A stretch of DNA of 64,000 nucleotides from Moniliella sp. 'wahieum' (GCA_003971905.1 RSEE01000024.1:186001-250000), one strand, 5' to 3'; counted from the first letter of the stretch, positions 1 to 64,000 are shown. Notes: generated by a model from the letters alone, not told the origin. Made by a program: numbers and translations.

Positions 1-1
1 C

Positions 2-678
2 TTGGTGGCCAATGCCGATTCCCATTCTTCTGCTGCGGCCGAGGAAGGGGCAGGCGGGCAAATGTATGCGTTGGTGGGGGATTTGCTTGCTCTCGTTTCG
101 GCGCTGATGTATGCGCTCTATGTCGTCTACCTCAAGCGTGCGGTGGGGGAGGACAGTCGGCTTAGTATGCCCTTCTTCTTTGCGCTGGTGGGCTTGTGGA
201 GCGTGATCCTTTTCTTGCCGTTGGGCTTGCTGTTGCACCTGACGGGGCTTGAGACGCTTTCGCTCCCGCACGACGCACGAGCCTGGTTGGGCGTGAGCAC
301 GAATATGCTGATCACATTAACTTCTGACTTGGCCTACCTTTTGGCCATGCTCAAGTCCAGCCCTTGGCCGCGACAGTCGGCTTGAGCCTTACCATTCCGC
401 TCGCGGCCATCGTAGATGCAGCATGGGGTGGCGTACGACAACGTGCGTCCCAAGTGCTCGGGGACGGCTTGGTGCTCCTTGCGTTCGTCGGGATCGGATG
501 GACAGAATCGTTTCAAGCGACGGCCGATGCCGTCTTGGCTGTCCACCAAGAATTTCTCGCCGCCGAAGGCAACGGTCTCTCCCCCTCGGACCCAGACCAC
601 CCTTCTCGCCGCTTCTCCCGCTCTCGATCCCGCGCACGATCCCGATCCCGCTCTCGACGACCCGAGTCGCCCCTCTAA
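2..678 (+). CDS. SLC35F5/THI74-like drug/metabolite transporter, 3' part
   Basis: Membrane transporter of the DMT superfamily, close to the SLC35F5 / yeast Thi74 group. The 5' end lies outside the window. Visible parts are four hydrophobic segments, the GDLLALVSALMYALYVVYLK helix, and the family motif TVGLSLTIPLA. The frame changes near 355-366: the transporter sequence runs LAMLKSSP in one frame and continues LAATVGLSLTIP in the next, which one extra C in the CCC run would restore. The C-terminal tail is Ser/Arg-rich (RSRSRARSRSRS) and may not be real family sequence. Substrate unknown; vacuolar or Golgi location is inferred from family members only. Confidence 0.8.
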
Positions 679-1864
679 CTCCCCCGCTGGGCCCGCTCCC
701 CCGGGCCCTTGGACTGCTGCTGCTATTTCCCCCCCTTGTCCTTTTCCTTCTCCCCCCCTCCCCCTCCTACTGCATGCTACACAGGATCTCAATCCCATAT
801 TTAGCCTTGCGGCTCTGATTAGCTTCGATTCCTTTTCAGGAGCGGGGGTGCACTTCGTCTGTCCCCCCTACCCCCTGCCCTTACCATCCATTCTTCCCAC
901 CCTTCCCCCCGCCTTCTCCTGGCCTTCCTGATCCGATCCAGCCCAGCCCACTTGCTCCTTGCCCCCCCTCGACGCTCCACGACAGACTGCTGCCAACGGC
1001 ACCCCGGGGTCCACCCCGTCTCACTCTCACCGTCGGACGGGGGGGGAGCGCACCCGTCCCCGTGGATAGAACAACCAGGCAGAGCAGTGAAGTCACTAGG
1101 CAGGCCTCAGGCGTCCGTCAGGCTGAGCCCTAAGCCTCCGCTCCCAGCAACGCAGCCAGACCCTTCGGCCCCAGCTAGTCCGCCTGCACCCCCACCGGAC
1201 CGTGGGGCATGGTGTCCCGCGCCCACGGCGAACGCTGGATCGCGCTGAGAGGTACCGTGCCTGAGGTATAGGAGGGTATGTAGCAACCAAGGCGCTTCCC
1301 CAGTACCATAAGAAGTACGAACTAGGAAACGAGCTAAGAGCTACCGGTCTCTTGGAGGTAAAAACCGAGCCTACGTAGCAAGCGGGCAAGCGGGGGTACT
1401 AAGGCCCAAAGCCTAATGTTTGACGCTGGAGGCGTAGTAGACGTAGGTAGACACAGACGCGTCGCGCGCACCGAGCACGCAGACAGGGTCAGGCTCACCT
1501 GTACAAGGCAAATAGGAGGGACTAGATAGATAGGGGAGAGCAGGGGCAAAAAAGGGCCCAAGCGGCCGGCGGAGCTTCAAGCCAGGTCGCCGGTCAGGCC
1601 AGCGGACGGGAAACGAAAATGGAAACGGAAACGGAAATGGAAACGGATAGACGGGGCATGGCGCGTGGGGAGAGGGGGAGGGCGAAGGGCTACCCAATCG
1701 GGGCGCAAGGCCTGTGATTAGGGACTCCCCATCGCCTCGAAATGGAACTGCGGCGGCCGCAAGGCCGCAAGGCCCCAACGCACCGAACGCACCGACGCAC
1801 CGACGCACCAAAACGAAAGCGGGGGGGAATGCGGAGCCAAAGGAGGAGCCCAACCCACCAGAGT
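679..1864. other. Spacer without a recognised gene
   Basis: C/T-rich after the transporter stop, then mixed sequence. ORFs here are low-complexity and match nothing I know. A GGAAAC hexamer run lies at about 1610-1646. No tRNA-like A or B box was recognised. Confidence 0.5.
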
Positions 1865-2393
1865 TCAGGCCCAGGCCAACAGAGTCACAGCCCCCACGCT
1901 CGTCCCCAGTGCGAGCAACCAGGCTTGGTTGTCTCTTGCCCCCGCGGCGCCGGAGGAGCGGGTGCTGTGACTCGGGGCGGACGAGGGGAGCAAGGAACTC
2001 GAGCTGGCGGCGCTGCTAGTGCTGGTGGTGCTGGCGCTGGTGCTGGTGCCAGAGAGGGATGGGAGGGTATCGGTCGTGTTGGTGGATGTCGACGATACAG
2101 AGGTGGTGTGGCTCTGGTGTGGGTGTGGCTATGGCCGTTGCTGGTATAGGTGATGACGGTGGTCGCTTGCGACGGGCCAGAGGGGGAGGCAGAGTCTGAG
2201 GCCGTGGCGCTGGGCTGGGACACGAGGGACGACGGAGCGTACACGGGACTGCCGATGGTGGTGCGGTGGTGGAACGAGGTGGGCGCGTCGGTGGAGCTGC
2301 GGGGGCGGTGACTTGGCGCGGCTCCAGCGCGGCAGAGGCACAGCTGCCGGCGAGCGCGAGGAGAGCAAGGAGGGCGGCGGAGGGCGCGTGCAT
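1865..2393 (-). CDS. Putative secreted Ser/Thr-rich GPI-anchored protein
   Basis: Not assigned to a named family. Reading from ATG at 2393, the N-terminus MHAPSAALLALLALAGSCAS is a clear signal peptide followed by ALEPRQVTAP. A second frame gives a Ser/Thr-rich stretch (PSSLVSQPSATASDSASPSG, then ATTVITYTSNGHSHTH). A third frame gives SVSSTSTNTTDTLPSLSGTS and more Ser/Thr repeats, ending in a hydrophobic tail WLLALGTSVGAVTLLAWA and TGA at 1865-1867, as expected for a GPI-attachment signal. The two frame changes (about 2290-2320 and 2085-2110) each need one added base. About 175 residues. The architecture of signal, Ser/Thr stalk and hydrophobic tail carried through all three pieces argues that this is one real gene. 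A cell-wall or plasma-membrane surface protein is inferred. Confidence 0.6.
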
Positions 2394-2433
2394 GGAGGAA
2401 GCGAGGAGCGGGGCGATGGTGGAGGGAGCGGGG

Positions 2434-2510
2434 GATGGCGAGGGGGATGGCGAGGGGGATGGCGAGAGGGATGGCGAGGGGGATGGCGAGCGGGATGGCG
2501 GGCGGGATGG
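2434..2510. repeat. 12-bp tandem repeat, about 6.4 copies
   Basis: Unit GATGGCGAGGGG, copies differing at one or two bases (GAGAGG, GAGCGG, GGGCGG). It lies 40 bases upstream of the putative GPI-protein start on the minus strand, where it reads as a C/T-rich tract (CCCCTCGCCATC units) of the kind found in fungal core promoters or 5' leaders. Confidence 0.85.
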
Positions 2511-3181
2511 TAAAAGGGGTAGGCAAGGGCAAAGACTAAAGGCAGCACTACAGAGAAACACGGACGCGTGGGCAGACATGTAAGACCTGGGGCGCATAGG
2601 AGCGTGTGCTGGTGCTGGCGCTGGGGACGTGTGGGTGGTGACTGTGCTGCCCATCCGTCTGGCCACATGGCGTTCTTCGGGGGCTGGGCCAGTAGACCCA
2701 CTAGGTATACGCCAGCCCAGCCGGCCACCGCAGCGCCCACGTGTGTGCCTCGCCGCGGTCCAGCCCCCGCCCTGCTTCCAGGCACTCACACTGCCCCCCT
2801 TCCCGCGCCCCTGATCGCCAACATTCAACTTCAACTTCAACTTGAACATTCAATTTCCGCCAGGCCAGCTGTCCAGACGCACCGCCTATAGCCCTGGGAC
2901 AGTACGCGAGGGGGGAGCACACGCAATGGATGGGGAGAACGAGTGCATTTGTACCATAACGGCTTATGGGTTTCGGGCAAGAGCAGCAAGCGCACCAGGC
3001 CGTACGCCTTGGGTGGCCCCGGTGACGCCACGTGTGTATGGGAAACGGGAAAGGAAATGGGAACAAAGGGTAGGGAGACAAAAGGGGAGGGTGGGGTGGG
3101 GGGGTAGGGGCAGTAGATGTAGCTGCTTCCTTCAAGGGACCGGTGCAACCGCCGCTCTGGGCTGGGGCCTGTGTTGGGTGT
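2511..3181. other. Spacer between putative GPI protein and VTC gene
   Basis: No gene recognised. It holds a short hexamer run (TTCAAC units, about 2824-2845) and G-rich sequence just past the VTC stop. Confidence 0.5.
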
Positions 3182-5935
3182 TCAGTTGGCCATCCCGCGC
3201 AGGGTGCGCGCCTCGGTCGACTCAAAGTAGCGCAGGATAAAGTTGGCCAGAGTGGCAGTGAAGATGACAAAGCAGAGGAAGTTGGGTCCGTACGCGTCAA
3301 AGTAAATGTTGGATGCTTCCCGACGGCGAATGGCGAGCGCACGAACAACATAGATAACGCCGCTGTACGCCACACAGATCAACGCCAGCACGGTAAACAA
3401 GCCCGAGACGATCAACCCCAACTTATCCCGCGGGTCCGAGTAGTTGAGCAGCCCCACAGCCATCGCCGAGACAATCGTGCTGAATTCGAGCCACTTGAGG
3501 AAGGTGCGCTCGTTGGCAAAGTACACCTTGGGCTCAATCCGCACCGGCACCGAGATGGTCTTGCCCGGGGGTGCATGGAAGGAAGTCACATACTCAATGT
3601 TCGCACTAGGCGGGATTGCTTCCTCCTCGTCCCGCCCCGACAAGATGCGCGCAATCCGTTCATCTTCCTCGTCGTCGTCGTCGTCGGGTGCATCGGTAGC
3701 CTTGCCCTTCTTGGTAAGGTAGGACGAATCAAACATCTTGCTGGTCGACAGGATTTCCTTGCGCGTCGGCCATTTCTTGGCTTCGGCCGTCTTGCTTGCG
3801 CTGGGCGCAGCGTGCTTGCCGCCCTGGCCGGGAAGCCGAATGGAAGACGCATTGATGCCCTTGATAATGTGCTCATACGCCTCGGGGTTGGCCTCGCGCA
3901 GTTCCTCCAGCTCACGAGCATTGAGCGCCGTGTTGCGTTCCTGCTCCTTGCGCACCTCCTGCACGCGCGGATCGTTGCTGTCGGTAATGCCCAGCGCACG
4001 AGCAATCGCCGTCGCATCGCCCTCAAACGCATTCTGCTCCCCGGGCTCGTCCTCGTCGCCCCCGGCGCCCTCAAACTCGTCCTCCGACACGGGCTCATTG
4101 TAGTGCACGCTCCCGGCGCGACTGGAACTGCGGCTGAGACCATACCGGTTCGAGTGGGTAGATGCGGCATCCTGGTTGGGCCGCTCAAACTGTGTCACGC
4201 TCTTGGCCTTGCCTGGGGTCTTGCGAATGTCAATGTCCATCTGAGGCAGCCAGAACGGAATCAAGTCCACCCGGTTGGGCAAGAGGGTGGAACAACCATG
4301 GAGGAACTTGCTAAACTTGGGCGTGCTTTCGACCAAATGGGACGAGACCAGTTCTCGAATCCAAAGCGGAGGTTCCTGGCCCAGCTGCGTCTGCAACTTG
4401 ACCTCCAACACGCCGTAGGGGAAACGTTCGACGTCTTCGGCAGGCAACTGGTCAAAGGGATAGTCAATCCCAATGTCCATCCGACGCCAGTTCTTCCCCG
4501 ACCGCTCCCGGCCGTCCCAGTTGTCTTCCCGCACCAGCGTCAACTCCGTGTCGAGCGAGATACGAACACGTGCATCGCCCGGAAGCTGGAACGCGGTGCG
4601 GTTGTAAAAGGAACGCATCACCGGTTCCAGCTTGCGCGACAGAATCGCATCCTGCACTTCATGACTCAGCTGAAGCATGCTGTCCACCTCCTTGTCCGAC
4701 TTTTTTCCACTGGCACGCAGTGCCTCAAACGTCTCGTCCATCGTGTAGCTGCCATCGAGGTAGCCATTCACATGTTTCTCCATAATCGGGAACCGAGCCT
4801 TGACCGATTTCTCTCCGGTCCAATCTTCGCGGTGGGTCTTGCGCTCCACAAAGATCTGCTTTGTGTCCATCCCACCATACCAGCGCAGACGGATAGCTTC
4901 TGCCCCCTCGGTCTTCTCCAGCCGGCCGAGGTAGAGCTCGAGATCTTCATTGTCAAAGTAAATCGACGTGATGGCGCTGTCGGCCGCCTGGTAGTCCTTG
5001 TCCGGGTTGAACACGAGCACGGGCAGGTGCTTGAGGATGATGAGCTTGAGCGGGACAATGTTGTCGGGGTGAACCCAGTACTTGGTCGTCTGGCGCACAA
5101 ACGCACTTTGGTTCCCGCCAGCCGCCGAGTCCCCTTGCACCGGGTTACCACGCGTGCGCACCTGGTCAAACAACTTGGACAACTTGATGATCAGCTCATC
5201 GTAGTTCTCCTTGTAAAACGGCCGACTGGTCAGGTAATGCTGCACAAACTCCCGACGCAAAGGACGTCCAGTTTGCTTGTCGTGCTTCTTGACGATCTTG
5301 AGGAAACCCGTGTAGTTGAGCTTGGTAAACAACGCAAGATCATGCACATCCGCAATGATCACTGCCAAGCGTTCCTCCAACTCGATAAACTGCGCATCCC
5401 AGTCCCCCGTACCCTCGTCGTCCGAGTCAAACTCGTCGTCCGTGCCAACGTCATCAGTGGCATTGACAATGCCCTCCTGGCCGGCAAGCGCATCGCGGCT
5501 CGACTCGGACCCGACAGTCGAGGTGCGGCGGGAGCTAGGGCGAGAGAGACGCCTGGGAGTTGGGGCGCGAGGAGACGAGAGCATGCACTTCCGATGTGGC
5601 CTGCTTGATGCGCGCATTCAGCTCGGAAACCTAGCGGGAGTAGTAGGAGCAGGAGCAGGAGCAGGAGCAGGAGTAGGGGTCAGTATCAGCAGCGGCTCGG
5701 GCGCCCAGCCAGGCGGAGGGGGGGGCAGGACACGCACCTTTTCCTTCTGGAAGTTGTACACCTTGTCGAGCTCGGAGGAGAGCTCGGCGACAAAGGCGTG
5801 CTCATCGTCGTCGGTCCATTGGTTGTTGCTGGCAGCGAGGCGGCGCTTGATGAACTTTTTGAGGTCGGCGTACTGGAGGTACTGGTCGCTCCACTCGGCA
5901 TAGAGCGAGTCCTTGATGGTCCGGCCAAACTTCAT
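3182..5935 (-). CDS. VTC4: Vacuolar transporter chaperone (polyphosphate polymerase), Vtc4-like
   Basis: Makes polyphosphate from ATP at the vacuolar membrane as part of the VTC complex. Exon 1 starts MKFGRTIKDSLYAEW with the SPX motif YADLKKFIKRR; an intron (5631-5737, donor GTGCGT) follows FQKEK. Exon 2 continues VSELNARIKQATSEV, then changes frame near 5560-5580 and runs to the stop at 3182-3184. It holds the second SPX half (LNYTGFLKIVKKHDKQTG), the VTC catalytic tunnel domain (AIRLRWYGG, IFVERKTHREDW, FPYGVLEVKLQTQ, ESTPKFSKFLHG, IPFWLPQMDIDIRK), an acidic linker with DDDDDEEDE, and a C-terminal DUF202 domain of three membrane helices. The basic residues of the tunnel favour the catalytic Vtc4 type. 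The length, about 860 residues, is nearer Vtc2/3, so that assignment stays possible. Confidence 0.88.
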
Positions 5936-6924
5936 CTGGCGTGGGTGGGGGCGTGGAGGGTACTAACAGTCGAGAAGGAGAGGAGGAGGAAGGGAGAGGC
6001 GGGGCCGAAGGGGGTGGAGGATGGCGGTGAAGCTTGCAGCTTAAGCAGCCAGGGCAGAGACACGGTAACGGTGCCCTGAATTCAAAGTTCGGCGTGCCTT
6101 TGTGCACACCGCCGCGGTGCGATGTGCCGCCGACACGTGCTTGCCCCGGCCTGCTTAGCTCAGCAGCCAGCGCGTGCGCAATGCGAGGCCAAAGTGAACG
6201 TTCAGACAAATCGTCCACGAGCAGCTCACCGAACGTTCATCCAGTTTCGATTTTTTTTCCTTCTCTTCTGCACGGGGGCGTGCCTGGCTGCCTGGCGCCT
6301 GCAACCTTGAAACGCACTCCGCATGCGCACAAGCCACCCTGCCACGCCCCGATCGGATTGGGTGGCACGTTGAAACTTCCAATAGGCACGCCTCGGCCCA
6401 TCCAATTCTTCCAATCGATCGCTGCCTGTCTGTGCGCGGCACCCGCTGCGCACGTTGGCCGTTGTTGCGTTGGGCCTGTGGACTTCGCTGAAGACGTTGA
6501 AGCTTGACTATAGCAGCAAGTGACCGGTTACTAACCGGTTACCCGGGGACTGGTTACCAGTTACTAATTACTGGCCGCACGAGCATGTGCATGGGAGTGT
6601 GTGTGTTATGTACTGAGGCACTGGGGTAGCCGGTAGACGCGGGTAGACGGAGCGCCAAGCATGCCCTCGGGCTGGGTAACTCGGCGAGCGCTCAGCGCGA
6701 GCTGCAAGCTTCTGGTGACTAGTGAAAAGTGACTAGCTAGTGACTACGGATGGTGGTCACTCGTAGCCGGCGATAGATTTGATTCATCTCGTTCCGGTGC
6801 TGGGTGGCGGAAATACTTCGGCTGGCCAGGGTTTTCTTCGCGGCGCTAGCCTCCGCAGGGCTACCGACTACCCTCAAAAGCTGAGGCTTAGCGCTTGCAA
6901 CGCTAGTCCCCTGGCCCACGTCCC

Positions 6925-6961
6925 GTCCAACGTCCTACGTTGAACGTTGAACGTGTTGAAC
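6925..6961. repeat. Heptamer array GTCCAAC / GTTGAAC
   Basis: Consecutive units GTCCAAC, GTCCTAC, GTTGAAC, GTTGAAC, then GTGTTGAAC: four exact seven-base steps and one of nine. AACG recurs at each junction. Confidence 0.9.
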
Positions 6962-6982
6962 GCACTTCGCATGCACGTTGAA

Positions 6983-6999
6983 ATGTGAGATGTGAGATG
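6983..6999. repeat. Heptamer pair ATGTGAG
   Basis: ATGTGAG twice in direct succession, then ATG. Confidence 0.85.
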
Positions 7000-7050
7000 C
7001 TGGGCGGGCAGCCAACACCTCCCATCTCACACTGGGCTGCCAATGCGGAC

Positions 7051-7064
7051 GTCTAACGTCTAAC
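7051..7064. repeat. Heptamer pair GTCTAAC
   Basis: GTCTAAC repeated twice, followed by GCTCCC. Confidence 0.85.
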
Positions 7065-7105
7065 GCTCCCTGTGCGAAGGGCGGAGCGAGAAGATTCCGA
7101 GACGG

Positions 7106-7140
7106 CCCAACGTCCAACGCCCAACGTCCGTGGCCCAACG
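7106..7140. repeat. Heptamer array CCCAACG / TCCAACG
   Basis: Five seven-base steps in exact register: CCCAACG, TCCAACG, CCCAACG, TCCGTGG, CCCAACG. The fourth unit is diverged but keeps the spacing. Confidence 0.9.
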
Positions 7141-7316
7141 CACACGCTTGGTTGGCAGTTGCTCGTGGACGTGAATGAGTACAATGAGTACAGAGAGTCT
7201 CAGGACAGAGGACGTCAGTACTCAGTATGGGAGCGCACTCAGCCTGCGCGCTGAGGCTCAGCCCAGCACCTACCAGCTACGACCTCGTCTGGGTGGGCGG
7301 TGGCGCGGCAGGGCGC

Positions 7317-7383
7317 ATGTCGCATGTGACATGCATCAGGTGATCGATCGATAATCTATGACATGTGACATGTGACATGTGAC
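7317..7383. repeat. ATGTGAC heptamer arrays
   Basis: ATGTCGC, ATGTGAC, ATGCATC at 7317-7337, then three perfect ATGTGAC copies at 7363-7383 followed by ATG. The joined unit reads GACATGTGACATG, so each copy also presents the palindrome ACATGT and an E-box-like CATGTG. Confidence 0.9.
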
Positions 7384-7467
7384 ATGCATGGCATGTTGCC
7401 AACACTGGCGTACTGGCGTCGGGTGCTGACCCATGCCACGTGTCTGCGGCACAGGGCGTCGCAAGTC

Positions 7468-7488
7468 ACGCGCCACGCGCCACGGGTC
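7468..7488. repeat. Heptamer array ACGCGCC
   Basis: ACGCGCC, ACGCGCC, ACGGGTC in direct succession. Confidence 0.8.
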
Positions 7489-7939
7489 AGGGCTGCGACT
7501 GAGCGCTGGGCAAGGGGTGTCTGTGTGCGACTGCGGCGGAATGCAGAATTAGCGTCGCTCTTGCCGAGCCGAACAGCCTCGGGTGTGTTAAGCCTTAAGC
7601 CTCACGCGCAGCCAGGGGCAGCGCTCTGTGTCGCATTCGGGCGTCCCTGCAGCGCAGCCAACACCTCCCCGCACACGCGCAGCACCCCCAGCGCTGAAAA
7701 CAGCGCTGAAAACACTACTGAAAACATAGCCCACACACCCCTTCCACCCCCCAACACCCGCCCCGTGCGGCCAGTGCGTCTGCTGCTGCTGCCCTCTGTT
7801 GTACCCGCCCCAAAGCTTATTCTGTCTGGGTCCGCCTCCTTGCCTGGCTTGTTTCTTCCCACCGCACCACCGCACCCCCCCCACCACCACCCGCCACGCC
7901 TTCTGCCTCACCCGCCCCCTGCTGGCTGCGCGTCGACGA

Positions 7940-10900
7940 ATGGCGCTGGCACTCGCCTCGGACCACGTCGTGGCCAAGTACGACTACGCCCCCACCCAGT
8001 CCAACTGCATCCCCCTCGTCGCCGGCAGCCAGCTGCTGGTGTACAACCGCCACCCCAGTGGCTGGTGGGAGGGCAAAACGTCCACCGGCCTCCGCGGCTG
8101 GTTCCCCTCCAACTTTGTCTACTCGCCCCCCGCCTCGCCCCGCCTCAAACCCGACCTCTCCCCCACCCTCGGCGGCCAGCCCGATCTCAGCCCCGAGTCC
8201 GACACCTCCTTGCTCGACCAGGATGCGCAAGAATTCCAGGATGCCCTGCCCCACCCCTCCCTCGCCTTGCCCACCAGCCTTCACCACGCCATCTCCCGCC
8301 TCCAGTCCGCCGCCCAGGCCGGGCAGCGCAGCTCCTACGTTCCTTGCACTGCCTCGGTCGTCACGGTCACCCGCGACGCATTGGACGCCCTCGGCTGTTT
8401 ACGCCGCGACGACGCTCTGGTCCAGAACTACACTGAGATCTCCTATCGACGGAAACTGCTTTTGCGTGCGCTCAGCGATCTCGTTGCTCTCTCGGACCGT
8501 CTCAGTCTTGCTTCTTCCGACGGCCCCGACCCCGAGCAGGACCAGACAGCAGCCCAGCACATCCTCCCCGCCTCCCAGGCCCTCGCTACCGCGCTGCAGG
8601 ATCTCATGGAGGCCAGCATGGATCGTGCGTCGCCTGCGTCGCAGCCACGAGACTTGCCTGACCTGCACTCGCAGGCATCCGGCATATTTTCCGACATTTT
8701 CTCCCCGCGCGGACTTCCCGGTGTCGCCACGCTGGACGTGAGCTCTCATTCGGACGAGTGGCAGGACGCTCGTCTGGCGCTGCAGGCGGCCGTGGAGGAA
8801 TTCTCGGGTTTGATGACCCAGTCGCCCAACAGCCCTTTTGCCTCCCCCGACGACGCCCCGTCCCCGCCTGCGGATATCACCAAGGTGCTGGACGTTGCCC
8901 TCTGCGTCCATACCTCGGTCCGACAACTGCTCCATGTCACGGAGCAAGTCTTGATCTCCTCTTCCCGTTCGCTTACCCAACCTGGCATGATCGCTCTGTC
9001 CAACGCGCGCTCGGACTTGTACGGTGCCTCGTCCCAATTCTCTTCTCCCTTCGTGAGATGACGACCGTGGGGAAACACTCTGCTTCGCTCGAGGACCTAC
9101 CGAAATCGTATGCTTCCGATGGGTTGGCAGCTGCGTCGGCCATGGCCAAGGCCGCTGATCAAGTGGCCTTGTCATTTGCCATGCTCGATGAAGCTACTTC
9201 TTCCAGTGACGACCGTACCTCCTCCACACCGCAAATTGACGCTGTCAAGCCCCAAGCGAGCCTTGCCTCGCTCCCTGCGTCGCTTCCGACCAGCCCAATG
9301 GGACGATCGGACCAGCGCATGACCAATTCCCCCCAGGCCAAATCACGTGGCCGTCTGTCGTTGCTGACGCGCAAAGTAGCCAGTTTAAGCATGCTCCGTT
9401 CAACCCCTAGCCTCTCCTCCCTCACCAGCAGCCCCAACGTTTCGCTCCGTACCCCTCGTTCCCCCATCAGCGGCGGGCCAAGTTGGATCCCGTCCCGCAT
9501 CCCAAACGGTCTGTTGGCATGCCGTTACTTTCGCCCGACTCGGCGCCGCTCGGCCCATGGGAGCGCGAGCTGGATTCGGACGAGGTGGTGCGCAGTAGGC
9601 CCGGCGACATTTTAGGAGGCACATTGCGAGGCATGATAGCTACCTTGATTGCACCCGCTTCTTCTGCTTCAGTGGAAGAGACGACCAACGCGTTTGCCTT
9701 GACCATGCCTCTGTTTGCCCAGCCCGAGATGGTGGCGGGGCAGTTGCTGGAACGGTACCAGTCGCAGCCAGCGGGGTGCGTACGGGCGAATGTGCTCAAC
9801 TTTGTTCGTCTCTGGTTGTCGGACGAGCACTGGCGTGCGACGGATGCCGAGGCGCTCGCACCCCTTTCCCAGCTGGCCACCGAGGCGCACGCTACGGACC
9901 TAGCCGCCTTGGTGGAGCAGCGGGCCACGCCGCAAGAGGTAGGCATGCGTCTCTTCTCCGACGGGGGCATTGTCATTCGCCGTGTGGTGGGGGGGGAAGG
10001 AACGGGGATCGAAATGCTCTACACTCGTCCTTGGGTCCAAGCTACCGTTCCCCTGCCCCTCATCCGACCCAAGATGGGCCAATCTCTCCTGAGCGCCAAC
10101 GAACTCGCACGCCAACTTACCGTCCTCGCAAGCCGGCTCTTCCTCTCGCTCGAGCCCAGCGAGTACTTCTCCCCGCGCCGCCACGCCCGTCCCAGCGCAC
10201 TCAAATCTTCTCGCCCCGTCTACGGCGTGCATCAGGAACTGTGTCTCTCTTGCCCGCCCAACGAGTGGGACCGGCTGCCGCCACTAGCTGCGTTGGCTCT
10301 GCTGAGCAATCGCATTGTTGGCTGGGTCTCTCAGGCCATCTTGGCCCCAGACTCGTTGCGCGAAAGGAGAGCGGTGATTAAACACTTTATCAAATTGGCC
10401 GACGTACGTCCCCCCCCCCCCGTCCCCCCCCCTACTCCTCTCTGATCCAAGAGCTGACTAGTGACCCAACAACCTACCTTACCGGTTACCCTTTTCCCCC
10501 CGTCCCTCTTCTGGCCCCTTTGCCTATTATACCCTACAGAAATGCCTGGCGCTCAATAACTTTCATGTATTTTTTGCCGTGCAAGGCGGGCTGGCCTGTG
10601 CGTCGGTGCGCCGCCTGACGCTCACCTGGTCCTCGCTGCCAGGGAAATACACGCGACTAGCAACGCAACATGCCTACCTCGTCGATCCACAGCGGAACCA
10701 TGTTGCCTATCGCGCCCGGCTGGAACATGCACTGCAGCGAGGCGACCCCTGCGTACCCTTTGTCGGGTTGGTCTTGACTGACCTGACGTTCGCGTTGGAA
10801 GGTAATGCGCCGACACGCAAGGCGACTTTAACTTCGCTCCGCTCCCTCGACCCCGTTCCCGCTCCTACTCCTGCTCCCGCTCCTGCTCCCGCTCCCACTC

Positions 10901-11214
10901 CCGCTCCCGCTCCAGCTCCCGTTCCGCCGCCCCGGCAACCCGCCCCGGCCGAACAAACAAACGAAGAAGTGATCAATTGGGCCCGGTACGCTCGAGCGGC
11001 GAAAATTGTCATGCCGCTCCAAGGACGCGTGTACCCGCTCCAAGCAAGTGAAGAGGTCCAAGCTTACCTTGCCACCACGCTCCGGCAAGCACCCGAAAGC
11101 GGCACGGCCGACCAAGATGAACTCATGTACCGTCGTTCCTTGGTCCTTGAACCGCGCGTCGGCCCACCTAGCACCTCTTCGTCCGTTCACGCGTTGGGCT
11201 TGGGGTTGAGTTGA
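7940..11214 (+). CDS. CDC25: SH3-domain Ras guanine nucleotide exchange factor (Cdc25 family)
   Basis: Activates Ras by GDP release, feeding the cAMP/PKA pathway. The N-terminal SH3 domain (residues about 10-60) shows ALASDHVVAKYDY, GWWEGKT and GWFPSNFV. A long Ser-rich linker follows. The RasGEF_N domain contains RPGDILGGTLRGMIATL, and the catalytic domain shows SNRIVGWVSQAIL, AVIKHFIKLAD, CLALNNFHVFFAVQGGL, PGKYTRL and FVGLVLTDLTFALEGN. An intron at 10404-10539 (GTACGT donor) splits LAD from KCLALNN. The frame changes near 9050 (one base missing in a T run) and near 9465-9485. A Pro/Ala repeat (about 10850-10930) interrupts the catalytic domain just after LTDLTF..GN. About 1,040 residues, shorter than yeast Cdc25. 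Confidence 0.88.
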
Positions 11215-11276
11215 GTTGAGTCGAGCTGAGTTGAGTTGGTTGCGTTGACTTTGTTCCTGCCTGGGCAGGTCGAGGG

Positions 11277-11341
11277 TTCAACATTCATCGTTCACTGTGT
11301 TCAACGTCCAACAATCAAGCTTCAAGCTTCAAGCTTCAAAA
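11277..11341. repeat. Nine-unit heptamer array TTCAACG / TTCAAGC
   Basis: Units in order: TTCAACA, TTCATCG, TTCACTG, a two-base TG step, TTCAACG, TCCAACA, ATCAAGC, TTCAAGC, TTCAAGC, TTCAAAA. All but one step are exactly seven bases. The array lies about 60 bases past the RasGEF stop. Confidence 0.92.
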
Positions 11342-11956
11342 TCATCTTTCCCGAACGTCCCGGACTTGGTGGAGTTCATCGTTCAAAACAACTTCCGTCG
11401 CGAGTGCGACTTGGATGTTGACAGTGCCTATTTATCTTCTTGGGGTCCGTTTCTTGTCGGCCCATCAGCCGTTGGTTTTTTTCCCCTCCTCTTGTCTATT
11501 CCCTTCGTTTGGTTTGGTATCTTTCTTTCGTTCGTTTGGTCTTTCTTTCGTTCCTCTTTCCTTGTTTTCTGTCACTTTTGAGCGGTTGGAAAGAGCCACT
11601 TCTTGTACACCCATTCGTTCCCCCCGCTCTTTTCCCCCCTCTTAGGGCCGTCCTCCGCCTCCCCCCCCCCCTTCCTCCATCCCATCCCATCCCCCGCGCT
11701 AGAAGGACAGGCGCCTGCCCCACCCCCCACCCCCGCCCCGTTCCCCCCCCCATATGCACATCGCCTCCTAATGGATCCTTTTGAGGCCGCCTCTCATCTC
11801 TCTCCCCATTCTCTGATCCCTCATCGAATCCACTCCACGCTCCCTAGCCGTCCTGGCCCGCATGTGCCACCACACACACTCACACACACATACATTCATC
11901 GTTCAATCGGATTTTTACCATGGGCACACCGCAAGGCATCTTAATCTTGGTGCGCC

Positions 11957-11977
11957 TTCAAGCTTCAAGCTTCATCC
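11957..11977. repeat. Heptamer array TTCAAGC
   Basis: TTCAAGC, TTCAAGC, TTCATCC. Confidence 0.85.
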
Positions 11978-12218
11978 CATAGCGGGAGGGGTCTAGCGTT
12001 TACGTGCTCCATGGGAGCGAGCGAGACAGATATGAGGTGTTGACGAAAGTGAAGGCGGCCAGGGGAGGATCTGAACCTCACGTCTCAAGTCCCGAGTCAA
12101 TCTGAAGTCTGCCAAAGAGAGAGATCTCAGTCTGAGATCTCAGCTCCTGAGATCTGAAAGACCGGCTGGGCGAGCTCATCACAGTGATGAACCGATGCAG
12201 TTTGGGAGCGCCCACGGG

Positions 12219-12253
12219 ATGAATCATGAATCATCGATCATCGATCAAGCTTC
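12219..12253. repeat. Heptamer array of pairs: ATGAATC x2, ATCGATC x2
   Basis: ATGAATC, ATGAATC, ATCGATC, ATCGATC, AAGCTTC in unbroken seven-base register. Confidence 0.9.
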
Positions 12254-12555
12254 CAGTCGATACGAGCAAGATCTCCGAGGGGGGCCAGGAGGGGCGTGGG
12301 CACTGGCCGGGCAGAGCAGACCATGTGGATGGGAGGGGCGTCCCTGTTGGTCTGAGACGTGCGGCGGGTGGATCGCGGGGGCAGACAGCTGGCTGACCAG
12401 CAGCGGAGACTGGCGCCGAAGACCAGCGCAGAAGACCAGCGCAGAGACTGGCGCAGAACGCCGGCCGAATTCCAAACGCACGTGCAACTTTCAAATGCCC
12501 GCACACGCAGGCACTGCAGCGCACTGCCGCGGCCCAGGAACACCCGTGCTGTAGC

Positions 12556-12576
12556 TAGGCGCTAGGCGCTGGGCGT
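12556..12576. repeat. Heptamer array TAGGCGC
   Basis: TAGGCGC, TAGGCGC, TGGGCGT. Confidence 0.8.
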
Positions 12577-12860
12577 TCGGCCTGGCGCGGCGTGGCTGGT
12601 GTGGTGCGGCGGGCGGCGGCGCTCGCCATCGCGTGTGCTTTGCTCCGCGTCACCCGTCCTCACCGCCTCACCCGTCACCCGCGTCACCCCGCCGCTCCAG
12701 ACGCGGTGATATGATACGAGCAGGGTATGTGCAAGCCAGCGTATCTCTTGCGCAACCGCTCTGAAAAAAATGCATCTCTCTTCTCTGCTCACACCACCCT
12801 GCCACTCCGCCAGCCCCTCCTGCCCCCATCTCCTCCGCTCGGGAGTGCCACCATCTTACC

Positions 12861-14766
12861 ATGCACCCCCCTGGGCTTCCTCCCGACCATGGCAGCACCC
12901 ACGACCCCGCCCTCAGCCCCAACGCCTCCCATGCCAGCAAGGAGAAGGTCCCCTTGCCCTCCCCCGACGACTTGGTCGACAGCGAAAAGGCCGGCGCTCC
13001 CGACGAACCCCAGTCCGAACCGTACCTGTCCAAAGAGACCGGCGAACGCGACATCACGTCCGATGCCAATGTGCAGCGCCGCCTAGGCCAGCGCCACATC
13101 CAGCTCATCTCCCTCGCTGGCGCCATTGGCACCGGTCTTCCTCTCGTCGGGAACGAATTTGGCCCAGGGTGGCCCGCTGGGACTGATGCTGAGTTACATG
13201 ATTGTCGGCTCTTTTGTTTTGGGCACCATGATGGCTCTGTGCGAGATGGCCTGTCTCGCACCCACCAGCGGTGGCTTCATCCGTCATGCGGCCATGTTTG
13301 TCGACAAGAGTTTGGCTGCCTGCTCGGGCGCCAGTTTGGCTTGGGGCAATTCCATGTCGGTCGCCAGCGAGGTGAGTGCCGCGGTGGTCATCATCCAATT
13401 CTGGACCATGTTTTCGCCCGCCATGTTTGTCACCATCTTCCTCATTCCCATCGTCGTGGTCAATGCAGTCAGCATCCGCTGGCTCGGTGAAGCCGAGTGT
13501 AAGTTCCTTGTTGCCGCCTCCCTACCCATTCCGTAGCCCATCCTCCAAGCCGTCATGTCGCCCCCTTGTCTTCGCACCTTGCTCTCCTTTCCACCCCTGC
13601 GCCCAGACGAGCCCCAGGCGTGCTCTTCCCTTGTCCTCCGCCTTTACCATACTAACCGCCACCTCTCTTTTGCCAGCATTCTTTGCCCTGCTCAAGATCT
13701 GCCTCGTGGTTATCTTTGTGATCACCGGAATCGTGGTGGACTGTGGTGGGGGTCCCCGAGGTGATACTTGGGTGCGCGGTATTGGCACCCTGGTCCGCTG
13801 GTGGAATTCATGTCCAGCGGTGCAAAAGGGCGTTTCTTTGGCGTGTGGAGCTGCTTGATTTCTGCTCCTTCTCCTTTGCCGGCACCGAGTCGGTCGCGCT
13901 CGTCGCGGCAGAGACGGTGAATCCTCGCCACAATATCCGCAAAGCAGCCAAGCGCGTGTTCTTCCGCGTGCTCATCCTCTACCTTTTGTCCATGTTCATG
14001 CTCACCCTCCTTGTTCCTTCCAACGACCCGGCCCTCTTGGGCGATGGCGCGAACGCACGTGACTCGCCTTTTGTCATTGCGTTTCAGCGGGCAGGGATTG
14101 CCATGTCGCACTTTGTCAATGCGATCGTCCTCACCTCGGCGCTTTCGTCGGGGGAGCAAGCGGTGCTCGCTGGCTCACGTACCTGGTGGGTCTCGCTCTT
14201 GATGGTGTGATTCCCAAGTTCCACCAAGACCCACCGCTGGGGCATTCCCTACATTGCTGTGGCCACCATCTTATCCCTATCGCCGCTCGCGTACACTGTC
14301 GTCTCCTCCTCGGCCTCGACGGCGCGTTTTACTACCTGACCGACGTGGCGGCCGAAGGCGCAGTCTGGAGCTGGATGACAATCAACATTGCCTGGCTGAG
14401 AATGTACTACGGAATGGTCAAGCAAGGCATCCCTCGATCTAGTTTGCCCTTCCAATCGTACTGCCAACCGTACTTGACGTGGTACTCGCTGACGGGATGC
14501 ATCTTTATCCTCTTTACCAGTGGCTTCACATGCTTTATCACCCCCGTCTCGGAAAACTTTTCCGTCTCGACGTTCCTCTCGAGCTACCTCACCATCTTTG
14601 TCAATATCACCATCTTTGTCTTGCACAAACTCTTCTTCCGCACCGCCTGACACCATTGGACGAGGTACCGATCCGGCCTTGGCTCAAGCATGTCGCCGAC
14701 AACCCAGAAGATGTACCTCCCCGAGCACGCGGGTGGGAAATGCTGCTCACGTTCTTGTGGGCCTAA
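12861..14766 (+). CDS. Amino-acid permease (APC superfamily, fungal YAT group)
   Basis: Plasma-membrane amino-acid/proton symporter. The N-terminal cytosolic tail ends in RRLGQRHIQLISLAGAIGTG, and the protein then continues FLSSGTNLAQGGPLGLMLSY in another frame. Further hydrophobic segments match the family through WLGEAES, an intron (13499-13676, GTAAGT donor, CTAAC branch), FFALLKICLVVIFVITG, GARYWHPGPLVEFMSSG, FSFAGTESVALVAAET, WGIPYIAVATIL, and the C-terminal PLDEVPIRPWLKHVADN before the stop at 14764-14766. At least six frame changes lie near 13140, 13770, 13855, 14185, 14220 and 14330, plus one at about 14648. All fit one or two missing bases, several in T runs. Either a sequencing-damaged intact gene or a young pseudogene; the first is favoured because neighbouring essential genes show the same defect. 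Confidence 0.85.
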
Positions 14767-15117
14767 CCTCTGTTTGTACGCGCTACCCTTACGATGATGA
14801 TCTGATTGATCAATCCTGGCATGTTACGTCCATGTGACATGTGACCCCTGCTCGTTGTAGCACCTAAAATGAAGGTCGAAAGAAGAGTAGTGTGGGCGCA
14901 CGGGTACAGGCGAGCGCGCAGGGGGAGTGGATTATAGCGTTGCTTGATTTAAGCTTGGTCCATAATGGCGGGTCTCGCGCTGCGCTCCAGTATAGGAAAG
15001 CTACCTGATTAGAGGAATTTTGGCCCCTTTTGGCCCCTCTGACGACCCTCTTAGTGGATTGTGAGCGGTTAGTACTAAGCTTAGCATTTAGCCGACAGCC
15101 ACCACACAGCCACAAAC
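14767..15117. other. Spacer with ATGTGAC heptamer pair
   Basis: No gene recognised. Two ATGTGAC copies in succession occupy 14832-14845. Confidence 0.55.
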
Positions 15118-17571
15118 GTGGAGCTGACAGGAGCCAAACGAATACAAATACATGGATGGCCCATCCCTTTCATCCCCCCCCCCACCGACAACCCCCCTTC
15201 CTGTATCGGTCAGGCATCATGCCTCCTGCTCTCCTCAACAAGATGCGCAGATCTGCCACCGACTCTCCTCGCTGTTTACCGCCCGACAATGGCCCATGGG
15301 GGAACTCAGTTCCCGGCCCTCATCTCGCCCAATAGAGAGTCGGAAACGTCCCATCGGTTGGGGTTGGACGGCTACGTGTATCCACCTGCTTCGGCGCTTG
15401 CCTACTCTCTCTCCCTCGTCGTCAAGTAAGGTAGAAGCGTCGTCGGCTGCCCTCTTTGCCCAGGGATCATGGGGGCAGGATAAACCCCCTCGACGGGGAA
15501 GCGATTGGTTTCATCAGCGGTGACCCATTGGAAGGGGCTTCGTCAGCTCGGCGCTCGTTCGCCCCACTGGCCCCCGGTGCTGCTGGCCCTCTGTCGCCGT
15601 TGGACAATCCGATTTTATCACCTTCCCTATCCTCTACCCTCGGTTCCGACCCGATCCAACCAGGTGGGACAAGAACGCTGCCGGAAGGCCCTCTGTCTTA
15701 TAACACATTGCCCTCGTTCCGACCCAACCTTCCATCGGAGCAGCAAGGGCGCGATACCATTCAGACCTCGGACGACCAGGTTACTCAATACACTCGCCAC
15801 CTCCAAACGTTTCTTGACGCATTCAATGAGGTGGCTGAAGGCATGGCGTGGATGAGCGGGGCGCAGCGTAGTCTGGCCCGTGCCGCACGAGAACTGTCAC
15901 GGTGTGCAATGACACGAACGAAGCAGGTACGTTCCTCACCTGCTTTTGGGTTCTGTTCTTGTCTCTCTTGTTTTCTTCAAAGGGAACAACTCTATATCGG
16001 CTGTGGATACTGAATCAGCTGCTTTGTGTTTGTGGGGGGTGGAATTACCGTTTTTGTGGGCGTGGCGGTACGGTATAGGCCAAGCCCTGGCTACATCCAG
16101 CTCCTTTCTCACGTCGGCCTCGGTGCCGGCGGACAAGTTGGCGCGCAGGGTAGTGGAGCACTACGAGAAGTACAATGCGGCCTGCACTGCCTACTTTCAT
16201 GCGGTAGCACGTGAGAATGAGCAGTTCACCAGCAAGACGCAAGCGCTGGAAGCAGCACTGCAACAAGCCGTTGTCGCTGCTTCAAATGCGGGCGGCACCA
16301 CAGGGGACACTGAATTTGGCATGCCTTGCTCACGTGGTGGTGCGATGGCGGGACACAAAGTACAGTACCAAACCCAGCTGTGATGGACGTGAACAGCCTG
16401 AGCGCTACCTTGGCATCAGAGAAGAGGCGGCACGTGGCCTACCTTCGCACCGAGACGCTCACAAGCCAAGTGGGGCTCGTCAACGTCCTGGGAACAGTAA
16501 CAGACGAGTCGTTTCGGTCACTTTGTGAGACGGTGCGGGGGTGCGGAAGGTGGTTGGGACCCGTGTTGGAGACGGCCAATTTGTTCAGCCTGGTATGCCG
16601 CCGATTCCAGTGGGCTTGCAGGTCAACCAAGAGGAATGGCACAGAGGCGCCAACGCAAACGAGAGTGACAACACAGAGCCCAGTCGTCATATGAACATGC
16701 CCGAGCCGACTGCATTGGCGGTGTCAAACAAGAAGTTGGGGTAGAGGAAAACGAGTGCTGTTGGTGGCCAGGAAACGTCTTCTCATCTGATGTTTCATCC
16801 AAACGGCCATCAGGGATGACAATAAACTCGACCGAAGTGGACACAGGGGACGCAGACGATACGGACGTGGCTCTGCTCGAGTCTTATTCCTTCATGCCGT
16901 CTCCTCCTCGCCCCTCTCTCCTTGGCGACATCAGCGAACGCCCTTGGATGGACCCACTGGATCGGGACTGGGTCGGGACAATCTAATACTCGACGCCTAT
17001 CACTTGCCCAATCCATCGTTCCTCGCCCGCAGCAGCACGCACGGCGCCAAAGCGACCAGCCATTTGTCGTATCCAGCCCAGCCTGAATGCTTCCCTTCCG
17101 CTTCGCAACTCCCTCCTTCTCCCCTTGCCATCCGAGGAGATGAGCAACAGGGACTACAGTGACGTGCGCTTCTCTTCCAACACCCTTAGTGGTGATCGCA
17201 CCCCTTCGACCAACATGTAGTCTCGCTAGACTACTACGACATTTCCACCTCCCCATCTACCTCTCACTCAACGACTGCGCCCCTCTCAGTTTGTCTTTGC
17301 ACGCCAAAGAGTCAAGGGTTGAAGATACGCTGCACAGAAGGACTGGGTGCTTGCCCTTTCTTACGTTGGGAGAGCCGAAGGACGTCCTCTCGCCTCACTT
17401 GGTTCACCATTCGTTGTCCGCCCACCCTCACCGCCTCTCGCTCGCAGAAAGGGAACAGTGACTGGGCTCCCCTGTGGTCAAAAGGGCGAGGGAGAGGGAG
17501 AGTATCCGGCCTTTCAGTCTTTGGAGAGGCGAGATGTTGTGTATCCGTGCAAACCGATCGTTAATTGGTGA
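15118..17571 (+). CDS. Unassigned protein with helical middle region
   Basis: I do not recognise the family. Coding-like sequence runs through several frames. First comes a Ser/Pro-rich N-terminal part (GFISGDPLEGASSARRSF, LSPLDNPILSPSLSSTLGSD). Next is a probable long helix (VTQYTRHLQTFLDAFNEV, GAQRSLARAARELSRC), then an intron near 15928-16078 with a GTACGT donor. A second helical piece follows (KLARRVVEHYEKYNAACTAY, FTSKTQALEAALQQAVV), then ASEKRRHVAYLRTETLTSQ. The tail is disordered, and one frame of it holds ALLESYSFMPSPPRPSLLGD. Frame changes at 16741 (GGGG run) and about 16975 (GGG run) each fit one missing G. The spacing and charge pattern of the helices suggest a BAR- or IMD-like membrane-binding fold, but this is a guess. 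Start and end are uncertain. Confidence 0.45.
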
Positions 17572-18027
17572 CGAACGAAGATGAAAAAAAGTGAAGGACG
17601 CGTGGCAATGTGAATAAATGATGAAGACGATACTCCGTGGGGAGAGCACGTCCCCACACGCGCAGGACATATGCCACGCGAGGAAGGGAAGGGGATGCGG
17701 TAGAAAGTAAGAGTTTTCGCAGGTTTAAGGGGGGGATGTAGTCATGTAGATGGACAAGATGGTGCTTGAGCACTGTAGGGCAAGGCCCTCCAACAGCCGC
17801 AGCATCTTGCTGATAGGGACTTCCTTCGCCAGAAATCAACAAAACGCACAGGCGCGCCCCAGTATGGACCTAATATTCCCTCTTTTTTCATACACCACAC
17901 CCTTTCCGTCAGGTCGTTGCTGGCTGCCTGAAGCTCCTATTCGACATATATGTTGTGCTGACGTGCTTCTCGTTGGAGAGCAAGCAACTAAGCAAATCAG
18001 AGCAAAGCATGAAATTAGATTAGCAGA
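17572..18027. other. Spacer, no gene seen
   Basis: Nothing recognised beyond A/G-rich sequence at 17570-17720. Confidence 0.5.
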
Positions 18028-19392
18028 TTAGTCGCGCCGCTCGGGGTCAGGCCGGCCTGCGAGCCCATCGGCCGGGGTAGGGGCTGAGACGGGGGTTGGC
18101 AAGATCGGCGTCTTATCCGTTTGCTTCATTTTGGCCACTGCATGACCACACCACAGCTCCAAAGCCCATGGCGGGCCAGGGCGTTGCCGGGGTGGCATGT
18201 CTCCAAAAAACAGCATACCGACAAGCTAAGGGCAGTTTGTTTAGCGCTCCGGTCATAGAATAGGTGGGTGCTGCGTGAACGCGGATGCACCACGCCGTGG
18301 TGAAGGAGATCAACATGGCACACGCCCCACTGAACAGGATGGCGGCCACCATCCCGGCCCGCTTGGGCGCGGGGAAGCACGCTTCAAAGTTTGCCTTGGT
18401 CCAGGTTTCCACCGCCAGGGAAGAACAGCAGCAGAACAGGGATGGTGAGTGCATTGTTGTAGTACATGAGTCCCAGTCTTTAAACCCAATCACCTTGATC
18501 CGCTTGCGCATCAACAATACCTGCCCATCGCGTGTGTCAGTCTAGAAGTCCACACCAAGGCAGTTGGAGGGATAACGTACGTAGGCGGCGCTGCAGAAAC
18601 AGTTACACGCCATCCAAATGTAGCCGATAGAGTCGTTGAGTTTCGAGGGTCCCACTTGTCCCACTTGTCCCACTTGTCCCGCCTGCCCTACCTGGCCCGC
18701 GTGGGGTGGCGGCGTATCCGCCCAATAGGCAACGATGGAGGAAAGGATCATCAGAGCAAATGCTGTGCCCGTAAGGGTGATCTTTCCGTTGAACCAGATC
18801 GTTTCTCCATAAGCAATGAGCACAATGGTCAGGTTCTTAAAGATGGTGTAGACACTGACATTGAGGTGCTGCAGCGCTTTGGAGCCAGTGTAGATCACAG
18901 CAGCCAGCAACGCCGAGATGGGGAACCAAAGTCCCATATCGTGCTTGTTCAGCCCTCGCAACTGAATCCACCCGACTTGCCGCGCAAGCAGCACCAATAG
19001 CCCCCACCACCGACTGCAGCATCAACACGACCAGATTCAAATCGAAGTGGGGATCCTTGACGATGAACTGAGAGGCGGGTCGCGGGGAGGGTCAGGAAAC
19101 CGTTTCTTCTCACAGCGAAACGTGGGGTAGGAGTGGGCGGTGAGGGCATACCTTATTGGCCACGGTCATCATGATACTCGACACGCAGTACGAGAGGATG
19201 GCAGGAGTACCATGGGAGGGTTTCTTCCTTTTTGTTCGAGGGGCGCCATGTCGCGCGCGTCGGCCGCGTGGCTCTGGCCGTATGCGCGCTGGGATCGGTG
19301 CTGGTTGGAGGGTACTGGAGGAAGGCGTCCGTCTCGCCCTTGCTCTCCTCCGGGGAGGGTGCAAAAAAGCGCCCGCGGTCCGGCGCACTCAT
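18028..19392 (-). CDS. VRG4: Golgi GDP-mannose transporter
   Basis: Exchanges GDP-mannose for GMP across the Golgi membrane, supplying mannosylation of proteins, lipids and wall polymers. The proposed start MSAPDRGRFFAPSPEESKG leads, after a frame change, to ILSYCVSSIMMTVANK. An intron (19068-19151) precedes FIVKDPHFDLNLVVLMLQS. The core shows YTGSKALQHLNVSVYTIFKN, LTIVLIAYGE and SIVAYWAD. A second intron (about 18521-18582, GTACGT donor, CTGAC branch) precedes VLLMRKRIKVIGFKDWDS, then YYNNALTIPVLLL and TYSMTGALNKLPLA. These match the nucleotide-binding GALNK motif of the family. Four or more frame changes occur. A short insert made of GQVGQAGQVGQVGQVGP near 18660-18700 is a collagen-like repeat in a loop. 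The terminal exon ends at TAA 18028-18030. Confidence 0.88.
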
Positions 19393-20102
19393 CTGCCGTA
19401 GAAGAAGCGGCGGTGATTATGTGGTGGTTAGAGCTGAGCCTCAAATCTGAGAGAAGTTTATTTTCAATCTTGGAGGGGGAGCCAATGTGATGTTCGTCCC
19501 TCGTGTGACATGTGATCCCTTCGTGCTCTTAATTCTGCCATGGCTCAACGCACACAGCCGCTCCCACTGCCCGTGCTGACCAGACTGCCCAACACGCTCG
19601 GCCTGTGTTGTCTTGCTTCCTTCAGAAGTGCGATTGAACCATAGAGCTTGAAGCTGGAGGAAGCTTGAGCTGGCTTCGGACACCCAGAGTAGGAAGTGGA
19701 GGTCCCAAGTTAGGGTTTTTTTTTTCATGGTTGCACGCGCCTTTGTCCGATGTGCGCGAGAAGAATTAATACTGAGGCTGCCAACAATATCCTTTCTGAT
19801 GGGCATCGAAGGCTGGAAGCGGGCATCGTGGCAGATCGAGCTGCCTCGGGGCTCAGTGAGGACTGAGTTACTATGGCGCCTTCTCCGTGCTGCTCTCCCA
19901 AGCCATATTGAAGCTTGGCGTGAAGTCTCAGCCTCACTAGTAGCCTCACTTGCCAATGCGCTGATTTCAATCATGCATTGGCCACGTGGAGCGCGCTCCC
20001 CGACATTAGAATGGCCCAGATGAGAAGGCTGGCGTTTGGGCTCTTCGCACCCACCTACCCAGCAAGGGAATCACTGGCGGCCTTGTGTGGTTGCCCCCGC
20101 CA
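19393..20102. other. Spacer upstream of MCD4
   Basis: No gene assigned. A 177-codon minus-strand ORF (19441-19974) resembles nothing known and has no coding-like composition. TGTGACATGTGATC near 19505 is another seven-base duplication of the ATGTGAC type. An AAGCTTGAAGC-like run lies at about 19648-19670. Confidence 0.5.
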
Positions 20103-23100
20103 ATGGCACCTCCATCTCCACGTCCTGTGTCATCGCCCTCTCCATCCTCAGCCCCTGCTCCCGTTCCGGCGCAGGAGCCGACGCCAGCCCCAGCTCCAGC
20201 CTCAGCCCCAGAAGCTGTTGCCGCCCCCCATGCCGGCTCTTCCCGCCGCCGCGTGAGGGCTACGATGGGCTTCTCGCTGCTCTTGCATCTCCTCTTCACA
20301 TGGTCCGTCTTTGACATCTACTTCACCTCGCCCGTCGTTCATCCTGGCAAGCACTTTGCTATCAATGATACCTACATGGTCCACCCTGCTGAGGGCATCC
20401 CCACCTCCACCATGGGTCCGAACCCCTGGGCTGGTCACAACACGATCCCCTCCTTTTTAATGGCGAGAAGGCGGACCCTGCCCCATCTCAGCACTTGGAC
20501 CCTGAGCAGATTGAGCAGATCAAGGCTGAAACAGGCGCCGGGGAAGAAGAAATTCTTGCTGCTCTCAAGCAGGAGCAAGAGTTGGTTCGCGTAGGTGGCT
20601 TTATGGACATGGAGGTGTACCGCCCCTGGCAACCCCCTGCAAAGCGTCTCGTCCTCCTCGTTGGTGATGGCCTTCGTGCCGACACCCTCTTTAAGCATCA
20701 TCCTGCCACCGCCCTCCCTGCCTGGGCTCAGTATGATCTCGTCCACGCATCCGCTCAGGTGGAGTATCCCTCAGCCCTCGTGCCCATCAAGGACAACCTG
20801 ACTTCAGGGGCCAAGACCGACCCCACTTCTCTCTACACTGTAGCTCCGTATCTCAACGCGATTGCCAGTGAACGCGGAGCATGGGGGGTGTCTCATACCC
20901 GTGTCCCTACTGAGTCCCGGCCAGGACATGTGGCGTTGATCGCGGGCATGTACGAAGACGTTAGTGCAGTGACCAAGGGTGCGTATCTGTGTTTTTCTTC
21001 CCCGCACCCACGTTTCTGACCCATCTGCAGGATGGAAGACCAACCCCATTCCATTTGACTCGGTCTTTAACCAATCCACCCACACCTATTCCTTTGGATC
21101 GCCCGATATCCTGCCCATGTTCGCCCAGGGCGCTGCGGCCGACAAGATCGATATGTGGACGTACCATGAGGAAGACGAAGATTTTACCAAGGATGCCACC
21201 CATCTTGATCTTTGGGTCTTGGATCAACTTACGGACCTCTTTGCGCGGGCTAGGGAAAACGCTACACTCCATGCACAGCTCTCACGCCCTGGCACTGTTT
21301 TCTTCCTCCACCTTTTGGGGCTGGACACTACGGGCATACCTATGGCCCGGCCTCGCGCCGAATACCTGGGGAATACGATCGTCGTTGACGCGATCGCCGA
21401 AAAGGTCGAACAGCTGATGGAAGAGTTCTTCAACGACGAGCAGACTGCCTATGTCTTCACCGCTGACCATGGGATGAGCAACAAGGGCAACCACGGCGAT
21501 GGCGACCCAGACAACACTCGAACTCCACTTGTGACTTGGGGCGCTGGTATCCGTCCCCCCTTGCTTTTGCCTAAGGAACATGCGCAGTATGCGTCTCGCG
21601 CGTCCGACATGGAGCGCGACCCGTATTACAATGACTGGCGCAGTGTGGAGTCGATCTACCGTTCCGATGTGGAGCAAGCGGACGTGGCGGCTCTCATGTC
21701 GGGTCTGCTTGCGGCTCCTTTCCCTGGCAACTCGGAGGGACGTCTTCCGGTTGACTACCTCGCCACCACCGAAGAATATGCTGCACGGGCTATGCTTGCT
21801 AACGCCCTGGAGATCCTAGAGATGTACCGGACCAAGCATGCTGATCGCGCACGACGGACGATCGGGTACAAGGAGTTTGCCCCTTTGCGGGATACCAATG
21901 CTCTCCCTGATGGCGAGGAAGATGAAGAGGAGCCTGATCTTCCTGGAGACCAGATGGTACACGAATCCAAGTACTTTATCATGGCTGGCGAATACGATGA
22001 AGCGATCCCCATCATCCGCGACATTGTCAAGCTTTCTCTCGAAGGAATCAAGTATCTCCAGCACTACGATTGGTCTCTCCTTGCCTCCCTCGTCGTCGCC
22101 GGATACGTGGGATCAATTTTGAATGGGCTTGCGTTTTTGGTGCAGATGTTTGGCCTAACCCTGAACAATACGAGACAGCCAGGTCCACGACTCGGGTCTC
22201 TGTCATCCTCAGCCGTGTCCTCCCGGCTCTTGGTTTCGTTGCGTTGGCTACCAAGTTCACTATCGAGGAGGCACCAAGCACCTATTTCTTCTATGCTGCT
22301 GCCACCGCCGCCCTCTGGTCGCGGGTCTTGCCCAACTACCGATCTTCAAGGCTGCCCTGACTTCCCAGGTTGCAGGCCGTATTCTCCTCGGAATCGTCCC
22401 CGTGCTGGTGCTGCTTGAGACGATCGTCGTAGGGTACCTCGTCCGCATTGCTTGGACCGTGGGCTTCATCCTGATTGGGGTCGTCTGGCCCTTGTTCAGT
22501 GTTGGGCCCCATACGCTGCGGAAGAACCCTTGGTCCTGGGCGGCCTGGACAGGAACTTGCTTGGCGAACAGCCTCTTTACCCTTGAGACACTTGACAAGA
22601 AAGAAAGCATCCCCGTCCTCATCGCCACGGGCGTTCTCTTCCTCATTACTGGGCTTATCACGTTGAAGAACGCTTCGGCCTGGATCGGCACTGCAGGACA
22701 CCCAGATGACCTGAAGCGCACCTGCCAAGTACTTACATTTGAGTTGCTCGCCCTGGTCGCCGCCACCGCGTTTACTGTCATTTCGTCCCACAGCTTACAG
22801 GCCAAACAGGGTCTCCCCCTCTTTTCTCAAGTTGGCGCATGGGCGGTGCTCATCTCCTGCCTCACCGTCCCATTCCTGTATGGTTTTGTAAGGAGGCAGA
22901 GCGGCCCATCTCAACCCCCTGCCCAACGCATCGTGATGACTGTTTTCGCCTTTGCACCCATCTTTATTCTCCTCTCCATTCGTGACGAGGGGCTTTTCTT
23001 TGCCTCCTTCACATTCTCACTTCTGGCATGGGGCCGGATCGAGGCGCTCTTGTTTGCCCAACAAGCGCCCGTGTTCAGGACTAGCACGAGCGGGATCCGA

Positions 23101-23644
23101 GTAATCGGATTACAAGATACTCGAGTTGCGCTCTTTTTCCTCTTCTTCCTCCATGCCGCCTTCTTTGGAACGGGTACGTATGCGCACTCCCTTCGCTACC
23201 GTTAGACGCTGACTGTATATGCAGGTAACATTGCCTCCATCTCGTCCTTTTACCTACCGCCGGTCTACCGGCTCGTACCCATCTTTAGCCCTTTCCTCAT
23301 GGCTGCCTTGTTGTTGCTCAAGATCATCGTGCCCCTTGTTCTGCTTTGCGCTGTCTTCCAAGTCCTTTGTCTTTCCCCCCGGACAAACGGCCAGGGGCGT
23401 GTGCTGGATGCGGGACTGCAACTGGGCAGTGCGTCTCCGCTTGTCCTCGTTGCTGGCCTGGCCACCGACGCGCTTGCTCTCAATTTTTTTCGCCATCAAG
23501 ACGGAGGGCTCTTGGCTTGAGATTGGCCAGACCATCACGCACTTTATCTTGGCTAATTTGCTCCAGGTCTTTATGCTCGCCCTTACGGCGGTTACGAGCG
23601 CCATGTTCCTTGGCGTGCGTTCTACTCATCTCAAAACAAACTAA
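20103..23644 (+). CDS. MCD4: GPI ethanolamine-phosphate transferase 1
   Basis: Adds ethanolamine phosphate to the first mannose of GPI precursors in the ER. After a Pro/Ala-rich cytosolic tail, one helix ([20 protein letters not shown]) leads to the lumenal sulfatase-like domain: [15 protein letters not shown] with the catalytic Asp and Thr, [36 protein letters not shown] and [11 protein letters not shown]. The second half is a run of membrane helices. Introns are at 20979-21030 (GTGCGT donor) and 23174-23224 (GTACGT donor, CTGAC branch). The frame changes near 20455-20490, around 22140-22400, and near 23490-23515 in a T run. About 1,150 residues. The last residues before the stop at 23642-23644 do not look family-like, so a further exon is possible. 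Confidence 0.92.
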
Positions 23645-23756
23645 CTAGCCTTCACTGCGCGGGGCGGGGCTGGAACCTACCCTTAATTCATCTTACCGTC
23701 CCTCTTCTTCCATGGTAATACGCAGTCGTAGGCATTGCGAGCAAGCAGGTACCCCG

Positions 23757-24500
23757 TTACTTCTCCCTCGTATCGAGGGTGATGGTCACCGGGCCATAGT
23801 TCACCAGGGACACGTCCATCATGGCACCAAATCGGCCATCTGACCACCGACCGTTAGCCTCGAGCCCTACGCACACCGTCAGAGGACACAAAACATACCA
23901 AACACACGGTTAGCTTGGTATCCGTCCCGCATCTGTTGGAGAAACTGGTCATAGATCTCCTTGGCAGCCGGTCCCGACATGGCCCGATGAAAGTCAGGTT
24001 TGGTTCCCTTGCTCATTTGGGCATAGAGCGTGAACTGCGACACACAGAGGATCTCGCCTCCCAGGTCCATCACATTCGACCGCCACGGCCTGCCTCCCCA
24101 CAGATCTTCCCCCCCGACCTTGTCTCCCGTCTCGGTGACCGGCGTGGTCGCCTCCGACAGGGAAGCCGGCGTCGTTGGTGTCACACCGCCCGACAGGGAT
24201 TGGATGGCCTTGACTACCGAGCCTGGGTCGGCGCCTCCGCCGGCAGGGGTGTGGCTCTTGGCATTTTCGTTCCACAGTTTGGCCCCAAGCACCTTCTTGA
24301 CCAGCTTGGGGATGTCGTCGAGCGTGTCCTCCTTGCACACCCCAATCAGCGCCACGAGGCCGGGGCCAATCTTGGACACCGTCTGGCCGTCGACTGAGCG
24401 GCGTGTGAGCATTAGCGCACCAACGCTGGGGAGGAAGGGGTGGGTGGGCCGACGTACCTTCCACAGAGGCAGCCTTGACGCGTTGCAGGACAGCACGCAT
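23757..24500 (-). CDS. DTD1: D-aminoacyl-tRNA deacylase
   Basis: Hydrolyses D-amino acids (and glycine mischarged on tRNA-Ala) from tRNA. Complete in three exons without frame changes. Exon 1 is MRAVLQRVKAASVE; an intron follows (24394-24457). Exon 2 runs from VDGQTVSKIGPGLVALIGV through LWNENAKS, DLGGEILCVSQFTLYAQMSK and YQANRVF; a second intron follows (23840-23898). Exon 3 is DGRFGAMMDVSLVNYGPVTI to the stop. Both active-site motifs are present: SQFTL and NYGPVT. A Gly/Thr/Pro-rich insert of about 60 residues, from SHTPAGGG to RPWRSNV, separates LWNENAKS from DLGGE; most family members have only a short loop there. Head to head with UAP1. Confidence 0.95.
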
Positions 24501-24923
24501 TGGGAAGGCGGGTGAGTGGGGAGTGGTGAGGGCTGGTAGAGATGTGCGAGTGCTGGCCCAGGCTAACCGCCAGTGCTTCTGACTAGCTTTCTCCGGCGAC
24601 GCATCATGCATCACGTGATGTGCAGCCGAGGGGCTGCGATATTCATAGGCAGCTACGTGAGGTCACATGAGCATGACCGATGACGGCCATCGGAGAATGC
24701 GGCTGCGTGAAATGTTCAACGCGCGCTGCGCATCCCCGCCGACGCTCGGCTGCGTGCTGGGTGGCGCCACGCACACTGCCCCGCGCTGGCTTCCCGCGCA
24801 GATCGCCACAGGTGGCGCGGGCGCAGGGGGCAGTGTGCGGGGGGGTGGGCACGTGCTAGACCAGAGACGTGGAGTGGCCTCCGACTCGCCGTCGGGGCCC
24901 GCTTCCTCCCCTCCACATCCACC
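24501..24923. promoter_or_regulatory. Bidirectional promoter between DTD1 and UAP1
   Basis: The 423-base gap separates two divergent starts. It contains the perfect 12-base palindrome CATCACGTGATG at 24609-24620, an E-box of the Cbf1/USF/TFE class. A GGTCACATGA site follows at 24661-24670, and GTTCAACGCG at about 24715. Function is inferred from sequence only. Confidence 0.6.
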
Positions 24924-26408
24924 ATGGTCGACGTTCTTGCCCTGCGTGCTCGCTACGAGGCGGCCGGCCAAGGCCACGTGTTCACCTACTGGGACCAGCT
25001 CTCCGAGCAGCAGCAGCAGCAGCTTGCCCAGCAGCTCGATGAGCTCGACGTCAAGCGTGTCAATGATGTGTACGCCCAGGCCATCGCCGCCGACGCCGAG
25101 GCCGCCGAGCTCGCCAACAAGGCCCAGGAGTTCAAATCCATCCCCCGCGAGAACGCGGTGGAGACGGGCGCTCCTGGCCAGGAGGCTGTCGCGTCGGAGC
25201 TGCGCGCGCTGGGGCTCAAGGCCATCGCTGCCAACGAGGCTGCGGTGGTTCTTATGGCCGGTGGCCAAGGCACCCGCCTTGGTAGCTCTGCCCCCAAGGG
25301 CTGCTATGACATTGGTCTTCCTTCGCACAAGAGCCTGTTCCAGCTGCAAGCCGAGCGCATCCTGCGTCTCCAGCAACTGGCTGCCCAGGCTGAGGGCAAG
25401 TCCCCCGACTCTGTCGTCGTGCCGTGGTACATTATGACCAGTGGACCCACCCGCCAGCCCACCCAGTCTTTCTTTGCTGAGAACAAATACTTTGGTCTCA
25501 AGCCTGAGAATGTTGTATTTTTCGAGCAGGGCACCCTGCCTTGCCTTACCAACCAGGGGAAAATCATGCTGGACTCGAAGGCCTCCTTTGCTACCGCCCC
25601 AGACGGCAATGGTGGTCTCTACGCTGCTCTGCGTGCCCCCGTTGCCAAGGGGGAGACCAAGAGCGTCGTGTCTGACATGAAGGCGCGCGGGACCAAGTAT
25701 ATTCACTGCTATGGCGTTGACAACTGCCTCGTCCGCGTTGGTGACCCCATCTTCCTCGGCGCTTGCATCAAGTCGGGTGTTCCCATTGGGGTCAAGACGG
25801 TGACCAAGACCGACCCGGCCGAGAGTGTGGGCGTGGTGGCCCTTCGTGACGGCAGCTTTAGTGTGATTGAGTACAGTGAGCTGCCCGAGGCCCTGGCCAA
25901 AGCTGAAGATCCTGCTGCCCCGGGCCAACTTGCCTTCCGTGCTGCCAACATTGTCAACCACTTTTACACCTACTCCTTTTTGGCTGACGATGTGCCCAAG
26001 TTTGAAGAGAAGATGGCGTTCCACATTGCGCGCAAGAAGATTCCTTCCCTGGACCTGGCCAGTGACTCGGGCGAACTAATCAAGCCCTCCAAGGTCAACG
26101 GAATGAAGTTGGAGCGCTTTGTCTTTGACGTCTTCCCCTATGTTGGCCTCAACCTAACCGTGCACGAGGTGCCGCGCCAAGACGAATTTTCCCCGCTGAA
26201 GAACGCCCCCCACACGGGCTCGGACGACCCCCAGACCTCCCGCCGCGACTTGTTGGCGCAGCACACACGCTGGCTCACTGCCGCTGGCGCTTCGGTGGCC
26301 AGCGATGCAGAGGTTGAAGTTTCCCCCTTGGTTAGCTATGCTGGCGAGGGTCTGGAAAGCGTGCAGGGCAAGTCGTTCAACGAGTCAACCATCATCAACT
26401 CGGCCTGA
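24924..26408 (+). CDS. UAP1: UDP-N-acetylglucosamine pyrophosphorylase
   Basis: Forms UDP-GlcNAc from UTP and GlcNAc-1-phosphate, the precursor of chitin, N-glycans and GPI anchors. A single uninterrupted frame of 494 codons matches the family length of 475-500. The nucleotide-binding signature is MAGGQGTRLGSSAPKGCYDI followed by GLPSHKSLFQLQAERI. Also visible are PWYIMTSGPT, FFEQGTLPC, PDGNGGLYAAL, YGVDNCLVRVGDP, RAANIVNHFYTYSFL and KLERFVFDVFPY. The start ATG sits at a CCACCATGG context. It is one of few conserved genes here without a frame change. Confidence 0.97.
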   Translation: MVDVLALRARYEAAGQGHVFTYWDQLSEQQQQQLAQQLDELDVKRVNDVYAQAIAADAEAAELANKAQEFKSIPRENAVETGAPGQEAVASELRALGLKAIAANEAAVVLMAGGQGTRLGSSAPKGCYDIGLPSHKSLFQLQAERILRLQQLAAQAEGKSPDSVVVPWYIMTSGPTRQPTQSFFAENKYFGLKPENVVFFEQGTLPCLTNQGKIMLDSKASFATAPDGNGGLYAALRAPVAKGETKSVVSDMKARGTKYIHCYGVDNCLVRVGDPIFLGACIKSGVPIGVKTVTKTDPAESVGVVALRDGSFSVIEYSELPEALAKAEDPAAPGQLAFRAANIVNHFYTYSFLADDVPKFEEKMAFHIARKKIPSLDLASDSGELIKPSKVNGMKLERFVFDVFPYVGLNLTVHEVPRQDEFSPLKNAPHTGSDDPQTSRRDLLAQHTRWLTAAGASVASDAEVEVSPLVSYAGEGLESVQGKSFNESTIINSA

Positions 26409-26547
26409 TCGGGAGTCCTGAGTGATATCGTTATCGAATGCACACATCCGGTTTCTACAGTCGCAGGAACATGCACCAAGCCCTCCCAAGGGCTCGCAGT
26501 GGATCAATAATAGAATACAGGACAGAGGGGGAGGGAAAGTGGACGGG

Positions 26548-29500
26548 TTAGCCAGACTGTTGGTTCTGGCCTTGCTGTTGCGATTGGTAGATCGAGTTCA
26601 TCAGGGAAGTGAACGGGCTTGTGTCGGCCTGGAAAACATTGCCTTGCTGCTGGCCCAGGTTGGACGTACCCGCGCCGGGGGCAAGGGGAAATCGCTGTGG
26701 GGCAGGCTGGCCCATGTGAGGCATCAGAGGGAATCCGGGAGGAAGCTGAGCGTTCGGCATGGGAGCCGCTGCTCCAGGTAGCCCGGTCCCGGCCCGGCTC
26801 CATTGGCCATCGGAAGCGAGGGGGCCGCGGTGGAGGCACGTTGGGCCAAAAACGCTTGGAGCAAAGCCGCTTGCTGCGGGTTCTGGACAGCAGCCTGGTT
26901 GCTGAGAAGAAGGGCGGTGAGCTGCTGCTGGGTAAGGCCAGGCTGTTGTTGCGCGTTGGCTTGCGGCAACTGCGGCTGCGAGGGCTGCTGCTGCCTGGTG
27001 GTGGCTGGGCCGCTGGCTGCTGGGCGGCCGGCTGGGCTTGCTGCGCCGGCTGCTGGGGCGTCTGGGGCAGCGGCTGGGCAGGAGGCTGCTGGACCTGCTG
27101 CTGCTGCGGCTGGGTTTGCCCTGCTGCTGGGACATGAGCCGCTGCTGCTGGGCCAGGAAGAGCATGATCTGCTGCTGCTGGGAGAGCGAGTTGGGAGGCA
27201 CCATGCCTTGCATCTGGCCCGCATGCGACGGAGGCAAGTTCATCCCCGGCCCGGCGCCGGGGTTCATGCCGCGCATCACGTTCCCAGCACCGGGGAAGCC
27301 CATGTTGGGCAGGCCCATCGCCGCCATATTCGGCGTCGCACCGCCCGGCACCGCCCGGGCCCCTGGCCCAGCAGCGTTGGGCAAGCCCGTCATGGCTGGG
27401 TTGCCCCCGGCGGCCGCCATACGGGACATCATCGCCTTGATGGCGTCCATGCTGGGGTTGTGCATGTTGGGCATACCGTTGGGCAGACGCCCCGCCTGCT
27501 GCATCCCTGCCGGCACACCAGGCATACCCGGCAGAGGCATCTGCATGCCGCCTGCCGCAGCAGCCACAGCGGCAGCAGCGTGGCCCGCAAGAGGCGAACC
27601 TGCCGCCCCTGCCGCCGGGGCTTGTGCTCCGGTACTTGCGCTCCAAAGGGGAACATGGACTGCGCCTGTGCGTTGGCACCCATGTGCACCCCCACGCCGG
27701 TTGCGCCCGGCGCGCCCCGGTTGGCTTGCATCATCGGGGTCTGGTTGCCAGGCATCCCAGGGACAGCAGCCATGGGCGGCGGGCTGGGTCCCTTGGCAGC
27801 CGCCTTGGATCCCTTGCGTGGCGTAGGTTTCTTCTTCTTGCCCGCCTCGTCTGCTGGCTCCTCTTCTTCCCCTCCGGCCGAGGGACTTGCGGCAGAGGCA
27901 GGCCCAGTCGCGGACCCTTTCGTGCCACCGGTCGCTTTCTTTTGCCGTTGGGCCGCCGCCACACCGTTCTTCTTTTTGCCCTTGGGCTTGGCGCCTCGGC
28001 CTCGGCACGCGCCCGTTCTTCGCGTGCTGCCCGCTCCCGCGCTTCGGCTTCTTCACGCTCCTTGGCTTCGCGTTGTTCCCGCTCCCGCGTCTCCTTCTCT
28101 TCTGCCAACCGCTGCTTCTTGGTTTTCTTCTTGGGCTTGGCAGTGCTTGCAGCAGAAGCCGATGGGGCAACCGGGGTAGGCACATCCGGCGGAGGCGACA
28201 TGGCCGTCGAATCCCTCTTTTTGGACTTGGACTTGTTGCTTTTTCCGATACTGGCAGCCGACTTTTTGCTGACCGAAGCGGCGGTGCTGGACGGGGGCCC
28301 AGGAACCCGGCCGCCGGGCGTACTTGGCTCGCTAGGAAGGCTCACTCGCCGCGGGCGTCCCACTCCGACTGACCGATCGATCAGCTCGGGAGCCGGAAGA
28401 GCGGGTATCGCGAATCCGATCGATCAATGCAAATCTGCGGAAGGTGGGCTCAAAGACGCCTGGCATGGGCACGCCCGGTGCGGTGGAAGGCGCCGAGGTA
28501 TTGACCAACAACGCATCTGAGTCGTCCGACGAAAGGGAGGCACGACGTGCCGCCTCGCCAGCCCGTTCGTCGTCGCCCGCGCTGGCGGGGGCAACTTGCA
28601 CTTGGCCTACGTCGCCATGCTCCATGATTTTCATCACCAATCTACGCCGGCGCTTCTGTGATGCGACCGCTTCGGCTTCGGAACTGTTGAGTCCGCCTCG
28701 GCCACGTTTGGTGCCACGAGGATGTTGGGGACTGGTGCCCGTTGGCGGAGGGGCCGTGGTGGCAGCTTGGATGGTGTTGGCAATGCGCGTCACGTGCGGA
28801 TCGGGTCGAGACAGAGCGGCGGCGTGGTGAGTGCCTTGAAGACGGACTACACGTTAGCAACGAGCACTGCGCGCCCAAACATCCCCCTCCCCCCTCTTCC
28901 CAAAGTAAGAATGACATACCAGAACGCCAGCTTCGACGCGGAGCGCATCCTCGTCGGTCCACACGCTGCCCAATTCCACATCCAGGTCCTTGAGATCCTG
29001 CCATACCGTTTCAGCAGTAGGGAAGAGCACAATGCGATAAATGTCGGCCGAGATGTTGTCCGGTCCATCGGCCAGAGGCAGGAGTCGCGCGAGGTGCGTT
29101 CGTTGAACCGTTGGGAAACTTTACCGTAAAACGGCCAGGCAGAGCTATTGATAAAGTAGGGGCGGGAGGTGCGGGCGAGGCGGTGGAGCACATTGGTGGG
29201 AAGAGGCCCGTCGGTGCTGCCCGGTGCAGAACCATCTGTTCCCGTGGTTGCAGAGCTGAATCCCGATCCCGATGCAGCCGTGGCCGACGTGCCATTCGTA
29301 GCCGACGCGTTGGCCATGCTGTCGCGCGGGGGGGGCAGATGCCGTGGCGCTGCGGCGGCGGTGGTCGTGGATCTCGACAATAAGGCATCCGTCGCGAAAG
29401 GGCACGTTGGCGTCGGCAAAGACATCGAGGAGGCCGACGGGCACACGCTGGGCGCGGATGCAGTCGAGGAAGGCAGCGGCGGGGCTGTCAAAGGTGAAGA

Positions 29501-29639
29501 TGCCGGGCTGACGGCCAAAGCGGAAGCTGCCGTCGTTGAGGTGGATGGTGATGGAGGGAGCTTCGTGGCTGTATGCAGCGAGGACGTCACCGGCGGCGCG
29601 CTGGGCGTTGTAGAGCGCCTGTGTGGCGAGCGCAGCCAT
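26548..29639 (-). CDS. SPT20: SAGA complex subunit Spt20
   Basis: Scaffold subunit of the SAGA transcription coactivator. From ATG at 29639 the conserved Spt20 domain reads APSITIHLNDGSFRFGRQPG, VPVGLLDVFADANVPFRDGC and LIVEIHDHR. After frame changes it continues with DGPDNISADIYRIVLFPT, AETVWQDLKDLDVELG and WTDEDALRVEAGVL. An intron (28847-28919, GTATGT donor) precedes HVTRIANTIQAA. RRRRLVMKIMEHGD follows, matching the basic motif after the domain. The rest is disordered: a Lys/Glu-rich charged segment with KPKKKTKKQRLAEEKETRER, then Gln/Pro/Met-rich sequence ending SLMNSIYQSQQQGQNQQSG. The Gln-rich part changes frame several times (26750-27200, 27600-27990). About 1,000 residues, in the usual range for basidiomycete Spt20. 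Confidence 0.85.
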
Positions 29640-29847
29640 GGCGATCGACGCGACGGGCGAGTGGAGCGGCGAGGAGGGCGACGTGTTTTGGAGTTGCAGC
29701 CCCCAGGCGAGACTTGGCGGGGGCAAAGCCACCCCAGCCGAGCGCCTGCCATTAAGAGCGGCGGATTTGGCGCTGGTTCCGCCCACGTGACCAGCGGGGG
29801 CGGTTGGGTTTTGGACTCCCCTTGGGAATAGATAGGCAGATACTTTA
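29640..29847. promoter_or_regulatory. Bidirectional promoter between SPT20 and peroxiredoxin
   Basis: A 208-base gap separates two divergent starts. A weak AT-rich element (GATACTTTAATGG, 29836-29848) sits just before the peroxiredoxin ATG. No other motif is recognised. Confidence 0.5.
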
Positions 29848-30548
29848 ATGGGCGCTTCCCCCGCTTCCCCCTTCGTCACCGCCACCGCCATGCCCCCCCC
29901 GTCCCTGCGGCTCGGCAGCACCGCCCCCGACTTCCACGCCGACACCACCCACGGCCCCATCCACTTCCACCGCTGGCTCGCCGGCAGCTGGGCCATCCTC
30001 TTCTCCCACCCCGACGATTTTACGCCGGTCTGCACCACCGAGCTTGAGGTGGCGCGTCTGTCGTCCGAGTTTGCTGCGCGTGGGGTCAAGGTCATTGGCC
30101 TGTCTGCCAACGATGTGGCGAGTCATCACAAGTGGATCGCCGACATCAACGAGGTAGGCCAGACCCAGGTCGACTATCCCATTATTGGCGATGGCGACCG
30201 CCACGTGGCCCGCCTGTACGACATGCTGGATGCATTGGACCCGACGAATGTGGACGCCCAAGGCAACCCCCTGACGTGCGCGACGTTTTTGTGATTGATC
30301 CCAACAAGATCATCCGGCTCAAGATTTCCTACCCGGCCTCTACCGGCCGCAACTTTGCAGAAATCCTCCGCGTCGTCGATTCGCTCCAGTTGGGCGACCA
30401 GCCGCATCACCACCCTGCCAATTGGAACCGGGGTGACCGCGTCATCATCCACCCCTCCGTTCCCGACGACGATGCCAAGAAGCTTTTCCCCGGATACGAA
30501 ACGGTCAAGCCATACCTACGATTGGCCAAGGACCCTAGTACGAGCTAA
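29848..30548 (+). CDS. PRX1: 1-Cys peroxiredoxin (Prx6 / yeast Prx1 type)
   Basis: Thiol peroxidase that reduces hydrogen peroxide and organic peroxides. Motifs: LRLGSTAPDF, SHPDDFTPVCTTELEVA with the peroxidatic Cys, VKVIGLSANDVASHHKWIAD, VFVIDPNKIIRLKISYP, TGRNFAEILRVVDSLQ, and the 1-Cys C-terminal arm NWNRGDRVIIHPSVPDDDAK and LFPGYETVKPYLR. No resolving Cys is evident. The frame changes at about 30275: ACGTGCGCG would read ACGGTGCGC, giving LTVRDVFVIDP, with one G added. The first ATG (29848) gives a short N-terminal extension that could be a weak mitochondrial signal; the second, at 29890, gives the bare domain. About 230 residues. Confidence 0.92.
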
Positions 30549-30690
30549 CTGTTATGTTATAGGTGGGTTGGGCCATCTGTTCCCACGTGCGGCGAGTGGG
30601 GCTATCCCAGACGCTCACCAGTCTAGACACTACTTGAGAAAATGGTGGGAGACCAACAGAAATCCAAATCCATACCGACAATACCACTGG

Positions 30691-31448
30691 TCAGGCCTGC
30701 AGGATCTGGCGAGCGACCTGAGCGCAGCGAGTCAGTATAGAGCAACAGGAGGGCGGACAAGGCCAAAAGGGAATGGGGGGACGTACTTGTCGCGCAAGGT
30801 AGAGTAGGCATTCATGATGGTTTGTTCGTTGATCTGCAAATCGGTCACGTCGGGCCGAGGACGAGATACCCTGGAGACAATGGCGGCCGAGTCGGTCTCG
30901 AGAATGATGCCATCATCCACACATTCGTCAACGGCCAGAGTGACCAAATCCAAGTTCTCCAGGATAGTCCGCTTGTCCACCTGGCCGCGCAACAGGCCCG
31001 AGACCGAATCGGTCAACGCCTTGAGAAGCGTCGAGAGCATCAATGGGTTTTCGTCCCCGGGACCGACGACGTAGAAGGTCACGTCGGCCGAAGGCTTCCA
31101 GAGAACGAGATGCGACTCGAACAGCAAAATGTCGCCGGTTGCTTTGCGCGTTTTGCTAAACACGCCCTTCTCAAAAGCCAGCTGCTCCTTGAGCGTTTTG
31201 AAAGGGTTGGGCGCCGTGACCTGCGGCAGCGCAGCTTGCAGACCGGGCGCACTGCTCGCCGAGCTGGCGTGGTGCGGCGGCTGGAAGTACTTGGCCATGA
31301 TGCGCTCGCCCGTGTTGTCGAGCAACAGCACTGGCGGGACAGCCACAACAGAAGGCATACATCCCAGCGGTCAGCCGAGAGGGAACCGGAGAGGGAAGGG
31401 AGACAGACACGTACCGGCCGTGGTGGTATACAAGGACAGGTTGAGCAT
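30691..31448 (-). CDS. RET3: Coatomer subunit zeta
   Basis: Small longin-domain subunit of the COPI coat for Golgi-to-ER transport. Exon 1, MLNLSLYTTTA, is spliced (intron 31331-31414, GTACGT donor) to VLLLDNTGERIMAKYFQPP. Then come PFKTLKEQLAFEKGVFSKTR, GDILLFESHLVLWKPSADVT, ENPLMLSTLLKALTDSVSGL, KRTILENLDLVTLAVDECVD and DGIILETDSAAIVSRV. The end of exon 2, AYSTLRDK, abuts a donor that reads CAAGTACGT where AAG plus GTACGT would need one more G. With it, the last exon (from 30717) gives VARQILQA and a stop at 30691-30693. About 190 residues, the family's usual length. Confidence 0.93.
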
Positions 31449-32389
31449 GTTGGTGCGATGGTGGGGACGAGCCTGACGGCAGCCCGCGGCCAGGCATCCC
31501 ATCGAGACGTGGAGCGTGGCACACATTGAAACGTGAAATGTTGCCTCCCTTGATGGTTCCGGCCGGCGGAATGGGCTTGGCGATCCGGCCGCCATGCTGG
31601 CCAGGTCACATGACCAGCCTGACGCCTGGCCCCAGACTAGTCATGTGACCGGCGACCTCAGGGCTCACGTACAACCTACCGCCCACCCACCGAATGCCCC
31701 TTATCCACCTAACCCTACCATCCCCTTGCTTTGGGACGGTTCCCCACGCTTTGGCGCGGCATGCCTTGCGCCGCCTCCCCCCGCAATTCTGCGCAGTCAT
31801 CGCCCAGCCAGTCCAGGCCAGTCCTGCTCTCCACCGAACCATCATCCCCTCCCCCCCTTCCCCCTAATGGCCTTGCCCTGTTGCGCAATGAAGTTCATGC
31901 CGCACAGCAGCGCCGCGTCCACCTTCTCTGTCTCTCCTTCTCTTTCCCCGCTCTTCCCCTGTTCTGCCAAGTACGCGTTTTCCCTACGCCTCGCCTATGC
32001 CATTAGGCCGCTCCGTCAACAGGACACTCCGTCAACAGGACGATATATGTCAACAGGACGCTAGGCAACCGGGCAAGCCAGACGGTGGAACGGTCAACCT
32101 GCGGTAGTCCAGTTATTGAACGGTGGACTGGGGGAGACAGATGGCCGTGGGTGGTCGCAACCACCACGGAGGAAAGCTGGGGCGAAGCCCCAGCTCTTCA
32201 GGATAGACGCACAGTAAAGCATTAGGTGTACGCATCCCAGGCCGTAGGCCCGGTGGTACTCTAGTGCGGGGTATATACCGGTGGTGCTCACCCTTGCGCA
32301 CACGCCGATCCAGCTCTTATTTCTGCCTCTTTGTTCGTTCCCCCACCTGCAGTATGCATTTTCATTCGTCAACCACCGAGCTTGCAACG
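31449..32389. other. Spacer with CACATG sites and a GTCAACAGGAC repeat
   Basis: No gene recognised. GGTCACATGACC lies at 31604-31615 and TCATGTGACC at 31641-31650, both upstream of the zeta-COP gene. Three copies of GTCAACAGGAC occur at about 32014-32060, two preceded by CTCC. Confidence 0.55.
31604..31650. promoter_or_regulatory. Pair of CACATG E-box-like sites
   Basis: GGTCACATGACC at 31604-31615 and TCATGTGACC at 31641-31650, some 160-200 bases upstream of the zeta-COP start. The same core recurs in five other spacers of this window. A bHLH binding role is inferred. Confidence 0.4.
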
Positions 32390-33254
32390 TCACAGTATGG
32401 CCCGGTACTGGGCGTAGGCTGGCCGTTTTAGGCAAGCGAGCGCCACTTGTTTGTCCACCTCGATATCCTTCAAAAGAGCATCTGCCAACAGAGTAAGAGC
32501 CGTACGCAAGCGTGTCAGCACATTCCAACTCCACAGTGGCATTACGACGTAGCAGCATGGCCGTACCGTGTGGCATAATTGTACTCGGGCCGAATGAAAC
32601 CGAGGACGGACACCTTGATGGTGGCGCCATAGAACTCGCGCGGGTATTTGTGCAAGATGTGGATTTCCTTCGATCCGAACACACACACACAACACACACA
32701 ACACAACACAACACGGCACGATTAACACGACAATCAGTGATTCAATGCGTACCCAAAGATGGTGGATGGTAGGTCAAAAGGAATACGCACAGCCGTTTTG
32801 GTTTGGTTCCCATAAAACGGGTTATACCCAACGCTCATGACCATCGGATGCGCTTGGGAGCTTGCTTCATCCCACGTGCCGTGGGCATCCTGGTGAGTAT
32901 GCAGAACAAGCAGAGAGCAGAAGGGTGTTAGATGATGCGTCAGCTTCCGGTGCGGGAATACGGACGACATACCGGTACCACACGCGCCCAGCCATAGTAG
33001 ACGCCTGTCTCACAAAGACCGTCCTTCTCTGCTTGGGCAAGGACATCAGGGGACAAGTTGGCTGTAGGCATACCTAGCTCGGTGCTTCCACGGCGAAACC
33101 CTCGACACACAGTGCCTTCCATGCGGATGGTGGTAGGGTGGGCGTGTGTCGGGTCCGACCAACAAGGGCCGTTCCACCTTGATGTCGGCAGTCGGTACGG
33201 TGGAGTCCGCTCCGCCTCGGTCAGGCTGTCTGAGCTGGCGGGCACATGATCCAA
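32390..33254 (-). CDS. FMN1: Riboflavin kinase
   Basis: Phosphorylates riboflavin to FMN. The core motif RMEGTVCRGFRRGSTELGMP with TANLSPDVLAQAEKDG, then GVYYGWARVVP, is in exon 1. An intron (32890-32972) precedes DAHGTWDEASSQAHPMVMSV and GYNPFYGNQTKTA. A second intron (32668-32790) precedes EIHILHKYPREFYGATIKVS and VLGFIRPEYNYAT. A third (32482-32566) precedes DALLKDIEVDKQVALACLKR and the stop at 32390-32392. The Gly-rich loop and the PTAN motif for ATP/Mg binding are present. The N-terminus switches frame around 33150-33220, so its first 30 residues are uncertain. About 190 residues, as in other fungi. Confidence 0.9.
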
Positions 33255-33933
33255 ACTGGCGCGGAACCTGCAGAGGAGAAAGGGGCAACAAAGGAACCAA
33301 GCTGCTTCGGTGCAGAAGGGCAGCGGAAGGACGGGAATATGGCCGGCAAGAGGCCAAGGGACGAAGGCGGAAACTACCTCCCTTGGCCCCGCAAGACCGA
33401 CCGATCCGTATGCTGAGAAGTGCGGGCGAGCCCGTGGGGAGTCGCCTTGGTGGGCGTGGCACGCGCATCATCGTACGCAAACAGAGGTTGCCTACCAGCA
33501 AGGGTACGAGGAGTGCAGAGGTAGAAGGGGAGGAACTATTTGGCGGGAAGGGTTGGCAAAAAAAAGGGGGAGGGGGCGGAGGGGCTGGCGGTGGAGCAAG
33601 TGATGACCGAGTGTGCTGAGGCGCTGAGGAGCGGAGTACGAGTGTCCATGCGAGGTCCGTCCGTAGCATTGTCGCAGCGTCCAGCGATGGGTGACCGGTG
33701 ACGCTCCCCAGGAACGTTCAACGCTCAGATTGAAATCTGAACGCTGGGCAGCTCAGCGCATTTGCGTGCTGAACATTTGAGTGGTACATAACCACGGGCA
33801 AACTGCGGCGAATCCCAGTCACAACGAGTGTCGCCCCGCTTCAAGCTGCAAGCGTCAAGTCCGCTGCGGCAGAAGAACGGAGTTAGTTGCAGGGCGGGGC
33901 TTGGTGCCTGCCCTTTCTCTCCCCCCACCACCC
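33255..33933. other. Divergent spacer between FMN1 and threonine synthase
   Basis: No gene recognised. A heptamer array TTCAAGC, TGCAAGC, GTCAAGT occupies 33840-33860. The inverted pair TCAGATTGAAATCTGA lies near 33725-33740. Confidence 0.5.
33840..33860. repeat. Heptamer array TTCAAGC / TGCAAGC / GTCAAGT
   Basis: Three consecutive seven-base units about 75 bases upstream of the threonine synthase start. Confidence 0.8.
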
Positions 33934-35584
33934 ATGCCAGCCGACATCAAGTACCGCAGCACGCGGCGGGGCCCGAGCGCCTGTTTGAGGAGGTTCGTCT
34001 TCCTTTGTCCGTTGCCCGGCCGCCCTGCTAACGTGTGCTTCCAGGCCGTGATCCAAGGCCTTGCCCCAACGGCGGTCTCTACATTCCCGACCGCATCCCC
34101 CAAGTGCCTGCCGACTGGAGGAGACCAAGTGGGCCCCGCTCTCGTTCCCTCAACTCGCCTTTGAGATCCAGCGTGCATTTCTCCCAACCCTTCCGAGGCG
34201 GCATCCCCGACGCTGACTTGAAGAGCGTCATCGAACGTCTTATGGCAGCTTCCGCGATGCCCGTGTCAGTCTCTTGTCCAGCTCACGACAAGGAGTTCTG
34301 TCTCGAGCTTTGGCATGGACCCACATTTGCCTTCAAGGACGTGGCGTTCAGTTGCTGGGCAACCTGTTGCCTACTTCCTCAAGCGTCGCAACGAGGGCAA
34401 GAGCGGTGCCGAGCGCGAGCGCATCACCGTCGTCGGTGCCACCTCGGGCGACACGGGGTCCGCCGCGATTGCCGGGCTTCGTTCCAAGGACGACATTGAC
34501 ATTTTCATCCTGCACCCCAAAGGGCCGTGTCAGCCCGATCCAGGAGGCACAGATGACGACGGTACTGGATGCCAACGTGCACAACTTGGCTGTTGAGGGC
34601 ACGTTTGATGACTGCCCAGGACATTGTCAAGCAGTGCTGGCGACAAGGCGTTCAACGACAAGTACCACCTTGGCGCGGTCAACTCGATCAATTTGCCCGT
34701 ATCTTGTCCCAGATCACCTACTACTTCTCTGCGTACTTCCAAGCCAAGAAGACCGGGTGTGCCGCGCCCAAGGTGCAGTTCGTCGTGCCGACGGGCAACT
34801 TTGGTGACATTCTAGCGGGCTATATGCCAAGCGTATGGGCCTGCCCATTGCAAACTTGGCGTCGCGACCAATGAGAATGACATTCTCCAGCGTTCGGGCC
34901 ACGGGCGCGTACGAGAAGGAAGGCGTAGTCGGCGCGGCGGTCAAGCGACGCTGAGACCGGCGATGGACATTTTGGTCTCGTCCAACTTGAGCGGGCTGCG
35001 TGTGGTACCTGGTGTGTACGAGTCGGGAGGGACACATCCTCGTCCGAACTGGAGCGGCACGAGGCGGCTGGTCGGCAGATCAACACGTGGATGAATGAGC
35101 TCAAGAGCCAAGGCCGCTTTGCCGTCTCGCCGAAGCAGTTTGCGCTGGCCAAGCGCGACTTTAGTGCCGAACGCGTATCGGATGCCGAGACGAAACAGAC
35201 CATCCTCCAGTACTTTACCTCGCCGCCCAGCCAGGCGCACCACGCTTCCTACCTCATTGACCCGCACACGGCCGTCGGCATGGCTGCGGCCAACCGTCTG
35301 CAGAAGACCAACACGGCAGGCGAGGTGCAGATCATCCTGTCCACCGCGCATCCGGCCAAGTTCTCTGAGGCCGTCGTCTCCTCCTGCAGTCGGCCGGGGC
35401 GTCGTTTGATTTCGAACGGGACGTGCTGCCAGAGGAGATGCGTGGCTTGCTGGAGAAGCCGCGGCGCGTGATTGAGATTACGGCGGCGGCCACCTCGGCA
35501 GAGGAGGCGGCGCTGCCTGCGCTGGCGCGCCTGACCAACCACACCAAGGCGACGGTGGAGAAGACGGTGGGGCAGTCGGCGTAA
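33934..35584 (+). CDS. THR4: Threonine synthase
   Basis: PLP enzyme converting O-phosphohomoserine to threonine. Exon 1 starts MPADIKYRSTR and ends ERLFEE. An intron (33993-34044, donor GTTCGT, CTAAC branch) precedes AVIQGLAPNGGLYIPDRIPQ. Motifs in successive frames are EFCLELWHGPTFAFKDVA with the PLP lysine, RITVVGATSGDTGSAAIAGL, DIFILHPKGRVSPIQEAQMT, HNLAVEGTFDDCQDIVK, YHLGAVNSINLARILSQITY, KVQFVVPTGNFGDILAGY and a C-terminus ending KATVEKTVGQSA. I count roughly ten frame changes, among them near 34115, 34165, 34350, 34525, 34610, 34665, 34830, 34930 and 35390. The gene is essential for prototrophy, so this density points to sequence error. Expected length about 520 residues. Confidence 0.9.
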
Positions 35585-36110
35585 GCTGCGCGGGGAGGGT
35601 GCGGGTGACTGTATGCATTGGATCGCACGATCAGATCAAGCGGTGGGCAGGCAGGAGGGAAATGGGTATACAGCCGACAGAGCGAGGGAGGCATGCGGAC
35701 TGTGGATGGGGGCCATGGGAGGACCAGGGGAGCAGGTGCGGCCGTGGGCTTACGTATGACGGTGGCACGCAGCGGTGGAGTTGAAACGTCGACCGAGGGG
35801 GCAGCACCGGCCGCCTTGCAGCACCCTGCATGCAGCAGGGCATGCTGACGTAAGCGCCAGCTGCAACGCCAGTGTGGGCTGCGGGGGGCGACAGGCAGGC
35901 GGGCCGTCTGGCGGCGGCCCCCCCGCCGCAGAGGCGAGCGAGGCACCCATGTGTGGGCGTGATGGAGGAGGATGACGCTGGGCTGGCTGTCGAGGGCAAG
36001 GCAGCCACGTCCCAGCCGCCTTCGTTCCACCCCGCTTGGACGACCCGCGTTGGCTCTGGGCTCGCGTTGCGCCGCTAGCCTGCCCAGCATTCAGCCCGCC
36101 CCCGCCTGCC
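35585..36110. other. Spacer, no gene seen
   Basis: GC-rich; nothing recognised. Confidence 0.5.
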
Positions 36111-37757
36111 ATGGCCACCCCGTCCACCCAGCAGCCTGCCCGCCCCGCCCGCCGGCTCTGTGCGCAGTGTGCGCGAGATCATCAACGGCCGCCAGCACTC
36201 CGTCATCTGCATCAGCGACGACGACGGGCCCTCCCCTGCCCCCTCCGAGGCTGGCCGCCCGCCCGCCCGCCCCCGCTCCGACCGCCACCCGCGCGAGCAT
36301 CCACGCCCGCACCGCCCGAGCACCTCCGCCCCAGCCCCGCCCTGGCCAACGCCGAACCCGCGCCGTCGAGCAAGCGCAAACGCGTCTCCGACCCCGACCG
36401 CCACCACAAGGCCCCGCGCACCACCCCCCCGACGCCGGCTCCACCAGCCACCGCGCCGACTTGGCCTCTGCCGCCGCCTCCCACCCCATCCCCCCCGTGC
36501 CTACCACCACCACATGGAACGCTTCCGCCGCCGGGGGGGCAGAGCGGCGCGCTCGCGTGCCGCCCTCATCTGTATGTCACTCCCCAACTCCCCCACCTCC
36601 AACCCCCTAGTCACTAGTCATCACCGTCTGGCACAGCATACTGACGTTTCCATTCCCAGGCCGCATCGGACGCGACCAAGACCGATAAGCCGATCGATGA
36701 TCCCGAAGGCCACTTTATTGTTCGGCCTGGTGACAACCTTACTCCGCGCTTCAAGATCCTATCGCAACTGGGCCAAGGCACATTCGGTAAGGTGGTTGAA
36801 TGCTTTGACCGTACCCAGCGCTCGCGGGTGGCCATCAAGGTGATTCGCGCCGTACAAAAGTACCGTGATGCGGCCAGATTGAAATCCGGGTGCTCAAGAC
36901 GCTGCGAGAGAACGATCCGCAGAACGAAAACCGGTGCATTCACCTTGTGCTGACGTTCAACTACAAGAACCACGTTTGCATCGTATCCGAGCTGCTGTCC
37001 AAGTCTGTATTTGACTTTTTGAAGGAGAATGAGTTCCATCCGTTCCCCTCAACCCACATTTGGAGCTTTGCCAAGCAGCTGCTCAAGAGCGTTGCCTTTC
37101 TTCATTCTCTCCAGCTCATCCACACCGACCTCAAGCCAGAGAACATCTTGTTGGAAGATAGCCAATATGTGACCAAACCCTGCTCCTCTCGCAACCCCAA
37201 CTCCAAACGGTGGAAGATCTTGACCAACACCGCGCTCCGCCTCATTGACTTTGGCTCGGCCACCTTTAACGACGAGTACCACTCGACGGTCGTGTCCACC
37301 CGACACTACCGTGCCCCCGAGATTATGCTGGGACTGGGCTGGTCGTTCCCCTGCGACGCGTGGAGCATCGGATGCATTCTCATCGAGTTCCACACGGGCG
37401 ACGCGCTCTTCCAAACCCCACAACGATCTCGAGCACCTGGCCATGATGGAAGCGTGTCTCGGCCCTATGCCGGAAGCGTTCCGGCAACACGCCGAGCAGC
37501 ACAAGCCTGAATTTTTCCGCAATGGCCGGCTGCACTACCCCAACAGCCAAACCTCGCGCAACTCGCAACGCTATGTGAGGGGGATGAAGAAGATCGCCGA
37601 CGTGCTCACCTACCCTTCCGCCTACTCGAAACACAACCTCCGCTTCCTCCACCTTCTTCGCAAGTTACTGGAGTACGATCCGGCCCAGCGCATCTCGGTC
37701 CATGAGGCGCTCAAGCACCCTTACTTTGATCTTAGTGCCAGCGAGTTCCCGCCATGA
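36111..37757 (+). CDS. LAMMER dual-specificity kinase (CLK family)
   Basis: Kinase of the Clk/Kns1/Lkh1 group that phosphorylates SR-type splicing factors and growth regulators. The N-terminal region is disordered and basic, in several frames (SVREIINGRQHSVICISDDD; SSKRKRVSDPDRHHKAPR). An intron (36572-36659, GTATGT donor, CTGAC branch) precedes AASDATKTDKPIDDPEGHF. Kinase motifs: LGQGTFGKVVECFD, AIKVIRAVQKYRDAA, IHTDLKPENILLED, LRLIDFGSATFNDEYHS, VSTRHYRAPEIMLGLGW and NDLEHLAMMEACLGPMPEAF. The last is the family's EHLAMME signature with Ala-Cys in place of the usual Arg. The frame changes near 36150, 36878 and 37415. About 510 residues. Confidence 0.93.
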
Positions 37758-38178
37758 GGTAAGGGACGAGACTGTGCTGGTTCCCCGTGCTCGCGAAGGG
37801 TTGGGGTGTGTATGTTCGTCGACTGGTCCATCCGTTTCTGTGGTTCTTGTATTCTGCATAGCAAATGCCAATGCCCCATGTTGTTTGTTCCTTGGATAAG
37901 TACAAAGTGGCAACCGGCCAAGCGAAGTCTACCTGTTGGGCAGGTCTGCTGGGGGAGCCAGGTCGAGGAAAGAGAAGGGATAGGATGGGGTGTTTTTTAT
38001 TTCTTTTTTCTTTTTTTTCTCTTTATACTTGGACAGTGCTGCCCGCAATCCTGAACGATTGAAACGGACGTGGTGTTCCGCCACGCGTCGCGCTGGGCGC
38101 GTAGATGCCAAGAAGGCGGATCAAATGGTTGCTTGGCTGGCCACCCACCCCGCTTCCACCATCGCCATACCCACCACC
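37758..38178. other. Spacer, no gene seen
   Basis: A T-rich tract at 37990-38030 (TTTTTTATTTCTTTTTTC-like) precedes the RFC gene. Nothing else recognised. Confidence 0.5.
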
Positions 38179-39624
38179 ATGGCCAGCAAGGGCAAGGGCA
38201 AGGCTACCGACGACAAGCCCTCGGAGAATGATCTGCTTCCCTGGTACGCACATCTCCGCCACCCCATCTGTTCTCCTCGCTGCCCTCGCTGACCTCCTGC
38301 AGGGTCGAGAAGTACCGCCCCACCTCGATGGACGACCTAGTCGCTCATGAGGACATTACTTCCACTTGTGCGTATCTTTTCTCCGTTGGCGCGGGTTTGT
38401 GCTCACCCCCATATTTCTCGCCCCTCTCTCAGTGGTCCGTTTTGCCGACCAACACCGGCTTCCTCACCTCCTCTTCTACGGCCCGCCCGGCACAGGCAAA
38501 ACATCTACCATCCTTGCCCTGGCGCGGAAACTGTATGGCGCCTCGCTCTCGGCCCACGTCCTCGAGCTCAACGCCTCGGACGAACGTGGCATTGATGTGG
38601 TGCGGGAACGCATCAAGTCATTTGCCTCAATGTCGCTCTACACCGCCGCCTCTTCCCCCGCCGCGGCGACTTTCAAGTTGGTCATCCTCGACGAGGCAGA
38701 CGCCATGACCCAAGCTGCCCAGGGAGCCTTGCGCCGCGGTACGCCCCCCCCCCCCCCTCTCTTCCTCTCCCGCCCCCCCCCCGTCATACGTCCTCTTCTC
38801 TGCTCTTGAGAAAGATGTGGTGGCAGCGTGCTGACTGTTGCGGTAGTCGTCGAGCAGTACACGAAGAATGTCCGTTTCTGCATCATTTGCAACTACGTCA
38901 ACAAGATCATTCCGGCGATTCAATCGCGCTGCACGCGCTTCCGCTTTTCGCCTCTCTCTACCGAACAGATCGAATCCCGATTAGACCATGTCGCTGAGCA
39001 GGAACAGTACGTCCACTACCGCCTCCCCTCCCCCCCTGCCTTGCCACACACACACCCACACACACATACCTAACCGTACCGCCTTCCCGTCGAGCGCAGC
39101 GTGAGCATCACGGCCGATGGCAAGGAAGCGCTGCGTGAGCTGTCGCAGGGCGACATGCGACGTGCGCTCAATATTCTCCAGGCTTGCCATGCCGCCTACG
39201 ACAAGGTCGATGCGGATGCAGTGTACAACTGTACCGGCGCCCCGCAGCCGGCTGACGTGCAGGCCATCTTGCAGGAGATGCTCGAATCCGAATTCACCAC
39301 CGCTTACACAGGTACGTCCCCGCACTCGCTTTTGGGCAGGGCAGTCTAGACCTACTTCGCATGTACTGATTGGACTGTTGGAACCCTACAGCCATTACGC
39401 AGCTCAAGGCGAGCAAGGGCCTGGCTTTGGCAGATGTACTGGGCAGCCTGTATGCGCTGCTGCAGACCTACGGCCTTTCCGCCGCGGCGCGCGTCATGCT
39501 CCTCGACCACCTGGCTACCGCCGAGTACCGCCTCTCGACAGGCGCGAGCGAAAAGGTCCAGCTCTCCGCGCTGCTGGGCGCGGTCAAGATGGCGATGGAG
39601 GTCAACCGCAAAGAGAGCCAGTGA
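38179..39624 (+). CDS. RFC3: Replication factor C subunit (yeast Rfc3 / human RFC5)
   Basis: AAA+ subunit of the clamp loader that places PCNA on DNA. Six exons without frame changes. [17 protein letters not shown] starts the protein; introns lie at 38244-38302, 38368-38432, 38739-38846, 39007-39099 and 39312-39391. Motifs in order: [18 protein letters not shown] (RFC box), [20 protein letters not shown] (Walker A), [32 protein letters not shown] (Walker B and RFC box V), [20 protein letters not shown] (SRC arginine finger), FRFSPLS, and [17 protein letters not shown] (sensor 2). Donors are GTACGC, GTGCGT, GTACGC, GTACGT and GTACGT. About 345 residues, the usual length. Its intact frame across six exons is a useful contrast to its neighbours. 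Confidence 0.97.
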
Positions 39625-39966
39625 TCTGTTGGTCTGGCTCAGCGGGGTGACCAACAGGCCACCGGGCCAATGGTCCCACAGAGGATGGAGGAGGCTGCTG
39701 GGAGGGCAGCGGCAGACGGATGGGATGCACCTCGGCACAGGAGGACGAAATGCAGACACTCGGCACAGATATACTCACGAGTCACTGGGCAGTCCGTGCG
39801 TGCTGCTTGAAGCTTGAGGTGGTTGTTTCGAGAGCCCCACACGGATGATTACGTACTCGGCCTGCGGTGCTTTCACACCCCCCCTGCTCGGTCACCGGCC
39901 ATCCATCCTCCTTAGCACATAGCATTGGCCATCGCACTCCCTGTTCCCCCCGCCCTCGCCACCACC
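39625..39966. other. Spacer with GCTTGAA heptamer pair
   Basis: GCTTGAA, GCTTGAG at 39805-39818. No gene recognised. Confidence 0.5.
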
Positions 39967-42466
39967 ATGCCCGCGCTCGCCGACACGCTCCTGGCGCCCG
40001 ACGAGCGGCTGGGCACATTCGTCTCGCTGCTCCATGCGCCCACTGCCTCCAGCGCCCACCTCGCCCTGCTCGACGACAACACCCTCTATGGCTCCATCGC
40101 CTTTTATCTCTCCTCCCTCAGTGCGCCCGAGCAGGCCGCCCACCTCGCCGCCGCCGTCGCCTCCTCGGGCGCATTCTGGGCCAGTCCTCCCCCGCGCTTC
40201 GTCCAGGGCCAGGCCAGTGTGCTCGCCCGGCGTGCACACAACCTCGCTCGCGCCGTAGCCCAGGCCACCTCCCGCCGCCTCGACCTCCTCCTGCGTGCGC
40301 GCTCGGGCGCCAGCGGCGCAGGCACCCAACGTGCCCTCGCTCAATGGGTCACTGCCCTGGCTCAAGCCGCCGAGTCCGACTCGCTTCTGAGCCTTGCCAC
40401 AGGCGCAGTCGACGACGAAGAGGCTACCGGCCCTACCCTGTTAGCTGCCTGGACCAGCGCAGGCGCCGACCCCCAGTTGGCTGGCCTGTATGGCACCCCG
40501 CTCCCGCGCTTAGCTATCCTCACTGGTCTCCTCCTCGGTCTCCATGCAATCAAGGAACAGCGCTCTAGCGGTACCCGCTCCTCCAAGGGTGTCAAGACGG
40601 GTAAAATTCGCCGGCACGTGGAGAAGTTGTGGCTCTCCACCCTCGGCCAGAGCGTGGAGGTGATCCAGCGTATCTTATCGCCCGCCTCGGACCCCGTGGA
40701 CACGACCGACTCGGACGATGCGTGGGAAAAGGAGTTTTCCCGGAGACTGGTGCTGCTGGAGCCATCGCCTTATCCGGGGAATGGACGTTCAACGCCCGTC
40801 GGACGGTGTGGGAGGCGACCATCCTCCTCGCTGGCCAGGCTGGACATTACGTTCCGGAAGACCTGGTCCGTTCCCATCTTCCTTCCAGTGTGTTTGTCCA
40901 AGTTGCTTCCGACGCGCTCCTGGGGCTGTACGAACAACACGATTTCCTTGCCTCGCTCCAATCGGGTAAGGTGGATGCACTCCATGCTGACCCAATCTAT
41001 CCTTGGCTTGGACCCCTTTCCCGTCTCACGTCGTTTGCGTTGGGTCAGAGCGCCCTTGAGACCACGCCTCTTGAGGCTTCGGACCTGCTCTTGGGGCACG
41101 GTATTGTCCCGCCCTTGCTGACGAGAATCGAATCCTTGACGAGTTCCTTGACGAAACGATGGGACGCATCGCCACTCTCTTCCCCCACCACAAAGGAACA
41201 CACGGCAGCCAAAGAGGTGATTTGGACCGAACTTCGCCGCATTGTTTTCTCGGCAACAATGTTGTTTGATGCGCTGGTAGAGTCGGTTGTCGACATGGTA
41301 CCCTCCCCCACCGAGAGCGTGCCCATCCCACCTTCTGAGGAACCTTACCACCCCGCCTCGGCATCCAACATCCCTTCCCCTACCTGGCGCTGATCCAATC
41401 GTGCCTACTCACGTACGGCAATATGTACTTTGTCGCGCACGTGTATGGCAGCGACACGCTCACGGCCTACAAACGTGTCTTCACCTCGTGTCTTGATCTG
41501 CTCCAACGCGACGCCCAAGCTTCCGTCCACTTTTTGCGCCAGATCGACCCGGACGAGCTACTGAGCCACCAAATTTTCTACCTCGACGTGGCTGAGCAGC
41601 TGGTATCTTGCGCCCGAGGACCTGGTGGAACAACAGATCTTGCCCTTTGCCCACCGCTTCCTCCTCTCCAAAAATGCCCCCGACGCTTTCGAATCGGCTC
41701 ATTCCCTCGTCCTCGCCATCTTTGCCAACCGCAAACAAGTCTGTACCGACTTCACTCCCTACTATGTCTCTCTGCTGTTGAAGGTATGCCACATCCCCCT
41801 CCTCCCCCTCCTCCCCCTCCCCCTCCCTCCCTCCATCTCCAGACACATCCTCTGCCCGTATATCAGAAACCGAAGTAACCCTGACACCCTCCTCGCTCTC
41901 GCTCTCCCCACAAGCTGTACCCCACCACCCTGAGCACAGAACAATTCCAGCTCGCCTTTTCCGTCTTGGTCGATACCGTTTCGGGGCAAGACGATGGGCT
42001 GGCGTGGTGGGCGCTATCGCAGCTCGAAGCGCACACCAATACCGCACGCACCTTGCTCGGCCAAAGTCAAACTTACTCCAGCGCCACTTTGTCCGTCTTG
42101 CAAACTACCTACGCAGCCCAGTTGGCCAGCGTTAACTTGGTCCTCGTTCGTCGTGTCCTCGCTGTGGTCGAACCCTGGATCGCGGAATTAAGTCCCGTTC
42201 CGGCCGGCGGATCGGGATCCAGCTCGCTCTCCAACCCGGTCTCGAGCTCTGGTTCCGTCTCGAACTCGGGCTCCGTCTCGGGCTCCGCTTCTAGTCCCCC
42301 ACTTCCCCACGCTGAGACCGCAGGCGAGAGAGAAATGCGCCACTCTGCCCTGTGCAAAGCCGTGTGGGACGCGCTGGGACGAGTGGATGTGTCGGCGCAG
42401 GAAGAAGGGTTCCGATGGTGGACCGAGCACCGCGCCGCGTTTGGTTTGCCCCTCACCAAGCTCTAG
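39967..42466 (+). CDS. PEX8: Probable peroxin Pex8
   Basis: Likely the intraperoxisomal organiser of the matrix-protein import machinery, a fungus-specific peroxin. The N-terminal half is helical (DERLGTFVSLLHAPTASSAH, LYGSIAFYLSSLSAPEQAAH). The later part shows LLTYGNMYFVAHVYGSD, VEQQILPFAHRFLLSKNAPD and FESAHSLVLAIFANRKQVC. An intron (41784-41914, GTATGC donor) precedes LYPTTLSTEQFQLAFSVLVD. That pattern of a YP..LS..QF..A segment after a full-turn helical array resembles Pex8 from memory. The protein ends LPLTKL; a -TKL tail is a PTS1-like signal and Pex8 proteins often end in SKL or AKL. Ser/Gly repeats lie at 42215-42300. Frame changes occur near 40790, 41375 and 41610. About 810 residues. 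Confidence 0.55.
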
Positions 42467-43050
42467 CTCTGCCTCTAGAACACCGAAACCCCCAAAAAAC
42501 CAAAATGGAAGACGAATTACGAAAACCAAGGACGGCAACGGTCTTGTCAATCCATTCGTCATGTCGCTTGACTTGGATGGGTGCTGCGATAGGTAGCCCC
42601 AAGTCGGGTATATAGGTGGTATTTCAGGTACACAGGTCACTGGCCTCAAGCTGACGGTGCGCTGGGTCGAGATTCATGGGACCCAGTGTGGACAGGAAAA
42701 CAGGTGGAGGGACTACGCACGAGCTGGTATACTTGCTCATTGTGAGCGACACGCATCCAGTCGTCCGGGGATAGGTGCAGGCCCTTGTCCGGCACCCACC
42801 TCCTCGCCGCCCCGCCGCCGGGCCCGTTCAAGCGCACGAGTGTCCGCGGCAAGGATGAGTGCGCGCTCCTGTAGCAGTAGAGAGCGAGCGTCGGCCCCCT
42901 TGCCTATTCAAAAGTACTATAATTATCACCCGCGCGGCAGAGGCAGCGCTTGCACCGAAAACCCACGCCCACCCAACGTGGCCCTCCGCCTCCGCTCCTC
43001 CTCATCACCTCACCCGCCGGCCTGCCACCACCACCGCCACCACCGCCGCC
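42467..43050. other. Spacer, no gene seen
   Basis: An AT-rich patch (TTCAAAAGTACTATAATTAT, about 42906-42925) lies roughly 130 bases upstream of the next start. No gene recognised. Confidence 0.5.
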
Positions 43051-45909
43051 ATGGCCCAGGCCGACTTGGACCTCGTGCATGCCGACCTCGCTGCCCACCC
43101 CCTCTTCCTTTCCGCCACCCCCCTCACTGCCGCCAAGCTGGAGCGGGAGGTGCTGCCGTCGCTGCAGCGTCAGGCTGTTGCGCTCGATGCACGCCTAGCG
43201 CGCGCCAACAGCGACCTTCAGCAAAGCGTTCACCGCGAGTTGGACCACGTTGCTCGCATCCTCCGCGACACGTCGGATGCTCCGGACGCCATGCCTTCGC
43301 GCATCGCCCATGTCGATCAGGACCTTGCCAGCCTCACACCTCTCCTTGAGCCGGGGGACAAGTCGATACGCTGCAGGCCCAGTTGGATGCGCTGGAGGAC
43401 CTGTATGCGGCCCGTGGGTACTACCGTTTGCTAGCGGAGGCAGATGAATTGGCCCAGGCCGCTGTGCGTGCCAATGCACAGACCGATCCCACACAAGACC
43501 CCGAGCAGGACCCTCAACAGCGCGCCCTCGAGATCCTGCTGGACCTGGCGGCACTCGTGCAACGCGTCACTGCATCTTGGTCTGCCACCACCGGAGCCGA
43601 GCCTAAGCTTCTGGGGTACCTGCGTGCACAGCTTTCTACCACCTACGACAGCCTGCATCGTACGCGGGCCGAAGCGCTGGCCAGTGCACTGACTCGCGCT
43701 GGGTGGCCCGTATCGACGGTAAATGAGGAACAACTGACGAGGAAAAAGTACGATGAGGATGCGGTCCGGGAAGAGGAACTGCGCATCCTCCTTGCTCCAT
43801 CCGTACGGAACGCTTTCTTTGACCTCTGTGCGCTACAACGCGTGGGAGATGGGTCGATCTGGCCCGACCCCAACGCTCCCTCCACTTACTTCTTACCCCC
43901 GAGGCCAGCTTGACTACCAGTGTGCCCGCCGGGACTGTCAACTACACACCGCTCTTCCGAGCGCCGTGCCTCCTGCTGCCTACGCTCCAACGCTTGCCTA
44001 CCACTTCGATGCGGACCACCCGTCGAACCGGCTAGACAAGCCCGAGTGGTGGATGCGCCACTTGTTCGATGTGTTGGTGCACCAGTGGGCGCTGTGGCGG
44101 CCCGGTCAGGGCGTGGGCGAGTTGTATGCGATCAGTGGGTATGGTGGCGATACACTTCAGGAACTGTTGCACGGCATCCTCACCACAGCGCGGACCAAGC
44201 TCGAGTCCAGCGTGCCGCTTATGCTCCCGCATGCGCACCTGCTCGCCCACACGCTCTTCTCAGCGTTGGAGTTTGATTCCCAAGTAGCGGAGATTGCTAC
44301 GGATGAGCACGTTCGTCCCGCTCTCAGCCTCGCGTCCGTCCTACTCGATCGGGAAGAATGGTTCGAAGCGTGGTTGATGGGCGAGAAGGAGCATGGGCTC
44401 CGAACGTTGCGAGGTATCCTCGACGCTCCCAATGCCTGGAACATCGTCTTGGCCGACGGGACGGACGACGAGGGCGCCGAAAGCGCTCCGGTTGTCGGCA
44501 CGGTGCTCACTCCCGGTGGTGCCAAAGCACCTCTTCCAAGGACGACGGTGAGTTCGCGGGAGCTGGTCGAGCTGCTGGAGCATGTTACTTCCTCTACGTC
44601 CGCTTCCAGCTGGCCGTCCACTTTGCACCACCGTCACGCCTTTTTCCAGCAAGTACAGGCGCCTCTAGTGGAGAACTATGCGGCCACGCTCCCGCTGCCC
44701 TCGATAGTTTCGAAGCTTCCTCCAATGTGTTGCACGGCACATGCCAGGCTCGATGATGGGCGAGACCAAGGTGGAAGGTCCACCGATTCGCGGTGCCCAG
44801 GGCACCGAACGACTGGCGTCAGTATATGTCAGCGCTTACTACCTCCGTGCCTCGTTGACCCTCTGGGCTTCCCAGGGTTTCTTCCTCGAGCTCTCGCATG
44901 ACCTGGGCGGCGCCGACGCGGGCATTTGGGCCCCCTTGATCGACCAGCTGACCACGCTGGAAGAACGAGCGGCGCACTCCATTCGTCGGCTTGTCGTTGC
45001 CGAAGTGGCCGACGCTCTGGTCGAATATAGTCGCAGGTACGTTGGCGAATTGCGTTGGGAATGGGACCACTGACATGGACATTGACATGGACATTGCCAT
45101 GGACATTGCCGGTGATTGCCGGTGACATTGCCGGTGACATTGACACTGACACCTCTCTCTCGCTCTCTCTCTCTCAAGGTCGGTGGGTGGAAGCGCAGGA
45201 CGAACTGCACCCGTCCGAGCCTGAGCCGATTCGATTCCCACCGCCTCCTTCTTCCGGCCTTATCGTGCTTTTCTGCCCACTTAACCCAGCTAGCCCAAAG
45301 TCTTTCCTCGCCCTCGATCCTGCTCCCGCTGTACCGCACGCTCGCTCGCGCCATTAGCGACACGCTCCTGGACAAGGTCGTCCTCGCCGGCGGCTCCCGT
45401 CGGTTCGACTACACGGGTGCCCGCCGGTTCTACCTCGACGCGCAGCAGGGATGGAAATCGGTGGTGCAAGACTTAGCCGTCAGAGCACAAGAACAGGGCC
45501 AGATGCACTATTTGGACGTCGTCCGGGCGTCGCGTTCCGCTCCCTGGACCAGGCTGCCCAACTACTCGCCCTGCCCCTGAACCAGAAGGCGTCAGTCTGG
45601 TGGCCCGACCACGCACTTGGCCCCCGCCTGCCGCGTGGACCATCGCCGATGGCATCTATGCTGCGTTCGACCTCGATGACGGCATGCCCGCAGTGCAAGA
45701 ACAGGTAGGCAACAACGTGCCCCCGCTGGTGCGCGAACTGCTGCGCCGACGGGTCGAGTGTTGGCGCTGAATGCATGCATGCCATTCAGGAGCTGTGCGC
45801 GGGGAGGCAGCTGCGGAGCGTAGAAGCACTATGGATAGGTTTAGAGACGACGCTGTGGGACCAGGGCTTGGACGAGGCGATGGATGGGATTGGAGGGGAG
45901 GGGGAGTAG
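43051..45909 (+). CDS. TIP20: RINT1/TIP20 family vesicle tether
   Basis: Subunit of the Dsl1/NRZ complex that tethers COPI vesicles at the ER. N-terminal helices (KLEREVLPSLQRQAVALDAR) lead to DALEDLYAARGYYRLLAEAD. The family signature is YHFDADHPSNRLDKPEWWMR followed by HLFDVLVHQWALWRPG. Then come HLLAHTLFSALEFDSQVAEI, REEWFEAWLMGEKEH, WNIVLADGTDDEG and FFLELSHDLGG. An intron (45037-45178) holds degenerate GACATTGCCGGT repeats. The C-terminal part includes DTLLDKVVLAGGSRRFDYTG and ARRFYLDAQQGWKSVVQDL, ending EALWIGLETTLWDQGLDEAM. Frame changes near 43365, 43900, 44730, 45190, 45520 and 45770. About 900 residues. It pairs functionally with zeta-COP at 31 kb but is not linked to it. Confidence 0.85.
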
Positions 45910-45940
45910 AGGGGTAGGTAGGGGGGAGGGGTGTCCCACT

Positions 45941-45980
45941 GTTACGTTACGTTGCGTTGCGTTGTGTTGTGTTACGTTAC
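45941..45980. repeat. Paired pentamers (GTTAC)2(GTTGC)2(GTTGT)2(GTTAC)2
   Basis: Eight consecutive pentamers arranged as four identical pairs, each pair one base different from the next. The last copy overlaps the stop codon of the converging NDUFA2 gene. Confidence 0.95.
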
Positions 45981-46398
45981 TGAACCAAACTGGCCAGTTT
46001 CTGTTCCACTTCTGCCTTGCTCAGGCCAGCCAGCTCAACGTGCTTCTCCACGCCACGGTCTGGGCGAGCAGGACGGCAGGGGAAATCGGTAGGGGTTAGC
46101 GGGGACCGGGGGGGAAGGAGAAGGAGAAGGGAGAAGGAGAAGAGGAGAAGGAGAAGAAGGAGAAGGAGAAGGAGAAGGAGAAGGAGAAGAAGGAGACGCA
46201 CCAAACGGGCAAAGGCAGGGCGGGGGGGGTACCCTGGGCCTCGCGGACCAGGAGGGGCAGCGAAGGGTTGGCCGCCTTGATCTGGGCATAGTTGGCCAGC
46301 ACAAACTCGAGCAGCCAGCGGACGATGCGCCCGAGTGGCAAAAGTGGACGCGCAGCTCCTTGAGCGCCGGGGGCAGCGCACGCGCAAAACGCCGACAT
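45977..46398 (-). CDS. NDUFA2: NADH dehydrogenase (complex I) subunit B8 / NDUFA2
   Basis: Accessory thioredoxin-fold subunit of the mitochondrial complex I peripheral arm. From ATG at 46398 the pieces are LPPALKELRVHFCHSGASSA in one frame and LEFVLANYAQIKAANPSLPL LVREAQG in another. An intron (46060-46232) then precedes RGVEKHVELAGLSKAEVEQK LASLVQ and the stop at 45977-45979. Two frame changes fall near 46340 and 46310. About 90-95 residues, the family length. The intron carries a near-pure C/T tract on the coding strand. The gene converges on RINT1 with 67 bases between stops. Confidence 0.88.
46108..46198. repeat. GGAGAA purine repeat inside NDUFA2 intron
   Basis: About 90 bases of GGAGAA/GAAGGA units on the plus strand, so a long polypyrimidine tract in the transcript. 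Confidence 0.9.
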
Positions 46399-46901
46399 GG
46401 GAGCGCACCAGATCCAGCCGAGGGCAGGTGGAGCAGAGCGCCGGCCAGGAGGAGCAGCCAGCCCCACTGCCCCCTCCGGCCCGAGGCAGTTGCGCTTGCA
46501 TTAGAAATGGAGTCGGCACCCCATTCCGCCCCGTTCCGCCCCCCCCCGCCGCATCGCTCACTCGCTTCCTCATATAGTCAAGCACATTTATTTTTAGTGC
46601 TTCTCCGGTTCCCCCTCCCCTCCCGAGTGCCCTTCACATTTACATCAATCAGTGGTAGTGGGTATATGAGCGCTCTCGATATAATTCAACGTTAACCTCC
46701 CTGATTGAACGACTGCTTCCTGGGCGCCCTGAGCGCCTGAGCCCCCATCATCGACATGATCTGGTCCGCTACAGCAAAAAGCCCATGCATCGCATGGTGG
46801 GAAGTGTGAACCCATTGAAGCAAATAAATCGTAATTCCCAACAGAGGAAAAGCTGTTCCAGGTAGCACCTCAGCATCCTGCACACCAAGAGGCAGGTGTA
46901 A
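46399..46901. other. Spacer between NDUFA2 and ALDH
   Basis: No gene recognised. AT content rises at 46570-46700 and 46800-46850, probably the aldehyde dehydrogenase 3' region. Confidence 0.5.
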
Positions 46902-48432
46902 TTACATGTGCGCAAGCGTAGGCGGCCAAGGCAGGTTCTCATTAAAGTTGAGGTGAACCGACTTGGTGTTGGTGTACTCCTTGATCCCCTCAATGCCCAG
47001 TTCGCGGCCCATACCGGACGACTTGTACCCACCAAACGGCACGCCGTTGGACAAGATGGCATAATTGTTGACCCACACCGTACCTGCTTGGATCGCCCCC
47101 GAAACCCGCATGATGGTGCCCATGTCGCGCGCAAACACACCTGCGCCCAAGCCGTAGTCGGTATTGTTGCCGAGCGCGATGGCTTCTTCTTCCGTGTCGA
47201 ATTTGGCCACAGCCAAAACAGGACCAAAGATCTCATCGTCCACACCGCATCCCGGCCTTGCACCCGGAAAACACAGTGGGCGCGACCCAGTACCCCTTTT
47301 CAAACTTGGTGCCCTTGGCGCCGGGCCAGACGCCGCCGCCAAGCTCGAGCTTGGCCTCTTCTTGCCCAGTTCAATGTAGTGCAGGATCTTTTCTTGTTGT
47401 GCCTTGGAGATCTGGGGGCCTTGGAACGTATTGTCATTGAACGGGTCCCCAATTCCGTGCTCCTTCAGCGCCTGGATCAAGCGCGCCATAAATTCATCGT
47501 AAATCCCACTTTGCACAAACAGACGTGTACCCGCCGTGCAGTCCTGGCCCATGTTGAACATGAGCGCAAGAGCCACCCAGGGGATGGCCTGGTCCATGTC
47601 CACATCGTTAAACACCATCACGGGAGACTTGCCACCCAACTCGAGCGTGATCTTCTTCAAGTTGGACTTGGCGGCCATCTCCATAATCTTGCGGCCAGTG
47701 GCAGTCGAGCCAGTAAGGCAACCTTGTCAATTCCCTTGTGGTTCGCAATCGCCGAGCCCACATCGGCACCAAACCCATTGACCACCGACAAGACCCCAGC
47801 GGGGAAGCCCGCCTCGACGACCAACTCGGCAATCTTCAATGCCGTCATCGGCGTCTGTTCCGCCGGCTTGAGCACAACACAGTTGCCTGCCGCCAAGGCC
47901 GGCGCTAGCTTCCAGGACAACATGCCAATCGGGTAGTTCCAAGGAATAATCGCCCCGCACACACCCACTGGCTCATCTTGGTGTACGCCCAGCGCTGCTG
48001 CTCGTCAATCTCATTGTCCGGCCGACACCTTATCGGCCAACCAGCATAGTAGCGGAAGCACCCCCGCCGCATCTGCCACGTCCATCGTCTCGGCGACCCA
48101 GCGCGGCTTGCCACCGTCCAGCGACTCGAGGCTCCGCCAGCTCTTGGCATTCTTCTCCATCAGCTCGGCCAGCTTGAACAGTAGCTCGGCACGGCCAAGG
48201 GGTGTGCTGGGCGGCCCCAGGTGGTGCTGAAGCCTGTGTGGGCGCCTCGACGGCCAAATCCACATCGGCGGCCGAGCCGCGCTCCATAACGGCCAGCACC
48301 TCGCCCGTGGCGGGGTTGAAGGTCTCAAAGGTACGGCCCTCGACGGCCTTGTGGAACTGGTTGTTGATGAAGATGCCGTTGGGGGCCTTGAGGGTTGCGC
48401 CCGAGGGGCGAAGGGATGGAGAGCGTCGACAT
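46902..48432 (-). CDS. NAD(P)-dependent aldehyde dehydrogenase
   Basis: Oxidises aldehydes to acids; of the ALDH1/2-like class, cytosolic since no clear targeting signal is seen. From ATG at 48432 ([13 protein letters not shown]): [144 protein letters not shown] with the catalytic Glu, [20 protein letters not shown] with the catalytic Cys, [20 protein letters not shown], and the C-terminal [31 protein letters not shown]. Frame changes near 48400, 48235, 48000, 47690 and 47250-47390. About 500 residues. No intron is seen. Confidence 0.93.
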
Positions 48433-48729
48433 GGGCGAACGGAGGGGGGGAGAGGAAGAGACAGAGACAGAGAGGGAGGCCGATGGGTCAGGGGGGGGGA
48501 AGCAGGCGGCTTATAAGCAGCAATCTGGGATCTGGGTTCTGGGTTCTTGATCTGGGAATTCATCTGAATCGGAAGATACGATCCGAAGCGCTGGCTGGCT
48601 GTGGGCCCGGGGCCGAGTGCTACTATCCTACCATCCTACTACCCTGCTATCCTGCTATCCTCCGGCCTGCCCAACACGCGTCGACCCGACCGGTCGCCGT
48701 GCACGGGCGTTTGCGTTTGCGTGACTGAG

Positions 48730-48757
48730 GACGACGGGCGACGCGTGACGCGTGACG
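48730..48757. repeat. Heptamer array GACGACG / GGCGACG / CGTGACG x2
   Basis: Four exact seven-base steps sharing the tail GACG. Confidence 0.85.
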
Positions 48758-49006
48758 GAAGGCGACATGTGGCAGGCAGCGCCACTGCCGCGCTGCCCCC
48801 TGCCCGCAATCGAAATCTAATCGCCACCCGGGCACGGCGCCAGCCGCGGGGGGGGGCCCTGGCTGCTGGCCGGTGACGACCAGCCGATGCGATGCGTGAT
48901 GGGCGCACCGCGCGGCTCGGGCGTCGTTGCTGTTGGGGCGTGGCGCCAGTGTCTGCCTCCCACCCGCAGACACTCGTCGCCCGCCGTGCCGCATGCCCCA
49001 TGCCAT

Positions 49007-49034
49007 GTGCAGCGTGCAGCGTGCAACGTTCAAA
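49007..49034. repeat. Heptamer array GTGCAGC x2, GTGCAAC, GTTCAAA
   Basis: Four exact seven-base steps. The last two units drift toward the GTTCAAC class seen elsewhere, linking two heptamer classes in one array. Confidence 0.88.
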
Positions 49035-49273
49035 TGGTCACGTGCGACCGTTGCCCCGCCTCGCCACGCGCGGTCGGGCGGGGCAGCGGGGCGGAACGCG
49101 GGTTCCGCCTGGGGCTCGTCTCGCGGCGCCGCGCCGGCCGCCGCTCACATGCATCACAGCCCGCCGAAGCGGCCGTCGGCGCTGGCGCGGGCGCGGGCGT
49201 CGCGCGCGGCATGGCTCTGGTCTCTGGTCTCTGGTCTCTTGCGCATTGCCCCCCCCGCCTCCCCTCCCCCGCC

Positions 49274-49890
49274 ATGGCCACCTCTGCGCGCTCGGCCAGC
49301 GCAGCCGAGATCGACGCGGCGGTAAGCAAACTGACCACCTACCGCAACGTCACTGGCTACCTCGTCCTCACCCGCCCCCACCGCCCAGACGACCTGCCCG
49401 CCCTCATCCGCCGGCGGCCCAGAGTTTGAAGGCGCCCTTGCCCCCCCCGTCCTACCCGCCGACGCTGAGGAGCAGCCTCCAGCCCAGTCCCAGTCCCAGT
49501 CCCAATCCCAATCCCAGTCCCAATCCCAGTCCCAGTCCCAGCCCCAGCCCCGCCCCAGCCCCAGTCGGGCACCAACAAGAAACGCGACCAGGTCAAGGCA
49601 GTGATCAACCTCGTCTCCCATACGTTCGGAGGCCTCGCCGACGCCGCCCAGGAACTGGACAAGGGCGAACTGCGATTTGTCCGGCTCCGTACCGCCTCGC
49701 GCGAAATCATGATTGCCCCCAGCCCCCAATTCGTTCTGGCTGTGGTACAGGTCCGTGTCTTCTGTCCTTGGCGTGGAGGGGGAGTGGTGTTGGTTGTGAG
49801 AATCCGCGATGCTGACTGGCCCCACTGGGCGCCTCTGCTCTGCTTGCTGTCCCTCTTTTTCCCCACTAGGACCCGACCGTCCCGCCCTAG
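49274..49890 (+). CDS. Dynein light chain, roadblock/LC7 type
   Basis: Small dimeric light chain of cytoplasmic dynein. The start MATSARSASAAEIDAAVSKL leads to YRNVTGYLVLTRPHRPDDLP, the roadblock first strand. The middle carries a (Gln-Ser)n insert encoded by CAGTCC/CAATCC hexamers (about 49485-49545). It resumes with KKRDQVKAVINLVSHTFGGL, GELRFVRLRTASREIMIAPS and PQFVLAVVQ. An intron (49751-49869, donor GTCCGT) precedes DPTVPP and the stop at 49888-49890. The LRFVRLRT and EIMIAP pattern is diagnostic. Frame changes near 49415 and 49565. About 160 residues against 95-110 in most members; the excess is the repeat region. Confidence 0.82.
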
Positions 49891-51446
49891 CTTACTCTGT
49901 GTATGTATCGAACAAGTACCATCGGCGAGCAGATAGTGCACCACTCAATCCACACTCTAGTCCATCAGCATGCTCACGTTCTTGCACGGGTACTTGGTTT
50001 GGCGGAACAGTATGCGTCAGGGTGCACTGGAATGCCTCAAGGTCCTTTTGCGCCTCTCTCTCCCTTGAGCGTTCAGTGCATGGAACATGGAACTGTTTGG
50101 AACGAAAAGATGCTTTTTTTTCTCGTCCAGACCGCTCATGGTGCTTGGATGCCAATGCTGGTGGCACCACTGGACCAGGGTTCATCGCTACTCAGGTGAA
50201 GCTTGAAGCTTGAAGGGGTGTCACTGGCATGCCGATCCTTATGCGCTTCTGGAGGAAATGCACAGGCTCCACACGATCGGCACGAGCATGGTCTGATAGA
50301 AAGGCCGTGTCTTTCGGCATGTTAGAAAGCACATTTTTCAGTCAGACTTCTCGCTCACCACAAAGGGAAGAAAAGGCGGAGGGGGGTGTATCCGTCACTG
50401 TTTCAACCGGAGTTCAACGGAGGTACGGCTGGAACTGTACCTGCATCTCAACTGCCATCCTTCCAGCGTCTAACCCACATCGATGGTCAGGACATAGAGC
50501 CAGTGCGTCCCCCCCTTGCCACCTGCCTTTTAGGAGAAAATAGTGGTACACCCATGAGGCCAAAGGAAGCATTCATTTGGTCTGTCTAGATTGAGGCGAA
50601 TTCCCGGAGTGCACGTTGGTTAGCACCCTCGGGGGTACTTGCCCTTTCCCTTGGGTGTTGAGTTGAACGTCACCCTCTACCGGTTAGCCGGGTACAACCC
50701 AGTTACCCTTGGACCAGTCCGCATCCTCAGAGGGGGTTGGGACCGGAGCAGTAAGGCTACGGGGGATACATGGCCCAACATCCTTCCCACCTCAGGTTGA
50801 CCCGCACGTCCCATGAGATAGCCCTAATGCCATTGTCTCGCCCACTTTGCTTCCGCGCTGCTACATCTGCTCCAACGGCGCGGAGACAACGCTGGCATAC
50901 GTTTGTCGGCGAGGACGGCCGGATGGCAGAGTCTGGAGAGATGGATTGGTGGTGGGGAGCGCAGGGAGAGACCAGGAGGTCGATCAGGATGCAGGATTGA
51001 TGCAGATGGTCGATGGTCGATGATCCATAATCAATGCTCGACCGACGGATGTGAAATCGAAGACGATGGGTTGCAATTTCAATCTGGGTCTGCCGATGGC
51101 TATGGCAGATGCTAGATGACGCGTGACGGGTGGTCGGTGGTCCTAATCGGTGACATTGCGCTTCTCTGGTTTCGGCAACAAATACTTTCTGGGCTGACTT
51201 GGAGCACTTGCACCGAAGAAGCCGCACACTGGCTGGGTGCCGGCGCGGCATTAGTAAGGGACGCCCGGGCGCACGGGCAGTGTCGCCGGTTGGCTCCGGG
51301 GGGGGCCGCTAGGCTAGGGCGTGCTAGCCAGCCTGCCGGGAGCCCAGGCTGCCGACGCAAGGCAGGCCCCGGCGCGGGTGCCAGTGCGAGGCCTCCAGCG
51401 TCCAACCGTCTTCCCTTCTCCACCACTCGACCTGCCTGTCCCGACC
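49891..51446. other. 1.5 kb spacer with heptamer repeats
   Basis: No gene recognised. GCTTGAA twice at 50201-50214 preceded by GTGAA, and GTCGATG twice near 51009-51022 within a run of GAT-containing heptamers. ORFs are short and unconvincing. Confidence 0.5.
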
Positions 51447-51797
51447 ATGTCTGAAGAAAAGCCGCAGATTGTGCTCCAGACCGCGCCCTTTGACGCGCGC
51501 TTCCCCAACCAGAACCAGACCAAGCGCTGCTTCCAGGCCTACACCGACTACTTCAAGTGCGTCGCTGCCAAGGGCGAGGAGTTCACCCCCTGCCAGCAAT
51601 TCTCCCGCGTCTACAACTCCATCTGCCCCGTCGACTGGGTACGTTCCTTCCCCTCTCCTGCCGTCTCTGGGGCTGTGTTTTGTATCCAGGCAGCCGGACC
51701 AACTCACTAACCTCCCCATCCCCTTCCCGTCAACCAGGTTGAAAAGTGGGACGAGCAGCGCGAGGAGGGCAACTTTGCCGGCAACCTTACTCCTTAA
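51447..51797 (+). CDS. COX12: Cytochrome c oxidase subunit VIb
   Basis: Intermembrane-space subunit of complex IV. Complete and in frame: MSEEKPQIVLQTAPFDARFP, NQNQTKRCFQAYTDYFKC (CX9C), TPCQQFSRVYNSICPVDW (CX10C). An intron (51639-51737, GTACGT donor) precedes VEKWDEQREEGNFAGNLTP and the stop at 51795-51797. The four Cys of the twin motif, which form disulphides through the Mia40 pathway, are all present. 84 residues, the family length. Confidence 0.97.
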
Positions 51798-52829
51798 GTG
51801 TCCCGGCCGCTCTGGCGTTGCGCCCCCCCTTCTCACCCCATGTCCCACCGCCCAACCAATTCATTGTGCACACCCCATCTCTGCTGCTGTCTCCTGTCTT
51901 CTGTCTACTATTTGCGCCACGGATCGGTAGGGTACATGTGGCTGGCGTGTGGACCGGGCGGGACTTGGCACACGCTTCCACCTGCTTCGTAGTCCCTCCA
52001 CCTTCCTCCCTCTCTTCCCCCCTTCTGTATCCGATCCGCCCGCCAGTTTGTCAGCTTGTTGCGCTAGAAATGCACCAGCCACGTGCTACCTGCACCGCAG
52101 GCGGTAGTTTTCTCGCGCCCATCTCTGCGCACGCGGGAGGATTCTACCGACCCAAACGGGGCGTTCGGAGCGCTCCCGCGCCCAGCCCGATGGCTCGTAA
52201 GGGAGGTTGGATGCGTGAGAATGGCGCTGAGGCATAGGTGACAGACAGCCGGTGTGGGGGGAAGCGTATGGAAAAAAAGTAGTCGTGCAGCCGGGGCAGG
52301 TCTCCTATATGGGAGGCGAAAGTACGGACGCTTGAGCTCGAGTCAAACGAGGCAGGGGAGAGTTTGGGCAAAAGGAAGGTCGAAGAGAGGATAGAGAAAA
52401 TAGATTGGTGGGCAAATGTCGGGGTCAATGTCAGTGTTCAGTGTCAGATTTCAGAGCAGCGCTCCGTCCGACCCGCGAGGCCATCGGGCGATGAACGTTG
52501 AACGTTGAGCAGGGCCTGAGTCAGGAATATAATTTTTGGCCGTAGGCCGTTCAGGCTCCGAGCAGGACAAAGAATGGGGCGGGAGCCAAGCCAGCCTGCC
52601 AGCCGAGCCGAGCGCAGCCGCCCAGCGCCCGCCCGCCCCTGGCGCTCATTGAGCGCTCAGGCTGAGCCGTTATCGACGTTATCTCTCACCCGCTCCTTTG
52701 GGATCAGCTTAATTCCTCCCCGCCCCCCCCACACGTCAGACGGACCAGTCGCAACGCAACAGAAGGTGCGGTGGTGCTGTCCTGTCCTGTGCTTCTGCTC
52801 CGCCACCTTGCTCCAGTTCCGTCACCATA
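51798..52829. other. Spacer with GTTGAAC heptamers
   Basis: No gene recognised. GATGAAC, GTTGAAC, GTTGAGC at 52490-52510, preceded by a TCAGTGT-type period-7 run near 52425-52455. Confidence 0.5.
52490..52510. repeat. Heptamer array GATGAAC / GTTGAAC / GTTGAGC
   Basis: Three exact seven-base steps, the inverse complement of the TTCAACG class. Confidence 0.85.
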
Positions 52830-54472
<1,643 letters not shown>

Positions 54473-55174
54473 ATTAAAGTAGTACGCATAGAATAGGATA
54501 TGCTGGTGTGTGGTTCCTCTTTCCCCCCTGTCCCAGTCTTCTCACCCGGGCCATTGCTCGACCACATGAGTACGATGGACAACATGCCTTTTTTCCCTCT
54601 CGTCTTTAGACTGCACATACGCCCAAACCTGAATCGATTGGTATGGGAAAGAGTAAGAACCGTGACAGTAACGTCAAGGGCCCAAAGTGTATAGATCATA
54701 GATTAGTCTTCGTATCATCCCCGTCGCGCGTTCACTCGGAATGCCAGCCTTACAACCGTTTCCGTAGGCGGGGGCGCTGGCCCTAGCTAACCACATGGCC
54801 ATCGCGCACTTCGTTACGAGAAGTAAAGCCCACGGGAAAGGACGCGTTCGTCCACTCACGCTCTTTTCATATGGGACTCACTCCAAGAGGGTAGCCGTTG
54901 GGTCGCTGCGCTCACAACAGGAGTACCCACCTCTCTGCGGGGTTCACCGACGTCATCAAAGCCACTTGTTGGCCTTCTTGAGCACGCTCCCACCTCAGCC
55001 AGACTGCGTGCTGCTCTCCGGTGCTCTCGTCTGAGGGACACTAGCTACGCTAGGTTAACGTTAACCCCTTTGCGTCTCCCTCTCCCGCGCTTGGCTCAGC
55101 ATGGCTTGTAGGGTACATCACATTGGCATCACAGTAAGAGCGGCGCACAGAGCGCTCGTATCACCCAGCCCGTA
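54473..55174. other. Spacer between ARG5,6 and HSF genes
   Basis: No gene recognised and no reductase-like sequence. It contains a perfect 14-base palindrome GGTTAACGTTAACC at 55053-55066. Confidence 0.6.
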
Positions 55175-57250
55175 TCACGTGCTGGGCGACTGGGGCCTGG
55201 GGGTGGCGCTGGTACCGCTCGCGCCCGTCGTGGCTGGCAACGGCGTGGGCGGGTCAGTCAGAGAAGGGTCGTCAGTGAGGAACTGAGCGAACAAGTCTTC
55301 CTCTTGAGGCTCCGGCCACTGCAGCGCCGCAATGCCACGTGTCCATGCGTCCTGATGGTCTTCCACCACTTGCGCCGCATGAGGATCGCCCGGACGCAAC
55401 TCGTCGGCCAGCGCAGAGAGAGAACGTGGCAGTCGCGCTGGCGTCGGCGTCGTTGTCGTTGCAGGTGCAGGTGCAGGTGTTGGTGCAGATGTTGGTTCTG
55501 TGATAGGTGCTGTGGTAGGTGCTATGGTAGGTGCGGTGGTAGGTGCAGGGGCAGGCATCTGGGCTGGCGCTTGGGCTGAGGTTGGGTGTGTCCAAGTGTC
55601 CCTGGTGTCTCTTGCACTGGTGGAGCGCGGGTGGGCAGCATTGAGCAACTGGGCAAGCCAGTGAGCCCCCTGCTCCGTGCCGAGGACCTGTAATACCTCG
55701 GCCCGTTGCCGCGGGCTAAGCCGAGGGGGAGACGGCTGCCGGTGCGCTTGTGGTTGTGATTGCGCTTGTGGTTGTGGTTGTGGCTGAGGCGGCGGCGGTA
55801 CAGACTCCATCTCCTCGGCCCCTGGCGAGCCTAGCCGCTCAAATCTCCCTGCATCCTCGTACCCCGTCAAATTGGCATTCACCGCGGCCTTCGAATCCCA
55901 ATCCCAATCTCGGTTCCCGTTCCCGTTCCCATTCCCGTTCCCGTTCCGATTCCTCGACCCCTTCACGGAGGTAGATGGATCTGGGTGCCAACCTTCGGGG
56001 CCCTGGAGCAGCGCCCGGCCCGAGACGGGCCGCTCACGGGAAAGACGGGCAAGGTCGTCCGGTAAGCCTGCGTGAGCACTGGGGTCAGCACCTTCGCGCA
56101 ACGCCGGGACCGAACCAAATACGCCGCCGAGGAAACGCAGGATCTTTTCAAGCGCATCGTGTTGCTTGCGTTCGCGCCGGTGGGCATCTTGTCGGTCAGC
56201 CCAGAGGCTTTTGAGCCGCACGCAGATGCGCAACTTCCCGCACCAAATCGTTTTGCTGCGTCTGGAGCGTCTGCAGGACTGAGGCCAGGTTCACGCCCCA
56301 TGCATGTGCGGCAGAAGAAGGGGGCGCACCAGTTGACCCACTTGGCTCGGAGGGCGGGGCCGTGGTGGACGCTGCCGAGGTCGAGGTCGAGGTCGAGGTC
56401 GAGGTTGAGGTTGAGGCAGATGCGGAAGGGAGAAAATTGGCTGCCCACAATGCAGCAGCAGGGTTGTTCGGGAGACCGTTGGCGGTCCGCAGCGCTTCAA
56501 CCAGTCGCGGCGACAGACCAGAGGGGGGTAAGTAGGGTGTCAAGGCAGTCGAGCTCGCTGGCGCCAAAGTTGAAGGTACGGGTGAGTCAGCTGGAACGAG
56601 ACCAGCAGGCGGGATGGCAACAGGCGGCAAAGATAGCGAGGAGAACGGGGATGGAAAAGGAAGTGAGAGGCGCGAAGACCGCGATGGCGCTGGAGACGCT
56701 GGACGGGGGTGCTTGTGCCCGGCAAGTTGGGTTTGAGGCGTGGACTTTTTCCGCACGACCAGGTGCATGAGTTGAGGCTGGTCCCGCTGAAAGAAAGGGT
56801 GGAGGAACTCATTGAGGTCGCCCTGCATCAAAGTACCGGCCGACGGGTCTTGCTTCTTCTCATCCGGCGGCGAGCAGCTGCCAGGCACGTTCACTACGGG
56901 TTCTAGAGCTCCCGTCTGGAGATGGGGCACCTTGTGGAACCCGTACATGTTGAGTTGGCGCACAAAGCTGCTGAAGCGTTTGTGCAGAAAGAAGCGGGGA
57001 AGAAGCTCCTCCGAAAAACGCAGTGGGTCGCAGATAAAGATGGACTTGCCCGATGGGCTCCAGCGAATCAGCTCGTCAGTTGACGGGTCATCCACCATAC
57101 TTGGGGCCACAGTCAGCCTTGATCCGAAGTGATGGGAAACAGAGCAGATAGGGAGCGGCGGGAAAGGAGTGCGTACCTGCGCAGCTTGTTGAGGAAGGCC
57201 GGGTAGATCTTACCCGGCCCCTGCGATGGCTGTGGTGTTGCGACCTCCAT
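55175..57250 (-). CDS. HSF1: Heat shock transcription factor
   Basis: Trimeric activator of heat-shock genes. Exon 1 is MEVATPQPSQGPGKIYPAFL NKLR. An intron (57100-57176, GTACGC donor, CTGAC branch) interrupts the DNA-binding domain, which continues SMVDDPSTDELIRWSPSGKS, LRFSEELLPRFFLHKRFSSF and VRQLNMYGFHKVPHLQTG, the winged-helix recognition part. A Ser/Pro linker leads to a coiled coil (VLQTLQTQQNDLVREVAHLR, then, after a frame change near 56215, VRLKSLWADRQDAHRRERKQ HDALEKILRFL), the HR-A/B trimerisation region. The C-terminal part has Asn-Gly, Pro-Gln and Pro-Ala repeats and an acidic tail (EEDLFAQFLTDDPSL), a probable activation domain. About 690 residues. An Hsf1 or Sfl1-type paralogue cannot be separated by eye. 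Confidence 0.9.
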
Positions 57251-57895
57251 GGTGGCTGCTGCTCAACCCTCCATCTGCCGGGCCGAGCTAGATATGCGGA
57301 GGGCGGGACACGATTGCCCGATACCCGGGTTTTGCACCGATTGTACTCAATCGCTGCGCCAACAGACTTGAACGTTCAACGTTGTTCAACGTAGTTCAGC
57401 CTCCTGGCTCGGCCAACTCGCAAAGAATGAAGACGGCGGGAAGAAGAGACATGCAACCTCCAATACTCACCAGACGCCAAGCAATCTCCATCCACCCTTC
57501 CACGACCACTGGCTCCTTGTCTTCCGAAGTCAGGCGTAAAAAAACAAGCACCGTGCTGGAGAATGGCGCCGCTTTCCCGTCCGGAGGAGGGTAACGTGCA
57601 CAGGTTGCAGCCTGCGCTCACCGTCTGCCGTTTATTGATTGGGAGAAAGCGCAGTTGCGACGGAGGTGATGCAAACACAAACCAAAAAACTACCGACCGA
57701 AAAACTACTGCACCTCCCAATATGTCATAACCTCCGGTCCCGGTGGTGGATGAGAGCAGGCATTCAGTAGATTGTTCAAAAACAGGGGGGTCCAAACAAT
57801 GAAGTCGAGGAGGGGTATGATACACAGAGGGGAGAATACGCACGTGCAGTGAGAGCAAAGGAGGGGGGGGGTGGGGCACAAAAGTGAAGGTTCGA
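57251..57895. other. Spacer with GTTCAAC repeats
   Basis: CTTGAAC, GTTCAAC, then GTTCAAC and GTTCAGC at ten-base steps, 57367-57400, some 120 bases upstream of HSF. No gene recognised. Confidence 0.5.
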
Positions 57896-59533
57896 CTAGA
57901 GTGGGTAGCGGAAGAAGCGTCGCTTTTCCCAGTCTGTCTGGTTGCTAAGATCTTCAACGGCATGGTGTTCGGGGTGGTCACCAAACTCGCGGTCGCGTTG
58001 ACGATTGAGATAAATGTGGGTGAGGAAAAAGATGCCGTACGTGATCCAGCTGATGGCCAGGAGAGAAACCATGGCAATCTTGGCTGGTGTATACTCGGGA
58101 GCGTCTTTTGCGCGGTAGATTTGTGCGCCAATAATGTTGCCGGGAGTAGCCTACTTGGAAGATGGCATTGGCCATAATCCGCTTCGTCTCGCCCGAAAAG
58201 CTGCGGGCAAGGGTGCCGTAAAGCACCATCGACGCTGGTGCAAACCAAGGCACAAACATGTATAGTGTCACCTTGGCTACATCGCTCGCGTGCGAAGCCA
58301 GGACCCCCGATCCAATAATTGAGATCAAGAGCGTGAACGACCCCATCACCGACGCCGGAAAATACATGGCACCCACCACGATCAAAATACAGGCAGCGAC
58401 TTCAGATCCACCCTGCGCCAAACCAAGAAGCGAAGTTTGTTCCGCATTGAAGCCAAGGGAGGAGATGACGGTGGTGCCAAAGTTCGTAAGTGCGCCATTG
58501 GCCACATCCATACAGATGATGCACAAGAATAACGTCCAGACGCGTGGGTCGATTAGCGCTTCGCGCACTTGGTACCACTCAAACTTGTGCGAGACAATGC
58601 CCGTCTTGTTTTTGGCAACCAATTCCACGGCAATCAACTTCTCCCGCTCGTTGAGCACCATCAGCTTGCCCGGCTCCGACGGCATAAAGACCAGCGTGAT
58701 AACGGAGAAGAGGGTGGTAACCAGGCCTAGAATGATAAACATCTCGCGCCACCGGGGAATAGCGGTGTTGTGCTGCCGCTGCAGACCATAAGAGATGAGA
58801 CCTCCCAGGATCTGAGCCCAACCGTTCTGAGTGACGAGGCGAACGGGTCAGTCAATGGCCTGCTCCATACATTGATTGACTGATGGTTGCGGGTGGGGAT
58901 AGGGATAGGGAAACGTACAAAGGAAAACCACAGAGCGGTGCGGGTGTTGATTTGCTCGGTACTCCAGAAGCGACCAGTTAGAAGAATAAACCCAGGCGTA
59001 ATGGCGGACTCAAAGATGCCGAGAAAGACACGGCAGGTCATGAGACTGGCCCAGTTAAAGGTTGCGGCGTGGAGGGTGAGTGTGACCCCCCAAAAGAACA
59101 CACATACCGCCAGGTAGCGCCCGAGTTGGACCTTGTGGAAGATAATAGAGTGCACAGGAAGAGCAGCCAAGTAGGCAAAGTAGAATGTACTTCCCAACCA
59201 CGAGTACTGCGACGAGTCAAAGTGAAGCGTGTCCTGGAACCCCAACAGATGGGCGTAGTTGATGGTTGTTTTGTCCACATACGTGAGGCAGTACACGGTA
59301 CACATCATAGGCAAAAGGTACCAGTCGGTTTGCGAAGCACCTTCTTGCACTCTTCTGGCGTTGCGTCCAATCGCTCCGTGTCCAGGACACGTGCCATGGT
59401 GTCAACATCGGCATTTTTCAAGTCTTCCACTTCCACAATCGGCTTGAATGCGGTCTCGGGGGAGCATAGCCAGCGTCCACGTGCTTGGACGAGGCGGACA
59501 CAACGGACTTGCTGTCCTTTTCAGTTACGGACA
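57896..59533 (-). CDS. MFS transporter of the Dal5 / anion:cation symporter family
   Basis: Plasma-membrane uptake of a small organic acid, possibly allantoate, nicotinate or a related vitamin. From ATG at 59533 (MSVTEKDSKSVVSASSKHVD), after a frame change: DWYLLPMMCTVYCLTYVDKT, TINYAHLLGFQDTLHFDSSQ YSWLGSTFYFAYLAALP, KVQLGRYLAVCVFFWGVTLT and CRVFLGIFESAITPGFILL. An intron (58827-58918, GTACGT donor) lies between LWFSF and NGWAQILGGLISYGLQ. Then come REMFIILGLVTTLFSVITLV FMP, NGALTNFGTTVISSLGFNA, GETKRIMANAIFQVGYS, and in another frame NIIGAQIYRAKDAPEYTPAK with a tail QTDWEKRRFFRYPL to the stop at 57896-57898. The YV-DK-T-NYA motif in helix 1 is typical of the family. Frame changes near 59450, 59345 and 58150. 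About 510 residues. Confidence 0.88.
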
Positions 59534-60437
59534 TGGCGGCGAGGGTTGGGTTGGTGTAACAGAGGCAAGGCGAGGCACAGGGGGGAACACAGGGGATGAA
59601 ATGCATGGATCCTCCGCACTCTCGGTGTGCTTTTTATAGGCATGGCTGCCTGGCTGGGACGGCAGGACAGGTTGCCGGCATTTCACATCAGGTACGATGG
59701 GTTGTGAGCGCGCTGGACACCGTGCTGGAGGCAGCGCAAGCTACCCTGGCAGCCGGACGGCACGATGCCGTGCAAAGGAATTGGTTTTCCACACCACATG
59801 CAGCAGGCTGGCCGTTGTGTCTGAAGAAATCGGTGTGGATGACCGGTCGATGATCGCGTCGCGTGGGGCGGACGGCTAGTGGCTAGCGAGCGGGGATGAT
59901 GTCGATGCGATGCAGATGATGTCGATGATGATAACTTGCACCCAACCAGGCCACCCCACCGACTGCTCCCGGGGCGCCACTCGGACTGTACCGACAGCGC
60001 TGCTTCCCCGCCCTTGGCGCCGCGTCCGCTGCTCCGAGGGCGGGCGTCGCGTGATGCAGCAGGGCGTGCAACCGAGTGGGGCACTGGCCTGGTGCGGGCA
60101 AGGGCAATCAAGCTAATCAGTTCGCTGCGGGCGCTTCGGACAAATGAGATAGAACAGACACTGCCCCAGTGCGCCCTGCTCGGGGCTACACGGCGGCACA
60201 CGGCCAAATAGGCTGGCGCGCTGCGGGGGCTCTCCTGCCGCCCAGTGCCCCACCGAGGCTGATAGATCGATAGCGGCTGCCCGGCACTGTGCTCCTGCCG
60301 CGCGCTCGGGTCTGGCTGCTATCTGGGGCGGGATTTTTCGTGGCAGGAGGGAATGGTAACGAGTAGCTAGCGACCAGCGGCGCGTGGCGAACCAACACTG
60401 CCCCTGGGGGCATTGGACCCGACAGCTGCCAAGCTTG

Positions 60438-60458
60438 TTCAAGCTTCAAGTTCCAAGG
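60438..60458. repeat. Heptamer array TTCAAGC / TTCAAGT / TCCAAGG
   Basis: Three exact seven-base steps preceded by CCAAGCTTG. Confidence 0.85.
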
Positions 60459-61734
60459 CGCTCGTCCTCCGGCCTCGTCCATGTCCTCATCCACCAGTCA
60501 TCCTCTTATCTGGACGCTTCGCTCTCGATAGGCGGCCGCACGCCGGTCCGCCTGCCGAGTTCTTCATGGCCTACGTTTGGCAGCTGCCTCCCACGTCAAG
60601 ATGATCAATGATCTCGATCAATGGCCTCAGGCCTCATTAACGTTTAACCTCATTGGTGACCACGTCACACACCCACAATAACATATCACACTTCTTCTTT
60701 GCTCTTCGTTCGTCGCCCATACCCCACATGCAGCCATTGAAACGCGTTCACAACGTCACTAATAAAACGGCGGAGGAGTCCAGCCGAGAAGCCGCGGCTG
60801 CACCCCAGGAGAGAGGCCAGACTTCAATAAGAAGGCCAAAAAGCCTATTAATGTCATGGCTGTGAGCGCGCAGAGCGCTGATGACTATCTCTTCATCTAC
60901 GTTCAAATCGTCATCCTCGACGGTCGCCACAACGGGCGAAATGCCGCACTCATATTCCTGGCATTTGGAGGAGAGGACTCAGATTGAATCAGAGGACTCG
61001 GGTCGAATCAAGAATGTTCGTATTCAAAAGTGTATACCAACATGCATTTCTCAAGTCAGAACATATTCGCCATCCTCGTCTTTTGCCTGTACTGGGTTGA
61101 TCAAATTGGCAAGGAGAGTAGGGGGAGACGCTAATGGACCGTGGGGAAAAGCCACAAACCATTGCTAGCAGACAGGGACTAGTATAGGGAAACAAACGCA
61201 TTAGAGGAAGGACAGGGAACAGCGGAAAACAGGGGGGACGGTTGCCGCAATGGCAACCTACTTAGAAAGGCAAGGTAAACGGGCACGGGTCGGCACGGGG
61301 CGGCTATTGTCGCAAAGGGAAATACAAACAGTGTTGGGTGGCCAACACGTGGGGACAACCAATTCACTGGGACAAGAGGTGACTATTGTCGCGCGGATTC
61401 GTAGAACTGATAATCGCGCGGATGGGTTAGGATACAAGGTCCTTGAGCCACTGCGCGACCGCGACTTATTGGGATCTATATTCCTGATCTCCTCCCAACC
61501 TGGCCCCTCTCCGGTGCCTGGGTTACGGTGGGGATTGAGCTCGAGAGGGAGGAAAACCGTTCGTACCGCCCTTGGGCTGATGGAGATGTAGCGCCACACT
61601 GGTATGGTTGGCTCTACCATGTGCAATGCAATACATCATCACTGCCTGCTCTCTGGTCTTTTACATCCTCACTATCTTGGCTGCAGTGCCATCCGTCTAT
61701 AGGTCCTTCTTAGCGCATATATTAATGCACGATG

Positions 61735-61776
61735 GATAATCGATAATCGCTGATCGCTGATCGATGATCGATGATC
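61735..61776. repeat. Six-unit heptamer array of three identical pairs
   Basis: GATAATC twice, GCTGATC twice, GATGATC twice, in unbroken seven-base register over 42 bases. Each pair differs from the next by one to two bases within the first four positions; GATC or AATC ends every unit. Confidence 0.95.
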
Positions 61777-62472
61777 TCAGCGACATCATGCATCACCGGC
61801 CCCTCCGTCACCCGCGTCACCGGGTCACCTTATACACAACGGCGAAACTGTCCCCCCATGTGTCCTTCTAATTCTACCAAGCCCCGCAGCTCGGGTGCCT
61901 TCAAGGTTCTGCTCCCACCCATACCCCAGCCGCTACCACAGCCGCACCCCAACGCGTTCCACTTTTGCCATTCTTCCGGCTTGTGAAACGATATCTGTAT
62001 GATGCCAGCCGCGCTGTTCTTCCACCAGAGAGGGCTGAGCCTCAGCGCTGACTCGCCCAATTGATCGTTCACATCATTTTATCCTCGTCTTGCTAAGCTC
62101 CCGTGCAGACGTGGTAGTAAAATCGCTGTCTTCCATAGTGTGAACGATCTTTCTCAGCTATTGGAAATGCGTGGCTTGGCGTGAATACCCGCTCAAGCGA
62201 AAGCATCTACGACTCTTCTTGTGTGGGTTCTCCGGAATGAGCCCGTGAGGAAAAGCTCTCGAACAAGCACACCGACAAGTGCGGGGGAGAGGACAAACGC
62301 TCATTGTGTCGGCTCGTACCCAGAGCAGTGAGAATCGAGTTTCTCAACACCAAGCGCAACAAACGAATCCTAGTTGATCCAGCACTACAGGGAGCAAAAG
62401 TGGGGGCATCGGGTAAAGCAGAAGCGGCTGCAACAGAAGGACAAGCATGCAAGCAACATAGCAGCCGTCGGT

Positions 62473-63567
62473 TCACCACGTATGCATCTGCCGCTGCGCC
62501 CACTCGACCGCGACAAAGGTGGCTGCATTGGCAAAGGGAGCGCGCACCAGGGTGGGAACCAAGCCACGGAAGAACCCCTTGACCCCGGTCTCGTGGTAGA
62601 TGGCCCGGGCACAGGCGGTCATTCCTGCGTACTTGCGTTCCGCGGGGAGACAGCGTCGGTTTGCATGCGCGATTTGATTACGCTTGGAACCCACACCCGA
62701 ATCAGTTGCCAGCTCATCATCGGAACAAGAAAGGAATGGGACGTACTCAATCGGGTACACCATGGCCCACAGTGCCACGCCAGCCGAGGCACCAGCGACC
62801 ATAGCAGAGGAAGCACTAAGTTGGTCCCGCGGTTGACCCTTGAGGATGTGCTGGACGATTTCTTCGTACGTCCAAAAGTAGACGCCCATCCCATGTCCTT
62901 CTCTCAAGATCGTCGGCCACAAGCCATGGAACACCCCACGAATGCCACCGGCCTTGAAGATTTGGCGGAGCGCATCCATAGGACCCTTGTAGGATTTGTG
63001 CAGGGCCACCTGCGCCTGCAACCGGATTCGTACATGTTCCACAGGCGAAGCAACAAACGAGTTGGCTATGCCGGCCACTGCACCGGACAGGTACAGTTGC
63101 GTTGCAGTAAGCGGACCTGGTTTTCCATGTGTGAAGAGCCGCTTCATCTCCTCCACCACGCCGAATTGGATGGACACGCAGGCACCAACACCCAACAGGG
63201 GGGTGAGTGTTCCCTGAGGATATGTCAGTCTGCGTGCATACACAGCACAGCCACAAGAGGGGAATGGCGAAGCGGGATCGGGGGGGCACGTACCTTGTAG
63301 AACCCAAGCGGGCCTTCCTTGACAAGAATTTGCTTGGCACAGTCCACTACGCCTAGAGGGTGGGAGGTACGTCGACCGTCAGCGGTGGGCTCTGCTGGGA
63401 CGTGAATCGGGAGAGCGGAAGGGGGGAGCAGACGTACCTTTGTACATGCCCTCGGGGGCGGTTTGGAGGCGGACCTTGACAATGTCAAACGGCTGGCCCA
63501 CCAGCACCTGGGCCACTCCACCTGTCGTGCCTGACAGCACGTCTTTGACCGGCTGCGAGAGACCCAT
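62473..63567 (-). CDS. YMC1: Mitochondrial carrier, Ymc1/Ymc2 type
   Basis: Inner-membrane solute carrier of SLC25, related to yeast Ymc1/Ymc2 and the carnitine/ornithine group. Four exons: MGLSQPVKDVLSGTTGGVAQ with PFDIVKVRLQTAPEGMYKG; VVDCAKQILVKEGPLGFYK; then TLTPLLGVGACVSIQFGVVE, SPVEHVRIRLQAQVALHKSY, GVFHGLWPTILREGHGMGVY FWTYEEIVQ and ALWAMVYPID; then VIKSRMQTDAVSP to FANAATFVAVEWAQRQMHTW. Introns: 63353-63437, 63214-63293 and 62683-62746. All three PX[DE]XX[KR] signatures are visible: PFDIVK, PVEHVR and PIDVIK. The third spans the last intron. One frame change lies near 62655. About 290 residues, the family length. Confidence 0.93.
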
Positions 63568-64000
63568 TCTGATCGATGCCTCACGGGGAAGGGGGGCGGA
63601 GGCAGGAAAGGGAGCGGACGGAGGCGGAGGCAAGCGAGGAGCACAGGGTGGTGCCCAGTGGGGAACGGATGGACAGACGAAGTGGAGGGATGGAGGACGC
63701 GTCAAGGCGTCGAGCGTGCAGGCGTCCAAGGAGCAAACGCCAAAGCCGGCCCCGGACAAAAGATAACAAATTTCTCAAATCGTCTGCCTTGCGGAGACAA
63801 GCGCCGGCCCACCGCAAATCCCCGCCGCCATCGCAGCCGCCGCGCCAGCAGTGCGCGCCAGTGCCTGCCAGTGCGCGCCAGTGCCCCACCCAGCAGGGCA
63901 AACGCCCACACAGGCCCCACGCCGATCGGAGGCACGACAGCCGCCCTGTGCCGTGCTCGGTCACCGGTCATCGGCCGGTCATCGCTCGATCATCAGTGCA
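63568..64000. other. Upstream region of the carrier gene
   Basis: No gene recognised. GCCAGTGC repeats in ten-base steps occupy about 63845-63890, and the window ends in a CGGTCATCG-rich stretch. Confidence 0.5.

Follow-up and report, generated by a model that had tools for sequence, protein, structure and literature searches.

Gene content of the window and the strength of the seven-base period

The window analysed here (the whole stretch of 64 kb, with a G+C content of 60%) reads as a fungal nuclear contig. Split genes on it encode a Cdc25-type Ras exchange factor with an SH3 domain, PIG-N, a UDP-GlcNAc pyrophosphorylase, a RINT1/Tip20-like protein, an Arg5,6-like acetylglutamate kinase/synthase and a heat-shock factor. 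The alignment of the pyrophosphorylase with the fungal structure 4bma spans nearly the full length, yet shows clear divergence. The tRNA and Rfam scans of the window gave no matches, and no relatives of it were found among viral contigs carrying an Arg5,6-like protein. Coding DNA was marked by a home-made HMM trained on the window genes with Pfam hits, leaving 28.6 kb as non-coding, while an alternative, HMM-independent definition took as non-coding the DNA with no ORF of at least 120 codons. Order-3 Markov sequence was the null for runs and for palindromic pairs. All statistics come from this one window and one home-made coding mask, and the P values take loci as independent.

Five-base words are repeated at lag 7 in non-coding DNA 250 times against 24 expected (10.3x), compared with 4.6x at lag 6, 3.5x at lag 8, 3.7x at lag 5 and 5.0x at lag 12, a measure that makes the result independent of run length. 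At lag 7, 20 runs in non-coding DNA reach 9 or more matches (0.22 expected from the order-3 Markov model), with 12 at lag 6 and 4 at lag 8, and 34 lag-7 runs reach 7 or more against about 2 expected. In coding DNA the five-base-word ratio at lag 7 is 1.1x, and there are 4 runs of at least 7 matches where 2.3 are expected. Lag 7 also leads when the HMM is set aside for the ORF-based definition (11 runs versus 1 at lags 6 and 8). Seven is thus a sharp peak above a generally repetitive spacer background.

A first-pass annotation had listed 20 places with seven-base repeats, all between genes. The arrays are real: every listed place falls in DNA called non-coding by the HMM, and 18 of the 20 have an exact lag-7 run of at least 6 matches within about 25 bases. 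The other two are weaker, with a run of 5 at 33842 and of only 4 at 11277 (TTCAACATTCA), although a strong array begins 38 bases beyond the latter, at 11315. The confinement to non-coding DNA is borne out by the contrast between 10.3x and 1.1x, and within the window the spacers show the excess at k = 7 over 6 and 8, absent from exons, that had been set beforehand as the test. A period of seven bases only is too strict a description, as 7 leads but lags 5, 6 and 12 also exceed expectation in spacers.

Arrays along the window

In what follows TSA stands for TGA or TCA (TCA being TGA on the opposite strand). The cluster at 6498-7484, between divergent genes, opens with a single TGA-AGCT-TGA interval (6498-6507, + strand) and the degenerate array TGACTAG TGAAAAG TGA (6716-6732, +), followed by (ACGTTGA)2.6, which combines TGA with ACGT (6937-6954, +), and (TGAGATG)3, a TGA heptad whose tetramer is non-palindromic (6979-6999, +). 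Then come two period-7 arrays in which ACGT stands with CTA replacing TSA, (ACGTCTA)2.4 (7049-7065, +), or with CCA, (CCAACGT)3.3 (7107-7129, +), and, further on, TCA-GTAC-TCA (7215-7227, - strand), (CGCATGT)2, where CATG stands with TCG (7314-7327, +), (TGACATG)4, the longest perfect array (7359-7386, +), and (CACGCGC)2.6, of period 7 and non-TSA (7467-7484, +).

Beyond this cluster, TCA is combined with AGCT in (TCAAGCT)3.6 (11315-11339, -) and (CTTCAAG)2.7 (11956-11974, -). TGA-GATC-TGA (12148-12157, +) precedes an in-phase series whose tetramers differ, TCA-TGAA-TCA-TCGA-TCA-TCGA-TCA-AGCT (12219-12251, -), the non-TSA period-7 array (GCTAGGC)2.4 (12554-12570, +), and two occurrences of TGA with CATG, (CATGTGA)2.1 (14831-14845, +) and TGTGACATGTGA, which reads TGA-CATG-TGA (19504-19515, +). 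Next are TCA-TGCA-TCA (24601-24613, -), GGTGACCGGTGAC with TGA-CCGG-TGA (33690-33702, +), CAAGCTGCAAGC with a weak period 7 (33842-33853, +), and (CTAGTCA)2, TCA with CTAG, located within a predicted gene, where the DNA is marked non-coding (36607-36620, -).

The remainder of the window contains GCTTGAAGCTTGA, that is TGA-AGCT-TGA (39805-39817, +), (GACGCGT)2.6, TGA with CGCG (48740-48757, +), the non-TSA period-7 array (GTGCAGC)2.7 (49007-49025, +), (TGAAGCT)2.7, TGA with AGCT (50197-50215, +), TGACGCGTGACG with TGA-CGCG-TGA (51117-51128, +), and (TGAACGT)2.4, TGA with ACGT (52492-52508, +). Towards its end lie AACGTTCAACGTT, ACGT-TCA-ACGT (57371-57383, -), TTCAAGCTTCAAG, TCA-AGCT-TCA (60438-60450, -), (GGCCTCA)2, TCA with GGCC (60623-60636, -), a composite array of TCGATAA, TGATCGC and twice TGATCGA (61735-61776, +), a further TCA-TGCA-TCA (61784-61795, -) and CGGTCACCGGTCA, TCA-CCGG-TCA (63958-63970, -).

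A constant triplet and a self-complementary tetramer

The units vary in sequence, as the annotation had said and as the arrays above bear out, but its view that the period is conserved and not a motif does not hold. A composite rule is kept, with TGA or TCA every seven bases and a palindromic tetramer in between, and it covers much of the excess: TSA is constant, while the remaining four bases vary and are palindromic. Among the 16 possible palindromic tetramers 11 are present (AGCT, CTAG, CATG, ACGT, TCGA, TGCA, CCGG, CGCG, GTAC, GATC and GGCC), AGCT with TGA recurring at six loci, and CATG and CTAG at three each. TGA is found at lag 7 in spacers 30 times against 4.7 expected, the strongest signal among all trimer-lag combinations, and TCA 28 times against 6.1. 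The exon counts at lag 7 are 2 and 3, against about 4.5 expected from exon frequencies with both strands counted, bearing in mind that TGA as a stop codon lowers the number of in-frame exon pairs. The gap must equal four: TGA-Ng-TGA is counted 58 times with g = 4, against 11-26 times with any of the other gaps.

The tetramer is palindromic in 34 of the 58 spacer TSA-N4-TSA pairs, against a background of 5.8%, and the order-3 simulations (n = 60) gave a mean of 0.8 palindromic pairs and a maximum of 5. At the level of loci the figure is 25 of 41, with P = 4e-21 against the 5.8% rate and P = 3e-10 against the rate of 16.8% seen beside any TGA. The rule was read from exact arrays; it recurs in pairs other than exact 7-base duplications (13/31 palindromic, P = 6e-9) and at 13 of the 26 loci outside the annotation's list. 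TSA-palindrome heptads standing alone, away from arrays, have little excess, in line with an origin of the feature through duplication. General hairpins, with arbitrary inverted arms around TGA, were also considered and dropped, as no clear enrichment was left around TGA/TCA once palindromic tetramers had been removed (0 and 4 non-palindromic inverted arms versus 1.6 and 1.9 expected).

Self-pairing is likewise tied to the period. A six-base palindrome is contained in 15 of the 35 exact period-7 non-coding arrays and in none of the non-coding arrays of period 5, 6, 8, 9 or 10, and nearly all these palindromes are of the form A-NNNN-T followed by G or C. When the letters of the units were permuted, palindromic tetramers in lag-7 arrays exceeded the permuted units in both comparisons made (24/29 against 14.5 +- 2.6, and 40/69 against 30.1 +- 3.3), and no clear excess appeared at other lags. 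The mean folding energy of period-7 units is -9.7, compared with -5.8 for letter-permuted ones, whereas the gain is nil at periods 5, 8 and 9 and small at period 6, so that clear hairpin stability belongs to the period-7 units only. TGA/TCA centres about half of the palindromic arrays, and the closing base pairs are therefore not interchangeable as stability alone would predict; palindromes closed by G-C are rare among the arrays although more stable. The G-rich unit GGGNNNN of prokaryotic G-quadruplex heptamers is absent from the unit list.

Possible origins and known counterparts

The favoured reading, about as likely as not, is that these are slippage-born heptanucleotide repeats of non-coding DNA, promoted or filtered by self-pairing of the strand. 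Short heptanucleotide tandem repeats would originate there by slippage-type duplication, and the units arising or surviving would often be self-complementary, each made of the palindromic hexamer A-NNNN-T and a single G or C or, equivalently, of a 2-base stem, a TGA/TCA triplet and a complementary 2-base stem (2+3+2 = 7). Three bases form the loop of the smallest common fold-back in DNA, and with two paired bases on each side the total is seven. A seven-base slipped loop that folds into this smallest stem-triloop might be stabilised more readily, or act as a fold-back primer for a specialised polymerase, and its duplication would be more likely to become fixed, with the polymerases and repair of the fungus perhaps helping or tolerating 2+3+2 folded loops. 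The arrays would later decay through point mutation. Exons are almost without them, probably since a 7-base insertion shifts the frame and selection would have acted against arrays there.

Units that pair with themselves yet vary in sequence point to strand pairing over reading by a protein. For human Pol theta, two terminal base pairs are enough to prime the extension of a stem-loop (PMC11292364), and such short stems can therefore matter, but Drosophila inverted insertions favour a loop of 6 bases and not 3 (PMC11292364), which counts against a three-base loop. Fold-back priming alone would be insufficient, given that non-palindromic inverted arms are not clearly enriched, and stability does not account for why TSA is preferred as the loop, which is the weakest point of the proposal. 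We regard it as unlikely that this fungal lineage has a sequence-specific mutational machinery that makes or fixes seven-base blocks by way of a 2-base stem folded over a TGA/TCA triloop; if it did, the spacers would bear a structural signature (self-complementarity with no fixed sequence) in place of a sequence motif.

The annotation had proposed either the duplication of seven-base blocks or an array of protein sites with seven-base spacing, and the former fits better because the latter cannot alone account for the self-complementarity of the four variable bases. A regulator or chromatin protein contacting TGA/TCA at seven-base steps, with selection keeping the arrays in promoters, would agree with the constant TSA, the strict spacing and the many arrays in long spacers upstream of genes, such as the cluster at 6498-7484. 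Against it stand the 11 different self-complementary tetramers, as a base-reading protein cannot require self-complementarity, and the position of the arrays, which keep no consistent distance to genes (from 5 bases to >2 kb from gene ends, including 3' sides and two within-gene segments). To our knowledge palindromicity as such is read by no protein, so that a simple binding-site array fits poorly and seems a rather doubtful explanation. Footprints of excision by a transposon that entered preferred sites repeatedly are distinctly unlikely; its target duplication would be either 7 bases long or a TSA of 3 bases, joined in the latter case by 2 bases of each inverted end. The pattern TSA-XX-X'X'-TSA does match the second version, and transposon excision marks have also been considered for TAACTGA repeats (PMC4679880), but most isolated palindromic cases run past TGA (a run of 5-6), hence the duplication exceeds 3 bases, and 11 different palindromes are not obtainable from one element. 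Adjacent differing palindromes were dropped as evidence of repeated insertion, their number being about that of chance (3 seen, about 3 expected by estimate).

It is very unlikely that neutral slippage of the ordinary sort, in which self-pairing plays no part, was at work and that the palindromes stem from the base composition and word bias of the spacers. Palindromic tetramers are indeed commoner beside TGA in general (16.8% versus 5.8%) and numerous lag-7 units are non-palindromic, yet Markov sequences of equal word content fall far below the 34 pairs observed (at most 5), the palindrome excess is limited to lag 7, and in bacterial control loci only 24 of 294 pairs are palindromic, with fewer pairs than expected. 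Nor do we give much weight to the most improbable of these origins, in which a small number of ancestral heptad arrays would have dispersed as copies and drifted, with rule and period both due to common descent: the recurrence of AGCT, CATG and CTAG units favours it, but the eleven palindromes differ from each other by at least 2 coordinated changes and the flanks around the seeds share no sequence.

The fungal arrays have counterparts elsewhere. Trinucleotide CNG repeats also have units that pair with themselves, leaving one mismatch in each repeat, and are hairpin-capable, but they have period 3, are long and belong to one unit family, while the fungal arrays have period 7, 2-4 copies and many units. 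Smut fungi may have seven-base repeats with TGA in their spacers, which serves here as a lead only. The literature searched, of incomplete coverage, held nothing on point about heptanucleotide dominance in fungi or about unit sequences. In a study that was both genome-wide and in vitro, hairpin-forming repeats of 1-6 bases were the least abundant in the eukaryotes surveyed and less prone to change in length (PMC7441554); the self-complementary enrichment in the fungal arrays runs counter to this trend and is therefore unexpected, which also counts against the hairpin proposal.

In many prokaryotes heptanucleotides outnumber every other class of long simple repeat, and polymerase slippage together with a 7-base polymerase contact has been suggested for them (Mrazek 2007 as described in PMC4679880; PMC4692102). 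They resemble the fungal arrays in the over-represented period 7, the mostly intergenic location, the short arrays and the several units, but the units given (GGGAATC, GGGGAYT, TAACTGA and GTGATTA) lack self-complementarity, unlike the fungal ones, and TAACTGA repeats reportedly form no particular RNA structure (PMC4679880, PMC4692102). The tandem heptanucleotides of the cyanobacterium Calothrix, cited in PMC4692102, share seven-base units and are likened here by period alone.

A 24-base array, TGAAGCTTGAAGCTTGAAGCTTGA, whose unit is identical to the fungal AGCTTGA, is present at no fewer than 120 places, most of them in Pseudomonas and its relatives. In the spacers around these AGCTTGA/AAGCTNN arrays lag 7 is dominant, as it is here, but there AAGC/AGCT is constant and the remaining bases vary, and TSA-palindrome pairs are not enriched in the bacterial control loci away from the AGCT arrays through which these loci had been collected. 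In many genomes seven-base units predominate among long simple repeats, which has been a puzzle since it was first noticed in bacteria, and a eukaryotic genome that links the seven-base period to fold-back in a 2+3+2 shape gives an answer that can be tested. On the favoured reading the fungal arrays are an unusual, self-complementary form of the heptanucleotide repeats of bacteria.

Heptad arrays and palindromes in the window

The sole strong period-7 array lying within a segment called as coding is (CTCTGGT)3.6, at 49215-49239, where the call by our home-made HMM, trained on genes with Pfam hits, may be a mis-call. A patch dense in quasi-palindromes, GAGATCTCAGTCTGAGATCTCAGCTCCTGAGATCTGA, is found at 12121-12157. 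The odd-palindromic heptads AGTGACT, GTTGAAC and GTTCAAC are also repeated at spacings of 9-11 bases (6728-6746, 6946-6962 and 57374-57392), with the insert between copies being palindromic or partially so.

The AGCTTGA array in bacterial genomes

The 24-base heptad array TGAAGCTTGAAGCTTGAAGCTTGA, built on the AGCTTGA unit of several arrays in the window, was present in at least 120 places in the GTDB genomes scanned, a count that is a lower bound. Among the matches listed, most of these places belong to Pseudomonas, Stutzerimonas, Halopseudomonas and Zobellella, and inverted AAGCTNN arrays often adjoin the array. It is often accompanied in these loci by the related units GCTTGCA, GCTTCTG and GCTTTTC.

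Heptad arrays in viral collections

The AGCTTGA array was also found in 11 IMG/VR contigs (L122-L132), with G+C contents of 34-41%. Another viral-collection contig, L121, carries at approximately 9469-9489 heptads with an inverted closing end, CTGTCAC(ATGTCAC)nCGTGACAG, adjoined by a G-run.
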